Shown here: positions 1-64,000 of the stretch, piece after piece
How positions within the stretch are numbered: position 1 is the first letter of the stretch
How the letters are laid out: every line of letters begins with the position of its first letter
Assembly: GCF_963678975.1 (NCBI RefSeq)
Contig: NC_089279.1
Coordinates: 28,763,609-28,827,608 of the forward strand
DNA length: 64,000 nt
Origin: Dysidea avara
Lineage: Eukaryota; Porifera; Demospongiae; Dictyoceratida; Dysideidae
Direction of reading: 5' to 3'
Translations under genes and position numbers: made by a program
The notes under the pieces: generated by a model
Told to the model about the DNA's origin: nothing
Seen by the model: the letters and a program-made list of their open reading frames with translations, nothing else
Database searches by the model: none

Positions 1-1013
1 GCCCACAGGTTAAACCACTTGAAGGAATGAGCTGAAAATTGCTATGTAGATGGAGTAACTATCGTAGGAGTACCTTTCTGTGGTTTGAAAGGAATCCAGT
101 TAAAGGCCATCGAGATATGACACAAAACCCAACCTATGTCACAATTACGCGATCGATTTTTATGAATAAAATAACTATTAGTTTTCACGCCTACCAGGCA
201 AACCGCTTAGAGCAGTGAGCTGAAAATCGGTGTGTAGCTGGAATAATTATCATAGAAAGTCCAGTAGTACAGAAGAATCGAATTACAAACGACTGAGTTC
301 TGATTCCAAAGCCAACTACGTGTAGCATATGCAAGATCGAGATACTCTAATATAGGGTCCGCAATGAAAAAAATCGATAATCACGAAATTGTTCCCCTAC
401 TATTTCAACCTGTAGGGCATATCAAAGTATTTTTCTGCGTACCAATAAAACTTATTTATCTTTCTCCATACAACGGGAATCGCGATTATTTTATGCTGGA
501 AATCGTGAAAAGCAAGTGATTTAGGCTTCAATATTATGTTGTGACCACCTAATGGTATTAGTTTCCAACCAGAAATGGATCATGTGATTATGGATTGATT
601 TTTCGTTTGCATTATAGCTATACATGGTTAGCTATGTAGTGGTATAATCCAGGTAAAATTTCACTAGTATTTTTATCAACAGTTTACAGAGACACCACTG
701 ATGAAGCATAGAGTTAGGCATAGTAAAACTCAGGTCCTACCAAAAATGGTAGGGTTGTTTGTATATAAGATCAAGATACTCCAATAGAGCAGTCATGCAA
801 ACAGTCTCCAGTCTCTTTACTATTCTGTTCTCTTTATAGTAAGCAAGCGGAATCCATAAACAGGCAGAATTGAATATCAGGGTAAAAATGCAATTGGAAA
901 GAAACCTCAATAGTATCAGATTACTGGTTGGGGGCACACCATAAATGAATCCACATTATGAGTGCATGGCTATACCCAGAGGTAATATTTATAGACAAGA
1001 TTAGGTAATAAGA

Positions 1014-1322
1014 CAGGGGCGGATCCAGAGTCTGGAAAGAGGGGGGGCACCTTGCTGAAAAAAGTTGAAGAGCAAAAAAAAAAAGAAAAAAAAAAGGTCA
1101 CAACTATAATAGCTAGTTATCCTTTACCAAATATATTATATCACGTATGTTATGTAAAATAAAATCCTATTTATAGCTTTATAAGTAAGCTGCACTGCCT
1201 CATGAACATTGTGACTGCTTTATTAGAGTAATTGACTGCTCTATTAGAGTATCTCGATCTTGTATGCAATTTCTTTAAGGGGGGGCATTTGCCCCAAATG
1301 CCCCATCCTGGATCCGCCATTG
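1014..1322. mobile_element. MITE with CAGGGGCGGATCC ends, 5-bp TSD
   Basis: The left end is CAGGGGCGGATCCAG and the right end is a decayed complement (CTGGATCCGCCATTG). TAAGA is duplicated on both sides (1009-1013, 1323-1327). The element contains G-rich subterminal runs and two CTCTATTAGAG modules at 1211-1260. It is non-coding. Confidence 0.75.
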
Positions 1323-1403
1323 TAAGAATAATTATGCTACTAGAGTTTCAATTCACTACAATAATATTATAGCTGCAGAGGCGTTTCAAAAAGAAAATTA
1401 ATA

Positions 1404-1654
1404 TGTGACCTGATTTGCGAAAAAGTACCTTTTCCACACATTTGACATACCAGCAAACAAAATGTCATAACTGTTGACTCCTTGCACTGATTGACTTTCT
1501 GTTTGTATCAAAATGTAACCAACTAATGTAGGCATATTCATGGGAAATTGCAGACACATACTTGCAATGATACAAAAGTTACAACGTTTGGAAGTTGAAA
1601 AAATGGGTCAAATTTTATGTGTGAAAAAGGTACCTTTTTGCAAATCCGGTCACA
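1404..1654. mobile_element. MITE with TGTGACC ends, TA target
   Basis: Inverted ends TGTGACCTGATTTGC... and ...GCAAATCCGGTCACA lie between TA dinucleotides. A subterminal AAAAAGGTACCTTTTT palindrome is present at both ends. The TA target fits a Tc1/mariner-type relationship. It is non-coding. Confidence 0.7.
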
Positions 1655-3514
1655 TATTGGTATGAATTGGCCACCTTGCACTATACTAAATGACACAACA
1701 CTGCACACTTTTGATTAATCAGCCATATCTTCATACTGACTGTAGCTGTAAGTTTATTACGTTCAATAATTGTAATGATTTGTATAGGTATTTCTAGTAT
1801 ACTGCTAAACAAAAATCCATCACACAAACTGGTGTCAAATTATAATGGTAGAAATATCAATCTATTGTGAAAAATTGTAAATTTCCTGTGCCTTAATTAA
1901 ACTCCCTGGTGGAGGCTCTGCACAGTAATAAATACAATACAATATAATAATAAAATTATAATTTTAATGGTACAAATACAAAACTATATAATTATATTTT
2001 AAATTAATTTTTGCTAGCTTTTAAATTTCTGTTTTGCTTGTAGGATGTGCATGCAATTTTATGTTGATCTACAGACTGTGTATGGTATATTTGGTAACGT
2101 ATTGCATGTGTGAGATGTAGAGATTTACTATAGATATCCTTTTTATAATGAGTCATAAGTTTAAGGACTTATGATACTTGGTATAACATGCAGTTTCAAC
2201 GGCCTATGTCTTCCCACTATGGATCTATTACCTTAAATGGGACTTAAAATGTGATTTCTAAAGAACATGTAATTTTCTTCAATGACTTATAAACCTCACA
2301 TAAATTCAGGAATGGCTATACACATGCATAGACAGCTCTACAAAGTGCATGTTATACATATATTATAGAGCACTCAGTACATTGTGGCTGTTGGTATAAC
2401 AGTTATCCAACAGGCCTTTGGTGCGGTTTCTCACGATAAAGCCAAAAATAAGTAATACCCTTCAGCTATGGGTGAAAAACCTTAAATTTAGTTAAAAGCT
2501 CATATATATATAATATAACTTCCTGCAGCCTGCTGTGAAAAAAATAAGATTGAGGACATACCTCCCTAACTTTTAAGAAGAAATTAAGTACAAACTAACT
2601 AAACTTATATACCACTGATGTAAATGATTTTTGTTGGCTCTAAAAATATATAGGACCCAAGTAGAACTAAAACTTGGTAGGACCCAAGTTTTACTATGCC
2701 TAACTCTATGCTTCATCAGTGGTGTCTCTGTAAAATGTTGATAAAATACTAGTGAAATTTTACCTGGATTATACCACTACATACACTGTAGCTAACCATG
2801 TATAGCTATAATGAAAAATCAATCCATAATCACGTGATCTATTTCTGGTTGGGAACTAATACCATTAGGTGGTCACAACATAATATTGAAGCCTGAATCA
2901 CTTGTTGGAGAAACTAAAATTTGGAGTTATTGCAGCCACGCCTCCCATTTTGGTCTCAGATGCGCTAGGAAGAAATTTCATGCCGCTTAGTTTGATGGAA
3001 GGAAAGCTCAGATCCATATGAAACTTGCGCTGTGAACGAAGTGATAACCAAACTATATTGCTGTATAGTGAAGGTTTGTGGGCTTTCCTTTTTTTGATTG
3101 CTGGGTTGCTCCGAATCCAAAAATACGTGATTTTGGGCCAATTTTCGGCAAAGAGTAGCTCCGTACCAAATCCAAAGTAGCAAATCGATCTATTTCTGTT
3201 GTGAGTTATAATTAGGTATAGATTTGGACTATATATGCCAAGTATGGGAAGGAACCCATACTTCATCCGGAGAGCGCGCAATTTTTTACAATTTCCAGCA
3301 TAAAACAATCGCGATTCCCGTCGTATGGAGAAAGATAAATAAGTTTTATTGGTATGCAGGAAAATACTTTGATATGCCCTACAGGTTGAAATAGTAGGGG
3401 GACAATTTCGTGATTATAGATTTTTTCATTGCGGACCCTATCTAATAGAACAGTCACCCTAATAGAGCATTCAGCTACGTTTTTAACTTACTCCATTATA
3501 GAATTATTTTACAT

Positions 3515-4905
3515 TGCAAGTTATTCTGTATGGAGTTCAGCTACAAACAGTTAATCTTATAGACAATTCAGCTACAAGCAAGTCACCCTGTAGAGAGTTC
3601 AGCTACAAATATGTTGCTGTAGAGATTCAGAACATTATAAGTCACACTGAAGAGAATTCAGCTATAAACAAGTTACCTTGTAGAGACAACAAGTCACTCT
3701 GTAGAGAATTCAGCTACAAACAAGACACTGTGTAAAGGGTTCGGCTACAAAAAAGCTACCCAGTAGAGAGTTCATCTAGATCAGCTACAAGTAAATCACT
3801 CTGTAGAGAGTTCAGCTACAAACAAGTCACTCTGTAGTACAAACAAGTCACCGCGTAGCTGGACAGTTCAGCAACCAATCAAAAAACCACCCTGTAAAGA
3901 GTTCAGCTATACAAACATGTTGTAACTCTATAGAGAAAGTTATAACTCTATAGAGAGATCAGCTAGAAATAATTAATTATCCAATAGAGAGATCAGCTAC
4001 AAGACATCACCTTATAGAGAGTTTAGTTACAAAGAAACCACCCTGTAGAGAGTTCAGCTGCAAACATATCACCCTGTAGAGAGTGCAGCTATGAACAGAT
4101 CACCCTGTAGAGAGTTCAGCTAGAAAAAGTCATCCTGTAGAGAGATCAGCTAGAAGGATCGCCTTGTAGAGAGTTCAACTACAAACAAATCATCCTGTAG
4201 ATAGTTCAGCTACAAAAAAGTCACCCTATAGAGAGATCAGCTAGAAGAAGTTACCTTGTACAGAGCTCAGCTACAAAGAAACCATCATATAAAGAGTTCA
4301 GCTGCAAACAAATCACCCTGTAGAAAGTTCAGCTACGAACAGATCAACCTGTAGAGAGTTCAGCTACAAAGATACCACCATGTAGAGAGTTCAGCTGAAA
4401 ACAAACCATCTGTAGAAAGTTCAGCCAGAAACAAGTTCACCCTGTAGAGAGATCTTATAGAAACAGTCAACCTGTAGAGAGAGCAGCTACAAAGAAACCA
4501 TCCTGTAGAGAGTTCAATTACAAACAGATAACCCTATAGAGAGTTCAGCTAGAAACAAGTCACCGTGTAGAGAGATCAGCTAGAAACAAGTCACCCTATA
4601 GAGAGATCAGCTACAAAGAAATCATCCTGTAGAGAGTTCAGCTACAATCAAGTTACACTATATAGAGATCAACTAGAAACAAATCATCTTCTAGAGAGTT
4701 CAGTTGCAAACAAATCACCCTGTAGAGAATTCAGCCGCCCTATAGAGAGTTCAGTTTGAACAAGTCACCTTGCAGAGAGTTCAGCTACAAAGAAATTACC
4801 ATGTAGTGAGTTCAGCTGCAAACAAATCACCCTGTAGAGAGTTTAGCTAAAAACAAATCACCCTGCAGCTACAAACAATAAGAGTATCAGCTACAGTTCA
4901 GTTAT
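3515..4905 (-). repeat. Minisatellite array of copy A, about 31-bp unit
   Basis: Degenerate tandem units with the sense TGTAGAGAGTTCAGCTACAAA and CAAGTCACCC repeat about every 31 bp, with many internal deletions that shorten single units. This is the reverse complement of the array at 58065-61440. It is not a CRISPR array because the units abut and have no unique spacers. Confidence 0.9.
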
Positions 4906-5059
4906 GTAAGAGGTCACCTTATTAACTACAGTATGTGATAATCATCATTCAATGTTAAATATACAAATATTTCATCAGACAAAAGCTATACACACAATTA
5001 CTTCCTTTATTCCACAATTTCTTACAAGTTAAATGGAAGTAGCATCAAAGCCATATGGC

Positions 5060-5425
5060 CAGCTTTGTGACTTGCAATACAAAAAGAAATAATATCTAAA
5101 CCAAAACAGCCAAGCTGTAAAAAAAAGAATGCAGCCCCCAAGGTGAAAAAAGATGTGAAATCCAAGGTGGTGGCCAAGAAATGGCTGTGATGGTAGGTTA
5201 ATGGCAAAAATTTTAATTACGACAATTCAGATGAATTTGGTGCCGAATCCTAGTGGAGGAGGCAACACAAATTCACCGGAATTGCCGTAATTAAAATTTT
5301 TGCCATTAACCCACCATCACAGCCATTTCTTGGTCGCCACCTTGGATTTCACATCTTTTTTCACCTTGGGGTCCGCACTCTTTTTTTACAGCTTGGCTGT
5401 TTTGGTTTAGGTTTTCTTTTCTGCA
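5060..5425. repeat. Palindrome joining copies A and C (AACAGCCAAGCTGT family)
   Basis: Two arms of about 150 bases are inverted around about 5240, running from AAACAGCCAAGCTGTAAAA outward-in and back. The arms include GAAATCCAAGGTGG and GCCATTTCTTGG segments. Related palindromes lie at 52650-52935 and 57551-57877, and broken arms flank 14200-14421. The position shows that this palindrome is the shared 5' end of two divergent family copies (A leftward, C rightward). Confidence 0.8.
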
Positions 5426-6571
5426 GGAATTGTGGAACAAAAGAAGCAATTTTGTGTATAGCTTTTTGTCTGATTAAAAATATTTGTATATTTAGCACCG
5501 AATGATAATCACATACTATAGGTATTAAGTTTACTTCTTATACATAACTGAACTATAGCTGAAACTCTCATTGTTTGTAGCTGAACTCTTTTCAGGGTGA
5601 CTTGTTTCTAGCTGAACTCTCTACATGGTGATTTGTTTCCAGCACATACAGTGTATACTGGGTGAAGCTGATCTCTATAGAGTAACTTGTATTAAGCTGA
5701 TATCTCTACAGGGTGACTTGTTCTAGCTGATCTCTCTACAGGATGATTTGTTTGTAGTTGATCTCAATACCGGTCACCTGATCTCTCTTCAGGGTGACTG
5801 CTCTATTAGAGTATCTCGATCTCGCACTTGCTACACCAAGTTGGATTTCGTGTTGTAACTTTGTGGTTTAAGTCTGATTCTTCTACACCATTGAAGAACC
5901 TTTCTAAGATGATTACTCCATCTGTACAGTGGTTTTCAAAGCATTACTCCAAGTAGTTTTTTCTGGTAGGCGTGGTAAGTAATTGTTTTTTTGTTAGCAA
6001 ATCTCAGTTGCATAATTGTTACACACTTTTGGTTTTTTCGTTGTATCTTTGTGGTTTTTAGCTTGACTTCTTTCAAACCACAAAAGGTTTGAGATTAATA
6101 GTTACCTATTCACCCACCGATTTTCAGCCTTTTCCCATAAGCGGTTTATCCTGTAGGCATGACAACATATTGGTGTTATTTTTCGTGAATAATCGCTAAT
6201 AATTCCTTGACTGTTTATCATATTCCAGCAAATCTTGGTACCAAGATGTGCCTTTATATCCCCCTTCTGTGTGCCAAATTTCAAGGCAGTTGGATATGGC
6301 ACTCGTGTTTTATGGCAGTTTTTGTAAGTGCGAAAAGAGGAAGAAAAAAATGAAGAAAGTAAGCCAATATTTGAAGTCGCATATCTCTGAAGTGATTTCA
6401 CTCAAATTTGGTATGTGGAGTGCTGAAGTTGGTGGGTGTGTCCACAGCAAAATTTGTCTCATTTCGTAAAGGAAGCACATGCAGAGCTAGAGGTGCGAAA
6501 ATTGCATTTTCTTTCTTCCTGTCAATAGTTGTGTACTGGCTTCTTGGCCACATGACACACTACCATGTGCA
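5245..6571 (+). mobile_element. Minisatellite-bearing repeat family, copy C
   Basis: A short minisatellite (about 5560-5795) leads directly into the module at 5795-5821. The two-block tail follows, with motifs at about 5953 and 6142 (188 bp apart), then a segment with GTGCCAAATTTCAAGG and a purine-rich GAGGAAGAAAAAAATG run. It ends in a degenerate hairpin at 6554-6571. Open frames of 60-99 codons here are not conserved in the other copies and are not called as genes. Confidence 0.7.
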
Positions 6572-7617
6572 GGTGCGCGTTTGAATCTGTATTGGTTCAA
6601 TTTTTTTTTGTTTTGTTTATCCAGCCTTTTTGTGTACTTTTTTCTGAACTTTTTTGTTGCACGTTTTTTTTTCCTGATATGAGTTATCTTATTGTGAAAC
6701 TTTTTATGACACCTCTCATCTCTATCTCATTGGGAATTTTATTGCGAACTTTTTCATGACACCTTTATCTCTCATTATGCACCTTCCTTTTTCAAAACAC
6801 AAGGTATAACTCACTGGAAATACATGCAATGCATTATTTAAAGGAATAATTTAATGTCACTATCACTAGCTGCACCCATAAACACTTTATGATATGCCTA
6901 CCAAACACCTCAACACATAATTTCATGCTTAACTTTTTGTCACTGAAGTTAAGTAGTTATACTGATAATAGAGTGTATACAGGGCAATAAAGTTCTGCAC
7001 ATAGACTTACTTTTTCCCACTGTGTGAGACTTCATGTCACGCACCATTCTTTCTCATTGTGCACTTAATATACCTTTTTCAAAAAACACTAATACTTATT
7101 AGTGTTTCTTTTGTACTTGCAATAAATGTCATAGAGTATTAGCTTTTAAGTACGTAAGTTGATGTTAATAAGCAGGATACACTGGGTATAGAGCAGACTA
7201 TACAGACAATAATGTGATGTAGAATAATATGTTTGTACAGCTGAGCAAGTTGATGGAGGAGAAGCAAGGGGGACAGGTTTCTTTGGCACTCATGTGATAT
7301 CAGATCAAACCTATGACTTGTGCAATTTGCAACCAACTTGGAACATATCTTGTCCTCTCTATCCAAGTAACATGAAAGTAAAAGCACTCTTGTCATTGTG
7401 CACAGATTTCTATATCCTCTATCTAATTTTGCTAAGGCAGAAAAATTGAGAACTCATTAAATTTATACATAAAAGTGCATTTTTGACAGCTCAGTCTTAT
7501 GTCTTATTTATAATCAAGGGCACTGGAGAAAAAGCTGTAGCCCATCAAAATGTATTAGATGGGCTTAGCCTCCCTAAATAATACCTGTAGCATTAACAAT
7601 AATTGTGCTGTATGCTA
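6572..7617. other. Unassigned AT-rich sequence
   Basis: No gene or bounded element seen. It contains poly-T-rich stretches (6600-6680) and two loosely similar blocks with TTTTTCATGACACC and CTCATTRTGCACYT phrases (6700-6790, 7020-7080), which suggests an old local duplication. Confidence 0.4.
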
Positions 7618-7619
7618 TA

Positions 7620-7858
7620 CAGTGGAACCTCAGTTATCCAGACCCCACTTATTCGAATTCTCGGTTAATGGAACTACGGAAATGAGTGCTCTATTAGAGT
7701 AGTGACTGTTCTATTAGGGTAGTTGATCATTCTAATATTTAAAAAAAAAATTATTTATGCTATTTAAGGCTATTTATACACAGTTTCAGAGATATGAACT
7801 TTTCAGACTTATGGACGACCCCTGGTCCCAAGGGATTTTGATAGCTGAAGTTCCACTG
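7620..7858. mobile_element. Tigger/pogo-like MITE carrying the CTCTATTAGAG module
   Basis: Ends CAGTGGAACCTCAGTTATCC and AAGTTCCACTG are flanked by TA on both sides. The phrase 'cagttatccagacc' and the TA target are typical of Tigger/pogo-type elements. Two module copies lie at 7685-7720. It is non-coding. Confidence 0.7.
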
Positions 7859-7877
7859 TATTCTATAAATTCTTGTA

Positions 7878-8109
7878 TGTGACCCAATTTTGGAAAATCA
7901 ATTTTAATGTCACATTTGACAACTCTAATATTTATGACCAAAATTAAGTATTAACCAGCTTTACAATGGTTACAATTGTTGTGAATTACTACAAATTCTG
8001 AGAAATAATTTAACAGGTGCCAAACTGTCCTAACAGTAACACAGTGAATTTGTAAATTTCTATTTATTTCATGCAGACATTAAGACTGATTTTCCAAAAT
8101 CAGGTCACA
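7878..8109. mobile_element. MITE with TGTGACC ends
   Basis: Ends TGTGACCCAATTTTGGAAAA and TTTTCCAAAATCAGGTCACA are inverted repeats. TA precedes the left end; the right flank is TT, so the duplication is imperfect. It is non-coding. Confidence 0.65.
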
Positions 8110-8752
8110 TTTAACTAACTACACCAATGTTTAGTTATCTGCAATCAACTGGATTCTAAATACTTATTTATCATCAGTACTGCATACTGTAGTATGTATA
8201 TTAGGGATCACGAAGCATTGGGCTTTTCCAGCCAAAATTATTACCCTAACACCAGCCTCAGTTTCCCTTCATGGTAGCTTGGCAGCATTGGTTAGGCACA
8301 GACAAGCTCAAAAATATTTTCAGACCAATCCCAAACCATTCCAAAAAGTTTTTATGGAATACGCGCATCACGAAATTGCCTTTGACCTCCTTTGTGTTTC
8401 AGTTCTTTTACTGACAATGCAAGATGTTGATATGCGATAGTGCAATGTAGCTTCCCTGTGGCTGTGTTGGCTATTATGCTTATCACTTTGTTTTCTGTAG
8501 TGACTGAATTGATTGCAGAGATGCTTTTCATACTGTTCTTTGTTTGTAATGCTGTGTAACAGGCAGAGCATAGCTGAAATCAAAACATAATGGCCATCTC
8601 CCTTTCCAATACATAATTGATTGTTGGGGCACCTGTTCTGATGCAAAATCACATTTATGGCATACTTGGTGCCATTCTTTCTTTTAATGCCATCCATATG
8701 CATGGGCTCATTTTTCATAATTATGTTATTAAAATAAACAAACAAGAAGAAG
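8110..8752. other. Unassigned sequence
   Basis: A minus-strand open frame of 145 codons (8368-8805) runs into the neighbouring inverted-repeat element and has no recognisable domain. I do not call it a gene. Confidence 0.35.
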
Positions 8753-9012
8753 GAAAAATTGGGAATTTTACGTTGGATTAAGGAGATCAAGGAAAAAAGT
8801 AGCAAAACAAGGGAATAGCTAAAAAGTGGTGAAATTAGGAAGGTCGCCTATACCCTGCAGATATACTAGTGGACATCAGACTAAATTAGGGATGTAATGT
8901 CCACTTCACTAGTATATCTACGTGTAGGAAACCCTACTTGTTTCACTACTTTTTAGCTATTCCCTTGTTTCACTACTTATTTCCCTAATCCAACTTAAAA
9001 TTCCTAATTTTT
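8753..9012. repeat. Foldback element, about 260 bp
   Basis: Inverted arms include GGAATTTTACGTTGGATTA / TAATCCAACTTAAAATTCC and ACAAGGGAATAGCTAAAAAG / CTTTTTAGCTATTCCCTTGT. The centre is near 8880. It is non-coding. Confidence 0.7.
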
Positions 9013-10469
9013 GTTCTACCCTATATTCAAAACTTTAGTGGTAAAAAAGTTTGGCAAAAAGCCACTATAAAAAATTGGTAGAAAAAAATTGGCGAATGGG
9101 GACTCCATGCACCTTAATTTATGTGTTATCTGATCAAACAATAGGTTGTTGAAGGGTGCATAAGTGTGTGCTATCTACGTATATATAAACATACCATGTG
9201 CAAGTGTTATTTAATGGTTATGAATGTTGAGTGCAATATTTAATTGTTAATACAGTGAATTCAGGCTCCAGCAGTGCAGGCTATCATGCATACCAAAGTA
9301 TTTGGTTGAATCCCTCACAGGGCGATGAACTCTGCCTTCTTTCTTATCTCTTGGTAGTAGTTTAAAATATTGCAGGACTGATTTCAATGATGTAACGTGG
9401 TCTCGCTATATCTGCTCATGTGATTGATAAAAATTGGCAGAAAAAACCTTGGTGATTAAAATGCTGTTCACCAAATTCACCTGAGTTTTTACTATATGGC
9501 ACTTGTTATATATTAATATTAATACATCAGAATTGTGGTACCCTAATAGAGCAGCCACTTTAATGCAACAGTGAAGCGAAACATTAGTATACTAGTATTC
9601 TAACAAATGACACTGTCAGATTCACTATCAATTTTTTTGAGGAGCATACCCCATCCCAGACCCCTCATGCTTTGCCATCATACTAGTGCATGTGCTTGGC
9701 ACAGTGCTCCCGATAACAATTCATAATCAACAGGACAGAATGTCCTGACAAAATCTAAATTGTCAGACATACTTATACATTGCACAGACACAGGAGGCCT
9801 ATAACACTGCTTTTAGTGGGTATTCTCTGATGCAAGACACTCTGGCAGTAGGCATGTAGACATCTTTATATATGCTAAGGAAGTGCTTTATGAGGTTTCT
9901 GTAGAGCAAAGATGGGCTGGCATCGGTGGTCACTCCCTTGGATGGCTTGAATATTTTATCTCCCAGCAGCCATGTGACAGTTATTTTTAAACAGTCAACC
10001 AAATATGCACACCCTGGGCTTTGGCTCCTTTGATAGGACATTATGTTCTGCTGGTGTACGATGTGTGATGAAAAATTTAGACATCTCAGTATTTCCTTTT
10101 GAAAGTATCTTGATTATCTAATATATCTAGATAATTGAAACAAATATTAATTTTAGTTAGCTGCCAAAAATGTAACCAGTGAAGTGAACAAATTACAATT
10201 TGAAGTATCAAGAAGTGGAAAATGTTAGTTTTACCACTGTGCCCAAGTGGTGGGAGAGTTGGAGGTGTCTACACCATCAGATATTCTTTGGTATACAAGA
10301 AAGTTACAGAAGTTTATTATTACCTAGATAAATAAACTATCATCCTTAAGTCTTACGATATTCCAAAAATCGAATATATCTAGAGAATTTCACACCTCTA
10401 CTGCCAAATACAATTATGGTCAGACATTGGCTAATTTGTCAGGAATTTTTCTAATGTCCAATTGTTAAG
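9013..10469. other. Unassigned sequence
   Basis: Nothing I can name except a partial module copy at 9541-9558. The small open frame at 9799-10041 (minus) has no domain signal. Confidence 0.35.
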
Positions 10470-11164
10470 GTAGGTAAAAACAGTGGACCAGGGGACTAAG
10501 GACCTGGACCAGAGGACTCCAGAGACCAAAGAATTTTATACACTTTACAATATTTTATAGGTACCTCTGCAAGTAATCTTGCATGGCCAGGCCAATTCAC
10601 TCTTTTCCCATCATGGTGTCTCACTCAATGTTTAAACCAATTAGACATTATAAGCGCCTCTGAAAAAGTGTCTGTAGCTGACTACATCAGTATAGGCCAC
10701 TCACCTGCTGCACAATGAGTATACTATATAGTCTATTACATCCCCTAGCTACCAAAGTTTAGAAAAATTGTGCAAATGTACCATGATGTATGAAGTCTGG
10801 TTGTTGAGCTGCTGAACTGAAACTTGCTTAGCTAGTAGTCATTATTACCCCTGAACATTTGTTTTCATGATATTTCTAAACTTCTGTAGCTATGTGAAAT
10901 AATAAACTAGTACGTTCGCTGTGCAGCAGGTGAGTGGCTTATAAATGCAGTCAGCTTCAGACACTTTTCAGAGGCACTTATGTCTAATTGGTTTAAATAT
11001 TGTGTTAGACACTGTGATGGGGAAAAAGTGGAATGGCCAAACAAGACTACTTGCAGAGGTACCTAATACAAGTATAAAATATTGTAAAGTGTACAAAATT
11101 TCAAAAAGAGTTGGATCCTCATGGGTCCCTGTACTTGGTCCCCGGGTCTACTGTTTTTACCTAC
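10470..11164. mobile_element. Foldback element, about 245-bp arms
   Basis: Left arm 10470-10714 and right arm about 10919-11164 are diverged inverted copies separated by about 200 bases. Outer ends are GTAGGTAAAAACAGT and its complement; inner ends are CTCACCTGCTGCAC and its complement. The 92-codon open frame at 10945-11223 lies in the right arm and is treated as chance. Confidence 0.7.
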
Positions 11165-11608
11165 CCCCAAATGTTATCAGGAGCACTGTTGGAATACTAA
11201 GGTATATATTCTCTCCCCTATAATATCATGTTGCGTATCCAGGTCCTGAGGTACACTCTTGAATGTGCAGCCCCTTTAAAAATTTCTTTTCTTGCCACTG
11301 AAGTTTAATCAAGCTGGCTAAAGCTTTGTAGCTATACAGCATATACTGAATAAAGTATTGTTGTCTTGTTCCTAGTCCATCAACATTAACCACAGGGGTT
11401 GAGTACTGCTGACCCCCTGACCCAGATAGGGTTGTTGCTGAAAATGAATCTTCAAGTTTCTTTTTTTGTGCAAACCTAGTTATACATGTATATAGTAAAA
11501 CTTGTGGTTTGTTCAATTGTTATACCTTCATATGTGTGATTTTAGGTCCCTTCGAAGTTACATCATTAAGTCGTCACATCCCTCCTGTCGTTGTTCCAGT
11601 AAGTTTTA
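11165..11608. other. Unassigned sequence
   Basis: No feature recognised. A minus-strand 96-codon open frame (11226-11516) has no domain signal. Confidence 0.3.
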
Positions 11609-12789
11609 ATCTAATCCAAAACAGCCAAGCTGTAAAAAAATACAGGGTGACTTGTGTGTAGCTGATCTCTATACAGGGTGACTTGTGTGTAGCTGGTCTC
11701 AATACAGGTTTCTTGTTTCTAGTTGATCTCTTGAATTCTTTTCAGGGTGACTGCTCTATTAGGTTGACTGCTCTATTAGAGTATCTCGATCTCGCACTTG
11801 CTGCACCAAGTAGGATTTCGTGTTATAACTCCGTGGCTTTAAGTCTGATTCTTCTACTCCATTGAAGAGCCTTTCTAAGATGATTACTCCATCTATAAAG
11901 CAATTTTCAAAGCGTTACCCAGCGGTTTATCTGGTAGGCATGCCTGGCATGGCATTTTCTAAGTGATTTATTGTTAATGTTGTATTGCTTTCGTGTATTG
12001 GTATTTTGTTGTGTAATGTTGTCTCTGTTTTGTAATGCTGTATTTTGTAGTTATTTTTGTATTCTGGACAGTACCTTGTACAGGCTTACACCTTTTGTAC
12101 TTGTCCTTCCGGGTCTGTGGTAAATTGATAATAATAATAATAATAATAATAATAAAGTAGTAGTTTTTTATTAGCTAATCTCGATTGCGTAATTGTTACA
12201 CACTGTTGGTTTTTTTGTTGTATCTTCCTGATTTTTAGCTCGATTTCTTTCAAACCACAAAAGGTTTGAGGTTCAATAGTTAACCTATTCACCCACCGAT
12301 TTTCAGCTTCTTCCCATACGCGGTTTATCCTGTAGGCGTGACAACATATTGGTGTTATTTTTCGTGAATAATCGCTCATAACTCTTTTCCTGTTTATCGT
12401 ATTCTAGCCAAAGTTGGTACAGAGATGCGCCTTTATATCCCCCTTCAGTGTGCCAAATTTCAAGGAAATCGGATATTGCGGTCGTGTTTTATAGCAGTTT
12501 TTGTAAGTGTGCGAAATGAGGAAGAAAAATAAGAAGAAAAAAACGAAGAAACTAAGCCAATTTCTGAAGTCGCATAATTCGGGAACAATTGAAGCGATTT
12601 CGCTCAAATTTTGGAATGTGGAGTGCTGAAGGTGGAGGGAGTGTCCACAGCAAAAATCGTCTTGTTTCATCAAGGCAGCACAGAGCTACGGAGGTGTGAA
12701 AATTGCGTTTTCTTTCTTCCTGTCAATATACTCACGGGTGTTGCGTGCCGGCTTCTTGGGCCGCACGACACACTACCGTGTGTCTTGAT
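11609..12789 (+). mobile_element. Minisatellite-bearing repeat family, copy D (short, both ends present)
   Basis: It begins with ATCTAATCCAAAACAGCC and one arm of the 5' palindrome, then jumps into a few minisatellite units (11640-11747), the module (11748-11791), two tail blocks, a TAA-type microsatellite (about 12128-12156) and the CCAAATTTCAAGG segment. It ends in the hairpin at 12767-12784 followed by TTGAT. This makes it the most compact view of the family from end to end. It lacks most of the array and one palindrome arm. Confidence 0.7.
12767..12784 (+). other. Terminal hairpin of copy D
   Basis: GACACAC pairs with GTGTGTC across a TACC loop, followed at once by TTGAT. The same structure closes copies E and F. 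Confidence 0.65.
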
Positions 12790-12978
12790 ATCATGATGTT
12801 AGCTTTTATTATGTAGTGCAGTGCTAAATTCTGGTTCCATGGGACTGGTAAAACAATAATGACTGTCAGTTAGTTACTAAGGATTATTGCATACTTTTCT
12901 TTGGAAAATTCACTCATTTTATTGTAAAATCATCCTCAAAAAACAGCCACCCTATATAGTTGCTTTGTAATTAAATAC

Positions 12979-13209
12979 GGTACCGCTCAAATGTAATGTC
13001 ACACTTGCTCGCGCCGCTTGATTGCAAGTGATTAAAAAACTTGCTAATTAAAAGGCGAAGCACCCGTTTCCTTCGCGAGTATTCATCCCATATGAAACAG
13101 GATGAATACTTGCGAAGGAAACGGGTGCCACGTCCTTTAATTAGTGAGTTTTGTAATCACTCGCAATCGAGCAGTGCAAGCGAGTATGATGTTACATTTG
13201 AGCGGTACC
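12979..13209. repeat. Foldback element with GGTACCGCTCAAATGTAA ends
   Basis: Near-symmetrical arms meet at about 13092 around TCCCATATGAAACAGGA. They include GGAAACGGGTG and AATTAGTGAG-type segments on both sides. A diverged relative lies at 57302-57536, just upstream of the receptor-like gene. Confidence 0.7.
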
Positions 13210-13408
13210 GTACCGTACCAATACTCAAATAATTGTATGCCGGTGCATATGTAGTTACTGTGATTGAGTCTACTATATTTCTGCACAATTTTGATCATTA
13301 TAGACTAGCAAAAGTGTTACACTTTATGCCAGCATAATAGAATCATTGTATAATGGGATATGTCAGAGAGCAAACAATGGCCATACTCCACATAATTACA
13401 GCAATTCA

Positions 13409-14055
13409 TGTGACCGGATTTCACATAACCAGGCTTCCACACACACAAAATCAAACTTACGTTTTTACCAGAAATGGATTGCTGGTCTTATACACTATCA
13501 TATTCCACACTGTGCTTCCTTCAGGACTGGCAAGTCTGGTTTCTGTAGCAGCTTTCTTCCGACCCTGTCAAAGCCACGAGTGGGAGATTGGTGCCATTAA
13601 ATGGCCATGGCTTTGTGATAATGGTATGTAGTGAGCTGGGACTTCACAGAGAGCTCGCCAATAGTGTTCTCAGTCAATTTGGAGCGATTTGAGGGCCATA
13701 GAGGGCCAAGGAGAGCCCAAACTTAGCCTCTGGATTCCATTCGTCTTCTTACTTCATTTTATACTCCTATATTAAGCCCACCCACCACCCACCACCCCCC
13801 ACCCCCCACCCTATAACTACCACCTGTGATATTATTACCCGCTCGAAGAAAGCTGCCCGAAACAGGGCAAATTTTGGGTATCAGAAGTTTATACACCCAC
13901 TCAGTGATAGCTAGTAAATAGATGAATAATTGGTGCAAATTTTGTTTGCACAGCTGTAGGCACTGGGAGGTTATTACACAATGATAACTTAAAATCACCA
14001 TATCTCCTAACGAAGCTTTGTGTGTCGAAGCCTGGTTTTGTCAAATTCAGTCACA
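13409..14055. mobile_element. MITE with TGTGACCGG ends, 647 bp
   Basis: This is an inverted, roughly 80-90% similar copy of 47760-48418. Ends are TGTGACCGGATTTCACATAA and TTTGTCAAATTCAGTCACA, with TA after the right end. It contains a C-rich CCACCC microsatellite at about 13778-13812. Overlapping 80-92-codon open frames inside are not maintained in the other copy. Confidence 0.7.
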
Positions 14056-14087
14056 TATAAAGAATTTGTTTCTTGATAGGGCTAAGC

Positions 14088-14475
14088 TATATAAAAAGGT
14101 GCAGCTTTCAAAAGCCTGGGTGAAAAAAGTTGTGAAATCAAAGGTGGCAGTCATTAAATGGCTGCAGTGGTATTATTTAATAAATGCACAATGCCACTAC
14201 AGTAGACTCTTGGTTATCCAAACCTTAAAGTGTTTCAAGTGATGGTAAAACTGATGAATAATTTAGATAACTGAAGCCCATACATTTATATACAGAGCTC
14301 TGTTCAAATACTCCAATATAACATACACTTGTGCTCAAAATACTCTAACAGAACAGTCATTTCCGATTTTGAACAAATGAGGGTACGGATAAACAAGAGT
14401 CAGATAATTGAGGGTCTACCATATTAAACCACCTTTGATTTCACAACTTTTTTCACCCAGACTTTTGAAAACTGC
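14088..14475. repeat. Broken AACAGCC-family palindrome arms (copy G)
   Basis: A left arm (GCCTGGGTGAAAAAAGTTGT, GAAATCAAAGGTGG) and a right arm (CCACCTTTGATTTC, TTCACCCAGACTTTTG) are split by the Tigger-like element at 14200-14421. This is an isolated 5' end of the minisatellite family. Confidence 0.6.
14200..14421. mobile_element. Tigger-like MITE
   Basis: Left end CAGTAGACTCTTGGTTATCC follows TA. The right end is AGGGTCTACCA, followed by TA. It contains a partial module at 14341-14360 (TACTCTAACAGAACAGTCAT). It is inserted in the palindrome of copy G. Confidence 0.6.
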
Positions 14476-14930
14476 ACCCTTTATACATTTTGGTTGGTTT
14501 TACGTGCTTTTCCTATTTCTTGGCTAATAAGCTACTTACAACAGAATATACACTATGAATTAAGGTATACTCTAATAAAACAGCCAGCTCTCAAGAACAA
14601 TCTTGATTTTGAAACGTTTAGCATAGCAGCTATTTTTAGACATAATTGGTTCTAGCCTACTTTATGCTGTTATATTAATCTCTTAATTGTTCATCTATAG
14701 TCGGTGTATTATTTTCATCTTGTTACAGGGTGCATATAGTGCAATTTTCAATGCTACGGATGAGAATCACAATAGCCTGTTTTGTTTCAAGGGATATTGT
14801 TCAGTTTATTAAGAAAATACAATTTGTCATTATTGTTGCTGCATTTACATGTACAACATTTCATTATGTTAGTAACATTTATGTATGCTTGTAGACCCTT
14901 TGTAGAATGTATAATAACTATATATGTAAT
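14476..14930. other. Unassigned sequence
   Basis: Only a partial module copy (14569-14587) is noted; no gene is seen. Confidence 0.3.
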
Positions 14931-14931
14931 A

Positions 14932-15159
14932 CAATAGAACTGAACCCCTTGGGACTAGGGGTGGTCCATAAGTGTGAAAAGTGCATATCTCTAAACTGTG
15001 TATAAATAACCTTAAAATAATGTAAAGAATATTCTTAAAAAATTCAGTATTATCAACTACCCTAATAGAACTGTCACTACTCTAATAGAGCAGTCATTTC
15101 CGTAGTTTGGTTAACCGAGAATCCAGATAAGTGAGATCCGGATAACTGAGGTTCCACTG
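14932..15159. mobile_element. Tigger-like MITE carrying two modules
   Basis: Ends CAATAGAACTGAACCCC and AACTGAGGTTCCACTG lie between TA dinucleotides. It is the reverse orientation of 7620-7858, sharing GTTATCC/GGATAAC and 'cataagt' phrases. Module copies lie at 15060-15098. Confidence 0.7.
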
Positions 15160-15336
15160 TAGTTAGTATATAGGTCTTTGATCTTGGTAGCACCTTATCA
15201 AACTTTCTTTCATCAAATGTACTCCATAGTTTACTTGTGTGAAGTGTCTTAAGTTCAACAGTGTTATTAAAAAGGAATTAACCATCTCATATTTTACATT
15301 TATTTATAAGTAGCATTGGTACTTGCCCTACAATAA

Positions 15337-16055
15337 AAACTAGTTCGTTAAAATGGCACACTAAAATGTCCCCAGTTTCAGCACATCTACTACTTCATTT
15401 GTGCTAATTTAGCACATAGGTGTGTTATTTTGACACAGTACAGTGCATGTGCTTAAAATGAAAGTGTGCTAAAACAACACACCAGCTCTGTAAAACAGCA
15501 CATTGACATGTTAATTTGACATGTTAGTGTGCTGTTTTGTAGTGTGCTACTTTTGCACAGTATAAGTTGAACAGTGTGCTGCTTTAGCACATGTAATACT
15601 TTAATGTGCTATTTTCTTCAGCACTTGTGCTGTAAAGTATTAATGAATAAACTAGTGTCCATTTGGTTCTACTTGGGGTACTTAGAGATAATGAGTTACT
15701 CTCTAGAATTCCTATGGATATAATTACATGAAAATAACAAGGAGAAAACATCCTGACCACATGGTAGACTCCTGTAAGCGTTCGAGCGTAAATCGGATGG
15801 CTGCAGGTTCGAGGCTACCTAGGTCCAGTCATGGATTTTTTTTCTCCTTTCTCCAACTTTTCAAACACACCTTAAGTAGTTAAAGTCTAAGTAGCTGGGG
15901 TCTTTGAGCAGGCTGTAGGACCAGGTGTCCTACAGACCTTCAGCACTTGTGCTGTAAAGCATTAATGAAAAAAAAAACTCATTTTGTACACAATGAACAC
16001 ATGTGTAATGTGCTGAAACCGGGGATGTGTTATAATAGCACACTTGTTTTTAGTA
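15337..16055. mobile_element. TIR element rich in GTGCT/AGCAC words, with an insertion
   Basis: Diverged inverted ends include CCCCAGTTTCAGCACAT at the left and ATGTGCTGAAACCGGGG at the right. The body is built from repeated 'agcacac' and 'gtgtgct' words (15370-15620). It is interrupted by the SINE-like insertion at 15651-15938. Confidence 0.55.
15651..15938 (+). mobile_element. Possible tRNA-derived SINE
   Basis: It is flanked by direct repeats of about 29 bases (CAGCACTTGTGCTGTAAAG... at 15619-15650 and about 15939-15970), consistent with a long target duplication. Inside, ATGGTAGACTCCTG and CAGGTTCGAGGCTACC could be A- and B-box-like. A hairpin GTAGGACC/GGTGTCCTAC lies near its right end. 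The long duplication and the lack of a clean poly-A tail leave it uncertain. Confidence 0.35.
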
Positions 16056-16189
16056 TATACTTGTAGGACCATGACCACACTAACTAAAAGTCGTAAAAAT
16101 TACATATCATGCATTCACATAGCATGAAAAGTTCTAATAAAGAAAAAAAGATTGCACTATAAAGGTTTCCAAAGGAAAGAAACAAGTCA

Positions 16190-16262
16190 CCAGCTGGATT
16201 CAAATTCTGTCAGACCTTGTGTTTATAAGGTACATGCCTTGACCACTTAGGAAAACCTCTAA
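16190..16262 (-). repeat. tRNA-like SINE head
   Basis: On the minus strand TAAGTGGTCAAGGCATGTAC (A-box-like) is followed after about 35 bases by TTTGAATCCAGC (B-box-like). The acceptor stem is not convincing, so this is a SINE relic rather than a functional tRNA gene. A similar head is at 52138-52212. Confidence 0.4.
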
Positions 16263-17267
16263 AGCTAACATTAATGGGAATGCATTAAAAACATCAAGAT
16301 ATGCTTGACTGTTGTGTGCGGTTTACAGAAAGAATTCAAGTGAATTTTTGTCTACACCCTTGTACTAATGGTACTGCAAATGACGAACAACAGTAGCTAG
16401 AAGCTTCATTTAAATATGAGGTAATTTTTAGATGATGAGTGCTTCATTTGGCACACAAACCATTTTGATATGTGTATCAGATGGCAAGAAAACTCCAAAG
16501 AAATTCATAACAGACAGATGGCTTTTCAACTTTATAAATATAGAAGAATATTTTCTAAGATTTTGTAAGCAGGTTTTGTAAAGATCGCTTGCTACAATTG
16601 TCACATATATGTGAAACAATAATCAAAACTTTTCACCTTTTAAGCTGATCATGAATACTCACTAAACCATACATAGAACTGGGGCCGACTATCTTGTTTG
16701 CCAGAGAAAGAGCTATTGATCATAAGCTGTGTAGTATATCAGTGACATGTAGAGAAGAGAAAATGGAAAATTGTGGGGCACCATTTTACCTACAACTTGT
16801 GCTAATCTTATCCAATATGAAAGGCCAAATTATTTTTAAATGACACCTACCAAGGAATGTTTTGGTCTCCAACATGATCAGCTGGCTGACTGTAAACACA
16901 TATACATTAAACCATAAAATTAATGCATTACAGAATGCACTGTTGAGTCTTTCAGCACATGCTCAAAATGCATGTCCATTTCAGCACATGTTCAAATTTA
17001 CAATGCATGTCCACCTAAAGTGTAATATTTGTATTATTATATTATATAGTACCTGTAAACGTCCACAATGCTAAGAATATCCTTACCATTTTTGCTTTGA
17101 CCCTTCCACACAAGGTTCCTTATACCCATACAAGATTATGGTACAACAACAGTATCTTGCAATATACATTAATTAATAACAACTGTTAATTCATTGCTTC
17201 CTATAGTATACATACAACTGGATTGCCATCATCTACTGTAATTTGCTTTTTTTCATTGTAGCTAAAG
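16263..17267. other. Unassigned AT-rich sequence
   Basis: Two repeated TTCAGCACATG phrases (16953, 16981) are all that stands out. No gene is seen. Confidence 0.3.
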
Positions 17268-17269
17268 TA

Positions 17270-17483
17270 AATCAGGAAAAGTTCGTCGGCAAAATATTTT
17301 CGTCTCTATATAGCTGTATTGATATCGACGAAAATTAAAATGACTAATTATTTTTAACTAAACAAAAAAATTGCGCATACTAATATTAACATGTAGTTAT
17401 TCCGTCAAAAATATTTCGTCGATCAATATGTTGCATCGAAATTTTAATAGATGAAAATTTTCTATGCTGAAATTTTCCTGATT
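17270..17483. mobile_element. MITE with AATCAGGAAAA ends, TA target
   Basis: Ends AATCAGGAAAAGTTCGTCG and GAAATTTTCCTGATT are flanked by TA. Subterminal TTCGTCG words occur on both sides. It is non-coding. Confidence 0.6.
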
Positions 17484-17751
17484 TAGCTATGGTAAAATAA
17501 TTTGCTTATGCAAAACTTTTTTTTTAACTTGTACAAAAATTTCTTACATGAAACTTTTACATAAGATCGAACTATAACTACATAGCTCTAATAAGCAGTC
17601 ATTACATGTACATTTGTAGTATGGTGCGTGGGAAGATCAATGGCTGCCACCATGCAGTGTTACAAATCAGTTGTAAAACTGGTTTACAAATAATTGTAGC
17701 ATGGCTATAAGTACCTCCTTTTGGACACACAGCCAGTCTGGCCACTAATTA

Positions 17752-19698
17752 GGCCACTCCAATTGGTAATTATGTTTCTGGTCCTTTGAAAATCAGTTCT
17801 ATAGGTGCGGGCGGGCGGAATTCAGCAACAAAGCAACAATGATTCGAAGTGACTGCTCAATTAGAGTACTTTTTGTCATTTACTGACTGTTCTATTAGAG
17901 TATATCGATCCGTACTATGCACTCTGCCCATTTCTAGCAGGTTTTCAATGATAAAATACAAATTATGACACTTAGATAGGGTCCGCAACGCGAAAAATCG
18001 ATATCCTCCAATCAACTACCTAACTATTGTCATGTGTTAGGCTAAGTGTAACTTGAATAACACCAGCGTGGCAGCCAAGTTTGTCACTTTCTTCTGGTAG
18101 AAAACGATACAAATGTCTTAAAATCACGTGATTTTTCGCTGCAGCGGTTCGTAGGGTTCTTCGTATGCCACGATATTCACTCTCAACATTGTTTAAGTAG
18201 TCTATCATCAACTCAAAGTATCGGTGGTTTGATTTTATTGGTCAGTTTCTGGTGGCAGCACGATCTGTGCAGCTTTTTGACGACAGACAAAATGTTTCTT
18301 CCTCTGGAGCGCAGGACAAGCAGAGCAGCAACTGCGCCGTGGGTCAGCAATGACCAGTACTAGGTAAAGTACCTGCATGCGGAGTATGGTTATAATTGAA
18401 GCTTGTTAGCCATCTGGCTGAGCCATCTATATGCTGAAATTCGGCCAAAATGACGCGATTTTTGCAAACAAATACCAGAATGGTTGATACATCAGTGAGA
18501 CAGTCTCCAACAGCAAGGATACGAAGCTTATAAACACCTAGCAATACGGCTATCTCGCCCAGTAAACGCATAGAGCAATCCTGTGCATGAAATAGGCACT
18601 CACGTGATTGAAATTCAAATTGCGGAAATACCCATGAAATCGCTTTCATTTCTGAATAGGAACCATGCAATGTGCTCCTTTTGTAAATATTTGTGTTAAT
18701 TGTTCACTCAGACGTGGTCTGGGCCAGTGCAGGTGTGTTTTGTACTATGATGGTATCGTAGGAAAAGTCTTAAACTGCTGGGCTAGTCGAGATGCTGAAC
18801 CTAACGTACACAAACTGATTGTCACTTGATTCCTAGTGATTTTAAGGTCATTGGAATAGATTATAGTTGTATTTTCGGAGATTTGAATATCAATCACGTG
18901 AGTGCCTATTTCATGCATTGGACTGCTCTATGCGTTTACTGGGCGAGATAGCCGTATTGTTAGGTGTTTATAAGCTTCGTATCCTTGCTGTTGGAGACTG
19001 TCTCACTGATGTATCAACCATTCTGGTATTTGTTTGCAAAAATCGCACCATTTTGGCCGAATTTCAGCATATAGATGGCTCAGCCAGATGGCTAACAAGC
19101 TTCAATTATAACCATACTCCGCATGCAGGTACTTTACCTAGTACTGGTCATTGCTGACCCACGGCGCAGTTGCTGCTCTGCTTGTCCTGCGCTCCAGAGG
19201 AAGAAACATTTTGTCTGTCGTCAAAATGCTGCATAGATCGTGCTGCCACCAGAAAATGACCAATAAAATCAAACCACCAATACTTTGAGTTGATGATAGA
19301 CTACTTGAACAATGTTGAGAGTGAATATCGTGGCATACGAAGAACCCTACGAACCGCTGCAGCGAAAAATCACGTGATTTTAAGACATTTGTATCGTTTT
19401 CTACCAGAAGAAAGTAACAAACTTGGCTGCCACGCTGGTGTCATTCAAGTTACACTTAGCCTAGCACATGACAATAGTTAGGTAGTTGATTGGAGAATGT
19501 CGATTTTTCGCATTGCGGACCCTAACTTAGATAGTTAGATTTAGCATACTTGTTGCAGTCCAATATTTGTTTCTGAAATCCAGCTTTTTCAAAAAGCTGA
19601 AGCGGGAATTTTACCCATGTATTTCTGAAATTTCACATTCTCCAAAGAGGATGCGGGCGGTGGACCAGCCGGAAACATAATTACTAATTGGAGTGGCC
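17752..19698. mobile_element. PIF/Harbinger-like MITE (TTA target) with a nested foldback
   Basis: Inverted ends GGCCACTCCAATTGGTAATT and AATTACTAATTGGAGTGGCC are flanked by TTA on both sides, the usual Harbinger target. GATGCGGGCGGT-type subterminal words are shared with 63093-63538. Two modules lie at 17850-17911. The 1.5-kb foldback at 17977-19524 is inserted within it, leaving about 400 bases of original element. Confidence 0.7.
17977..19524. mobile_element. Foldback element, 644-bp arms, 7-bp TSD
   Basis: Ends TAGGGTCCGCAA and its complement are the same as the element at 353-3440. They are flanked by ACTTAGA duplications (17970-17976, 19525-19531). Arms 17977-18620 and 18881-19524 are nearly identical; the 260-bp spacer is unique. 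Both arms hold two outward-reading open frames (63 codons at 18020-18211 and 19290-19481; about 96-108 codons at 18344-18670 and 18867-19157). Their matching translations follow from the arm identity and match no domain I know. Confidence 0.85.
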
Positions 19699-20389
19699 TT
19701 AGTTCAAAGACTTCAAATGAAACCAAACACCAGACCGACAAAGGAAGTCACAATACGGTGGGGTCTATTCTACGGAACGGAACGGAACGGAACGGAATGA
19801 TGGGCTACACTACGGAACGGAACGCTTTCCCAAATTGAAGCCTGCAGCTTACCATTGCTGAAACTGGCCTTACAAGTTATCAACGGACTTCTAGTTGGTG
19901 ATCAAACATACCTCCAAGAAAGATAGAGATGATTAAAGGATTGATTGTGGGTTCGTGTTAGTCGTTATTAGCAACGAATTTGTAATTGTGGTATTAGCTG
20001 TCTCAGTGACTGATCTCCTCCCTAATATACCAAGCAGCGCTCTTTAATTCATTTATTGATGACTGAAGCGAGTTTGTTGCAGTGGCTCAGATGCCGGATT
20101 GGAAGTCAGTTAATTGTTTCTGCTGGTATTGACAAGCTATTCAGAAGGCTAATCAATTTCATCAGTTTCAGAGCACAGTCACAATAAACTGGGCACATCT
20201 TCCAGAAACCAGAAAGGCACTGGTGACAGGGAAAGGTTAGTTGATCACAACTTGATTCAGTCTAACTTCAGCATAATAGCTACGTGGCTGAGTGAGTGAA
20301 GTATCACTTTCAGAGTTTCAGACCACACGTGAAGATTTATGAGATTGGATTCATCAAATTTTAGTTGCAATGGACTATGATGGTGATGT

Positions 20390-21010
20390 TTTTGCTTGTA
20401 CTCTTTTATACACAATACAGATGACTGTGTTGCGTTGCAACAAGATCTGGACTTGCTAGTCCAATGGTCTCACACTTGGATGATGTCAGTCAATCCTCAA
20501 AAATGTGAGTTTTTAAGAGTGACAAATGAGATGTCCCATCGTACATATTTTCTACATTGAGAACACACTAATCAAGGAAGTTTTGTCTGCTACCTATCTA
20601 GGGGTTTTGATAGCAAGCTGACTTTGAATATCATATTCAGAAGAGCCAACCAAATCAACACCTTCTATATACACAGAATTTTACATCACTGTGTTCCCAA
20701 GTTGTGTAAGTGCAATTGTTACAGAAGCATGTTTAGACCTATTGTGGAATATGCATCACCTGTTCGGGATCCCCACAAAAACAAAGCTGAAGCCATCCAG
20801 AAGAGAGCTACCAGACTCTGTCTAAATGATTTTTTCGAGATACTCCAGTGTTCTAATATGCTGATCTACCTACACTACAACAGGGAAGAGTCAGAGCTAA
20901 ACTCACAATGATGTACAAGATTATTAATGACCACATTGATATCACTAAAGATTTCTTTATCCATTGTGACCCTCGGTTAAAGGAATGGATATTTTCAACT
21001 AATGACAAAC
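20390..21010 (+). pseudogene. LINE reverse transcriptase, C-terminal fragment
   Basis: Read in shifting frames, this stretch resembles the end of a non-LTR reverse transcriptase. It starts near the catalytic Asp-Asp, continues through a WSHTW-like helix and a frame containing VEYASPVRDP and RATRLCLNDF (plus frame 20624-20911), and ends in the post-RT thumb. The VEYASPVWDP-type motif followed by an RRA/KRAT segment is typical of CR1/L2/jockey-type elements. It lacks the 5' part, has several frame breaks, and is followed by an AATAAA-containing tail near 21160. Confidence 0.65.
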
Positions 21011-21189
21011 AGAACATTGATTCATATAATTTTTTTCCCTTCAGTAATTAAGCTTTGGAACCCACTCCCCCTTATGTAATTAATTCTCCCTCCTTCATTC
21101 AGTTTTGTAATAACTTAAGTACATGTGAATTATAATCTTGTGTGACTTCTGCACAATAAACAAATAAATCCAGTTTTACTGACGAGCTG

Positions 21190-22160
21190 AATTTTTCTCT
21201 AAGTAAAATGAAATCTTACTGCATCTTTAATTGCAAAAATTCTAGCCTCACATACAAGTAGCTATGTACTAAATATAATTAATATATATGTGCTATCATA
21301 AAGTATGTACTAATTACAAATACACTTGAAGTTGGTGTTTCTGACATATTATAGCTAAAACCAAGGACCTTTTAGACAGCACTGTCAAAGATGATTCATT
21401 AACTATCCAAAACCATACTGACTGTATCATAATAATCCACTCTACCTTCTCTTGAATGGGAGTGTAACAAATCAATTATTATATCAATTTCATCATGTTG
21501 TGTGCAACATAGCTACATAATTTTTTAAATTTGTGTACATATTTTCAAGTGATTCCCAGTCCAGCTGATCCAATGGGTTCATAAATTCATGTATTTGTCC
21601 TGCTCTGTATATGCATGTTAGCTTCTTAGTACATGTGCAGAGAAGTATGTGAAATGTTACACTACAGAAATCCCTGTGATGGCTATCAACATAGTATACA
21701 TACATGGGAGTCTTAGGAGATCTGGTTGGTCTCAAGTACTGATTAAAGGCTAGCAGTTGAAAACAGAAACTTTTCAACTCACTACTGGCTTTAGTCCACT
21801 GCAGTAGTTAATGGATTCAGGCATATCACTTTATTGATGCTCACAGAATATAGCCTCCTTATGGCACACGGCCCAGTCTGTCAGTATCATTTCTCCACAC
21901 ACTGCATGAAATTCCTTAACTTTTTTACTGAGTTAATTCCACTGACTCTTTCTTGTCTCCTTGCTTCCTATGTAGTGTACCTCCAGTGTACAGATGCATA
22001 ATTGAAACACACCGGCCCAGGCTCCAGAGTGTATAAGTAAGCATAAACAACTCACATACTATTAGCCTTGATGAAACAAGCAATGAATTACAGTTAATCA
22101 CAGTTAATCCCACAATAAGTACTTCGTACTAATGACAACCAACAAGAATCCACAATCAGT
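21190..22160. other. Interior of the CGGAA TIR element, unassigned
   Basis: AT-rich sequence between the LINE fragment and the BEL left LTR. Short minus-strand open frames (21493-21777, 21925-22113) show no domain. Nothing else is seen. Confidence 0.35.
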
Positions 22161-22163
22161 CTT

Positions 22164-22380
22164 TATCGTGGCTGATGCACGTTACAGCAGGTTCACAACA
22201 GCGGCAAGCAGGAGGGCCGACGATTGAGCGGATAGAGGACAACGTGTTACACACTACTCATCGCGTACGAAAAACATGGCATCCAGTCACACATTACAGT
22301 ATACGCATGCGCATAACCTAAGGCCTAAAATACAATAAGGAAGTACAATAATGAATATACTATAAAGTCAGTTCATGACA
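22164..22380 (-). repeat. BEL 3' LTR
   Basis: It reads TGTCATGAAC... to ...CCACGATA on the minus strand. The pol stop codon falls inside it. CCCGGAGGA directly upstream may act as the polypurine tract. Confidence 0.9.
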
Positions 22381-25300
22381 TCCTCCGGGCCACGCAAGAT
22401 CTGGGCCCAATCTGAGACTTGTGCTCTAGCTTTAACTGCTGCTGACCGTTGAGGTCGTGAGGGCAATTGAGGTTCAGTATCATGAGGTACCGGTGTATCT
22501 GGAGTACTGTCATCCAATATATCTCGAGAGTCTGGCATTTCTGTTTCTACATTCACTTCCAATGGATAAAGTTTGATGATAGGTCTATTCATAACTCCAT
22601 TTACAGTGCGAATGACAGCTGATCTTACTGCATTATCATGCCCTCGCTGTAGTTCCTTCACCACTGCCAATTGCCATTTCAATCTAGGAACATCATCATG
22701 TACAATGACTATATCGCCAACCTTGATTCTTTCCTTGTTTGTACCATTATTGACAGTGTGAGTTTCTCTGAGAGATGTCAGGTATTCCCTTTTCCATCGA
22801 TTCCAGAAATGTTGGATTATTAGTGCCTGGGCCTTTGCTTTCTTGCTGAGAGTGTTGTGTAACTTAGAGCCAACTTCCTGGTAGTTCTCATCAATCACTT
22901 CATCTTCGGCAGCGAGAGAGTGTGGCACAGTGTCAATAATCCTTCCATAGAGGAGATGGGAGGGCGTTAAGGGCTCTGGTTCATCTAAATCCGAACTAAC
23001 ATACGTCAGAGGTCGATTGTTGAGGTGACCTTCAATTTCTACAACGATTGTTTGCAAGCTTGGTAGAGTAACGTAAGCACGACCAAGAGCTTTCTTGAGA
23101 GCATTCTTTGTTAGTCCAATGAGGCGTTCCCAGTATCCACCATACCAGGGTGCACGACAAGGGATGAACTTCCATTCTACTCCCTGTCTTCCTAAGCCTT
23201 CCTGTATGGTCCTGGATTCAAACAATGCTCTTAAATCCTCAGCGGCCGACATGAAGGTAGAAGCATTGTCAGACACAACAAGTTTTGGCAGGGACTTTCG
23301 GCTTGCAAATCATCTGAAGGCTTGTAAAAATGTCTCTTCAGAGAGGTCAGTAACTACCTCTAGGTTCACTGCTCTACTACTTGCACAAGTGAACAAGCAT
23401 ATGTACGCCTTAGATTCTCCTCTGGATGTTCGAACATACAGTGCTCCCGTAAAATCTATTCCGGTGACTGTGAATGGGTTCATCATCTGCAACCTGTGCT
23501 TAGGAAGTGGAGGTGGGCTTGGAGCCTTGTAATGACTTCCAGACAATTTGTTACAAGTAACACAGTGTCTCAAGATACTTCTCACATGTCGCCTGGCTGC
23601 TGGTAGCCAATACAGTTGTCTAAGGTATGTCACAGTGCTATTTGTGCCACTGTGGAAATGCCTTTGATGAATATCTTGAATGATGAGTTCAGTGAGCCAG
23701 TGCTTCTGTGGCAACAGATAAGGGAACTTCACTTGTTGAGATACTGGGGCGTTATGTATCCTTCCCCCACAGCAGACAATGCCTTCATTGTTTAGGTGAA
23801 GGCGTAGTTGACGTATTAGTGGCAAGCGAGATGCTTTGGACTGGAGATTGGCAATTTCATTACAGAAGGAATGTTGTTGGACAGACTTGATCCACAATAC
23901 CTGTGCATGGCTGAGTTCAGTTGGAGTTAGATGTCCAGACAACTTTGGTAATGTTTGCTTAATGTTGGTTATGAAACGCAGTACGTAGGCTGTAATTCTA
24001 AGAAGTTTTGTCAGCTTGCTATATCTGGTGATGTCAATGATCTGGCCAAGTCCAGGCTTGAGAGTAACAGGTGCATCTGTAGCTGGGAGAGTTGGTTCAA
24101 CCTCTTCATCATTGGTTTGGACATGGAGGACAGTGGCTGGAGACCATGTAGGCCAGTTAGATTGTGATGGTAACCAAGGTGGACCATGGGACCATAATGT
24201 TGATGACTGTAACTGGGTTGAAGAGATTCCTCGGGTTAGAAGATCTGCAGCATTATCATCCGTATGACAATAACCCCATACAGAAGTAGGAAATAAGAGG
24301 CAAATTTCTCTGACTCGATTGGCTACAAATGGCTTCAGCTGTTTCTTGCTAAAGATCCAATGCAGTGTGATTTGGCTGTCACTCCAAAGCTTGATCTTGA
24401 TGGAGTCTAACTGGGGTTATAGTGTAGAGTGAATGAATTCTGCAAGCTGCGCAGCTGTGACAGCTGCCCTCAATTCAAGTCGAGGTAGTGTTGTGGTCTT
24501 CAGTGGTGAGACTCGTGATTTTGCCATAACAAAGTCAACTTGTCCTGCACTTTGCAGGTACGCTACAGCTCCATACGCTTTTGTACTCGCGTCAGCGAAC
24601 ACATGTAGGTAAACAGACTTGTTTGAAGACATGACAGAATACCTGCGTGCCATTACCACACTTGCTGATTGTTCGACATCTGCTGCAACTTGAAACCATT
24701 TGTTGTTGAAGTCATCATCCAGGGGTTCGTCCCAGTTCACTTGCTTACGCCATAGTTCTTGTATCAGTAATTTGGCTCGTACGACTATTGGGGAGAGCCA
24801 CCCAAGTGGGTCATATTGCTTTGATGCTGCTTGTAATATGTTGCGTTTGGTCATGACAGTGTTGTCATTTGTAAGTCAACGTTGTGAGAGTGCTAGAGTG
24901 TCTGTGCAGGTGTTCCACTTCAGACCAAGAACACTAACTGTTGTGTCAGTGTCAAGTACTCCATCAGCTTGTGCTGTTGCTTGTAACTTGGGGCTATTGG
25001 ATGCCCACGAACGCAAGTTGAAATGTGCAGTGGCCATGATGGATCTGGCATCAGTGTAGTAGCTTAAAATCTCTTCCTCTGTTTGGCATCCCGAGATTAC
25101 ATTGTCAACATATAGGTTGCGTTTAATGTCAGATGAAACTGGAGACTCATACAGATCAAGATGATGGTGTAGAGTTGCACTTAACATGAACGGGGAGCTT
25201 GTGGACCCAAACAAGACTACCTTAAATCTGTATGTGGTGAACTGGCTCTCTGGATCATTAAGGTTTTGATAACCATAAAAATCTTGTGTAGTCTCTGTCC

Positions 25301-27819
25301 TGTTCGTCAAGTTTAACGTGGAGAAAAGCCTTTTCAATGTCGGTTGACAAGGCATACCAGTGTAAACGAAAGTGTAACAGTATCGCACATACATCAATTA
25401 AGGGTGTGTCACCAACCAATAGGCAATCATTGAGACTAGCATACTTTGGCGATTGACGACAACTGCAGTTGTATACAATTCTCACCGGAGTTGTAGAGGA
25501 ATTCTTGTACACCGGATGGTGCGGTATGTAATGAACTCCAGTGGTGGGTTGGTCACTCTCAGTAGGTGTACGCTCAATGAATTGACGTTGTTCTTGTTCA
25601 GTGATGATGTTACCGTAAAGCTGAAGCAAAGTTGGATGGCATCCAAGCTTTCTAGCAAGTGCACGTGTTTGCCGTTCACAGATTGCCCGATTAGAAGGGA
25701 GGAAAGGATGATTTGGTCTCCATGGGAAACGAACTACATAGTATCCATCCTTGTCACGTGATATATGGTCCCTCTGATACATTGCCATGAATGGTTCAGG
25801 TGATATGTCAGTAGAATGTTCCACAGGTGTGGGAGTGTCTGAGCTAGTGTCAGGAGATGAATCAGTACAATCACAAAACTCAAGATTAACTGCTAGAGTT
25901 GTGTAAGCATGAGTGACATGGGGTTCTGATTGCATAGGAAGTGGCCCTGAAAGTAGATATCCAAGCTTGGACTCCATGGCAGTTGGACCCGTACCCCTGA
26001 CAATGTGATTGCCCATGATCTCCCAATAATGGTCGACACCAATTAACAATGAAATCTGAAATTTTTGTGTAAAGCCAATAGGATGGGCCAACTTCAAGTC
26101 CCGCAAATAAGGAAGGCTGTGTAAAGTTGAGTTAACAAAGTTTTGAACAGGTGCTGCTATCTGGGGTACAACTAAAGCTGAAATTGCGATGTCACCAACA
26201 TTGGTTTCAAGCATGAACCTGATTGTGTCAACCTGGTACTTAGAGGTAGTTTCACCACCAAAGCATGATATACTCAAGTTTTCTCTATGGTGGGGGCGCA
26301 AGCCCAACTTATCAGCTAAAGTCTGTGTTACAAAGGACCGTTGAGCCCCTTTATCAAACAATATGTTTGCGGATACCCTGTGGTTGTCAGCTCTAACAAA
26401 CGCTACAGCGGTTTTCAAAAGACAGGCTGGACTAGAATCTCGGTTGCCAATCAGGGGCTGTGTAGCTGTAGTAAGGCCAGCAATTGGCTGAGTTGGAACA
26501 AAACTCTGTGATGTTGGATTCAACGTACTTGGCAATGTCTGAGAGGATTGTGGGGGCTGTGGATTGTTCTGTGTGGTAGGGTTTGTTTGGGTTGCACTAG
26601 GTGTGCTTTCCATTCCACACAAGCTACTGTGGTGCTTCTTATGACATTCCCTGCACCTATTCTTTGAGTTGCAATTAACAGCCTTGTGGGTTCCCAAACA
26701 ATTAAAGCACAGCCGTTCCTTCTTCACTATATCCAATCGCACCTTTACATCAGTTACCACATTACAATACACAGCACTATGTTGTCCCTTACAATACACA
26801 CATAGTGGTTTTGCATTCACTGACCTCTTCTCGCCTGCTGACAGTCCTTTTCGTACACCCGTGAAAAAGGATCCAGTGACACTGGATTGACTATGATCAT
26901 CACGACTTTCCTGACCAGATTCTAGAATAGTAATCTCTCGTTCAATTCCAGTACGAAGTTCATCAATATCCCACTGATCTGAGGTGTGATTCCGAGTGAG
27001 ATTCCTGATTACAACTGGTGGCAGTTTCCCTAAAATCAGAGAGACTAACAAATCTCCATAGGTGTCCTTGCTCTTCCCCAATGATTCCAAACCTCTTATG
27101 TGGCTTTCGACAGTGTCATACAAGTGCCTTAGACTAGATGCAGTATTGGAAGTGTCGGGTAAATTCAATAACGCTTTCATGTGTGCATTTATGATTTTCT
27201 GTTTCTTTCCGAATCTGGCTTGTAGTAGAGAGATGGACTGTTCATAATTGGCACTGGTCAAAGTAAATCCGCTTACAGTTCTGGATGCTTCACCCTCTAG
27301 TAATGATCGCAAGTAATTGAACTTCTCAATGCCTGTGAGCTTGGAGTTTGAGTGGACAGCTGATTGGAAGGAGTCCCAAAATGTTTGCCATACAAGCGGG
27401 TCTCCAGAAAACTTCGGCAAGTCGAGCTTGGGTAATCGACTGGCGGGTGCAGATTGAACTATGGACTCTCTTGATGCAGAGTCAGGGGGAGTGACTGGTG
27501 AGACAGCTGTGGTATTGTTCTTCTCTAAATATCGCTTCAAACGTGTCAACTTCTCTATTAAGGTGTCTTGGATTTCTATGGTCTCAAAGGTGTCTCGTTC
27601 TGAATCATCAGCTCCTTCAATCATGGACTGTATTTTCACATCGAGTTGCTGCAATGATTCAGTCTTGCGGTTCAACTGGTCAATGTATGACATAACTAAA
27701 TTAATAGTGTCTTCAGTAGCGGGTTGCGTCAGGTCTAGTTCCTCTATCTTGCCATAGATGCGCGTTAAGTGTGCGTGGTACGCTTTGCGGGATCCCTTCA
27801 ACTTGTCCATTCCCTCCAT
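22368..27819 (-). pseudogene. BEL/Pao gag-pol polyprotein, disrupted
   Basis: The first 853 codons (27819 to 25258) hold a DUF1759-type gag with a coiled-coil-like start, two zinc knuckles (CVYCKGQHSAVYC and CFNCLGTHKAVNC, about 26670-26800), a DUF1758-type aspartic protease (26339-26368) and the start of RT. A frame change near 25260-25270 moves RT into 24876-25397. In-frame stops follow at 24876-24878 (TGA, end of RT), 24417-24419 (TAA, in RNase H) and 23310-23312 (TGA, in integrase). The frame otherwise stays open through an HHCC-type zinc finger and the integrase core to the stop in the LTR. The protease motif reads DKG instead of the usual D-S/T-G, and the RT motif reads YVDN where YVDD is expected. 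The copy should therefore be inactive by itself. Confidence 0.88.
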
Positions 27820-27947
27820 CCTGGTTTGCTGTAATAAAACACCAGAAAAGAAATGTTTACCAGTGAATTGGCTTGCCTTGACGGGTACCGTTATTCACTG
27901 CCATGGTACCATGACGTCTGCGGGGCGGGTTACAAAACAGCAAACCA

Positions 27948-27965
27948 ATCCTGGTCACAGCACCA
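27948..27965 (-). promoter_or_regulatory. BEL primer-binding site
   Basis: On the minus strand TGGTGCTGTGACCAGGAT starts two bases inside the 5' LTR. Its complement ends in CCA, as expected for a tRNA 3' end. I cannot identify the tRNA with certainty. Confidence 0.7.
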
Positions 27966-27966
27966 A

Positions 27967-28183
27967 TATCGTGGCTGATGCACGTTACAGCAGGTTCACA
28001 ACAGCGGCAAGCAGGAGGGCCGACGATTGAGCGGATAGAGGACAACGTGTTACACACTACTCATCGCGTACGAAAAACATGGCATCCAGTCACACATTAC
28101 AGTATACGCATGCGCATAACCTAAGGCCTAAAATACAATAAGGAAGTACAATAATGAATATACTATAAAGTCAGTTCATGACA
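27967..28183 (-). repeat. BEL 5' LTR
   Basis: Base-for-base the same as 22164-22380 as far as I can read. It is followed by the GTCTT target duplication. Confidence 0.9.
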
Positions 28184-28361
28184 GTCTTTTAATTGTTTCT
28201 ATCTTTCTTGAGAGCATGTTTAATCACCCTCTGAAGGTCCGTCGATAACATGTAAGCAGTTTCAGCAACGGTAAACTGCAGGCTTCAATTTGAGAAAGCG
28301 TTCCGTTCCGTAGTTTAGTCCATCATTCCGTTCCGTTCCGTTCCGTAGAATAGACCCCACC

Positions 28362-28860
28362 TCACAACAGACATGCCAACTCTCACGCATTAGGCGTGAG
28401 TCTCACTCTTTGGCTAGTAATCTCACGCTAGTAATCTCACGCTCTCACGCCTAACCCTCTGTTTCTCACTCTTTCAGCTTAGTTCTCACGCCTGATCTAC
28501 TTCGTAATTAGCCCTGTGCTTAAAATTTGGCAGACCTGTGCTTATTTTTATACTTAGAACATGCGACGACCTTTTTTTTTTTTTTTTTTGGTCTTCACTA
28601 CCAAAAATCCTGGAGCTGCACTTGAATCTGTTCCACATTGCCAGTAGTGTTTGAGGTTTCACTCCTAAAATTGTTCAGAGGTTGGCATCTCTGCTCACAA
28701 TACAAGGCTATTAAATGCATCAAGGACTGACAAGGAGATAAATCGCTCTGAAACAAATAAACACACAACACTGCACTCATCTGAATGAAAGGGAAGCAGT
28801 ACAACTGCCTAAGCTGAGTTGGCAACTGTATGCCACACGCTCGTTCGCCAATAAATTAAG
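28362..28860. other. Unassigned sequence with a short repeat cluster
   Basis: CTCACGC words recur about every 10-25 bases at 28382-28492, and there is a poly-T run at 28571-28589. No gene is seen. Confidence 0.4.
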
Positions 28861-29399
28861 CTACTGCTGATTGCACGAATCTTTAAAAATTGCGTGACAC
28901 ATGCGTGTATGCGCACACAAGAATTTATGCACCTATCAATGTATTGCCCCACCACCCCCCCCCCCCCCCCTCGGGCGTAAGTGGGGCTTTACAGGGGAAA
29001 TTGACATGGAACTGCTGCCCCACTATGGGGCATTTGACGATCGTTCAGTAAGTGCCCAAATATTTTTTGTTGTAACTTCCTTCGCTATGTCAAATCCCGA
29101 GTTGCAACTGGGGCCAACGGTGGGGATTTGACACGATAGGTTTGCCCTACTATGGGGCATTTGACATTCGGCTGTGTCAAATCCCCACTATAGCCCCACA
29201 TATGCCCGAGGGGGGGTAGTGGGGCAATACATTGATAGGTGCATTTAAAGTGTTTTGTTTCACGGAACAAGTTGCTTACGTTGGGAATCTTACTCCCCGA
29301 CATCAGCAACCTGTCCCGTGAAACAAAATGTTTTAAAATCTTGTGTGCGCACAAACGCATGCGTCACGCAATTTTTAAAGATTCGTGCAATCAGCAGTA
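28861..29399. mobile_element. Foldback element with CTACTGCTGATTGCACGAA ends
   Basis: Inverted arms (about 28861-28975 and 29205-29399) share CTTTAAAAATTGCGTGAC, CACACAAGA and TATCAATGTATTGCCCCAC segments. The centre holds two 'cactatggggcatttgac' copies and a poly-C run at 28957-28970. The Ty3/gypsy LTR begins 2 bases after its right end. Confidence 0.7.
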
Positions 29400-29401
29400 A
29401 C

Positions 29402-29575
29402 TGTGGTATTACATAATGAACAGACTTCTGATGTAACGGGTATAAATAGTCTCGTGATTGTAATTATTATTAGTTGTTGTAATCTTGAGTGTGCTGGTGA
29501 TTGTTGTATTGATTAACAGAATTGTTAAGAATTGTTTGACATGTTAGTGAACCGCGCACCGCAGCAACTGCCACA
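29402..29575 (+). repeat. Ty3/gypsy 5' LTR
   Basis: It reads TGTGGTATTAC... to ...CAACTGCCACA and contains a TATAAATAG box near 29441. It matches the LTR at 42336-42522 with small indels and is followed immediately by a primer-binding site. Confidence 0.8.
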
Positions 29576-29591
29576 TGGTGTCAGAAGTGGG
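29576..29591 (+). promoter_or_regulatory. Ty3/gypsy primer-binding site
   Basis: TGGTGTCAGAAGTGGG follows the LTR directly. This is the common metazoan gypsy form, complementary to a tRNA 3' end. The gag frame begins within the next few codons. Confidence 0.7.
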
Positions 29592-29735
29592 ATGGCTGGC
29601 ATTCAATTGAAAACGCTGGAACCTTTTGACTTCAGTAATCCAGACAGCTTGTCCAAATGGAAAAGAAGATTCGAACAGTTTAGAGATTTAAGCGTCTGGT
29701 TTATCGGGAGAATCTGAAACTCGACAAGTGAGCAC

Positions 29736-30405
29736 ACTGATTATGATTATGATTACTGAAAACACAGTTACAAACTGATATGTTGAGATAAGGAAAACAT
29801 TACATCACATAGATAAGAGTCAGTTATAGTTTCTCTAAAAATACTTGTAGAGATTAGTATTCAATAGTGTCAGTGGGTAAATTGTTCCAGTTGTGGATAG
29901 ATTTGGGGGTAATAGCTGAATTTATGATCTTTTCTAGCAAACGGAATCTCAAAATGGAAAGGGTGGTGGTGGCAGGTGGGATATGTGGTGTTAGTGAAGT
30001 AATTTAGGACTGTTAAGACTGATGAGGAGTAACAATGTTATAGAAGAGTTTAATCTAGTCACATATCGTCGGTGTTGAAGTGATGGCCATTGTAGATCTG
30101 CTAACATAGATGTAACACTGCTGTTATATCGGTAGTCTGACTTGATCTAATGGGCAGCATGTTGTTGTACCATTTCTATACTTTGTATGTTCTTCTGCAA
30201 GTAGGTATCCCATACTCCAACAGTGGTCTCACTATACTGGTGTAAGCTAAACATTTAGTTTCTGCAGAACATCTTTAAAGGTTACGTTTAACAAAGTTTA
30301 GCATCCTTGTTGTTTAGAGATAACTTGATTGATATGTGGTGAAAATGACATTTTTGAGTCGAAGAGAATTCCTAAATAAGGATGGTGGGTAACTCTGTTG
30401 TATAC
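29736..30405 (-). pseudogene. LINE reverse transcriptase C-terminal fragment inside gypsy gag
   Basis: On the minus strand the sequence next to 30405 reads YLGILFDSKMSFSPHINQV, the conserved post-catalytic segment of CR1/L2/jockey-type RTs. It is followed by decayed thumb sequence and, near 29880-29930, an IHNWNNLPT segment. Its 3' tail on this strand is a short run of ATAATC repeats (29737-29755). It interrupts gag between codons that are contiguous in related gypsy elements. It is 5' truncated and frameshifted. Confidence 0.7.
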
Positions 30406-33400
30406 GATGGGGGAAAATGCCGACAATGTTCTAACTTCACGCGAATTACTAGTGAAAAACAAAAGAAATATGACACTGTCCTGGCCAAACTTGACAGGTT
30501 CTTCAAAGTTAGGAAAGAGTCAAATTTAATCATCGCAACCAATTACCAGGTGAAATGGTGGAGCAGTATATCTCCAAGCTTTATGCCTTAGTAGAGACTT
30601 GTGAGTACGGAAATTTAACAGAAGAGATGCTCTGTGACATGTACAGAATTGTTATTGGAATAAGAGATGAAGCCATGTTCAAATGCCTTCAAGCTCGACC
30701 CGGAACTAATGCTCGACAAAGCTAAGAAGGCAGTATGTTTGAGTAAAGCTGTACAAGATCAGCAATGTCAGTTAAAAGATGAAGGGACTATGCAAGACCC
30801 TGTAGTAGTGGATGCTGTATCCAAGTATTCCAACAAGAGAACCATTGGTGGAAAAACCACACCCCACCCACAACAACTCAGAGGGGGCATGTTGCCAGAC
30901 AGACAACAATCTGCACAAGCATGCAGTAGGTGTGGCCACAGTAGACATCCAGCTAGGTGTGAAGTGTCCAGCTATCAGTGCCACATGTCACAGAGATAAC
31001 AGAAGAGGGCATTACAGCTCACTTTGTTTTTCCAAGACTAAGAAACAAGCATTTTCAGTCGACACTTCACCCACTGATGAATTACCTGTAGATACCACAC
31101 CCAGTGAGAGACTGACTACCTCCCCTGTCCCTTGATACTGCATTCCTAAATGCCATGGCAACCAGTTCAGAATCATCTTGGTATGTTACAGTGACTCTGG
31201 ATACCAAAGCTGTTCAGTTCAAACTAGACACTGGTGCTGCAGTAACAGCCATATCAGAGGAAACATACAGTGCTGTAAACTGCTAATAATTATACAATTA
31301 TATATAATAATAATAATGTTTTAAAAACAGAGTTGAAGAAGCCCTCTAAGATATCGTCAGGACCTGCCAACCAAAAGTTGACTGTACTGGGACAATTTAC
31401 AGGTGCCCTGTCTAAAAAGGATAGCTATTTCATCTAGACAGGAGATTCTCGTAGCTGGGCTTGAGACACAACCTCTTAGGCTTATCAGCCATCATAGCAC
31501 TGCAGGTTATTTACAGAATTCATGCTATGGTTGATGAGGACATTTACAGCCAATTTTCCACAATTTTCTGAGGTTTGGGAACTTTAGGGGATGAATATTT
31601 GATTAAACTCAAGGACGATGCACAGCCACATTCTCTTCATACCCCTCGTAACATACCACTACCACTTCGTAAGAAAGTCCAAGAAGAATTAATTTGAACA
31701 GAGTCTGGTGGCATTATTTCTAAGGTTGATGAGCCCACACCGTGATGTGCTGGGATGGTGGTGGTTCCAAAAAAATCTGGAACCATCAGAATTTGTGTTG
31801 ATTTGAAGAAGTTGAATGAAACCATCAGAATTTGTGTTGATTTGAAGAAGTTGAATGAAAGTGTTCTCAGAGAAGACACCTGATGCCCAAAGTAGATGAA
31901 ACTTTAGCCTTGTTAGCTGGTGCCACTATATTTTCCAAGCTCGATGCCAATAGTGGGTTTTGGCAAATTCCTCTTGCCAAAGATTCTCGTTACCTTACAA
32001 CATTCATAATCCCATATTGGTTGTATTGTTTTAACAAATTGCCTTGGGCATCACAAGTGCCCCAGGACTATTTCAGAAATGAATGAAGATAATTCTTGAG
32101 GGTCTGCAAGGGGTAGTATGCCAGATGGATGATATCCTTGTGTTTGGTTCCACCCCACAAGAACACAACTCTAGATTGTTGGCAGTACTTCAGCGACTAC
32201 AGTCAGCTAATGTCACCCTGAACCGTACTAAATGTGAATTCAACCAAAAATCTGTGAAGTTCCTGGGACAACTTGTTGATAGTCAAGGAATCAGAGCAGA
32301 TCCAGAGAAGATTGCAGCAGTATTTAATATGTAACCCCCTACTAGTGTTACTGACCTACGCAGGTATCTGGGAATGGCTAACCAGTTAGGGAAATTTTCT
32401 TCCTGGCTAGCCCAAATTAGTCAGCCATTACGTGAGTTGCTGAGTCCGTCACATTGTTTGGGTGTGGGGCCCAACACAGGAAGATTCATTCACAGCAATT
32501 AAAGCTGAATTGACACAACCAGCAGTCCTGGCACTTTATGACCCTGAAGCCAGCAGCAAAGTATCTGCTGATGCATCCTCCTATGGGTTGGGTGTGGTTC
32601 TCCTCCAACGGTCAGGCCAAATCTGGAAGCCAGTGGTGTACGCATCCCTCTCCATGACTGAGACTGAACGACGCTACGCCCAGATAGAAAAAGAGGCCCT
32701 GGCAGTTACATGGGCATGTGACAAATTTGCAAACTACATACTGGGTACTCACTTTCTAATAGAATCAGATCACAAGCCACTCATCCCATTGTTGAATGCC
32801 AAAAACCTTGACTCCTAGAAGTTTTTGCTTTAGACTAAGAATGGCCAGGTTTAATTACACTGTGTCACATGTACCTGGAAAGCTACTGACTACAGCTGAT
32901 GCCTTATAAAAAGCATCACTCTCACATTGTGACAAACAACTTCAAGAAGTAGAATGGTTTGTTGATACTGTAGTAGCAGCTCTAACAGCTGGGGAGCACT
33001 GCTTTAAACAGTACAAAGATGCTCAAAATGATGACTCAACGTACATGACAGTGAAAAGATGGTGCCTAGAGGGTTGGCCTGCTAAATCTCCTACAGATGT
33101 TGACCTGAATGTATTTTGGAAGGTGAGAAGTTTCTTTTTGCTTCATAATAATTTGTTATTATATAACCAGCATATTGTTATTCCTTCTTTTTTAAAAAAG
33201 GAGACCTTGGCGAAGATTTACGAGGGGCATCAGGGGATTGGACACTGTAGAGCCAGAGTGAGGTGCTCCGTTTGGTGGCCTGGGATTACCAAGGATTTAC
33301 CTATGATCCCTGATGACACTCCTGTTTGGGTAGACTCTGATAATGGTCCAGGGCAGAGTGGTTACTTCAGCAGAAACCCCCAAACCCTATCTTGTAGAGA

Positions 33401-33825
33401 CTCCTTCAGGTCAACTTCAGAGGAACAGAATCCAATTAAGAGTTGTTCCTCAAGAATCTAATGCTGGGTTTCCTGAAGAACTGTCAGAACCAGAAAAGCC
33501 TCACCAAATAATGACTAGGAGTCAAACTGGGGCTGAGATTCGTTCCCCCCTCTCCCTGCTGTTTCTCTTAAGGCATATCAAACAATTAAGTGCCTTTAAA
33601 TTTTTTTTTCCGTTTACAAGATACACGTGTCTACACTGGAAGCAGGTTTTCAAGGCTCTGTCATGGAGCGTCAGATAACTTTTAAACCTTTCCCCGGCGG
33701 TTCTAGCAGGAATGGCCAGGATGACATCTACTTTCACGTAAAACGTAACAGCTTAATACGGCCTTTTTCATGGTACAAAGTAGGGGTTTAACATTACACA
33801 TAAAACCATTGGCAATGAAAATATT

Positions 33826-34140
33826 GGATTAGATTAGATTAGATTATTGATTTTTGTCAAAAGATAAGGGTCACACAAAAGGCAAAGCCTGCAAACGTGC
33901 TCCCCTTACAAAGACATACATACATACATAGCTACAGTTACAAGTACAAAATAAAACATGCAGCAGAAACATGACACACGACAACTACATACCTATACAA
34001 AAAGAAAACAAAGAGAAAATTACAAAATCAGGTTAGTTGAGCTGAAATCGACGAAGTGCCATCCGAAAAGGAATTGCTTTGGAAATTTGTAAAATTTCTT
34101 GGCTCTCCCCAACAATCCAGGCGCGAACTTTTTAACGAAT
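33826..34140 (-). pseudogene. LINE 3' end with TCTAAT repeat tail
   Basis: Minus-strand reading gives a short coding-like end followed by a 3' UTR with TATG-type repeats (33917-33938). It closes with four tandem TCTAAT units (33826-33848), the usual form of a CR1/L2-like 3' terminus. The 5' truncation is inferred. Confidence 0.5.
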
Positions 34141-34594
34141 CCGGGTGATACAAGGCTAGATCGCTCCTTGCTTGAATACTTCAGCTAGTTATACCGTTCG
34201 AGACGAACGTTTAACATGATACAAATAATTTTATAAAAATCACCATCTCAATCCAATAGTCGCATACCCCGGCTGAGCACTGATTATCAGTGACGCGCGC
34301 TATATTGCGTGGGCGAGTTGCAATGGAGAAGCATTCCTTTCGTGAATGTTTAATTCATCAACTTTTCAATGGTCAATAGCCCTTGTACATCATGCTAATA
34401 ACACGTTAAACTATTTTGATCACATGATCCAACTTTGTAAATGCAATCAAATAAATATTAATTTTTAAAAAAATGGTCAATATAAAACTTTCAAGTTAGC
34501 TGTTTGCAGATCTCCAGCATGTAAACCTGTGGAAAAAACGGTCACATTTTAATTAGTGAATTAAAAAAATCTTTATCACATGCACACACACTCA

Positions 34595-34782
34595 CACACT
34601 ACACTACACTACACTACACTACACTACACTACACTACACTACACTACACTACACTACACTACACTACACTACACTACACTACACTACACTACACTACACT
34701 ACACTACACTACACTACACTACACTACACTACACTACACTACACTACACTACACTACACTACACTACACTACACTACACTAC
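34595..34782. repeat. Pentanucleotide microsatellite (CACTA)n
   Basis: An uninterrupted array of about 37 pentamers. The 86-codon open frame across it is only a translation of the repeat. Confidence 0.98.
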
Positions 34783-34784
34783 AT

Positions 34785-37098
34785 ATTCACATAAAAATAA
34801 AACACTACAAGGTATGGTAAGGGTTGTTTACATTAGTTAATTTTGTAGTCCACCACATATAGCAACAAGGGAAATGTGTATCTGTGATCAAGAATTTAAT
34901 TTAGATTCTAATATCATAATTAGATGGTCAGACTACCTTTGTCAACTAGAGATGAACTGACTTTTGGTAAAAAGCGAGGGGTAGCCAATGCCTTGGGACT
35001 CTTGTATACTATGTGAGAAATCCAATCAGAAATACACAAATATTTTAGAAACCAAACCCTAAATCCAAAATCACGTAAAAATAATGGAGAAAGTGAGTTT
35101 AACAAAGTAGACAATGATCGATCACGAATAGCTAAAACAAGATGTAGATCAACAACTGTACAGGTAGTTACTAGTTAGCAATCTCACTAAATGCTTTTAA
35201 AATGCATAAAGATTGGGACTCTCGTACACACCATTTGGGTGCTTTGCGTGGGCGTTGGCAACCCCTCTGATACACCATTTCGGTGTTTTGCATGGGCGTT
35301 GGCTACCCCTCGAAAAAACAAAAAGACTATACAGAAGATGAGCCTGTACAGAAGATGAGCCCTGCACAGCTACGTGGGCTTCTTTGTACAAAGCATACAC
35401 TCACCTTATTTGCACAGTGCCCAATCATCATCATGGACGCTTCCACCTCCCACTGTGCACTAAAGTAATAGAAACATCATTAAAATAATAATATAGCTAA
35501 GCATTAATATTATTAGCGATTTCCAACCAACCAATTTTTCACACATATTTTTGCTACTTAAATTATACACCTTCAATAAATGTTTCACAAGCTGCCGTTC
35601 CAGTTAATGGTAGTCAATGCTTCGTACTTCATAATGCACTTTACTGGATTAAAATCCATGCGGTATTTATTGAAATATGTCAAATCAAAGTTTGAGAAAT
35701 AAAAATCCCCATAGGGACCTCGTACAAATAATTGCGTACGTAATTCTAATTGGAAGAATGCGGCACCGGTGATAGCCAAAGTTTCCAAGTGTTTCCGCGT
35801 GAATCTATGGCTGATGAGGACGGTAAACGTGTTTTCGGGCAAACCCTATACGCTGATTTCGATTCTGCCGTGTGTTCTTTGATTGGAGGACGATTGAAGT
35901 TGGATTACGACGAAAATATGACCCTTTAGAAGTCAGATCGCCATCTTATTCTAGCACTGTTCAGAATTCAGCATTACAATCACCCTGGACTTCAAGGCAT
36001 CCCTCTGCATTGATGCAAGTATAGGTTGAAAGTGAGCAGTTTGTTGTCTTGCGCGGAATTGCAAAATAAGGTTCAAGGTTGAGCATAATCTTTTCAAAAG
36101 TGGAGACTGGCATGTGATACCAACCATACATGGCTTCACACTTACCTGTTGTTATATTCTGGTGTATTTATTGCTGTTTTGATCCATTTTATAACAGCTT
36201 CAGTGATTGTAATTTTGGTCAGAAATTATCTCTTTATAGTATAGTGATGTTATTGTATTATATAATAATTACCATCCTTAGTGCTTACAATGTGACAAAT
36301 AAAGCTGAACAGTGTCCAAACAAATTATTTTAAAAATAGTATTGTTCTTACATTTGTTATCTGATTGTCATGTTTCCAAAGTATTTGTTGATTGTGACTT
36401 GTGATGTCACTGCTTACCATGTTATATAATATTACTGATTTTTCTAGTTAGCTGTCCCTGAAAATGCATTGGTTACCTGTGTATACTTTGTATTACACAA
36501 ATACACAGTTCTATTTGTGAATCACTTGCTTTATTCATGTAATATTCTGAGTGGTCAGTCTACAAAGAAGTGGTCACTCTTGAGAGGTTTTACCTAGCTC
36601 ATATGCTGTTCTCCATAAAATAGATATGTGGTGAAAATTTCATGTTATTAATAGTTTCCTATGTAGATTTATGACACTTTGAATATTGTGTTTGGTGCCA
36701 TGTGATATACATAAAAAGCATTGAAAATACTGTACACAGAAATCATCACACTGTCAAATTCTTTTGCTTATATCTTTTGGTAGGAACCACCGATTGAGGT
36801 GGGGTTTGCACTAAAATGACCCTGAAAAATAGCACAATATTTGTCATACCAATGAATGCATGGAATGTTAGTTATTTAGTTTAGTTGGAAATCTCTAATA
36901 TTATTATAGCATAACACAGCAGCACAATACTACAGCATGATAAACAAACCAAGTATTTATACAGAAAACTACGTCCTAGACATTTAATCGTCTTTGAGTA
37001 AGGCCATTTTAACGAAGGCGCAAATTGTGCGTGGGCGTGAAATTCATTACATTCTGTTCGCCGTTTATAACTATCACGGCAAACTAATGTATATACAA
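34785..37098. other. Unassigned sequence with a local duplication
   Basis: A pair of direct repeats of about 55 bases lies at 35217-35312 (ACACCATTTGGGTGCTTTGC versus ACACCATTTCGGTGTTTTGC, each followed by GTGGGCGTTGG or GGGCGTTGG). No gene is supported; open frames of 60-85 codons lack domains. The interval may lie inside the expanded gypsy element. Confidence 0.4.
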
Positions 37099-37711
37099 CC
37101 ATCCAAAAACAGCTTATAGCTGTAAAAAAAGTGCGCGTCCAAGTAAAGCAGAGTTAACTGCGACAAAAAGTAATGATATCATAATGCGGCCATGTGCGAG
37201 GTGTGCAAGTTGTAATATTAGCTAATCAGATAATACAATGTTATTGTTAAAGTGTTAATGAGAACTATGTGATGCTGCTAGTTTTGAAGTGTGTGAGCAT
37301 CTTCATAAATGCCACATAAATTTAATTCTCAATAAAGCAATGTGTATAGATTCTCTGATAGTAATAAATAGTTTGAGTTTGGCCACCTTTCCTTTGTTCG
37401 TAGCATTGCTGTATACAGGAAAGGCGGCCAAACTCAAACTATTTATTACTATCAGAGAATCTATACACATTGCTTTATTGAGAATTAAATTTATGTGGCA
37501 TTTATGAAGATGCTCACACACTTCAAAACTAGCAGCATCACATAGTTCTCATTAACACTTTAACAATAACATTGTATTATCTGATTAGCTAATATTACAA
37601 CTTGCACACCTCGCACATGGCCGCATTATGATATCATTACTTTTTGTCGCAGTTAACTCTGCTTTACTTGGACGCGCACTTTTTTTACAGCTATAAGCTG
37701 TTTTTGGATGG
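37099..37711. mobile_element. Near-perfect 613-bp palindrome
   Basis: Arms of about 300 bases (37099-37398 and about 37413-37711) are almost identical inverted copies around a loop of roughly 15-25 bases. The ends CCATCCAAAAACAGCTTATA and complement lead into GCTGTAAAAAAAGTGC, which resembles the AACAGCCAAGCTGTAAAAAAAG ends of the minisatellite family palindromes. Matching 72-codon open frames on opposite strands (37289-37507 and 37303-37521) are one arm read twice. Confidence 0.9.
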
Positions 37712-37844
37712 GATTTCAATACTTTTTGTTAGAATAAGCAATGCACTGTTGATAACAGTAGGTGAGTCAGTAGTTTCCATGGTTTTGACAGAAACCCCAG
37801 ATTACAGTGACAGAATATTAAAATATAACTGTAATTTTAGTGGC

Positions 37845-38035
37845 CAGGGCCGCCCACATTGGGGGTAACTGGGGTATTTTTCCCCCTACCACAGCCTGAA
37901 AGGGGCCACTTGAATACCTGTTTAAAGAAAGATCGATATACTCTAATAGAGCAGTCAGGATCTAGACCCTTCCTTGCCCCTGGGCCCCTCTTTAACTCTT
38001 TTCCCTGGGCCCTCTAATTTCTCTGGACGGCCCTG
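37845..38035. mobile_element. hAT-type MITE, 8-bp TSD
   Basis: Ends CAGGGCCGCC and GGACGGCCCTG with perfect 8-bp duplications TTAGTGGC (37837-37844, 38036-38043). It carries a module at 37931-37958. Confidence 0.85.
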
Positions 38036-38173
38036 TTAGTGGCATGCAACTGCAGTCAACTAACACCCATTTTAACTAGTAAACCCTTAACAACACTTTG
38101 CCTTTCATCTTGTACTGCATTGAAACGATCAAGATACTCTATTAGAGCAGTCACAAAACAGCTGTAACACAGC

Positions 38174-38414
38174 CATAGGCGGCGGAAAGGGGGGGGGGGG
38201 GGGGGGGGGCTTAGCCCCCCCTCAGAATGATATCACACCGAAATTATCTTTCTTGGAGTGGGGCTGAAAACCGTGATAAAGATCGAGATACTCTAATAGA
38301 GCAGTCACTCTAATAAAGTATTCAGTGTGTAGCGAGCTATGTAAGGATTTTTATGTAGTTTATCAGCTAGAAATGGTAGCTGGTGAGGTGGAAGCTCTTG
38401 TCAGTTGGTTGCGA

Positions 38415-38445
<31 letters not shown>

Positions 38446-38523
38446 GGTCTCACCTTACTAAACTATAGAAATAAGTCTGGGTCAGCCCAGCCCCCCTCAT
38501 ATCAACTACTTGCTCCACCGCTG
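38174..38523. mobile_element. hAT-type MITE with GGCGG ends, 8-bp TSD
   Basis: The duplication AACACAGC flanks it (38166-38173, 38524-38531). Long G and T runs and a module at 38281-38308 lie inside. An inverted relative is at 46741-47124, sharing GATATCA, GGGGCTGAAAACC and GGTCTCACCT segments. Confidence 0.8.
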
Positions 38524-38531
38524 AACACAGC

Positions 38532-39080
38532 AATCAATATTTAGCATAGTTACAACTTCTGCTTAGCATCGGATTGTATAGTTTAAATTACTAGCTACTT
38601 ACAGACTTTACAATATAAAAATATGGCACTTGTAGAAATGTGACTGTTTTATTAGAGTATCTCGATCTACTTCAAGCATTGACTAATTCAAGTGAAGAAG
38701 CTACGCCCCTGCCAAGAGATCTTGTGAAATGAAATGAGAAAAGGCAAGTATGTACAGAGACAATAGAGGGGCGCGTAATTATGTCCTGTTGTAAATAAAC
38801 GCCTTTAAAATTTATATTACTACTAAATAAACGCACCAGAATAGGCTTGTGTGGCTGTTGTCTCCAAGGTTGTCTCATTATTTGTCTTTTCGTGTTGAAG
38901 GGATTTAGTCGCAATTGGTGAGTTTAACTATACATGTATTTGTGTTGTAAAACTTAATTGTAAAAAGGCGATTAGCACATATCATGATAAACATGTATTT
39001 GTCACAGTAGAGTCTCTCACGAAGTCACGATTATTATGAGACATTGGACCAGGGTAAAAAATTTACTGCTATATTTAGAG
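38532..39080. other. Unassigned sequence
   Basis: Only a module copy at 38641-38667 is recognised. Confidence 0.3.
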
Positions 39081-39715
39081 GTTGTAGCGTTTGTATATCT
39101 TAGTATCTTAATAAATAATCCCCCATGATCACTAATCACTAATAGTACAGTGAAAACTGGTCATTATTCAGGCCGTAGGGACAAAATTTTCTAACCTTGC
39201 CTTTTAAAGAGGTGGCTGCATTATGCGGCCTTAAAAAAAGGTAAGAAGCATGCTGTTCTAACTGGCTATAGAGATGGATTTAGTGTATGACAGCGTATGA
39301 GACAGTGAGTGCTGGCAGCAAGGGGGCAGCCAGAGCACCAAAAGCACTGCTTCAGACATAGGCAGTTGACTGTCAGCCCCAAGTGTAAAAAGTTTCACTG
39401 TTGGTCCTTATAAGCTCCTGATGAAGAAAGTGATGAAGTCATTATCCATAGGATATATTTTTCAGAGTATCCATTTCAGTTCTACAATATAGTAGCCAAG
39501 CATAAGATGAACATAACACAGCATTCCAGTAGTTTAGTGGTGACCACAACACTGCCTGAGTTAAACTGTGGTGAGATTTGAGACTACCAGAAGCCCTGGA
39601 ATGTCTTCAACACATGAAATACCAAATATCTAATGCCTGGCTTTCATCCACAGTGGACCTGTCTTGGTGGCCACTTGTACAGAAGGGAAACAGCTAGTTG
39701 CCACACCCCTTAATT
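39081..39715. repeat. Two-part repeat, arrangement A then inverted B
   Basis: Block A (39081-39290, with AGTACAGTGAAAACTGGTCA) is followed by block B in inverted orientation (39291-39700). The same two blocks recur at 43690-44640 in the order B, A with B flipped relative to here. They are non-coding. Confidence 0.65.
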
Positions 39716-39970
39716 ATCAATTTGTAAAATCGTTAGCAAAATTGTGTGTGCAAGCAAGTGCGATGTGGCAGTGCCGTGTATATGGTTGCTGCCTAGCAGT
39801 GACACATCACGAGTATTGAAGTCACAATGCGTTACTGTATCATCCATCTAAATACAATCTCTGAATGTGTCATTTTGTGTAGAGAGCAATCTTCCACAAG
39901 AAGTGACCTGCAGGTTTCAGTGTATATTGTTAACCATTAATATTGTTCACAATATTGTGAACTATATGTA

Positions 39971-40146
39971 CAGTGAAACCTCACTTAGTGGCCACCTCTT
40001 TAATAAGACCACCTCATTATATTGGCCACCTCTAGTAGGTCCCAAATATAGCTAAGCATTACTTATGACCTCATTAATAAGGCCACCTTGTTATTCAGGC
40101 CAAATTTTTTGGTCCCACAGCCTGCCATATTAATGAGGTTTCATTG
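39971..40146. mobile_element. Pogo/Tigger-like MITE
   Basis: Ends CAGTGAAACCTCACTTAG and ATTAATGAGGTTTCATTG lie between TA dinucleotides. Internal repeated AAGGCCACCT words are present. It is non-coding. Confidence 0.75.
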
Positions 40147-41459
40147 TACTTATGTGAATTTTTATTTTTCGTAACTTTTCTTCAGGTTTACTGATGGGCA
40201 CTATGAAGCATTGTTGACTGGTACGTGTATAATGTGGTGACTTGAAATGCTAAAACAGTACGTAGCGTGTCTTGTATGTACATGTAATGTGTTGTAATGT
40301 GTCCACACATCCACACATCTTAGAAATAAATGTAATTGTATTCTCTATAAATAGTCAGTTCCATTGTGCCACTGGGTCATAAGTTGGTTGAGTATGGATC
40401 ATCCAGGGCACTTGAGTCACATTTTGTCCTGGCCAAGTGGATCTCATCCACTGACAGAATATACAGGATCAGATCACGTGTATAAATTACGGTGGAACTT
40501 GTTTATTGCCACCTTCACTCATTCAGCAGGTAACAGTGTATAAATTCTCAATTGGAATTGGCTTTTCAAGAGTGGTTGTCTTTCTATACTAGTGGCCATT
40601 AAGATAGGTTGTACTGATAGAGTGTACATACTAGAGATGCAACAATATCCTCCACTTAGTGTCGTTTGATAGTGATGCAATGGAGACTATGTATTATTGC
40701 ATTTAAATACTATACTATTATATTGCAACTCTAGCACGTATTTATAACAGGAATGTTTGTTAACCGTTTAGACATACTGGAGCCACACCCACTCATCTGG
40801 ATTCTACAAATGGAGTCATACCAACTTGTTGTCATCATACTCACTCGTTACTCCCATTGTGTTTGGATGAATATACATGCCATCATGTGAGACTTGCTAC
40901 CATGGCGGGCCACTGGAAAACATTTGCATAGCAGTTATATTACAGTCATTATTGTACAATTCTTACATTATTGTTGTGAAAAGTGTTTGGTATTCATGTG
41001 TCTCCTCTGTATGTTGTAATTACATGTGTAATTTTGTGTGGGGGTGCTATAAAATGCAATAATGCATGGTGACAATTGTATTAGGCGATTTTGCACACTT
41101 CCTTTTAAGCTAGCTACATGTGCTAATTACTCACAGCTTGTGTCAACAACTGGTAACCGCAGTTGTACTCTTGTGTCATTCTTTAAGCCGCGCCCTTAGA
41201 GGACAAATTATGTGGGGGCGACTAATTTCAAAACGAAGGATGGTATGCAGCACCATAGATTAGCTATATCTATGGACTATAATCTATGGCAGCACACTTC
41301 TTGGTGGCTATATGTACTGATTAACTACATAGAGCGCCAGTTCATCAATACCCAGAGACCGCAGTTGTGCTCTGCGTCATTCTTTAAATTCCGAGTAAAA
41401 TTCTTAGAGAGCAAATGACGTGGGGGCGACTAAATTCAAATTTCAAACTAGCCATTCTC
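40147..41459. other. Unassigned sequence with a direct repeat of about 90 bp
   Basis: Direct copies at about 41156-41230 and 41358-41440 share ACCGCAGTTGT, GTCATTCTTTAA and GTGGGGGCGACTAA. No gene is seen. Confidence 0.4.
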
Positions 41460-42057
41460 GAAAACAAATGTTTCAATCTGAACGAAACTTTCAGAACAGT
41501 TTAAAGACACATTGCCCTACATGCCAAGCGAGTATTGCGGAAAACAACAATCTGGGATTTGTATTTGGCCTCTAGGTCGACTGAGGACGACTGAAACTTC
41601 GTTTGGTGCTGAAATCACGACTGTAGGGTAATCATGTATGGTGAAATCGATGATGTGAATCTTGAGGTGATTGAGTGAATACTGAAGCGATAACAGGGCG
41701 ATCAATGTTCGGAATGCACAAAGGAACGCAAGGCATACACCTGCGGTTGCGTCTAACCGCATGCGATAAAAAAAAAAATTTTTAAAAAAATGAAACGTCC
41801 CCTTTCATGTCGGCAATCTCGATCACGAAACAATCGGCATGGATTTGCTTCACTGCTTGTGTGGTAGTTACTAGTGACACGATGAGTTCAACTCCAGAGT
41901 TTCAGAGGGATAGCGTAAGTGACGGGTGGATTACAGGAAGGCCAAATTTGAGAACGTTCGTTCTTGTAAAATCCTCACGTAGTGGTCGCGTCATTTATTG
42001 TCTGCGGCGCGCGTTTCTGCTTTACTGGCCGCGCGACTCACTACCGTGAGTCTTGAT
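41460..42057 (+). mobile_element. Minisatellite family tail, copy F
   Basis: A diverged tail without module or array, recognised by its closing sequence: a GC-rich GGCCGCGC segment, the hairpin at 42035-42052 (GACTCAC, TACC loop, GTGAGTC) and TTGAT. Compared with copy D one stem pair is swapped with pairing kept. The boundary at the left is uncertain. Confidence 0.5.
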
Positions 42058-42335
42058 AACAAAGAACGTATATATTTAAACAGTTGCATGATACTTATAG
42101 ACTGTTTTTTCACTGTCAACCACTTCTTGTGCGTGGGCGACCCACCACTCCTCCCACCCACCCACCCCTATATGATATACGTGCTATACAGGTGAGCATA
42201 TAAAAGTTGCTAAAATTAACAGGTTTCTGTAGAATCAGTTTTTAAAAAAATTCTAATTGAACAAACAGTACATTTTCATACTAGCTATAGCTGAATGACA
42301 TTAAAATATATTGAATTGTTCTGATATGGGGGAGA

Positions 42336-42522
42336 TGTGGTATTACGTAATGAACAGACTTCTTATAGTGATGTAACGTAGGGTATAAATAGTCGCGTGA
42401 TTGTAATTATTATCAGTAGCTAGTTGTAATCTTGAGTGTGCTGGTGATTGTTGTTTTGATTAACAGAATTATTAAGAATTGTTTGACTTGTTAGTGAACC
42501 GTGCACCGCAGCAACTGCCACA
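42336..42522 (+). repeat. Ty3/gypsy LTR with upstream polypurine tract (3' LTR)
   Basis: It matches the LTR at 29402-29575 apart from small indels. GGGGGAGA directly upstream is a good polypurine tract, so this is a 3' LTR rather than a solo one. The flank CTAAC matches the GTAAC before the 5' LTR at four of five bases, so one element from 29402 to 42522 is possible. Confidence 0.75.
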
Positions 42523-42804
42523 CTAACCAAGGCTATTATAGCGCTGCACCACTCAACAATGAATATCAGAAACTTTGGCTACCGTCTAAATGATGCGAAG
42601 CAGTACAATGGCTGGAGTGATTGGCATCGATGATGGCACCTTGCGCTCGTGCATGGCAAACACGCTACCATTGTAGCTAACAATGAATTAACTAACCATC
42701 AAGACTGTAATTAGTGAGTAAAATAGTTCCGTGTACACAGTGCTCAGCAGTAGCCAATATTAGCCTTGCTTTCTTGTTCCTTCCATGTTACAAATGGGCG
42801 CCTT

Positions 42805-43327
42805 CAGTGTTGGGAGTAACGCGCTACTTATGTAATGCGTTACGTAATATTATTACTTTTGTGGTAACAAAGTAATATAACGAAATACGCTATAAAAACA
42901 GGTAATATAACGCAAGCTACTTTACTTACAAATGTAACGCGTTACCTAAGTAATATAGTTACTGTAACGAATCTAATATTACGTAATATTATTACTACAA
43001 GTAACGAAGTTACTAATCTCGTTAGTTATCCTCTGAGTAATGCCTAGCCACAGCGAAGTAACGAGGCCTACTCAATGAAGCTTATTCACCAGCTTCTTAC
43101 TTATAACCAAAATTTGCATATTGTCCAACAACGCAATCATGTCACGTGATAAGGTGGTAGTTTCACACGTGACAGCTTAAGGCTGTGGACACAAAGTAAT
43201 ATAATATGTAATATTATTACAGTTACTTTATTTTATGGGTAATATGTAACTGTAACTAAATAGTTCAGTTGCAAGTAATATGTAATGTATAACTAGTTAC
43301 TTTTACAAAGTAACTTGCCCAACACTG
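42805..43327. mobile_element. hAT-type element with CAGTGTTGGG ends
   Basis: Ends CAGTGTTGGGAGTAACGCG and AACTTGCCCAACACTG with perfect 8-bp duplications GGCGCCTT (42797-42804, 43328-43335). The body is built of GTAAC/GTTAC words. This terminal style is widespread among animal hAT-derived repeats. No transposase is present. Confidence 0.9.
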
Positions 43328-43371
43328 GGCGCCTTTGATCTGCGCACGCCCCATACCACAAATCAGTTAGA

Positions 43372-43478
43372 ACACACCCATTCGGTTTGTCTCTGATTTG
43401 TAAACAATTCCACCCTTGGGCCTGTGGCCCTCGGGTGTCCTGTTTACAAATCAGATACAAATCTCATGGGTGTGTTAT
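43372..43478. repeat. Small inverted-repeat element
   Basis: ACACACCCAT at the left pairs with ATGGGTGTGT at the right, with CTGATTTGTAAACA / TGTTTACAAATCAG inside. The loop is C/G-rich. Confidence 0.6.
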
Positions 43479-43689
43479 AACTATTAGATATGTTATACTT
43501 GTACACTTCTGGTTTAACCACGTGAATAATATTATCACCAAGTAAACAACAGAGTTCAGTAAGATGGTTACTTTTGGGTCAAAATTTCTTGGCTAATTAA
43601 TAAGCAGGTAGCTGCTTTAGAAAGGCACTAATTTAACCATATAGATGTCTCACAGGAGAATTTAAAAGTTGGCTTTCTTGGAGAGGCAG

Positions 43690-44640
43690 CCTTCTGTACA
43701 AGTGGCCACCAAGGTAGGTCCACTGTGGATGAAAGCCAGGCATTAGATATTGGGAATTTCATGTATTGAAGGTATTCCAGGGCTTCTGGTAGTCTGAAAT
43801 CTCACTACAGTTTACTTAGGCAGTGTTGTGGTCACCACTAAACCACTGGAATGCTGTGTTTTGGTCTTATGCTTGAACTGAAATGGATATTCTAACAATA
43901 TATCCTATGGATAATGACTTCATCACTTTCTTCATCAGGAGCTTATAAGGACCAAAAGTGAAAATTCTTATACTTTGGGCAAACACCCAACTTGGAAATG
44001 TCCCATTAACCTAAGTCAGGACACAGGAGCAGTGCCTGTGGCAATCTAACAGACTGGTTGCCTCCTTGCTGCCAGCACTCACTGTCTCACACGCTGTCAT
44101 ATGTCAGTATCTTAATAATTAATCCTTCATCAGGGGCGGATCCAGGGGGGGTTCCAAGGGTTCCATGGAACCCCCCTTTTGAAAAGCCTTCTCACTCGAG
44201 ATACTCTAATAGAGCAGTCAAATCAAGATACTCTAATAGAGCAGTCACAGTGGTCTTTTGAGGAGCAGTGTAGCAAGCTATATATCTAGTTATAAATAAG
44301 GAAGGAAATATGGTTGGTGAGGTGGCAGCTATTGTCAGCAGGTGATGACCTTTCTTTTTTTTTTGGTCTTCAACTTATACAGCTAGGCTGAAGTTGCAAT
44401 TTCAAAGTGGAACCCCCCTTTTTAAAAGTCTGGATCCGCCCCTGTTCATTAATAGTACAGTGAAAACTGGTCATTAGCTATTGTAGGGACAAATTTTCTG
44501 ACCTAGCTTATTAAGGAGGTGGCTGAAATTTTCAGCTGCAATTGGTAAGAAGCATCTTCAATGCACCTTAACTGGCTATAGAGATGGATTTAGTGTACAT
44601 TACTGTAAGTTTGTTTTTAGTTCCAGGTCTCAGTCACTTA
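43690..44640. repeat. Two-part repeat, arrangement B then A, interrupted by a MITE
   Basis: Block B (43690-44100) and block A (44100-44125, 44445-44640) match 39081-39715 in a different arrangement. The MITE 44131-44444 splits block A. Confidence 0.6.
44131..44444. mobile_element. MITE with CAGGGGCGGATCC ends, 5-bp TSD
   Basis: Ends CAGGGGCGGATCCAGG and CTGGATCCGCCCCTG, duplication TTCAT (44126-44130, 44445-44449). Two modules lie at 44198-44248. The sister repeat at 39081 lacks this insertion. Confidence 0.85.
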
Positions 44641-44857
44641 TTTCAAATTGCTTCCAGATTCAATCTTGCCACAATCATGTTTCAACTAGTTCCCACACTT
44701 CTCTAGTTGAAATCCTCACTTCAATCATTCCCTTCACTAACATTAATTTTTGTTACATAACAATTATTGTGACAATATAGAGCACAATTGCAAAATACAA
44801 AATAATGTAATAAAAGAAAATTTATTTATATGTACTACTACCCCCCCGTCAGGTTTG

Positions 44858-45975
44858 GGCTAGTTTTAAGATTTAAGATTAGGTACTGGGCAGTCAGCTC
44901 AGCTGGTTTGCCCAGGGAGTGAAAACCCCAAATGGTACAATCAAATACATACGTACATACAATTTGATAATTAATTACAATAGTGAAGGTTAAGTATGTA
45001 AATAAATTCATCCTAGTTTCTTGATTCTATTATATTAATTGGCAACTCATTCCACTCTTTAACAGTTCTAGGATAAAAGCTATATTTATAGGTGTTGAGG
45101 GTTACTTGTGGCACAATGAAATGATTGGGGTGATGTTTCCTGGTACAAAATTGAGTTCTGTGATAATGTGAGGGGATGGAGATCAGTAGTGTATTATTAA
45201 TTATTTTATAGAATAGTGTTAATCTTGATGACTGACGGCATTGTTGTAATGTAGGTATACTAAGAGAGGACAACAATGACATAACACTATTTCTGGATTA
45301 ATCTGATAAAATCCATTGAGCAGCTCTTATTTGCACCTTTTCTAACTTATAAATGTCAGTGTTATAATACGGATCCCAAACTGGGGTGGCATATTCCATA
45401 ATTGGTCAAACCAATGTTAAATACGCTGTTCTTTTAGTATCAGATGGGCAGTTGTTTAGGTTTTGCTTAATAAAATTTAGTACTTTGGTTGCTCTTTTAC
45501 TTACTGTTTGTATATGTGATGACCATGACATAGTGTTATCGTTCGCTACACCTAAATATGTATGGGACTTCTTTATATTGAGATTATGACCTGATAAGGT
45601 ATACGTATATTGTATGGGGTTCAGGGAATGAGTACACCTCAACACAGCACATTTATCAACATTTATTTTCATTTGCCATTTGTGAGTCCATTCACATATT
45701 TTATGCAAGTCTTCCTGTAACTGCTTTGAATCTTGCGGTGTTGTAACAGTCTTATAAATAACACAGTCATCAGCAAACAATCGAATTGAAGATGTAATGT
45801 TTTCATTTATGTCGTTAATATATACAAGAAACATGAGGGGCCTAGGACAGTACCCTGTGGTACCCCAGACTTAACAGTTGTTTTGCTAGATGATTCTCCA
45901 TCAACAATCACCCTTTGATATCGTTTGGTTAGCCAGGAAGAGATCTCAGTATCATACCATCTAGTGTATATGCAT
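44858..45975 (-). pseudogene. LINE reverse transcriptase (CR1/L2-like), 5' truncated
   Basis: Minus-strand reading begins in the RT palm with SGVPQGTVLGP (about 45870). After a one-base frame change near 45835 it continues as an open frame with FADDCVIY (catalytic Asp-Asp) and HTYLGV (45406-45834). A stop-containing bridge with the EYATPVWDP-type motif (about 45370) leads to the thumb frame ending in WNELPINIIESRN (45013-45282). An AT-rich 3' UTR ends in AATCTTAAATCTT-type repeats near 44858-44880. The endonuclease and 5' half are absent. Confidence 0.8.
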
Positions 45976-46740
45976 TAGGATACTAATGTGACGACAATGA
46001 CTAAGAGACTATAGAGTCCTGAAACATGTAGTAAGACAAATCAGACAACAGCTGCTTAATATATCCTTTTGTACAACCCTGCAGCTGTCATTTTAACTTT
46101 TACGTACTGTCTGATTGATTGATACTTTATTACATTATGAGTACACCTTAGCCAGACCTACATGACATAACTACTATAATGAGGTGGCCTTATTTTTAGA
46201 GGCGGTCTTATTATAGAGGTGGTCTTATTATAGAGGTGGTCTTTGTTAATAGGTGCCTGTTAATATGACGTTTTGAACAATTTTAGTTTTTCAGTTTCAG
46301 TTTTCAATTTCCACTGTTTACAATGTCCCCAAGATTGCCACCCATTTCCTTGTTTGGTCTGACATTTGTCAGGTCAGGGAAGGTTGGGTGTAGGTTGAGG
46401 TTCTCACCTGCATTGTTACTGTTGTTCACACAATAACAATGTTATGTTGCTAGGAAATAAAACTAACCAGGTTGAGTCACTGTACAGCATAGTGTAAACA
46501 AGTATTTTGAGGAAAATAGTATATTGTTGGCTGACAGCCATATCAGATCAACCATAAAGCTGGCCTGACATTTGTATGATCATTGCTGAAAATTTATAAT
46601 CACCTCTGTGATTGTCAGTTTGCTTTGTCTCAATTATTGGGTTAGAAGCAGGTGGGATTGTAAGTGGTTATGCCATCTCACCATGCCATTGCTTGTGAAC
46701 CTCCTGCTAAATAACTTTATAAGGATTAGTCTGAAACGGT
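45976..46740. other. Unassigned sequence
   Basis: TGATTGATTGATAC at 46110 may be another LINE tail. GAGGTGG(C/T)CTTATT words repeat at 46180-46245. No gene is seen. Confidence 0.35.
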
Positions 46741-47124
46741 CAGGGGCGGAGGAAGTAGTTGATATGAGGGGGGGCTGGGCTGACCCAGACTTATAGAAGT
46801 GAGGTACTACATTGTCTCTGGTTTGGTGAGGTGAGACCAAAAAAAAGGTCACAACCAGCTTACAATAGCTGCCCACCTCACCAGTTATGCATTTATAGCT
46901 GATAGATTACATAAAAATCCTTACATAGCTCGCTACACACTGCTCTAATACTGTGACTGCTTTATTAGAGTGACTGCTCTATTAGAGTATATTGATCTTT
47001 ATTGCGGTTTTCAGCCCCACTCCAAGAAGGATAATTTCGGCGTGATATCATTAGGGGGATAAGCCCCCCTTAGCAGACCGAGGAGGGGCTTCACCCCTCT
47101 AGCCCCCCCTTTCCGCCGCATATA
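46741..47124. mobile_element. hAT-type MITE with GGCGG ends
   Basis: Inverted relative of 38174-38523. The flanks GAAACGGT (46733-46740) and TAAACGGT (47125-47132) match at seven of eight bases. Modules lie at 46953-46997. Confidence 0.75.
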
Positions 47125-47759
47125 TAAACGGTGTTTCTATTGAGGACACAGATACCCCATACCTGTGGGCAGACAGACAATATTTTCACAGTATATGTCC
47201 CAGCAAAAATTCTCATATTATATATATATATATAACTGCATTTCAGATATGGAAAAAAGCAGTTTGTAATGTGGTGTCCTTTTGTACAATAAGGGAATTC
47301 CAACTTGTTCTAGATTGTGCCAGATTATTCCAGAACACTGAACAATAAACAATTACATATATAGATCACATGGTGTATAGGTCACCTTTGTGTATAAAAC
47401 CTTGTAATTGTCATGATTTCTGGGGAGTTTAATGATCACTGGGGCTGAGTTGGAGTGCTGTAAACTAGTACTCTTACAAGTTTATGTTTTTGTTTTGTAG
47501 CATGATGAATCAATGGAATGCCTGTTTCAAGTTACTATTAAGGGATAAAGATAAACACTTACAAAATACTCATTGTATCATTTTTGTATGTTGCCATTGT
47601 CATTATTTTTTTATGGTGTAGCATCAGAATACAACTTAAACAAAATTGATGTTGGTTAATGATTGTTCTATTAGGTCATTGAGTAGATGGTTCTTCTCTA
47701 AGTGGTATATACTTTGTGTGTCACACAACAACATAACTTTTAGTCTACTGTTATGTATA
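47125..47759. other. Unassigned sequence
   Basis: A TA microsatellite at 47217-47234 is the only feature noted. Confidence 0.3.
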
Positions 47760-48418
47760 TGTGACTGAATTTGACAAAACCCGGCTTCGACGCACAAAAT
47801 TTCGTTAGGAGATATGGCGATTTTAAGTAATCATTGTGTAATAACTTCCCAGTGCCTACAGCTGTGCAAACAAAATTTGCACCAAGTATGCATCTATTTA
47901 CTAGCTATGACTGAGTGGGTGTATACATTTCTGATACCCAAAATTAGCCCTGTTTTGGGCAGCTTTTCTCGAGTGGGTAATAATATCACAGGTGATAGTA
48001 ATAGGGTGGGAGGGTGGGGGTGGATAGTAATAGGGTGGGAGGGTGGGGGTGGATGGTGGTCTTAATATACGGGTATAAAATGGAGTAAGAAGACGATTGG
48101 AATCCAGAGGCCAAGTTTGGGCTCTCCATGGCCCTCAAATCACTCCAAATTGACCGAGAACACTATTGGTGAGCTCTCTGTGAAGTCCCAGCTCACTACA
48201 CACCATTATCACAAAGCCATGGCCATTCAATGGCGCCAATCTCCCACTCGTGGCTTTGACAGGGTCGGAAGAAAGCTGCCACAGAAACCAGACTTGCCAG
48301 TCCTGAAGGAAGTACAGTGTGGAATGTGATAGTGTATTAGGCCAGCAATCCATTTCTGGTAAAAACGTAAGTTTGATTTTGTGTGTGTGGAAGCCTTGTT
48401 ATGTGAAATCCGGTCACA
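47760..48418. mobile_element. MITE with TGTGAC ends, TA target
   Basis: Inverted copy of 13409-14055. TA flanks both ends. It contains a GGTGGGAGGGTGGGGGTGGA-type duplication (48003-48054). Confidence 0.8.
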
Positions 48419-48583
48419 TATTATGTTTGTCTATGTTTTTGATCTTGCCCTGCTTGCAAGCGAAAAGTTGCTGTGGTTGTGACACAACATATTATACATT
48501 TTGTGGCATCATCAGGACTATGGGGATAAGGTAGAGGCCACCATGAAGTGCTATGCAATATATGGTGACACAACCAGTTAACA

Positions 48584-49888
48584 CAGTAGGACCTTAATTA
48601 TCCGAACACTAGGTTATCTGAACAGTATAAGTGACTGCTCTATTAGAGTATTTTATTAGGTAAATGTTCTATTGTAAGTCACTCACTGCATGGGCGTAGG
48701 AACAGGGGGGGCCACAGGGACCAGAGCCCCCCTAGTCTGTGGCCATGGATAGATATAACAGGCCAGGGCCCCTCCAGTTTGCAGCAGGAATCATTTTTAC
48801 AGTAATGCACCATGTGACACGTAATAATTATAGATCATTGGCCTACTTGGACGTTGATAAGCTATGTTCCTTCCTCACCGAGTGAAATGTTGGTCCTAGT
48901 TTATTTGAAATAATATTAGAGGCGCTTAAAATGCTGTGATAATAAGCTACACCTCACGTGTGATTCGTGTTAGAAAATAATTAAAGAACTGTGCAGCTGC
49001 AGAGAGTTAACTTATATCTCAGTCTCACTGTCAGAAAACTTTAATCCGTAGTCGTGGTAGACCTATTTCAATGAGTCCAGTTGTTAGTGAAGGAGCTTCT
49101 AGCGAGGCTTCTAGCGGTTCCCAAGCGGTTCTAGCAGAGGTAGTATTGTTCTAGCCCTGGCTCCCACCCTAATAACGACCCTGTGATGGAGGAAGCTGAA
49201 TCAGAGCAGTCCCATTTCCCCCTGCACTTTCCAGACAACTACGGATCTGCGAACTAACACAGAATGTAGTTAATAGCTATTCGGGGGGGGGGGGGGGAGA
49301 TGTTAATTCATTAATTCATCCATATAAGTAATTTATAACTAGCTATCCTATCTATATGTGTATTTCTGGGGGTATATTTAACAACATGAAATTAGTTCAA
49401 GTAACAGCCCCTTAAAAGCCTTATTAACTGTGTTTTGTGATCTCATCATTCTATCACATCATTAACGTGGTACACAAGGTTGCTATAAGATTACTTATCT
49501 AGCAAAACTGTGATTATGATTATTGGCTAAAATTGCCTCCAGATTCAACCTCATAGCTCCTATTTTTCAAAATTTTCCTGGGGGGGCATGCCCCCAGACC
49601 CCCCTGGAAGGAGAGCATGCTTTGCATGCCTTTGCATGCTCTGAGTGCACTTCACACACTGTGCATGTACCCGCAAGTAGCTACACTCTCCTCCACCATT
49701 GCTTTACTAGTTATCAGTAGTGGCACCCCTATAGTTTTTTGCTTTGCTACGCCCCTGAAGTGGATGTTCTATTAGGTAGTTGAACTAAACTATGTATATA
49801 AATGAATGGGCTTCAGTTATTTAAACAAATTCACTTATCTAAACACTTTTACTGGCACACAGGTGTTCAGATAATGGAGGTCCAACTG
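48584..49888. mobile_element. Tigger-like MITE split by a CATGGGCGTAGG element
   Basis: Outer ends CAGTAGGACCTTAATTATCC and GATAATGGAGGTCCAACTG. A module lies at 48631-48651. The inner element 48689-49756 begins CATGGGCGTAGG and ends TACGCCCCTG, close to the ends of 61737-62564. No clean duplication is seen around the inner element. Confidence 0.6.
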
Positions 49889-50510
49889 TACATGTACTTA
49901 TTATGCATCACAGTTATAGGCAAAGTAAATATAGGGTATTGTAAATATGTTAACAAATTTACTTGGTTATGTGTGACCCAGTCCTAAATAAAAAATAATA
50001 ATAATTATCTAGGCTGAAATTCTACATCATGTACTAAATTCATTTCTTTTTGTAGTCAGTAAGTCAAATGTCATGTAGAGTCAGAAATGGTGCCATTACA
50101 TGTATAGCCTGTATGACAGTTACTACAAGCATTGCATTTATTGTTTACACCTTTGTGGTAAACATGTGGGATAGTACAAGGCTTAGCTTAGAGTACACAC
50201 AGCTCACATTCTTTAAAAGTGACATCACTATGCATGCTACATAGTAACATGAATGGCACTGATGCTTAATGCTTGGATCCCATTGGTTAGTTAATGTGGA
50301 GATGGCTCTGCAGATTTAGCACATAACATACACAGTATTTGAAGCATAATTATTTTATCTATATGGTAAAAGTATAGACAAATGATGTTTTACGTTTTAT
50401 GCTAGGGTTTCCAATGCTGTGTAGGGAATTTTTGTCACTAGATAGCTACAAGATTAAACTTAGCGTAAAGTGCATGACACTGTAAACAGTCCTGCACCAT
50501 AGGGCAGGTA
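49889..50510. other. Unassigned sequence
   Basis: A GTGTGACCCAGTCC end at 49970 may be half of a TGTGACC-type MITE. Nothing else is seen. Confidence 0.3.
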
Positions 50511-50515
50511 CCAGT

Positions 50516-50833
50516 CAGGGGAGTACGCAGGAATTTTGAAAAAGGGTTTCCACTACAGCTAAGTGACTGTCATATTAGGTTTATATAGCCTGACTGCTTT
50601 ATTAGAGTATCTCGATCTTTTCACCAAATTTATAATTCAGAACAAAGCTATAAGTGTTGCTATCTTATGAGAAACTATTATTTAACTAAGATAAAAGTTT
50701 ACAATGTGTCCTGCTCCATGACAGATTCCAGATTGTGGAAACCTGAAGTCTCAATTTCTCAATGTTTCAAGTACTGTGTAAAATCCAAAGGGGTTTCCTG
50801 AAACCCCTGGAAACCCCCCTCCGTATGCCCCTG
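50516..50833. mobile_element. MITE with CAGGGG ends, 5-bp TSD
   Basis: Ends CAGGGGAGTACGCAGG and CCGTATGCCCCTG, duplication CCAGT (50511-50515, 50834-50838). A module lies at 50591-50617. Confidence 0.85.
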
Positions 50834-51463
50834 CCAGTGGTAGTCATATATAAAACTGATTGTACACAACAATCAACAGAATGTATGTGGAGCACAATCA
50901 TAAGCCATTTCAGCTCTGCCATTATATCTCCCACTAACCCATGGCAAGGCTAGGAACTTGTTATGTATTAAACAAAGTCACAACAAACAATGCAATCACA
51001 TACATGCTTCATATGGATAAATGTGATGATACTATACATGCTATATGATACCATGCAGCATGTGGAAATGAGCTAGAATGCATATTATATATACATGTGC
51101 AGAAAATGAAGTCTCTGAAAAACATGCAGACATAAACAATAAATTACAGTTAATTCATTACACTGCTTGAGAAATATAAAACATTGTAAAAGTACGTAAA
51201 GAGATATCATGATTCATGGATCCAACATATAATCATCACCACCATCATCATCATCATCTCCAGTAGTGCTAACACTATTAATCCTGAAATGGAGTTGCAT
51301 ATGATATAGTTATTTATACATGTCTGCAGTAATATATCAAGAACACTTGCAGGTAAAGTTACATTAAGGAGAAAGAGGAGGAGATTTAAAACAGGTTTTG
51401 GTAGGAACTTTAAAATTCTAAAGCTATATGCAGCTCTTTATACTCCCTCACCCTCACCTTTTA
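50834..51463. other. Unassigned sequence with a CAT microsatellite
   Basis: ATCATCACCACCATCATCAT repeats lie at 51231-51259. No gene is seen. Confidence 0.35.
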
Positions 51464-52935
51464 ATCAAGACACACAGTAGTGTGTCGTGCGGCCCAAGAA
51501 TCCGGCGCGCCACACCGTGTGTATATTTACAGGAAGAAAGAAAACGTGATTTTCACACCTTTGTAGCTCCATGATCCCTTAGCCAAATGGAACTAGTTTC
51601 ACTTCCAAGGTGCCCTCCAGGTAGGCCACGCCACATACCAAATTTGAAGGAAACCTCCCTAGCTGTTTCTGAGATATGAGTGGCCAAAGTTTCCTTTAAA
51701 TTTCTTTGTTTTCTTTTCTTCACCATAGGGGGCTATGGGGGCTTCGATTTCTTTTCACACACTTTGCAAAAATTGCTATAAAACACAAACTTGTAACTCC
51801 ATTGTATCAATATTTGGTACAAGTAAAGAGCATATAAAGGTACATTCGCGCACCACGTTTGCTATGAATCTGATAAATATCCAAGGAGTTATGAACAAAA
51901 CTTTTGTGACGGCTACAGGGTAAACCGAGTAGAGGAATAACTTGAAAATTCGTGTGTACATAGGCTGATCATCGTAGGAGTGCCTTTTGGTGGTTAAAAC
52001 AGCAACAGACTTACAGCTACAAAGTTATAAAGCAAAAACCAAGCAAGTGTAAAATCGCGGGATGGAGATACTCTAATAGAGCAGTCACTACATGGGGTGC
52101 AAAAAAGGTGCATAAAAAATGTCGAAAAAGATGAACCCATCATGACCAGAGTTCAAACCAAGGACCTCCATACCTAACCCTTGCATCCTTAACCACTAAA
52201 TCATTGCTATCTCGGCTGATCACTTCACTTAATTTCTACCTTATAAATGAAAATTCTAGCTAATAAGTAAAATTGATCTACCAATAGAAAATTTAGATTG
52301 TTCTAGAACATTCTATGTGTGTTCTATTAGATGATTTTAACGAAAGCAAAAACGTGCACTCTATTAGAGCATTAGCACCATTCTATTGTTACAACACTTT
52401 GTGGCTCAATCTAGTAGCTATTCATTAAATCAGAGCCATTTTTGTATGGATCAGTGGTATATTTGTACTATTAACTTAGTTTCACCCCCAGGTGGTCTGC
52501 GAGCAGACTAATATGACCGACTTGCACCAATCATCATCATCATAATCATCATAAGTGCTATATGTTAGCAGAACTTGTGATACAACAGCCTGGCAATCAT
52601 ATCCGAGTAAAGAGGTGCAGGATTTGGTTTTTGAAAATACAAAAAGAAGTGAAATCCACTCAAAAACAGCCAAGCTGTAAACAAAGAGTGCAGCACTCAA
52701 AAGCCTGGATGAAAAAAGCTGTGAAATCAAAGGTGGTGGCTAAGAAATGGCTGCAATGATGTTAATGCTAAAAATTTTTAATAATGGCCGTGTGCACTGT
52801 TAAAATTTATTAGCATTAACATCATTGCAGCCATTTCTTGGCCGTCACCTTTGATTTCACAACTTTTTTCACCCAGGTTTTTGAGGGCCACACTCTTTTT
52901 TTACAACTTTGCTGTTTTTGAGTGGATTGTCTTAC
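51464..52935 (-). mobile_element. Minisatellite-bearing repeat family, copy E (no array)
   Basis: On the minus strand: 5' palindrome (52650-52935), TTTCACTTCTTTTTGTATTT (52632-52651), a module at 52064-52088, one tail block, and the closing hairpin at 51469-51486 (GACACAC, loop TACT, GTGTGTC) followed by TTGAT. It contains a tRNA-like SINE head (52138-52212) and lacks the minisatellite. Its 5' end lies about 450 bases from the 3' end of the receptor-like gene, in the same orientation. Confidence 0.65.
52138..52212 (-). repeat. tRNA-like SINE head
   Basis: Minus-strand TTTAGTGGTTAAGGATGC (A-box-like) and GGTTTGAACTCTGG (B-box-like) have tRNA spacing. Pairing of the acceptor ends is poor, so it is a SINE relic. 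Confidence 0.45.
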
Positions 52936-53005
52936 AACTCTTTTAAACACCTGCATTGTTAGCTTGTGCACAGTAACAATATTACTTTTAAGCTATTACA
53001 ACATT

Positions 53006-53256
53006 TGTGACCGGGCCTGCAAAAATTGGGCATGTGGGCACATAAAAATTGCCTACTTTTTCAAACTTTGACGTGTCATAACTTTGTATTCCATGACTCG
53101 GTAGCCATGAAATTTTCAGCACTTATTAAACATTTAGTTGGCTTTACAATACAAGTTACAGAATGAAAATGTTCTATCCCAATACTGCAATATGACATGT
53201 TATGTGACGGGGTGTAGTTTGTGCCCACATGCCCTATTTTCGTAGGCCCGGTCACA
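53006..53256. mobile_element. MITE with TGTGACCGGGCC ends
   Basis: Inverted ends TGTGACCGGGCCTGC and GTAGGCCCGGTCACA, each followed inward by a GGGCATGTGGGCAC-type segment. It lies about 120 bases beyond the stop codon of the gene at 53377. Confidence 0.8.
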
Positions 53257-53376
53257 TTTTATGAAAGCTTAGCATATCACTATACTCTCTTAAAGCCACA
53301 TCAATCAAAAGATCTAACCCGAACAGCATAATAATTATAATAGCATGGCAACCTTGGGACAACATAAATTAAAGTC

Positions 53377-56300
53377 TTACCCTTCATATCTCATCTTTTC
53401 ACTCTTGTTCCTACTAACTCGCTCATCATTATAACTATCAAGCCAACCAAAATCATCCTCTAATTTTCTTCTCCTTGACATGCAATAACTAAACAACTTC
53501 TTAATCCCAGCAATACAGAAGATGAGCAGAGGTAACACCACCAGAACTGAAATTATTCCTGGAGTAGCAGTAGACAAGAAAGTGAATGAGTTAATATTGA
53601 CAACTAAAGTTATTGTCAGTAAAATCACACCATCCAATCCATTGAGAAAGCTATCTTTGTATGGCTGAATCCAAATATGAATCATGGCAATAACAACACA
53701 GGTTGTTTGTAGACAGTACAACATGGTGTAGTAGTTGCTGTCACAGATAAACACAATTAGGATAATCAATAGTCGACAGATAAGGTAGTAGGAAGCAAAG
53801 TAGCGATACTTGTCTTTGTAGCAGCTTTGAAATTGATCAACTATTGGCATAATTTTGATGAAACTCACTACAGGATTAATGAATGGTTGCATCAGTAGTA
53901 TCAATGGCATACCAATTACAACAATTAGTCCACACAATGTAGCAACAATACCATAGAAGGAATGACGACCTCTAAAATACTTGTAACTTGGAGACAAATA
54001 CACGTATACCTCATCAACGCCTGCAAATGTTAATGGTTTTAGTAACTGCAATGAAGTGGATGCTAGTGAAGTATATGCAAGCAGCAACAGAAGACAGATG
54101 ACATGTATTATACAGTGGCTGACATAGTAGGCAACCTTTGGGCGGTGTCTTGCTATAATAATAATGATCACCAAGAACAATGAAATAGCTACTGCATGTG
54201 AATAATGAATGAACTGTTGATCAATTCTACTCAGTCCTTCTACAAAGCACAGCTTACCAAATAGTTGAGGTGACAGTTTAGCAAAACTTGACAGTATGGA
54301 AACAAACTGAAACACACCACCAGTAATGTAGGGGTTGTTATCTAATAATATATCCACAATGCTGTAATAATAGAGTATCCCGTACACATACCCTGATGAT
54401 ATTCGACACCGAAAGTTCATCACACCAAACACAACTCCTATTATAGCAATCCAATACAGGATAGTCAACACTATAACTAACGTTGTCATTAGAGGAGAAC
54501 ACTGGTGATGGCTGACACAGTCAGGTGAATCATATGTTAGAGTATATCCTGAACTACAGTCACCACAAGCAACTCCTGTCCTGTGTAGTTTACATTGATC
54601 ATCTAATTCTTGTGGTATGATGCAATAACCTGGTCTGGTCTCTTTACGATGTTTACCATACTCACAGTACTGGTTTGGGCAGAGAGATACAGTAGCTATA
54701 TTCCTAACAGTACCAAACCAATAACCTCTTTTTATCTCATTATAATCATCAACACACTCCACAATATCCTGATGGTGGTAACAATCACAACAATTACAAA
54801 ATTTGTTATATGTGTATCCTGGAGAACAGGGCACTAGCTCAACTACTATTGAGGAAGAAATTCTTTTGTTAAAAGTCTCAAGTACAGATGTAAGTTTAAG
54901 AGTGATATTTCTATCTTTTGAAGCTACTTGTTCACCAGTTAAAATAAGACTAAGAGCTGTGACATTGTCAACAAGTAAGCGATTGTCAGTCAGCTCAATA
55001 CCAGCACAATTGTCATGACACTGGACATCAAACTGTGTTGGTGCAGCAGAATGATTGAAGTAATCAAAGACAGATCCATTAAATGAAATGCGGTGACCTA
55101 GAATATTGCGTTTAGCAAGGTATGTGTTATCACCAGTTTTGATGCCATCATGCTCTCTGAAGTATAACAACAGTGATTGGGGTGATGAGACTATTGTCTT
55201 TACCCATGGTTCATCATATTGTAACTGGTATAAGAAGTATAGCATAGAATTGGTACTGTTGTAATCAGAATTAATTTTGCAATGTCGGTGAACATTGAAA
55301 TACACTGAATTACCAGATATTCCGGCAGAGTTTTTGGAAAACTGTATAGGCCAAGTACTATATGGTGAATCATAAGAAAATAATGCACCACAGTTGGAAC
55401 CAAGGTCTGCATATATTGCACCTCCATATTGAGCAGCTGAATTGTTAATAAAATTTATTCTGGATTCATTGTAAAAAAACAGTATAGTTCCATGTTCACA
55501 ATAAAGTGCACCTCCACTATTAGCAGAATTGCTACTGAATATTATATCACCACCAAACGGTCCAAACCTGAGGGTAGAGGACAGTAAATGTATAGCTGTA
55601 CCAATGTTGTTGTGGAACACTGGCTTGCCATCCAAATCTATTCTTGTATAAGTTGAACTAGCTGAAATGTACACGACACTGTTCCCACCACTGTTGTTGG
55701 TAAAGTTTGACTGGATTGTTATGATAGTCAGGAAATCCCTTTTACTACTTCCAGTATTACCATCTACAAGAAACAAAGCAGCACCTTCCCCATAAGCAGT
55801 GTTCTCTTGAAAGAGACAGTTTATGATATGGACTCGATTATTTGCGTTAGCAGTTTTGATATACAAAGCACCTCCAGCTACTTCCATGTATTTATTGGAT
55901 GAAAATTTCACGTTATTGATGATGAAGGTATTGTTCATTAAACCATTGAGTACAACAGAAACAGCTCCACCACCATAAGGGCTACCTGTCATCTGACTAC
56001 CCATTACCAGAACTTCATTAATAATTACCAAATGTGATGAAATTCTACTCTCCGAAGTAAAAATCAATACAGTTTGATTGCTATTGTTAGTAAAGTTACA
56101 GTATTGTATGGAGACAGTATAATCATTGTAATCATTAGTGTTCAAGTGGAAGTATACTGCACTACTAGAGGCAGTAGAGGCACTGTTGTTTGTAAAGTTA
56201 GAATGTTCAACCACAATATTAACCTTTTTTTTGTCTGAGTTCTCACTAAGTACAGCACAAACTATACCACCATTACCATTGTTGGTAAAGGATGAATTGG

Positions 56301-57256
56301 ACATTGTCAGAAGTGTATCATTATTACGAGCATCAAGTAATGGAAACAAAATGCCTTGTTGTATGTTATTATTAAACACTAGTTCAGACAAAACAATTGG
56401 TGCAACAAAAGCAGTTTGAACACTGATGCTTGCTCCTCCAGAATTGGACACAAACACAGTTCGACTAATAGTTAAACTGAGATGCGATTCAGGATTACCT
56501 ATAGCTATAGCCTTCACAAAAAGCCAAAGCCCATATGTATTGTAGCTACTGTTATTGTGTCTATTACCCACGAAACTGCTATCCAAGATTGTGATATTTA
56601 CATTTGTGTAGTTTACTGTTAATCCACCACATTCATAGTCAACTAGTCTTGTTATAACATTGTAGGAAAAGTTAGTGTTTCTCACAGTAATATTAGAACT
56701 GGCTTGATTCAGTATATATAATGCACAGACTTGAGATCCTCGAAAAATGCATCTCTCTATTTTGATATTGTGAGCAACAGCTAAATAAACTCCTGCCATT
56801 GTATCCTCCTTGTTAGGATCACCACACTGGTCCCAAGTGATCCCTTCAATGATGACATCACTACATGACTCACAGTACACACCTCCACTATTGTTACACA
56901 TGATAGTAGCACCATTACTAGTTATTGTAATGTTGTGTAGGTTTCCTATTGGAGTGGTAGTGTTTAGCACAACTGATTCTGATGTGATGTTTATGATGGT
57001 ATTATTGTTTATGTTTTCTAACGCAAAGGACAATGAGCTGCAAGGACATGATCCATCCACACAGCATGCGGTGCTGTTAATGCCATGGTTGTTAATGGTG
57101 ACCACTTTACTTTCTGCTTGTTGAATGGCTGTGATCATCCACAAAGTCAATACTATCACAAACCTAAGACAAATCAAAACATTAATACATGCAGCATTTA
57201 TATATTTGTTCCCAATGGAGTACAACATTCTTAGAATACCCAGTACAGGCTGCCAT
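53377..57256 (-). CDS. Secreted beta-helix (Pmp-like) ectodomain fused to a multi-pass membrane domain; receptor-like protein
   Basis: An uninterrupted frame runs from 57273 to 53377 (1298 codons). I prefer a spliced start: ATG at 57254-57256, exon 57240-57256, a 76-base intron, then exon 2 from 57163, giving MAACTGFVIVLTLWMITA, a good signal peptide, and about 1267 residues. Residues 30-780 are Asn-rich and form parallel beta-helix repeats with many N-glycosylation sequons. FxxN and GGA motifs (SGGALYCE, YGGAIYAD, VAGGALYI) resemble chlamydial polymorphic outer membrane proteins. Next come about 110 Cys-rich residues (CNCCDC, RTGVACGDCSSGYTLTY), then about 350 residues with 8-9 hydrophobic segments, a WIQPYKD motif near 53665 and a basic tail with SRRRKLEDD. 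Ligand and signalling are unknown; adhesion or recognition at the cell surface is an inference. Confidence 0.85.
57164..57239 (-). other. Predicted 76-bp intron (phase 2)
   Basis: The donor reads ACTGG/GTATTC and the acceptor TTTGTCTTAG/G, with a TATTAATG branch-like word 19 bases upstream. Splicing keeps the frame and replaces a weak N-terminus by a compact signal peptide. It is unspliced-readable too (76 bases plus an upstream in-frame ATG at 57271-57273), so cDNA is needed to decide. Confidence 0.55.
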
Positions 57257-57301
57257 TTCAATACCACCATCATTTTGATGAGTATGCATCTATGTTAATG
57301 T

Positions 57302-57536
57302 GTAATTACCACTTAAACACAACATCATCTCACGAGAGTACGAGCAATTAAACACCTTGCTAATAGAAGGCATGGCACCTTTTTTGCAGTATTCATCTGG
57401 AATGAATATACATATATATATATATATATATACACTCACAAGCGAAACTGGTGCCATGCCTTTTAATTAGCAAGTTTTTTAATTGCTTTCACTCTCGCGA
57501 GGCAACATTGTATTTGAGTGGTACCATATACAAGGA
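57302..57536. repeat. Foldback element just upstream of the receptor-like gene
   Basis: Diverged relative of 12979-13209: AATTACCACTTAAACAC at the left versus GTATTTGAGTGGTACC at the right, with GGCATGGCACC/GGTGCCATGCC inside. An AT dinucleotide run lies at 57411-57432. It occupies the likely promoter region of the gene starting at 57256. Confidence 0.6.
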
Positions 57537-57550
57537 TGCTAGCTACATAG

Positions 57551-57877
57551 AATCTAATCAAAAACAGCCAAGTTGTAAAAAAAGGTGCAGCCCCTAAAAA
57601 GGCCAAGGTGAAAAAGATATGAAATCCAAGATGGCGGCCAAGAAATGGCTGTGATGGTAGGTTAATGGTAAAAATTTTAATAACGACAATTCAGGTGAAT
57701 TTTGTGCCAAGACCAAGCGGCACCAAATTCACCTGAATTGTGGTTATTAAAATTTTTACCATTAACCTACCATCACAGCCATTTCTTGGCCGCCACCCTG
57801 GATTTCACATCTTTTTCACCTTGGCCTTTTTAGGGGCCACACCTTTTTTTACAGCTTGGCTGTTTTTGATTAGATAT
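57551..57877. repeat. 5' palindrome of copy B
   Basis: Arms of about 155 bases start ATCTAATCAAAAACAGCCAA and end in the complement. The centre is near 57714, around CAAGACCAAGCGG. Confidence 0.85.
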
Positions 57878-58064
57878 CACTTCTTTTTGTATTTGTATTC
57901 CCCAAAGCTGGCCATGGGCTGGCTTTGGGGCTTTTTTAACCTATCCTATTTCTTTACCACAGGAAGAATAAAAAGACAGAGCAGAGTTTTAATACTTCAA
58001 CTGTTTTTGATTTTATCAGTAATTATATAAATACATTTATTACATGTCTATTATTCCCTACTGG

Positions 58065-61000
58065 ATAACTTGTTCGCAGCTGATCTTTCTACTAAGGGAC
58101 TTGAAATGTAGCTAAACTCTCTACAGATTGATTTGTTTGTAGCTGCACTCTCTGCAGGGTGATTTGTTTGCATCTAAACTCTCTACAGGGCGATTTGTTT
58201 GTAGAAGAACTCTCTACAGGATAGTTTCTTTGTCACTGAACTCTCTACAGAGTGGGTGCTTTGTAGCTGAACTCTCTACAAGATCACTTCTTCTAGCTGA
58301 TCTGTCTATAGGGTGACCTGATCTCTCTGTAGGGTGACTTTTATCTAGCTGAACACTCTACAGGGTGATTTGTTTGTAGCTGAACTCTCTACAGGGTAAT
58401 TTATTTGTAGCTGATCTCTATGCAGGATGATTTGTTTGTAGCTGAACTCTCTACAAGATGGTTTCTTTGTAGCTGAACTCTCTACAAGGTGACTTACTTC
58501 TAGCTGATCTCTCTACAGGGTGACTTGTATAGCTGAACTCTCTACAGGGTGATCTGTTCATAGCTGAACTCTCTGGGTCATGCTGAACTCTCTACAGGAT
58601 GGTTTCTTTGTAGCTGGTCTCTACAAGGTGACTTGTTTCTAGCTGATCTCTCTACAAGGTGACTTCTCCTATTACAGGGTGACTTGTGTCTATAGCTGAA
58701 CTATCTACAGGATGATGATTTGTTTGTAGCTGAAATCTCTACAGGGTGATTTGTTTGTAGCTGAATTCTCTACAGGATGACTTGTTTCTACATATAGCTG
58801 ATCTCTGTATAGGGTAACTAGTTTCTAGTTGAACTCTCTGCAGAGTGGGTTCTTTGTTGCTGAACTCTCTACAAGGTGACTTCTTCTAGCTGACCTCTCT
58901 ATAGGGTAACCTGATGTCTCTGCAGGGTGACTGTTATCTTGCTGAACACTCTACAGGGTGATTTGTTTGTATCAAAACTATCTATAGGGTGATTTTTTTA
59001 TACCTGAACTTTCTACAGGGTGATTTGTTTATAGCTGAACTCTCTACAGGGGGTGATTTGTTTGTAACTGATATCTCTACGGGTAGATTTGTTTGTAAAT
59101 TCTCTACAAGGTGATTTGTTTGTAGCTGAACTCTCTACAGGGTGGTGTGTTTCTAGCTGATCTCTATACAGGGTGATTTTTTTTTTGTAGCTGATCTCTC
59201 TACAGGGTGATTTAGGTTGTAGCTGCTCTCTCTACAGTGGGTAATTTGTTTGTAACTGAAATCTCTACAGGTTGATTTGTTTGTAGCTGAAGTCTCTACA
59301 AGGTGTTTTGTTTGTAGCCGATCTCTCTACAGGGTAATGTGTTTGTAGCTGAACTCACTGCAAGGTGATTTGTTTGTAGCTGATCTCTCTACAGGGTGAT
59401 TTGTTTGCAGCTGAACTCTCTACAGGGTGATTTGTTTGTAGCTGAACTCTCTACAGGGTGATTTGTTTGTAGCTGATCTCTCTAGAGGGTGATTTGTTTG
59501 TAGCTGATCTCTCTACAGGTTGATTGGTTTGTAGCTGATCTCTCTACAGGGTGATTGTTTGTAGCTGATCTCTCTACGGGGTGATTTGTTTGTAGCTGAT
59601 CTCTCTAGAGGGTGATTTGTTTGTAGCTGATCTCTCTACAGGGTGATTTGGTTGTAGCTGATCTCTCTATACAGGGTGATTTGGTTGTAGCTGCTCTCTC
59701 TACAGTGGGTGATTTGTTTGTAACTGAAATCTCTACAGGTTGATTTGTTTGTAGCTGAAGTCTCTACAAGGTGTTTTGTTTGTAGCAGATCTCTCTACAG
59801 GGTAATTTGTTTGTAGCTGAACTCACTGCAAGGTGATTTGTTTGTAGCTGATCTCTCTACAGGGTGATGTGTTTGTAACTGAACTCTCTACAGGGTGATT
59901 TGTTTGTAGCTGATCTCTCTACAGGGTGATTGTTTGTAGCTGACCTCTCTACAGGGTGATTTGTTTGTAACTGAAGTCTCTATACGGTGTTTTGTTTGTA
60001 GCTGATCTCTCTACAGGGTATTTGTTTGTAGCTGAACTCACTGCAAGGTGATTTGTTTGTAGCTGATCTCTCTACAGGGTAATTTTTTTTGTAACTGAAC
60101 TCTCTACAGGGTGATTTGTTTGTAGCTAATCTCTCTAGAAGGTGATTTGTTTGTAGGTGATCTCTCTACAGGGTGATTTGGTTGTAGCTGATCTCTCTAT
60201 ACAGGGTGATTTGGTTGTAGCTGATCTCTCTACAGTCGGTGATTTGCTTGTAACTGAAATCTCTACAGGTTGATTTGTTTGTAGCTGAAGTCTCTACACG
60301 GTGTTTTGTTTGTAGCTGATCTCTCTACAGGGTAATTTGTTTGTAGCTGAACTCACTGCAAGGTGATTTGTTTGTAGCTGATCTCTTTACAGGGTGATTT
60401 ATTTGTAGCTGAACTCTCTACAGGGTGATTGGTTTGTAGTTGAACTCTCTACAGGATTGTTTCTTTGTCACTGAACTCTCTACAAGGTGACTTGCTTCTA
60501 GCTGATCTCTGTAAACGGTGACTTCTTCTAGTTGATCTCTCTACAGGGTGACTTGTATAGCTGAACTCTCTACAGGGTGATCTGTTCATAGCTGAACTCT
60601 CTACAGGTTGATTTGTTTGTAGCTGAAATCTCTTGTTTCAAACTGATTTCACTGTAGGGTAACTTGTTTGTAGCTGAACTCTCTACAGGATGGTTTCTTT
60701 GTAGCTGAACTCTCTACAGAGTGATTTTTTTGTAGCTGAACTCTATATAGGGTGATTTGTATGTACCTGAACTTTCTACAGGGTGATTTGTTTATAGCTG
60801 AACACTCTGCAGGGTGATTTGTTTGTAGTTAATCTCTCTACAGGGTTTCTTTGCAGCTGAGATCTCTACAGGGCAACTTCTTCTAACTGAGCTCTCTCTT
60901 GTTTCTAGCTGTTCTCTCTACAGAGTAACTTTTTTGTATAGCTGAACTCTTTACATGTGGTTTTTTAGTTGCTGAACTCTCTACACTGTGACTTGTTTGT

Positions 61001-61440
61001 AGCAAAATTCTCTACAGAGTGACTTGTATGTAGCTGAATTCTCTACAGAGTGACTTACTTGTAGCTGAACATTGTATAAACTATAAAGTGACTTGTCTGT
61101 AGCTGAAATCTCTACAGGGTTACTTGTTTGCAGCTTGTCTCTATAGGTTAACTTGTTTGTATAGATGAACTCTCTACATGGTAGTTTCTTTGTAGCTGAA
61201 CTCTCTCCACAGTGACTTGTTTGTAGCTGAACTCTCTAGAGAGTGTAGCCAAACTCTCCACAGGGTGCATGACTTGTTTATAGCTGAACTCTCTTCAGTG
61301 TGACTTGTAATGTTCTGATTCTTCCGGCTGAATCACTACAGCGATATATCTGTAGCTGAACTCTCTATAGGGTGACTTGCTTCTTGCTGAACTGTCTATA
61401 AGATTAACTGTTTGCAGCTGAACTCTCTACAGAATAACTT
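58065..61440 (+). repeat. Minisatellite array, 31-bp unit, about 100 units, with higher-order pattern
   Basis: The consensus unit is GTAGCTGAACTCTCTACAGG followed by GTGATTTGTTT (31 bases). GAACT/GATCT and GATTT/GACTT variants are mixed. A block of about 16 units recurs three times, marked by CTCTCTACAGTGGGT-like units at about 59225, 59693 and 60220. The array runs directly into the CTCTATTAGAG module at 61480-61523. Confidence 0.95.
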
Positions 61441-61497
61441 GCAATGTAATAGAATTCTATAATGGAGTAATAAATTAGCTGAATGTTCTATTAGGGT

Positions 61498-61523
61498 GAC
61501 TGTTCTATTAGAGTATCTCGATC
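61498..61523 (+). repeat. CTCTATTAGAG module (array edge of copy B)
   Basis: One of more than twenty copies: GACTG, then TTCTATTAGAG (core variant), then TATCTCGATC. It is preceded by a hybrid minisatellite-like unit TTCTATTAGGGTGACTG. Confidence 0.8.
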
Positions 61524-61736
61524 TCGCATATGTTACACGTAGTTGGCTTTGGAATCATAACTCAGTGGTTTGTAATCCGATTCTTCTGTACTACTGCAAG
61601 GACTTTCTATGATGATTATTCCAGCTTCACACCGATTTTCAGCTCACTACTCTAAGCGGTTTGCCTAGTAGGCGTGAAACCTAATAGTTTTTTATTCATA
61701 AAAATCGATCGCGTAATTGTAACACAGGTTGGGTTT

Positions 61737-62564
61737 CAGGGGCGTAGCCAGGATTTTTTGAAGGGGGGTTCCAGCACCAGCATTGAGTTACTAGAAGCAG
61801 GGGTCTGGGGGCGCAGCCCCCAGCCGCTGAGAGACTTTCAATATTTTAATAAATCAAAACTCAGCAAATCGCTATATTATTTTATGCAAAAAGTACATTA
61901 ATTATGATGCATTAAGTGGCCCTGGGATGAAGGTACTGTAGTACTAGATAAAGTCACCTAGTGGAAGCAGATAGCATAACACATAGAGACACATATAGCT
62001 AGTAATCTGTAAGTGATGGTTATATCTCACTGTGGTATAGGAGCCATGAATCTACTGATACAAATGACGATCAAACAATATAACTATACAAATATGCATA
62101 GCATGAATTCATTTTGCATAACACAAGTGATAAATTACTGGAGCTCTATATCTTTAAACACTGCATACCAAAGCTATAGCAGTATAAGGTCATGCTAAGT
62201 TTTGCATTTAATGTTGGAATGTCTGAAAAACTTCATATGGACATGGATATTTACATGCATGTTCTATTAGAGTATACCTGACTGCTCTATTAGAGTATAT
62301 ACCTGACTGCTCTATTAGAGTATATCGATCTTTTTAACAAGTTTTGAAGAGGGCTCATGTTACCTCTGTAAATCCTTCCCTGAGAGATGAATGTAAGTTT
62401 TATCAATTGTTGTGCTGTGCCATTACACTATATTGCTCACTCATTTTGTCCTGCCACACTAAATGGTGTGTTAGGATCCTGCTTGCAGAAGTCTAAATTT
62501 TACAGGGGGGGGGGGGGGGGGGGGGGTTCCTGAACCCACCGGGACCCCCCTCCCTACGCCCCTG
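61737..62564. mobile_element. MITE with CAGGGGCGTAGCC ends, 5-bp TSD
   Basis: Ends CAGGGGCGTAGCCAGG and CCTACGCCCCTG, duplication GGTTT (61732-61736, 62565-62569). Copy A at 120-150 shows the unoccupied site. Three tandem modules lie at 62261-62330, and a poly-G run lies before the right end (62504-62526). Confidence 0.9.
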
Positions 62565-63092
62565 GGTTTTGTGTCATATCTCGATGGCCTTCAACTGGAT
62601 TCCTTTCAAACCACAAAAAGGCACTCCTACGATAGTTACTCCATCTACATAGCAATTTGCAGCTCATTCTTTCAAGCGGTTCACCCTGTGGGCGTGACAG
62701 ACCTTCTACCTTATTTTACGCACATAATCGGTCATAACTCGGTGAATGTTGATTTTTGTTCATTGCATCTAATTTATGTATGTATATGTATGTAAATTGA
62801 ATGGGTGTACAGGCTTCTAAGCCTCAACCCAAATCACATCATAATCATAATCATAATGTTCATCGGATTCCTACCAAACTTGGTTCTGAGATTCGCCTTA
62901 ATGAGCCCTTTAAGTGTGCCAAATTTCAGCCCGATTGGAGAACGAATTCGTGTTTTATGGTGGATTTTGCAAAGTGTGCGAAAGGAAGAAGTAGAAGAAA
63001 AAAACGAAGAAAAAAATCACAAATTTTGGCCGATCGTATCTCGGTTAGCTACGTTTGCTTAGCCTAGATGTTTTTGTACAAAATTTATTTTA

Positions 63093-63538
63093 GGCCCCTA
63101 TTCGGTGATTATTAGTTTCTTATCCAGCCTTTCTAATTATTATGATGCGGGCGGGAGGGTATTACCATTATGCCATTATTTTATAATATTAACACACTGA
63201 TGTGCAGACCTTGTCCAAATTGTCTTTCTTTCTTACTACAAACATTTCCTTTACCAGCTGATTCTACTTTTCGTGATCGCCAACTGTTTTTCGACAGTCA
63301 ACTGAAAGCCTGCTTTGATGAAGTCGATATAGAGCACGATTGCAACTGGCACTGCAGCAATTTGCTACAGTTCTCCTGGTGATATATAGCGCATTGTAGC
63401 GTTCATCAACAAAAATTATAACAGTTTGGTATCACGTGTTCTTCTGAGCATGCGCAGAGTAAATAATGGCTTACCATGCGGTAGCTTAAGAAGGATGCGG
63501 GCGGTGGATGAGAAACTAATAATCACCAAATAGGGGCC
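63093..63538. mobile_element. PIF/Harbinger-like MITE, TTA target
   Basis: Ends GGCCCCTATTCGGTGATTAT and AATCACCAAATAGGGGCC with TTA on both sides (63090-63092, 63539-63541). GATGCGGGCGG subterminal words are shared with 17752-19698. It is non-coding; the 70-codon frame inside has no domain. Confidence 0.75.
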
Positions 63539-63541
63539 TTA

Positions 63542-64000
63542 CATACCTTATATTAAGGCTGAGTGATTGTGACATTTTGCTACTTTCACTATTATATGAT
63601 GCAATATATCATGATTATGATAACCACCACGATGCTATAACCAGGAGCTTATTTTTATAAGCTCCTGCTATAACTCACATGCATCAGCGTTGTTCATGCA
63701 CACCTTTGTATGAATTGTTTAATACAAGGTGAAATTGCGCACAATAGTTCAACACAATTAAGGACATAGGCAGTTACAGTTTAATACAAACAGTATAATA
63801 AATAATATATAGTATCCCTAGAGCTCAATGGTTTCTTACAGGTAAGCTTTAAACTACAACGTAAGATTTACTCACACAATGAACTGTATCAGGCTTGTTT
63901 TCTGGATTGTGTTTTTCCACACCAGTATGTGCCAACATTTTGAATGTACTAATACATTTGCATGTGATATCACAACATCATGTTTATTTATAATACATAT
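63542..64000. other. Unassigned sequence at the right edge
   Basis: AT-rich. A small hairpin AGGAGCTTAT/ATAAGCTCCT lies at 63642-63667. Nothing else is seen. Confidence 0.3.

Follow-up and report, generated by a model that had tools for sequence, protein, structure and literature searches.

The window, the whole 64,000-nt stretch of Dysidea avara DNA analysed here, contains 35 copies of a short module at 23 places (Table 1). Gathered through similarity to the core and by visual inspection, the copies delineate a conserved unit, the 19-mer core TGACTGCTCTATTAGAGTA, which forms a sharp-edged block. The 9-bp tail TCTCGATCT often directly follows the core. Tigger-like hosts lack the tail TATCTCGATC, as do the copies at 9541 and 14570. 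A sequence-only reading of the window had described a near-palindromic core. This core is real, but the unit is 19 bp long rather than the 11-bp palindrome alone, and the module is directional. Each place listed in that reading holds a module copy, exact or with few mismatches, and the extent exceeds what it had estimated.

Table 1. Module copies and delimited host elements in the window (MITE-borne, minisatellite-borne and other copies in order of position).
Position	Strand	Feature	Remarks
334..361	-	Module copy of minisatellite element, split by insertion of element L	Other half 3438-3473; TCTAATA on both sides; uncut relative 61480-61524
353..3440	.	Element L, TAGGGTCCGC ends, inserted in a core	7-bp duplication TCTAATA
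768..795	-	Core and tail within long-TIR element L	
1014..1322	.	Host B1: MITE, CAGGGGCGGATCC ends, 5-bp target duplication TAAGA	17 copies aligned
1212..1260	+	Two cores 21 bp apart and tail, MITE B1	
3438..3473	-	Two minisatellite-element cores, 17 bp apart, adjoining element L insertion	
5795..5822	+	Core and tail, minisatellite array end	
7620..7858	.	Host C1: Tigger-like, CAGTGGAACCTC..TTATCC ends, TA duplication	
7683..7721	+	Core pair, spacing 20 bp, Tigger-like MITE C1	
9539..9557	-	Tail-less core in an undelimited host	
11748..11792	+	Two cores 17 bp apart and tail, minisatellite array end	
14341..14359	-	Core, Tigger-like MITE C3 (14200-14421, TA duplication)	
14568..14586	-	Tail-less core in an undelimited host	
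15058..15096	-	Core pair, spacing 20 bp, Tigger-like MITE C2 (14932-15159, TA duplication)	
17850..17911	+	Two cores 34 bp apart and tail	Similar layout (33 bp apart) in joined stretch L090+L058
37845..38035	.	Host F: hAT-like MITE, CAGGGCCG ends, 8-bp duplication TTAGTGGC	
37930..37957	-	Core and tail, MITE F	
38126..38153	-	Core and tail	Direction opposite to copy at 38641
38280..38324	-	Two cores 17 bp apart and tail, MITE B' (38174-38523, 8-bp duplication AACACAGC)	
38641..38668	+	Core and tail near CAGGGGCGTAGC end (38711)	
44193..44247	-	Core pair, spacing 27 bp, both with tail letters, MITE B2 (44131-44444, 5-bp duplication TTCAT)	
46941..46998	+	Two cores and degenerate third, 17 bp apart, and tail, MITE B' (46741-47124, 8-bp duplication, 7/8)	
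48632..48650	+	Exact core, Tigger-like element C4 (48584-49888, CA/TA)	
50591..50618	+	Core and tail, MITE E (50516-50833, 5-bp duplication CCAGT)	
52060..52087	-	Core and tail, minisatellite-family element	Here without 31-bp array
61480..61524	+	Two cores 17 bp apart and tail, end of 31-bp minisatellite array (~58107-61245)	
61737..62564	.	Host D: CAGGGGCGTAGCC ends, 5-bp duplication GGTTT, nested in minisatellite element	4 copies aligned
62256..62331	+	Core triplet, spacings 23 and 25 bp, and tail, MITE D	

Thirteen exact 19-mers occur in the window, against about 1e-6 expected from base composition. With up to two mismatches, CTCTATTAGAG gave 75 strand-wise matches; 100 dinucleotide shuffles gave 18.9 ± 4.8, with a maximum of 33. 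When a 19-column matrix was trained on a single host set (minisatellite; B and B'; Tigger-like; D to I) and used at a threshold that yields roughly 0.1 hit in each shuffled window (40 shuffles), it recovered copies in all other hosts, and all matrix hits belong to the 35 window copies. The copy at 345, which is split by an insertion, was missed by every matrix except the one whose training set included it. The whole-genome scan that had been called for (551 Mb) returned 107,591 copies at no more than two mismatches and 3 for the reversed control. The exact 21-mer of core and tail, CTCTATTAGAGTATCTCGATC, is present 12,586 times in the genome (control 0). At two mismatches or fewer the window holds 26 copies, about twice the genome mean density. 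Flanking sequences were fetched for 83 loci among the 100 exact-21-mer places listed, all on contig C1; the 85 rows of the flank analysis represent 83 distinct places, L024 and L025 overlapping.

Neighbouring cores in the window point in the same direction in all nine cases (9:0). The same is true of 108 of the 109 close neighbours in the window and fetched loci (246 cores), figures in which the L024/L025 overlap is counted twice and which include loci picked for the exact 21-mer. Tandem duplication would produce such an arrangement, which a binding site does not need. In the same material the tail is mostly found on the last core of a tandem set, where most non-last cores cannot display one because the next core starts too early; among the 18 non-last cores with room for it (spacing of at least 28), two carry at least seven of the nine tail letters. 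Family consensus sequences show upstream cores that deviate more from the 19-mer than does the tail-bearing core, many of these families having been picked by the exact tail-bearing 21-mer. The spacers vary among families and the cores stay. A search for a second motif at a fixed distance (to 150 bp, 15 representatives) yielded three scattered columns (-26, +157 and +159) above 0.55 bit.

The readable target duplications of the hosts are 5 bp, 8 bp, TA and 7 bp. The 5-bp, 8-bp, Tigger-like (TA) and minisatellite hosts named in the sequence-only reading were recovered, whereas a Harbinger-like host was not confirmed from readable target duplications. The delimited hosts carry DNA-transposon terminal inverted repeats and target duplications and are not Pol III-headed retroposons. 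The window contains no Rfam match above the gathering score. Nor do the hosts appear to share one transposase, since 5-bp, 8-bp and TA duplications are associated with different ends, the transposases being deduced from ends and duplications. When the modules were masked, 26 host sequences fell into about 20 groups, between which almost no homology is left, a number that includes undelimited neighbourhoods (I, L in part, cl3 and five single loci) and in which C1 is grouped apart from C3 and C4 although all are Tigger-like. Several groups have CAGGGG-type ends, so that the transposase systems must be fewer than 20. The claim that the hosts are otherwise unrelated therefore stands for most of them, which share nothing detectable outside the module, but several do share terminal-repeat types. 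Common descent of all hosts is, as had been argued, insufficient, because most are without detectable similarity outside the module.

In aligned copies of six families (3 to 17 copies each) the module lies at the same position, most of these loci having been picked for the module, so that module-less copies are under-sampled. Five short partial alignments that were scored as core-less are not full family members. A strict scan found 11 delimited elements, all with a core (seven locus-defining, the other four being three D and one B2); it overlooks elements with imperfections, for example B1, E, F, B' and 48689-49757. The list of Tigger-type ends has 25 rows, many of them weak, and C1-C4 were known beforehand through their cores. 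The Tigger-type end of L094 has a degenerate core with 4 mismatches. The core is absent from 48689-49757 (CAGGGGCG end), and from both 39971-40146 and L031 2499-3063 (CAGTG.AACCT ends, TA on both sides), the best matches having 6 to 8 mismatches. Fold-back elements, which were also seen, have no core of their own.

Conservation of the core was assessed in diverged relatives and in young families. Five disjoint homologous pairs of diverged relatives have 2 mismatches in 95 core positions versus 99/648 in the flanks (P 6e-5), the upstream side of the pair 61503/52071 being excluded as not alignable. The difference persists when CpG columns are removed (flanks 92/616, P 8e-5), when the most diverged pair is removed (core 1/76 versus flanks 75/571, P 5e-4) and when four core pairs, partly dependent on the first five, are added (core 7/171, P 2e-5). 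The tail, with 7 mismatches in 36 positions of the diverged pairs, changes like the flanks. Six young families have flanks 1-4% from consensus. Their cores, limited to those that played no part in locus choice, changed at 27 of 1346 positions versus 475/17086 in the flanks (P 0.05); for this count the terminal cores of the five 21-mer-chosen families were excluded, and family D, which was not so chosen, was kept whole. With family-specific rates, 39 changes would be expected for the 27 observed (P 0.026). Young cores therefore drift nearly like their flanks, so that single copies are nearly free to change and the constraint lies in lineages. Deep conservation combined with young drift is easier to reconcile with lineage selection, or with renewed capture of fresh copies, than with host selection on each site. 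Fresh intact capture shortly before the amplification of each family would likewise yield deep conservation.

The data suggest that the module aids the spread of elements or is repeatedly picked up by them. We tentatively favour the reading that it is a directional cis signal which is passed between unrelated DNA-transposon families, remains intact in amplifying lineages and, as a putative host-protein site, aids mobilisation or copying. The 19-bp core and 9-bp tail would move between unrelated, mostly non-autonomous DNA transposon families and would be kept intact in the element lineages that keep amplifying. A putative host protein, such as a regulatory, chromatin or nuclear-tethering factor, would most likely bind the module, and binding would favour mobilisation or copying of the element, with affinity rising where cores stand in tandem. 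Transfer between families may occur by recombination or capture when one element lies in or beside another. MITEs need no promoter, so the benefit of the module to them is undefined. The core-less elements of the same terminal types take a little from our confidence in the shared-signal reading, tentative as it already was. It is possible, although rather doubtful, that unrelated DNA transposons converged, by mutual passing, on a 19-bp amplification signal for one putative host protein, and that this signal helps decide which MITE families spread.

A somewhat doubtful but quite conceivable alternative is that the module comes from an abundant repeat, for instance the end of the minisatellite element, and was taken up by new MITE families as filler between their terminal repeats and carried without benefit. 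The minisatellite element is indeed common, forming the second-largest flank cluster (17 of 85 rows), and nesting is seen both for D in the minisatellite element and for L in a minisatellite core. Young copies drift nearly as their flanks do, and some elements of the same terminal type have spread without a core. However, random filler predicts other pieces of the source and varied lengths, while the shared part is 19-28 bp and similarity ends at its edges; the contrast between core and flanks in diverged relatives, with the adjoining tail unconserved, also argues against it. The 31-bp minisatellite unit could not be established as a derivative of the module: two unit variants aligned to it with scores of 8 and 10, and among 5000 shuffled units 869 and 135, respectively, scored as high. 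It is improbable that the module is the footprint of an unrecognised insertion process, such as a site-specific element or templated repair that adds core and tail beside an existing core in constant direction. Co-directional neighbours, the tail on the last core and the greater departure of upstream cores from the 19-mer (in families often chosen by the 21-mer) would agree with such a footprint, but the window flanks, read by eye, show no target duplication around the 28-bp unit, family copies carry the module at the same place (with module-less copies under-sampled) and no source element was found.

Retention of the copies one by one as host regulatory sites is very unlikely: the slight deficit of changes in young copies points that way, but the copies number more than 100,000, and in the six families sampled they change at almost the rate of their flanks. 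Descent from a single module-bearing element, with host differences due to divergence, is likewise very unlikely. B1, B2 and B' share interior sequence despite 5- versus 8-bp duplications, TIR-like sequence is common to cl4 and cl7, a single weak match of 28 bp (E 0.009) links B1 with D, and CAGGGG-type ends are found in many groups. However, the Tigger-like (TA), 5-bp and 8-bp families imply different transposases, and there is otherwise no between-group homology outside the module at E 0.01. Among the explanations offered by the sequence-only reading, a preferred insertion target is exemplified once, by element L in a core (duplication TCTAATA), and is not a general explanation. Repeated acquisition and a selected binding site both survive, the data favouring acquisition followed by lineage selection, although acquisition alone is quite conceivable.

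Known promoter signals and outside sources were also searched. An snRNA proximal sequence element was rejected as a candidate: in the 200 bp upstream of four U2 genes (among 14 matches over the cut-off), the best match on both strands has at least 7 mismatches. As to a possible role as transposase promoter, one pogo-like transposase gene lies near cores, without visible element ends joining the gene to the module. In genome contigs, TGACTGYTYTATTAGRGTA was found in 7 stretches, all titled bacterial; the seventh is L001, and the other six were taken as chance matches, about 90 bp of each having been viewed. In viral contigs, TGACTGYTYTATTAGRGTA has 6 matches, which represent two distinct contexts, and TATTAGAGTATMTYGATC has 8. 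Longer module and minisatellite patterns gave 0 matches in the virus and prokaryote source search. A literature search with the literal 11-mer returned unrelated subjects only, as judged by title, and searches on related ideas returned nothing equivalent, as judged by title and the opening of the abstract.

What lets non-autonomous families amplify, beyond transposase-compatible ends, is an open question on which the module bears. A word that is intact across about 20 host groups yet drifts in single copies offers a direct handle on amplification. If the proposed signal is real, more than 100,000 near-identical dispersed sites would be ready-made potential regulatory or binding sites in the genome.

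The central domains of SINEs (CORE, V, Deu, Ceph) are a close parallel for an internal block conserved across families that differ elsewhere; a selective constraint that matters for retroposition has been argued for (PMC3272025). They belong to retroposons and are longer (62 bp in that study), whereas the present core is 19 bp long, often tandem, and found in DNA-transposon groups with varied duplications. The m1m2 pairs of Caenorhabditis CERP2 and CELE2 MITEs, which are bound by HIM-17, act in germline promoters and seed thousands of host-factor sites, are likewise short MITE-borne motifs (PMC9757741). They are motif pairs of two related MITE families, in contrast to one motif in about 20 groups with a putative factor. 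The same short motif in several element families, as would be looked for in a host-factor site, is seen here at the level of sequence. Caenorhabditis Helitrons carry clustered, partly tandem heat-shock elements; these resemble the module in their arrangement but concern a single class of transposon, with HSF-1 as the known factor (PMC6927752). Finally, the oyster Cg_HINE elements, non-autonomous Helentrons with satellite-like central repeats (PMC7492417), are mobile elements with tandem arrays and differing flanks, like the minisatellite host. The shared part of Cg_HINE is the array, whereas the 19-bp core is common far beyond the array-bearing family.

The sequence-only reading had described a near-palindromic core module common to unrelated transposon families, and at every place it named the core CTCTATTAGAG was found, exactly or with a few mismatches. 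Matches to CTCTATTAGAG with up to two mismatches far exceed chance in the window (75 strand-wise, vs 18.9 ± 4.8 in shuffles). The information profile of 35 collected copies delimits a sharp-edged block, TGACTGYTCTATTAGAGTA, which spans core-relative positions -6 to +12, with a weaker tail adjoining its 3' edge. A matrix derived from one host set, used at a threshold of about 0.1 match per shuffled window, found copies in all other hosts, and all its matches were among the 35. In the 64-kb window there are 13 exact copies of the 19-mer, vs about 1e-6 expected from base composition. The genome-wide count proposed by the earlier reading covered 550.8 Mb in 108 contigs: CTCTATTAGAGTATCTCGATC is present in 12,586 exact copies (reversed control, 0), and with up to two mismatches the 19-mer reaches 107,591 copies (control, 3), or roughly one every 5 kb. 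The window, with 26 such copies, has about twice the mean density.

Cores are frequently in tandem. Neighbouring cores within 60 bp point in the same direction in 9 of 9 pairs in the window alone and in 108 of 109 when fetched loci are included, these loci being partly picked for the 21-mer (core plus tail letters) and a few counted twice. Spacings range from 17 to 53 bp, with 17, 21, 25 and 32 bp accounting for 86 of the 108 same-direction pairs; spacer letters vary from family to family. At least 7 of the 9 tail letters are matched by 115 of 138 array-ending cores, a figure inflated by the choice of loci, and by 4 of 108 non-last cores, just 18 of which have room for a tail (2 of these 18 match).

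Target duplications in the window are of 5 bp for the MITEs B1, B2, D and E, of 8 bp for F and twice for B' (one of the latter 7 of 8), of 7 bp for element L, and TA for the Tigger-like C1, C2 and C3 (CA/TA for C4). In the genome, 83 loci were fetched from the first 100 listed 21-mer places, all on a single contig. Clustering of their flanks (85 rows for 83 distinct places) gave 15 clusters of 31, 17, 11, 7, 4, 3, 2, 2 and 2 members plus six singles, among them new families whose duplications are 5 bp (cl11) or, as judged by eye, 8 bp (cl4). Within each of six families the module occupies one fixed place in the aligned copies, as the earlier reading had proposed to check. When 26 host sequences were compared at E 0.01 with modules masked, no homology appeared except for B1-B2, cl4-cl7, C3-C4, the minisatellite elements among themselves, and a weak 28-bp match between B1 and D (E 0.009); B1, B2 and B' have interior sequence in common. 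The hosts thus form about 20 groups, some of them undelimited neighbourhoods. Since several groups have CAGGGG-type or Tigger-like ends in common, separate transposase systems are fewer than that. Some elements of host-like terminal types lack a core, their best matches having 6 to 8 mismatches, and the fold-back elements observed have none of their own.

Features of the window and of fetched stretches (L001, L031)
Feature	Position	Strand	Description
Element L	353-3440		Long terminal inverted repeats (TAGGGTCCGC); its insertion interrupts a module core, to which the duplication TCTAATA belongs
Palindromic element, AACAGCCAAGCTGTAAAAA ends	5087-5419, 52653-52928, 57551-57875; fragment near 11614-11640		Array side of several minisatellite-family elements
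Hairpin with sequence at or close to ACACACTACCGTGTGT, then CTTGAT	12720-12790, 51464-51530		Apparent end of minisatellite element
Retrotransposon	22164-28183	-	DUF1759, DUF1758, Integrase_H2C2, DUF5641 matches
Core-less element	39971-40146		CAGTG.AACCT ends, TA both sides
Core-less element	48689-49757		One CAGGGGCG end
Stop-free frame, 1305 residues	53377-57294	-	Weak Chlam_PMP repeat match
Core-less element	L031 2499-3063		CAGTG.AACCT ends, TA both sides
Low-GC, eukaryote-like DNA with one core	L001 4262-5370		End of bacterial MAG contig

The AACAGCCAAGCTGTAAAAA-ended palindromic element may be the far end of the minisatellite element; similar sequence opens an aligned block in two fetched stretches (L084 and L085). 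The hairpin with CTTGAT at the apparent end of the minisatellite element recalls rolling-circle elements. The retrotransposon, which we take to be BEL/Pao-like, is flanked by two 217-bp direct repeats, 100% identical. No further Pfam family matched the stop-free frame at E 0.001. The core TGACTGTTCTATTAGAGTA also occurs at L001 4552-4570, in a Rhodobacteraceae MAG contig whose GC falls from about 0.55 to 0.35-0.39 at the core-bearing end; at E 0.01 L001 had nothing in common with the sequence compared beyond the core region. This end may derive from a eukaryotic host, having been joined to bacterial sequence in what is possibly a chimera arising in a host-associated sample.

Between the members of five homologous, phylogenetically disjoint pairs, 2 of 95 core positions differ, vs 99 of 648 flank positions (P 6e-5). 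The result holds with CpG columns removed (flanks 92/616; P 8e-5), with the most diverged pair removed (core 1/76, flanks 75/571; P 5e-4), and with the addition of four more core pairs, some of them non-independent (core 7/171; P 2e-5). The tail (7/36) behaves like the flanks. Six young families were compared with their own consensus sequences: cores that had played no part in the choice of loci carry 27 differences in 1346 positions and flanks 475 in 17086 (ratio 0.72, P 0.05), with 39 expected in cores from family rates (P 0.026). Taken together, these rates indicate that single copies drift almost freely and that further-diverged lineages keep the core.

A word kept by amplifying lineages and lost in single copies is the pattern expected of selection on transposon lineages, in which elements with the word would leave more descendants. 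The main rival is that an intact word was freshly captured before each expansion, which predicts the same picture. Selection at host level on each site is improbable: the copies exceed 100,000, and the ones sampled drift almost neutrally. A common ancestor of all hosts, which the sequence-only reading held could not explain the module, is likewise unlikely, as target duplications differ and the hosts have almost no sequence in common.

An snRNA-type promoter reading was not supported for the four U2 genes examined (L091-L094; 14 genome matches over the cut-off), which have conserved upstream blocks in common, none of them the module. Degenerate cores lie elsewhere in L092 and L094; in L094 a Tigger-like end has such a core 57 bp inward. 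A pogo-like transposase gene (HTH_psq and DDE_1 domains) is present in L058 with L090, a stretch with several module arrays.

In titles and abstract beginnings, a coverage outside which most subscription journals lie, we found no report of the motif, nor of one motif common to so many unrelated DNA-transposon groups. Among known cases the nearest are the shared central domains of SINEs (PMC3272025), the m1m2 motifs of a pair of related MITE families in Caenorhabditis (PMC9757741), Helitrons bearing heat-shock elements (PMC6927752) and Helentrons with satellite-like repeats (PMC7492417). A further paper notes that the sites of a given factor mostly come from several transposon families (PMC8896005).
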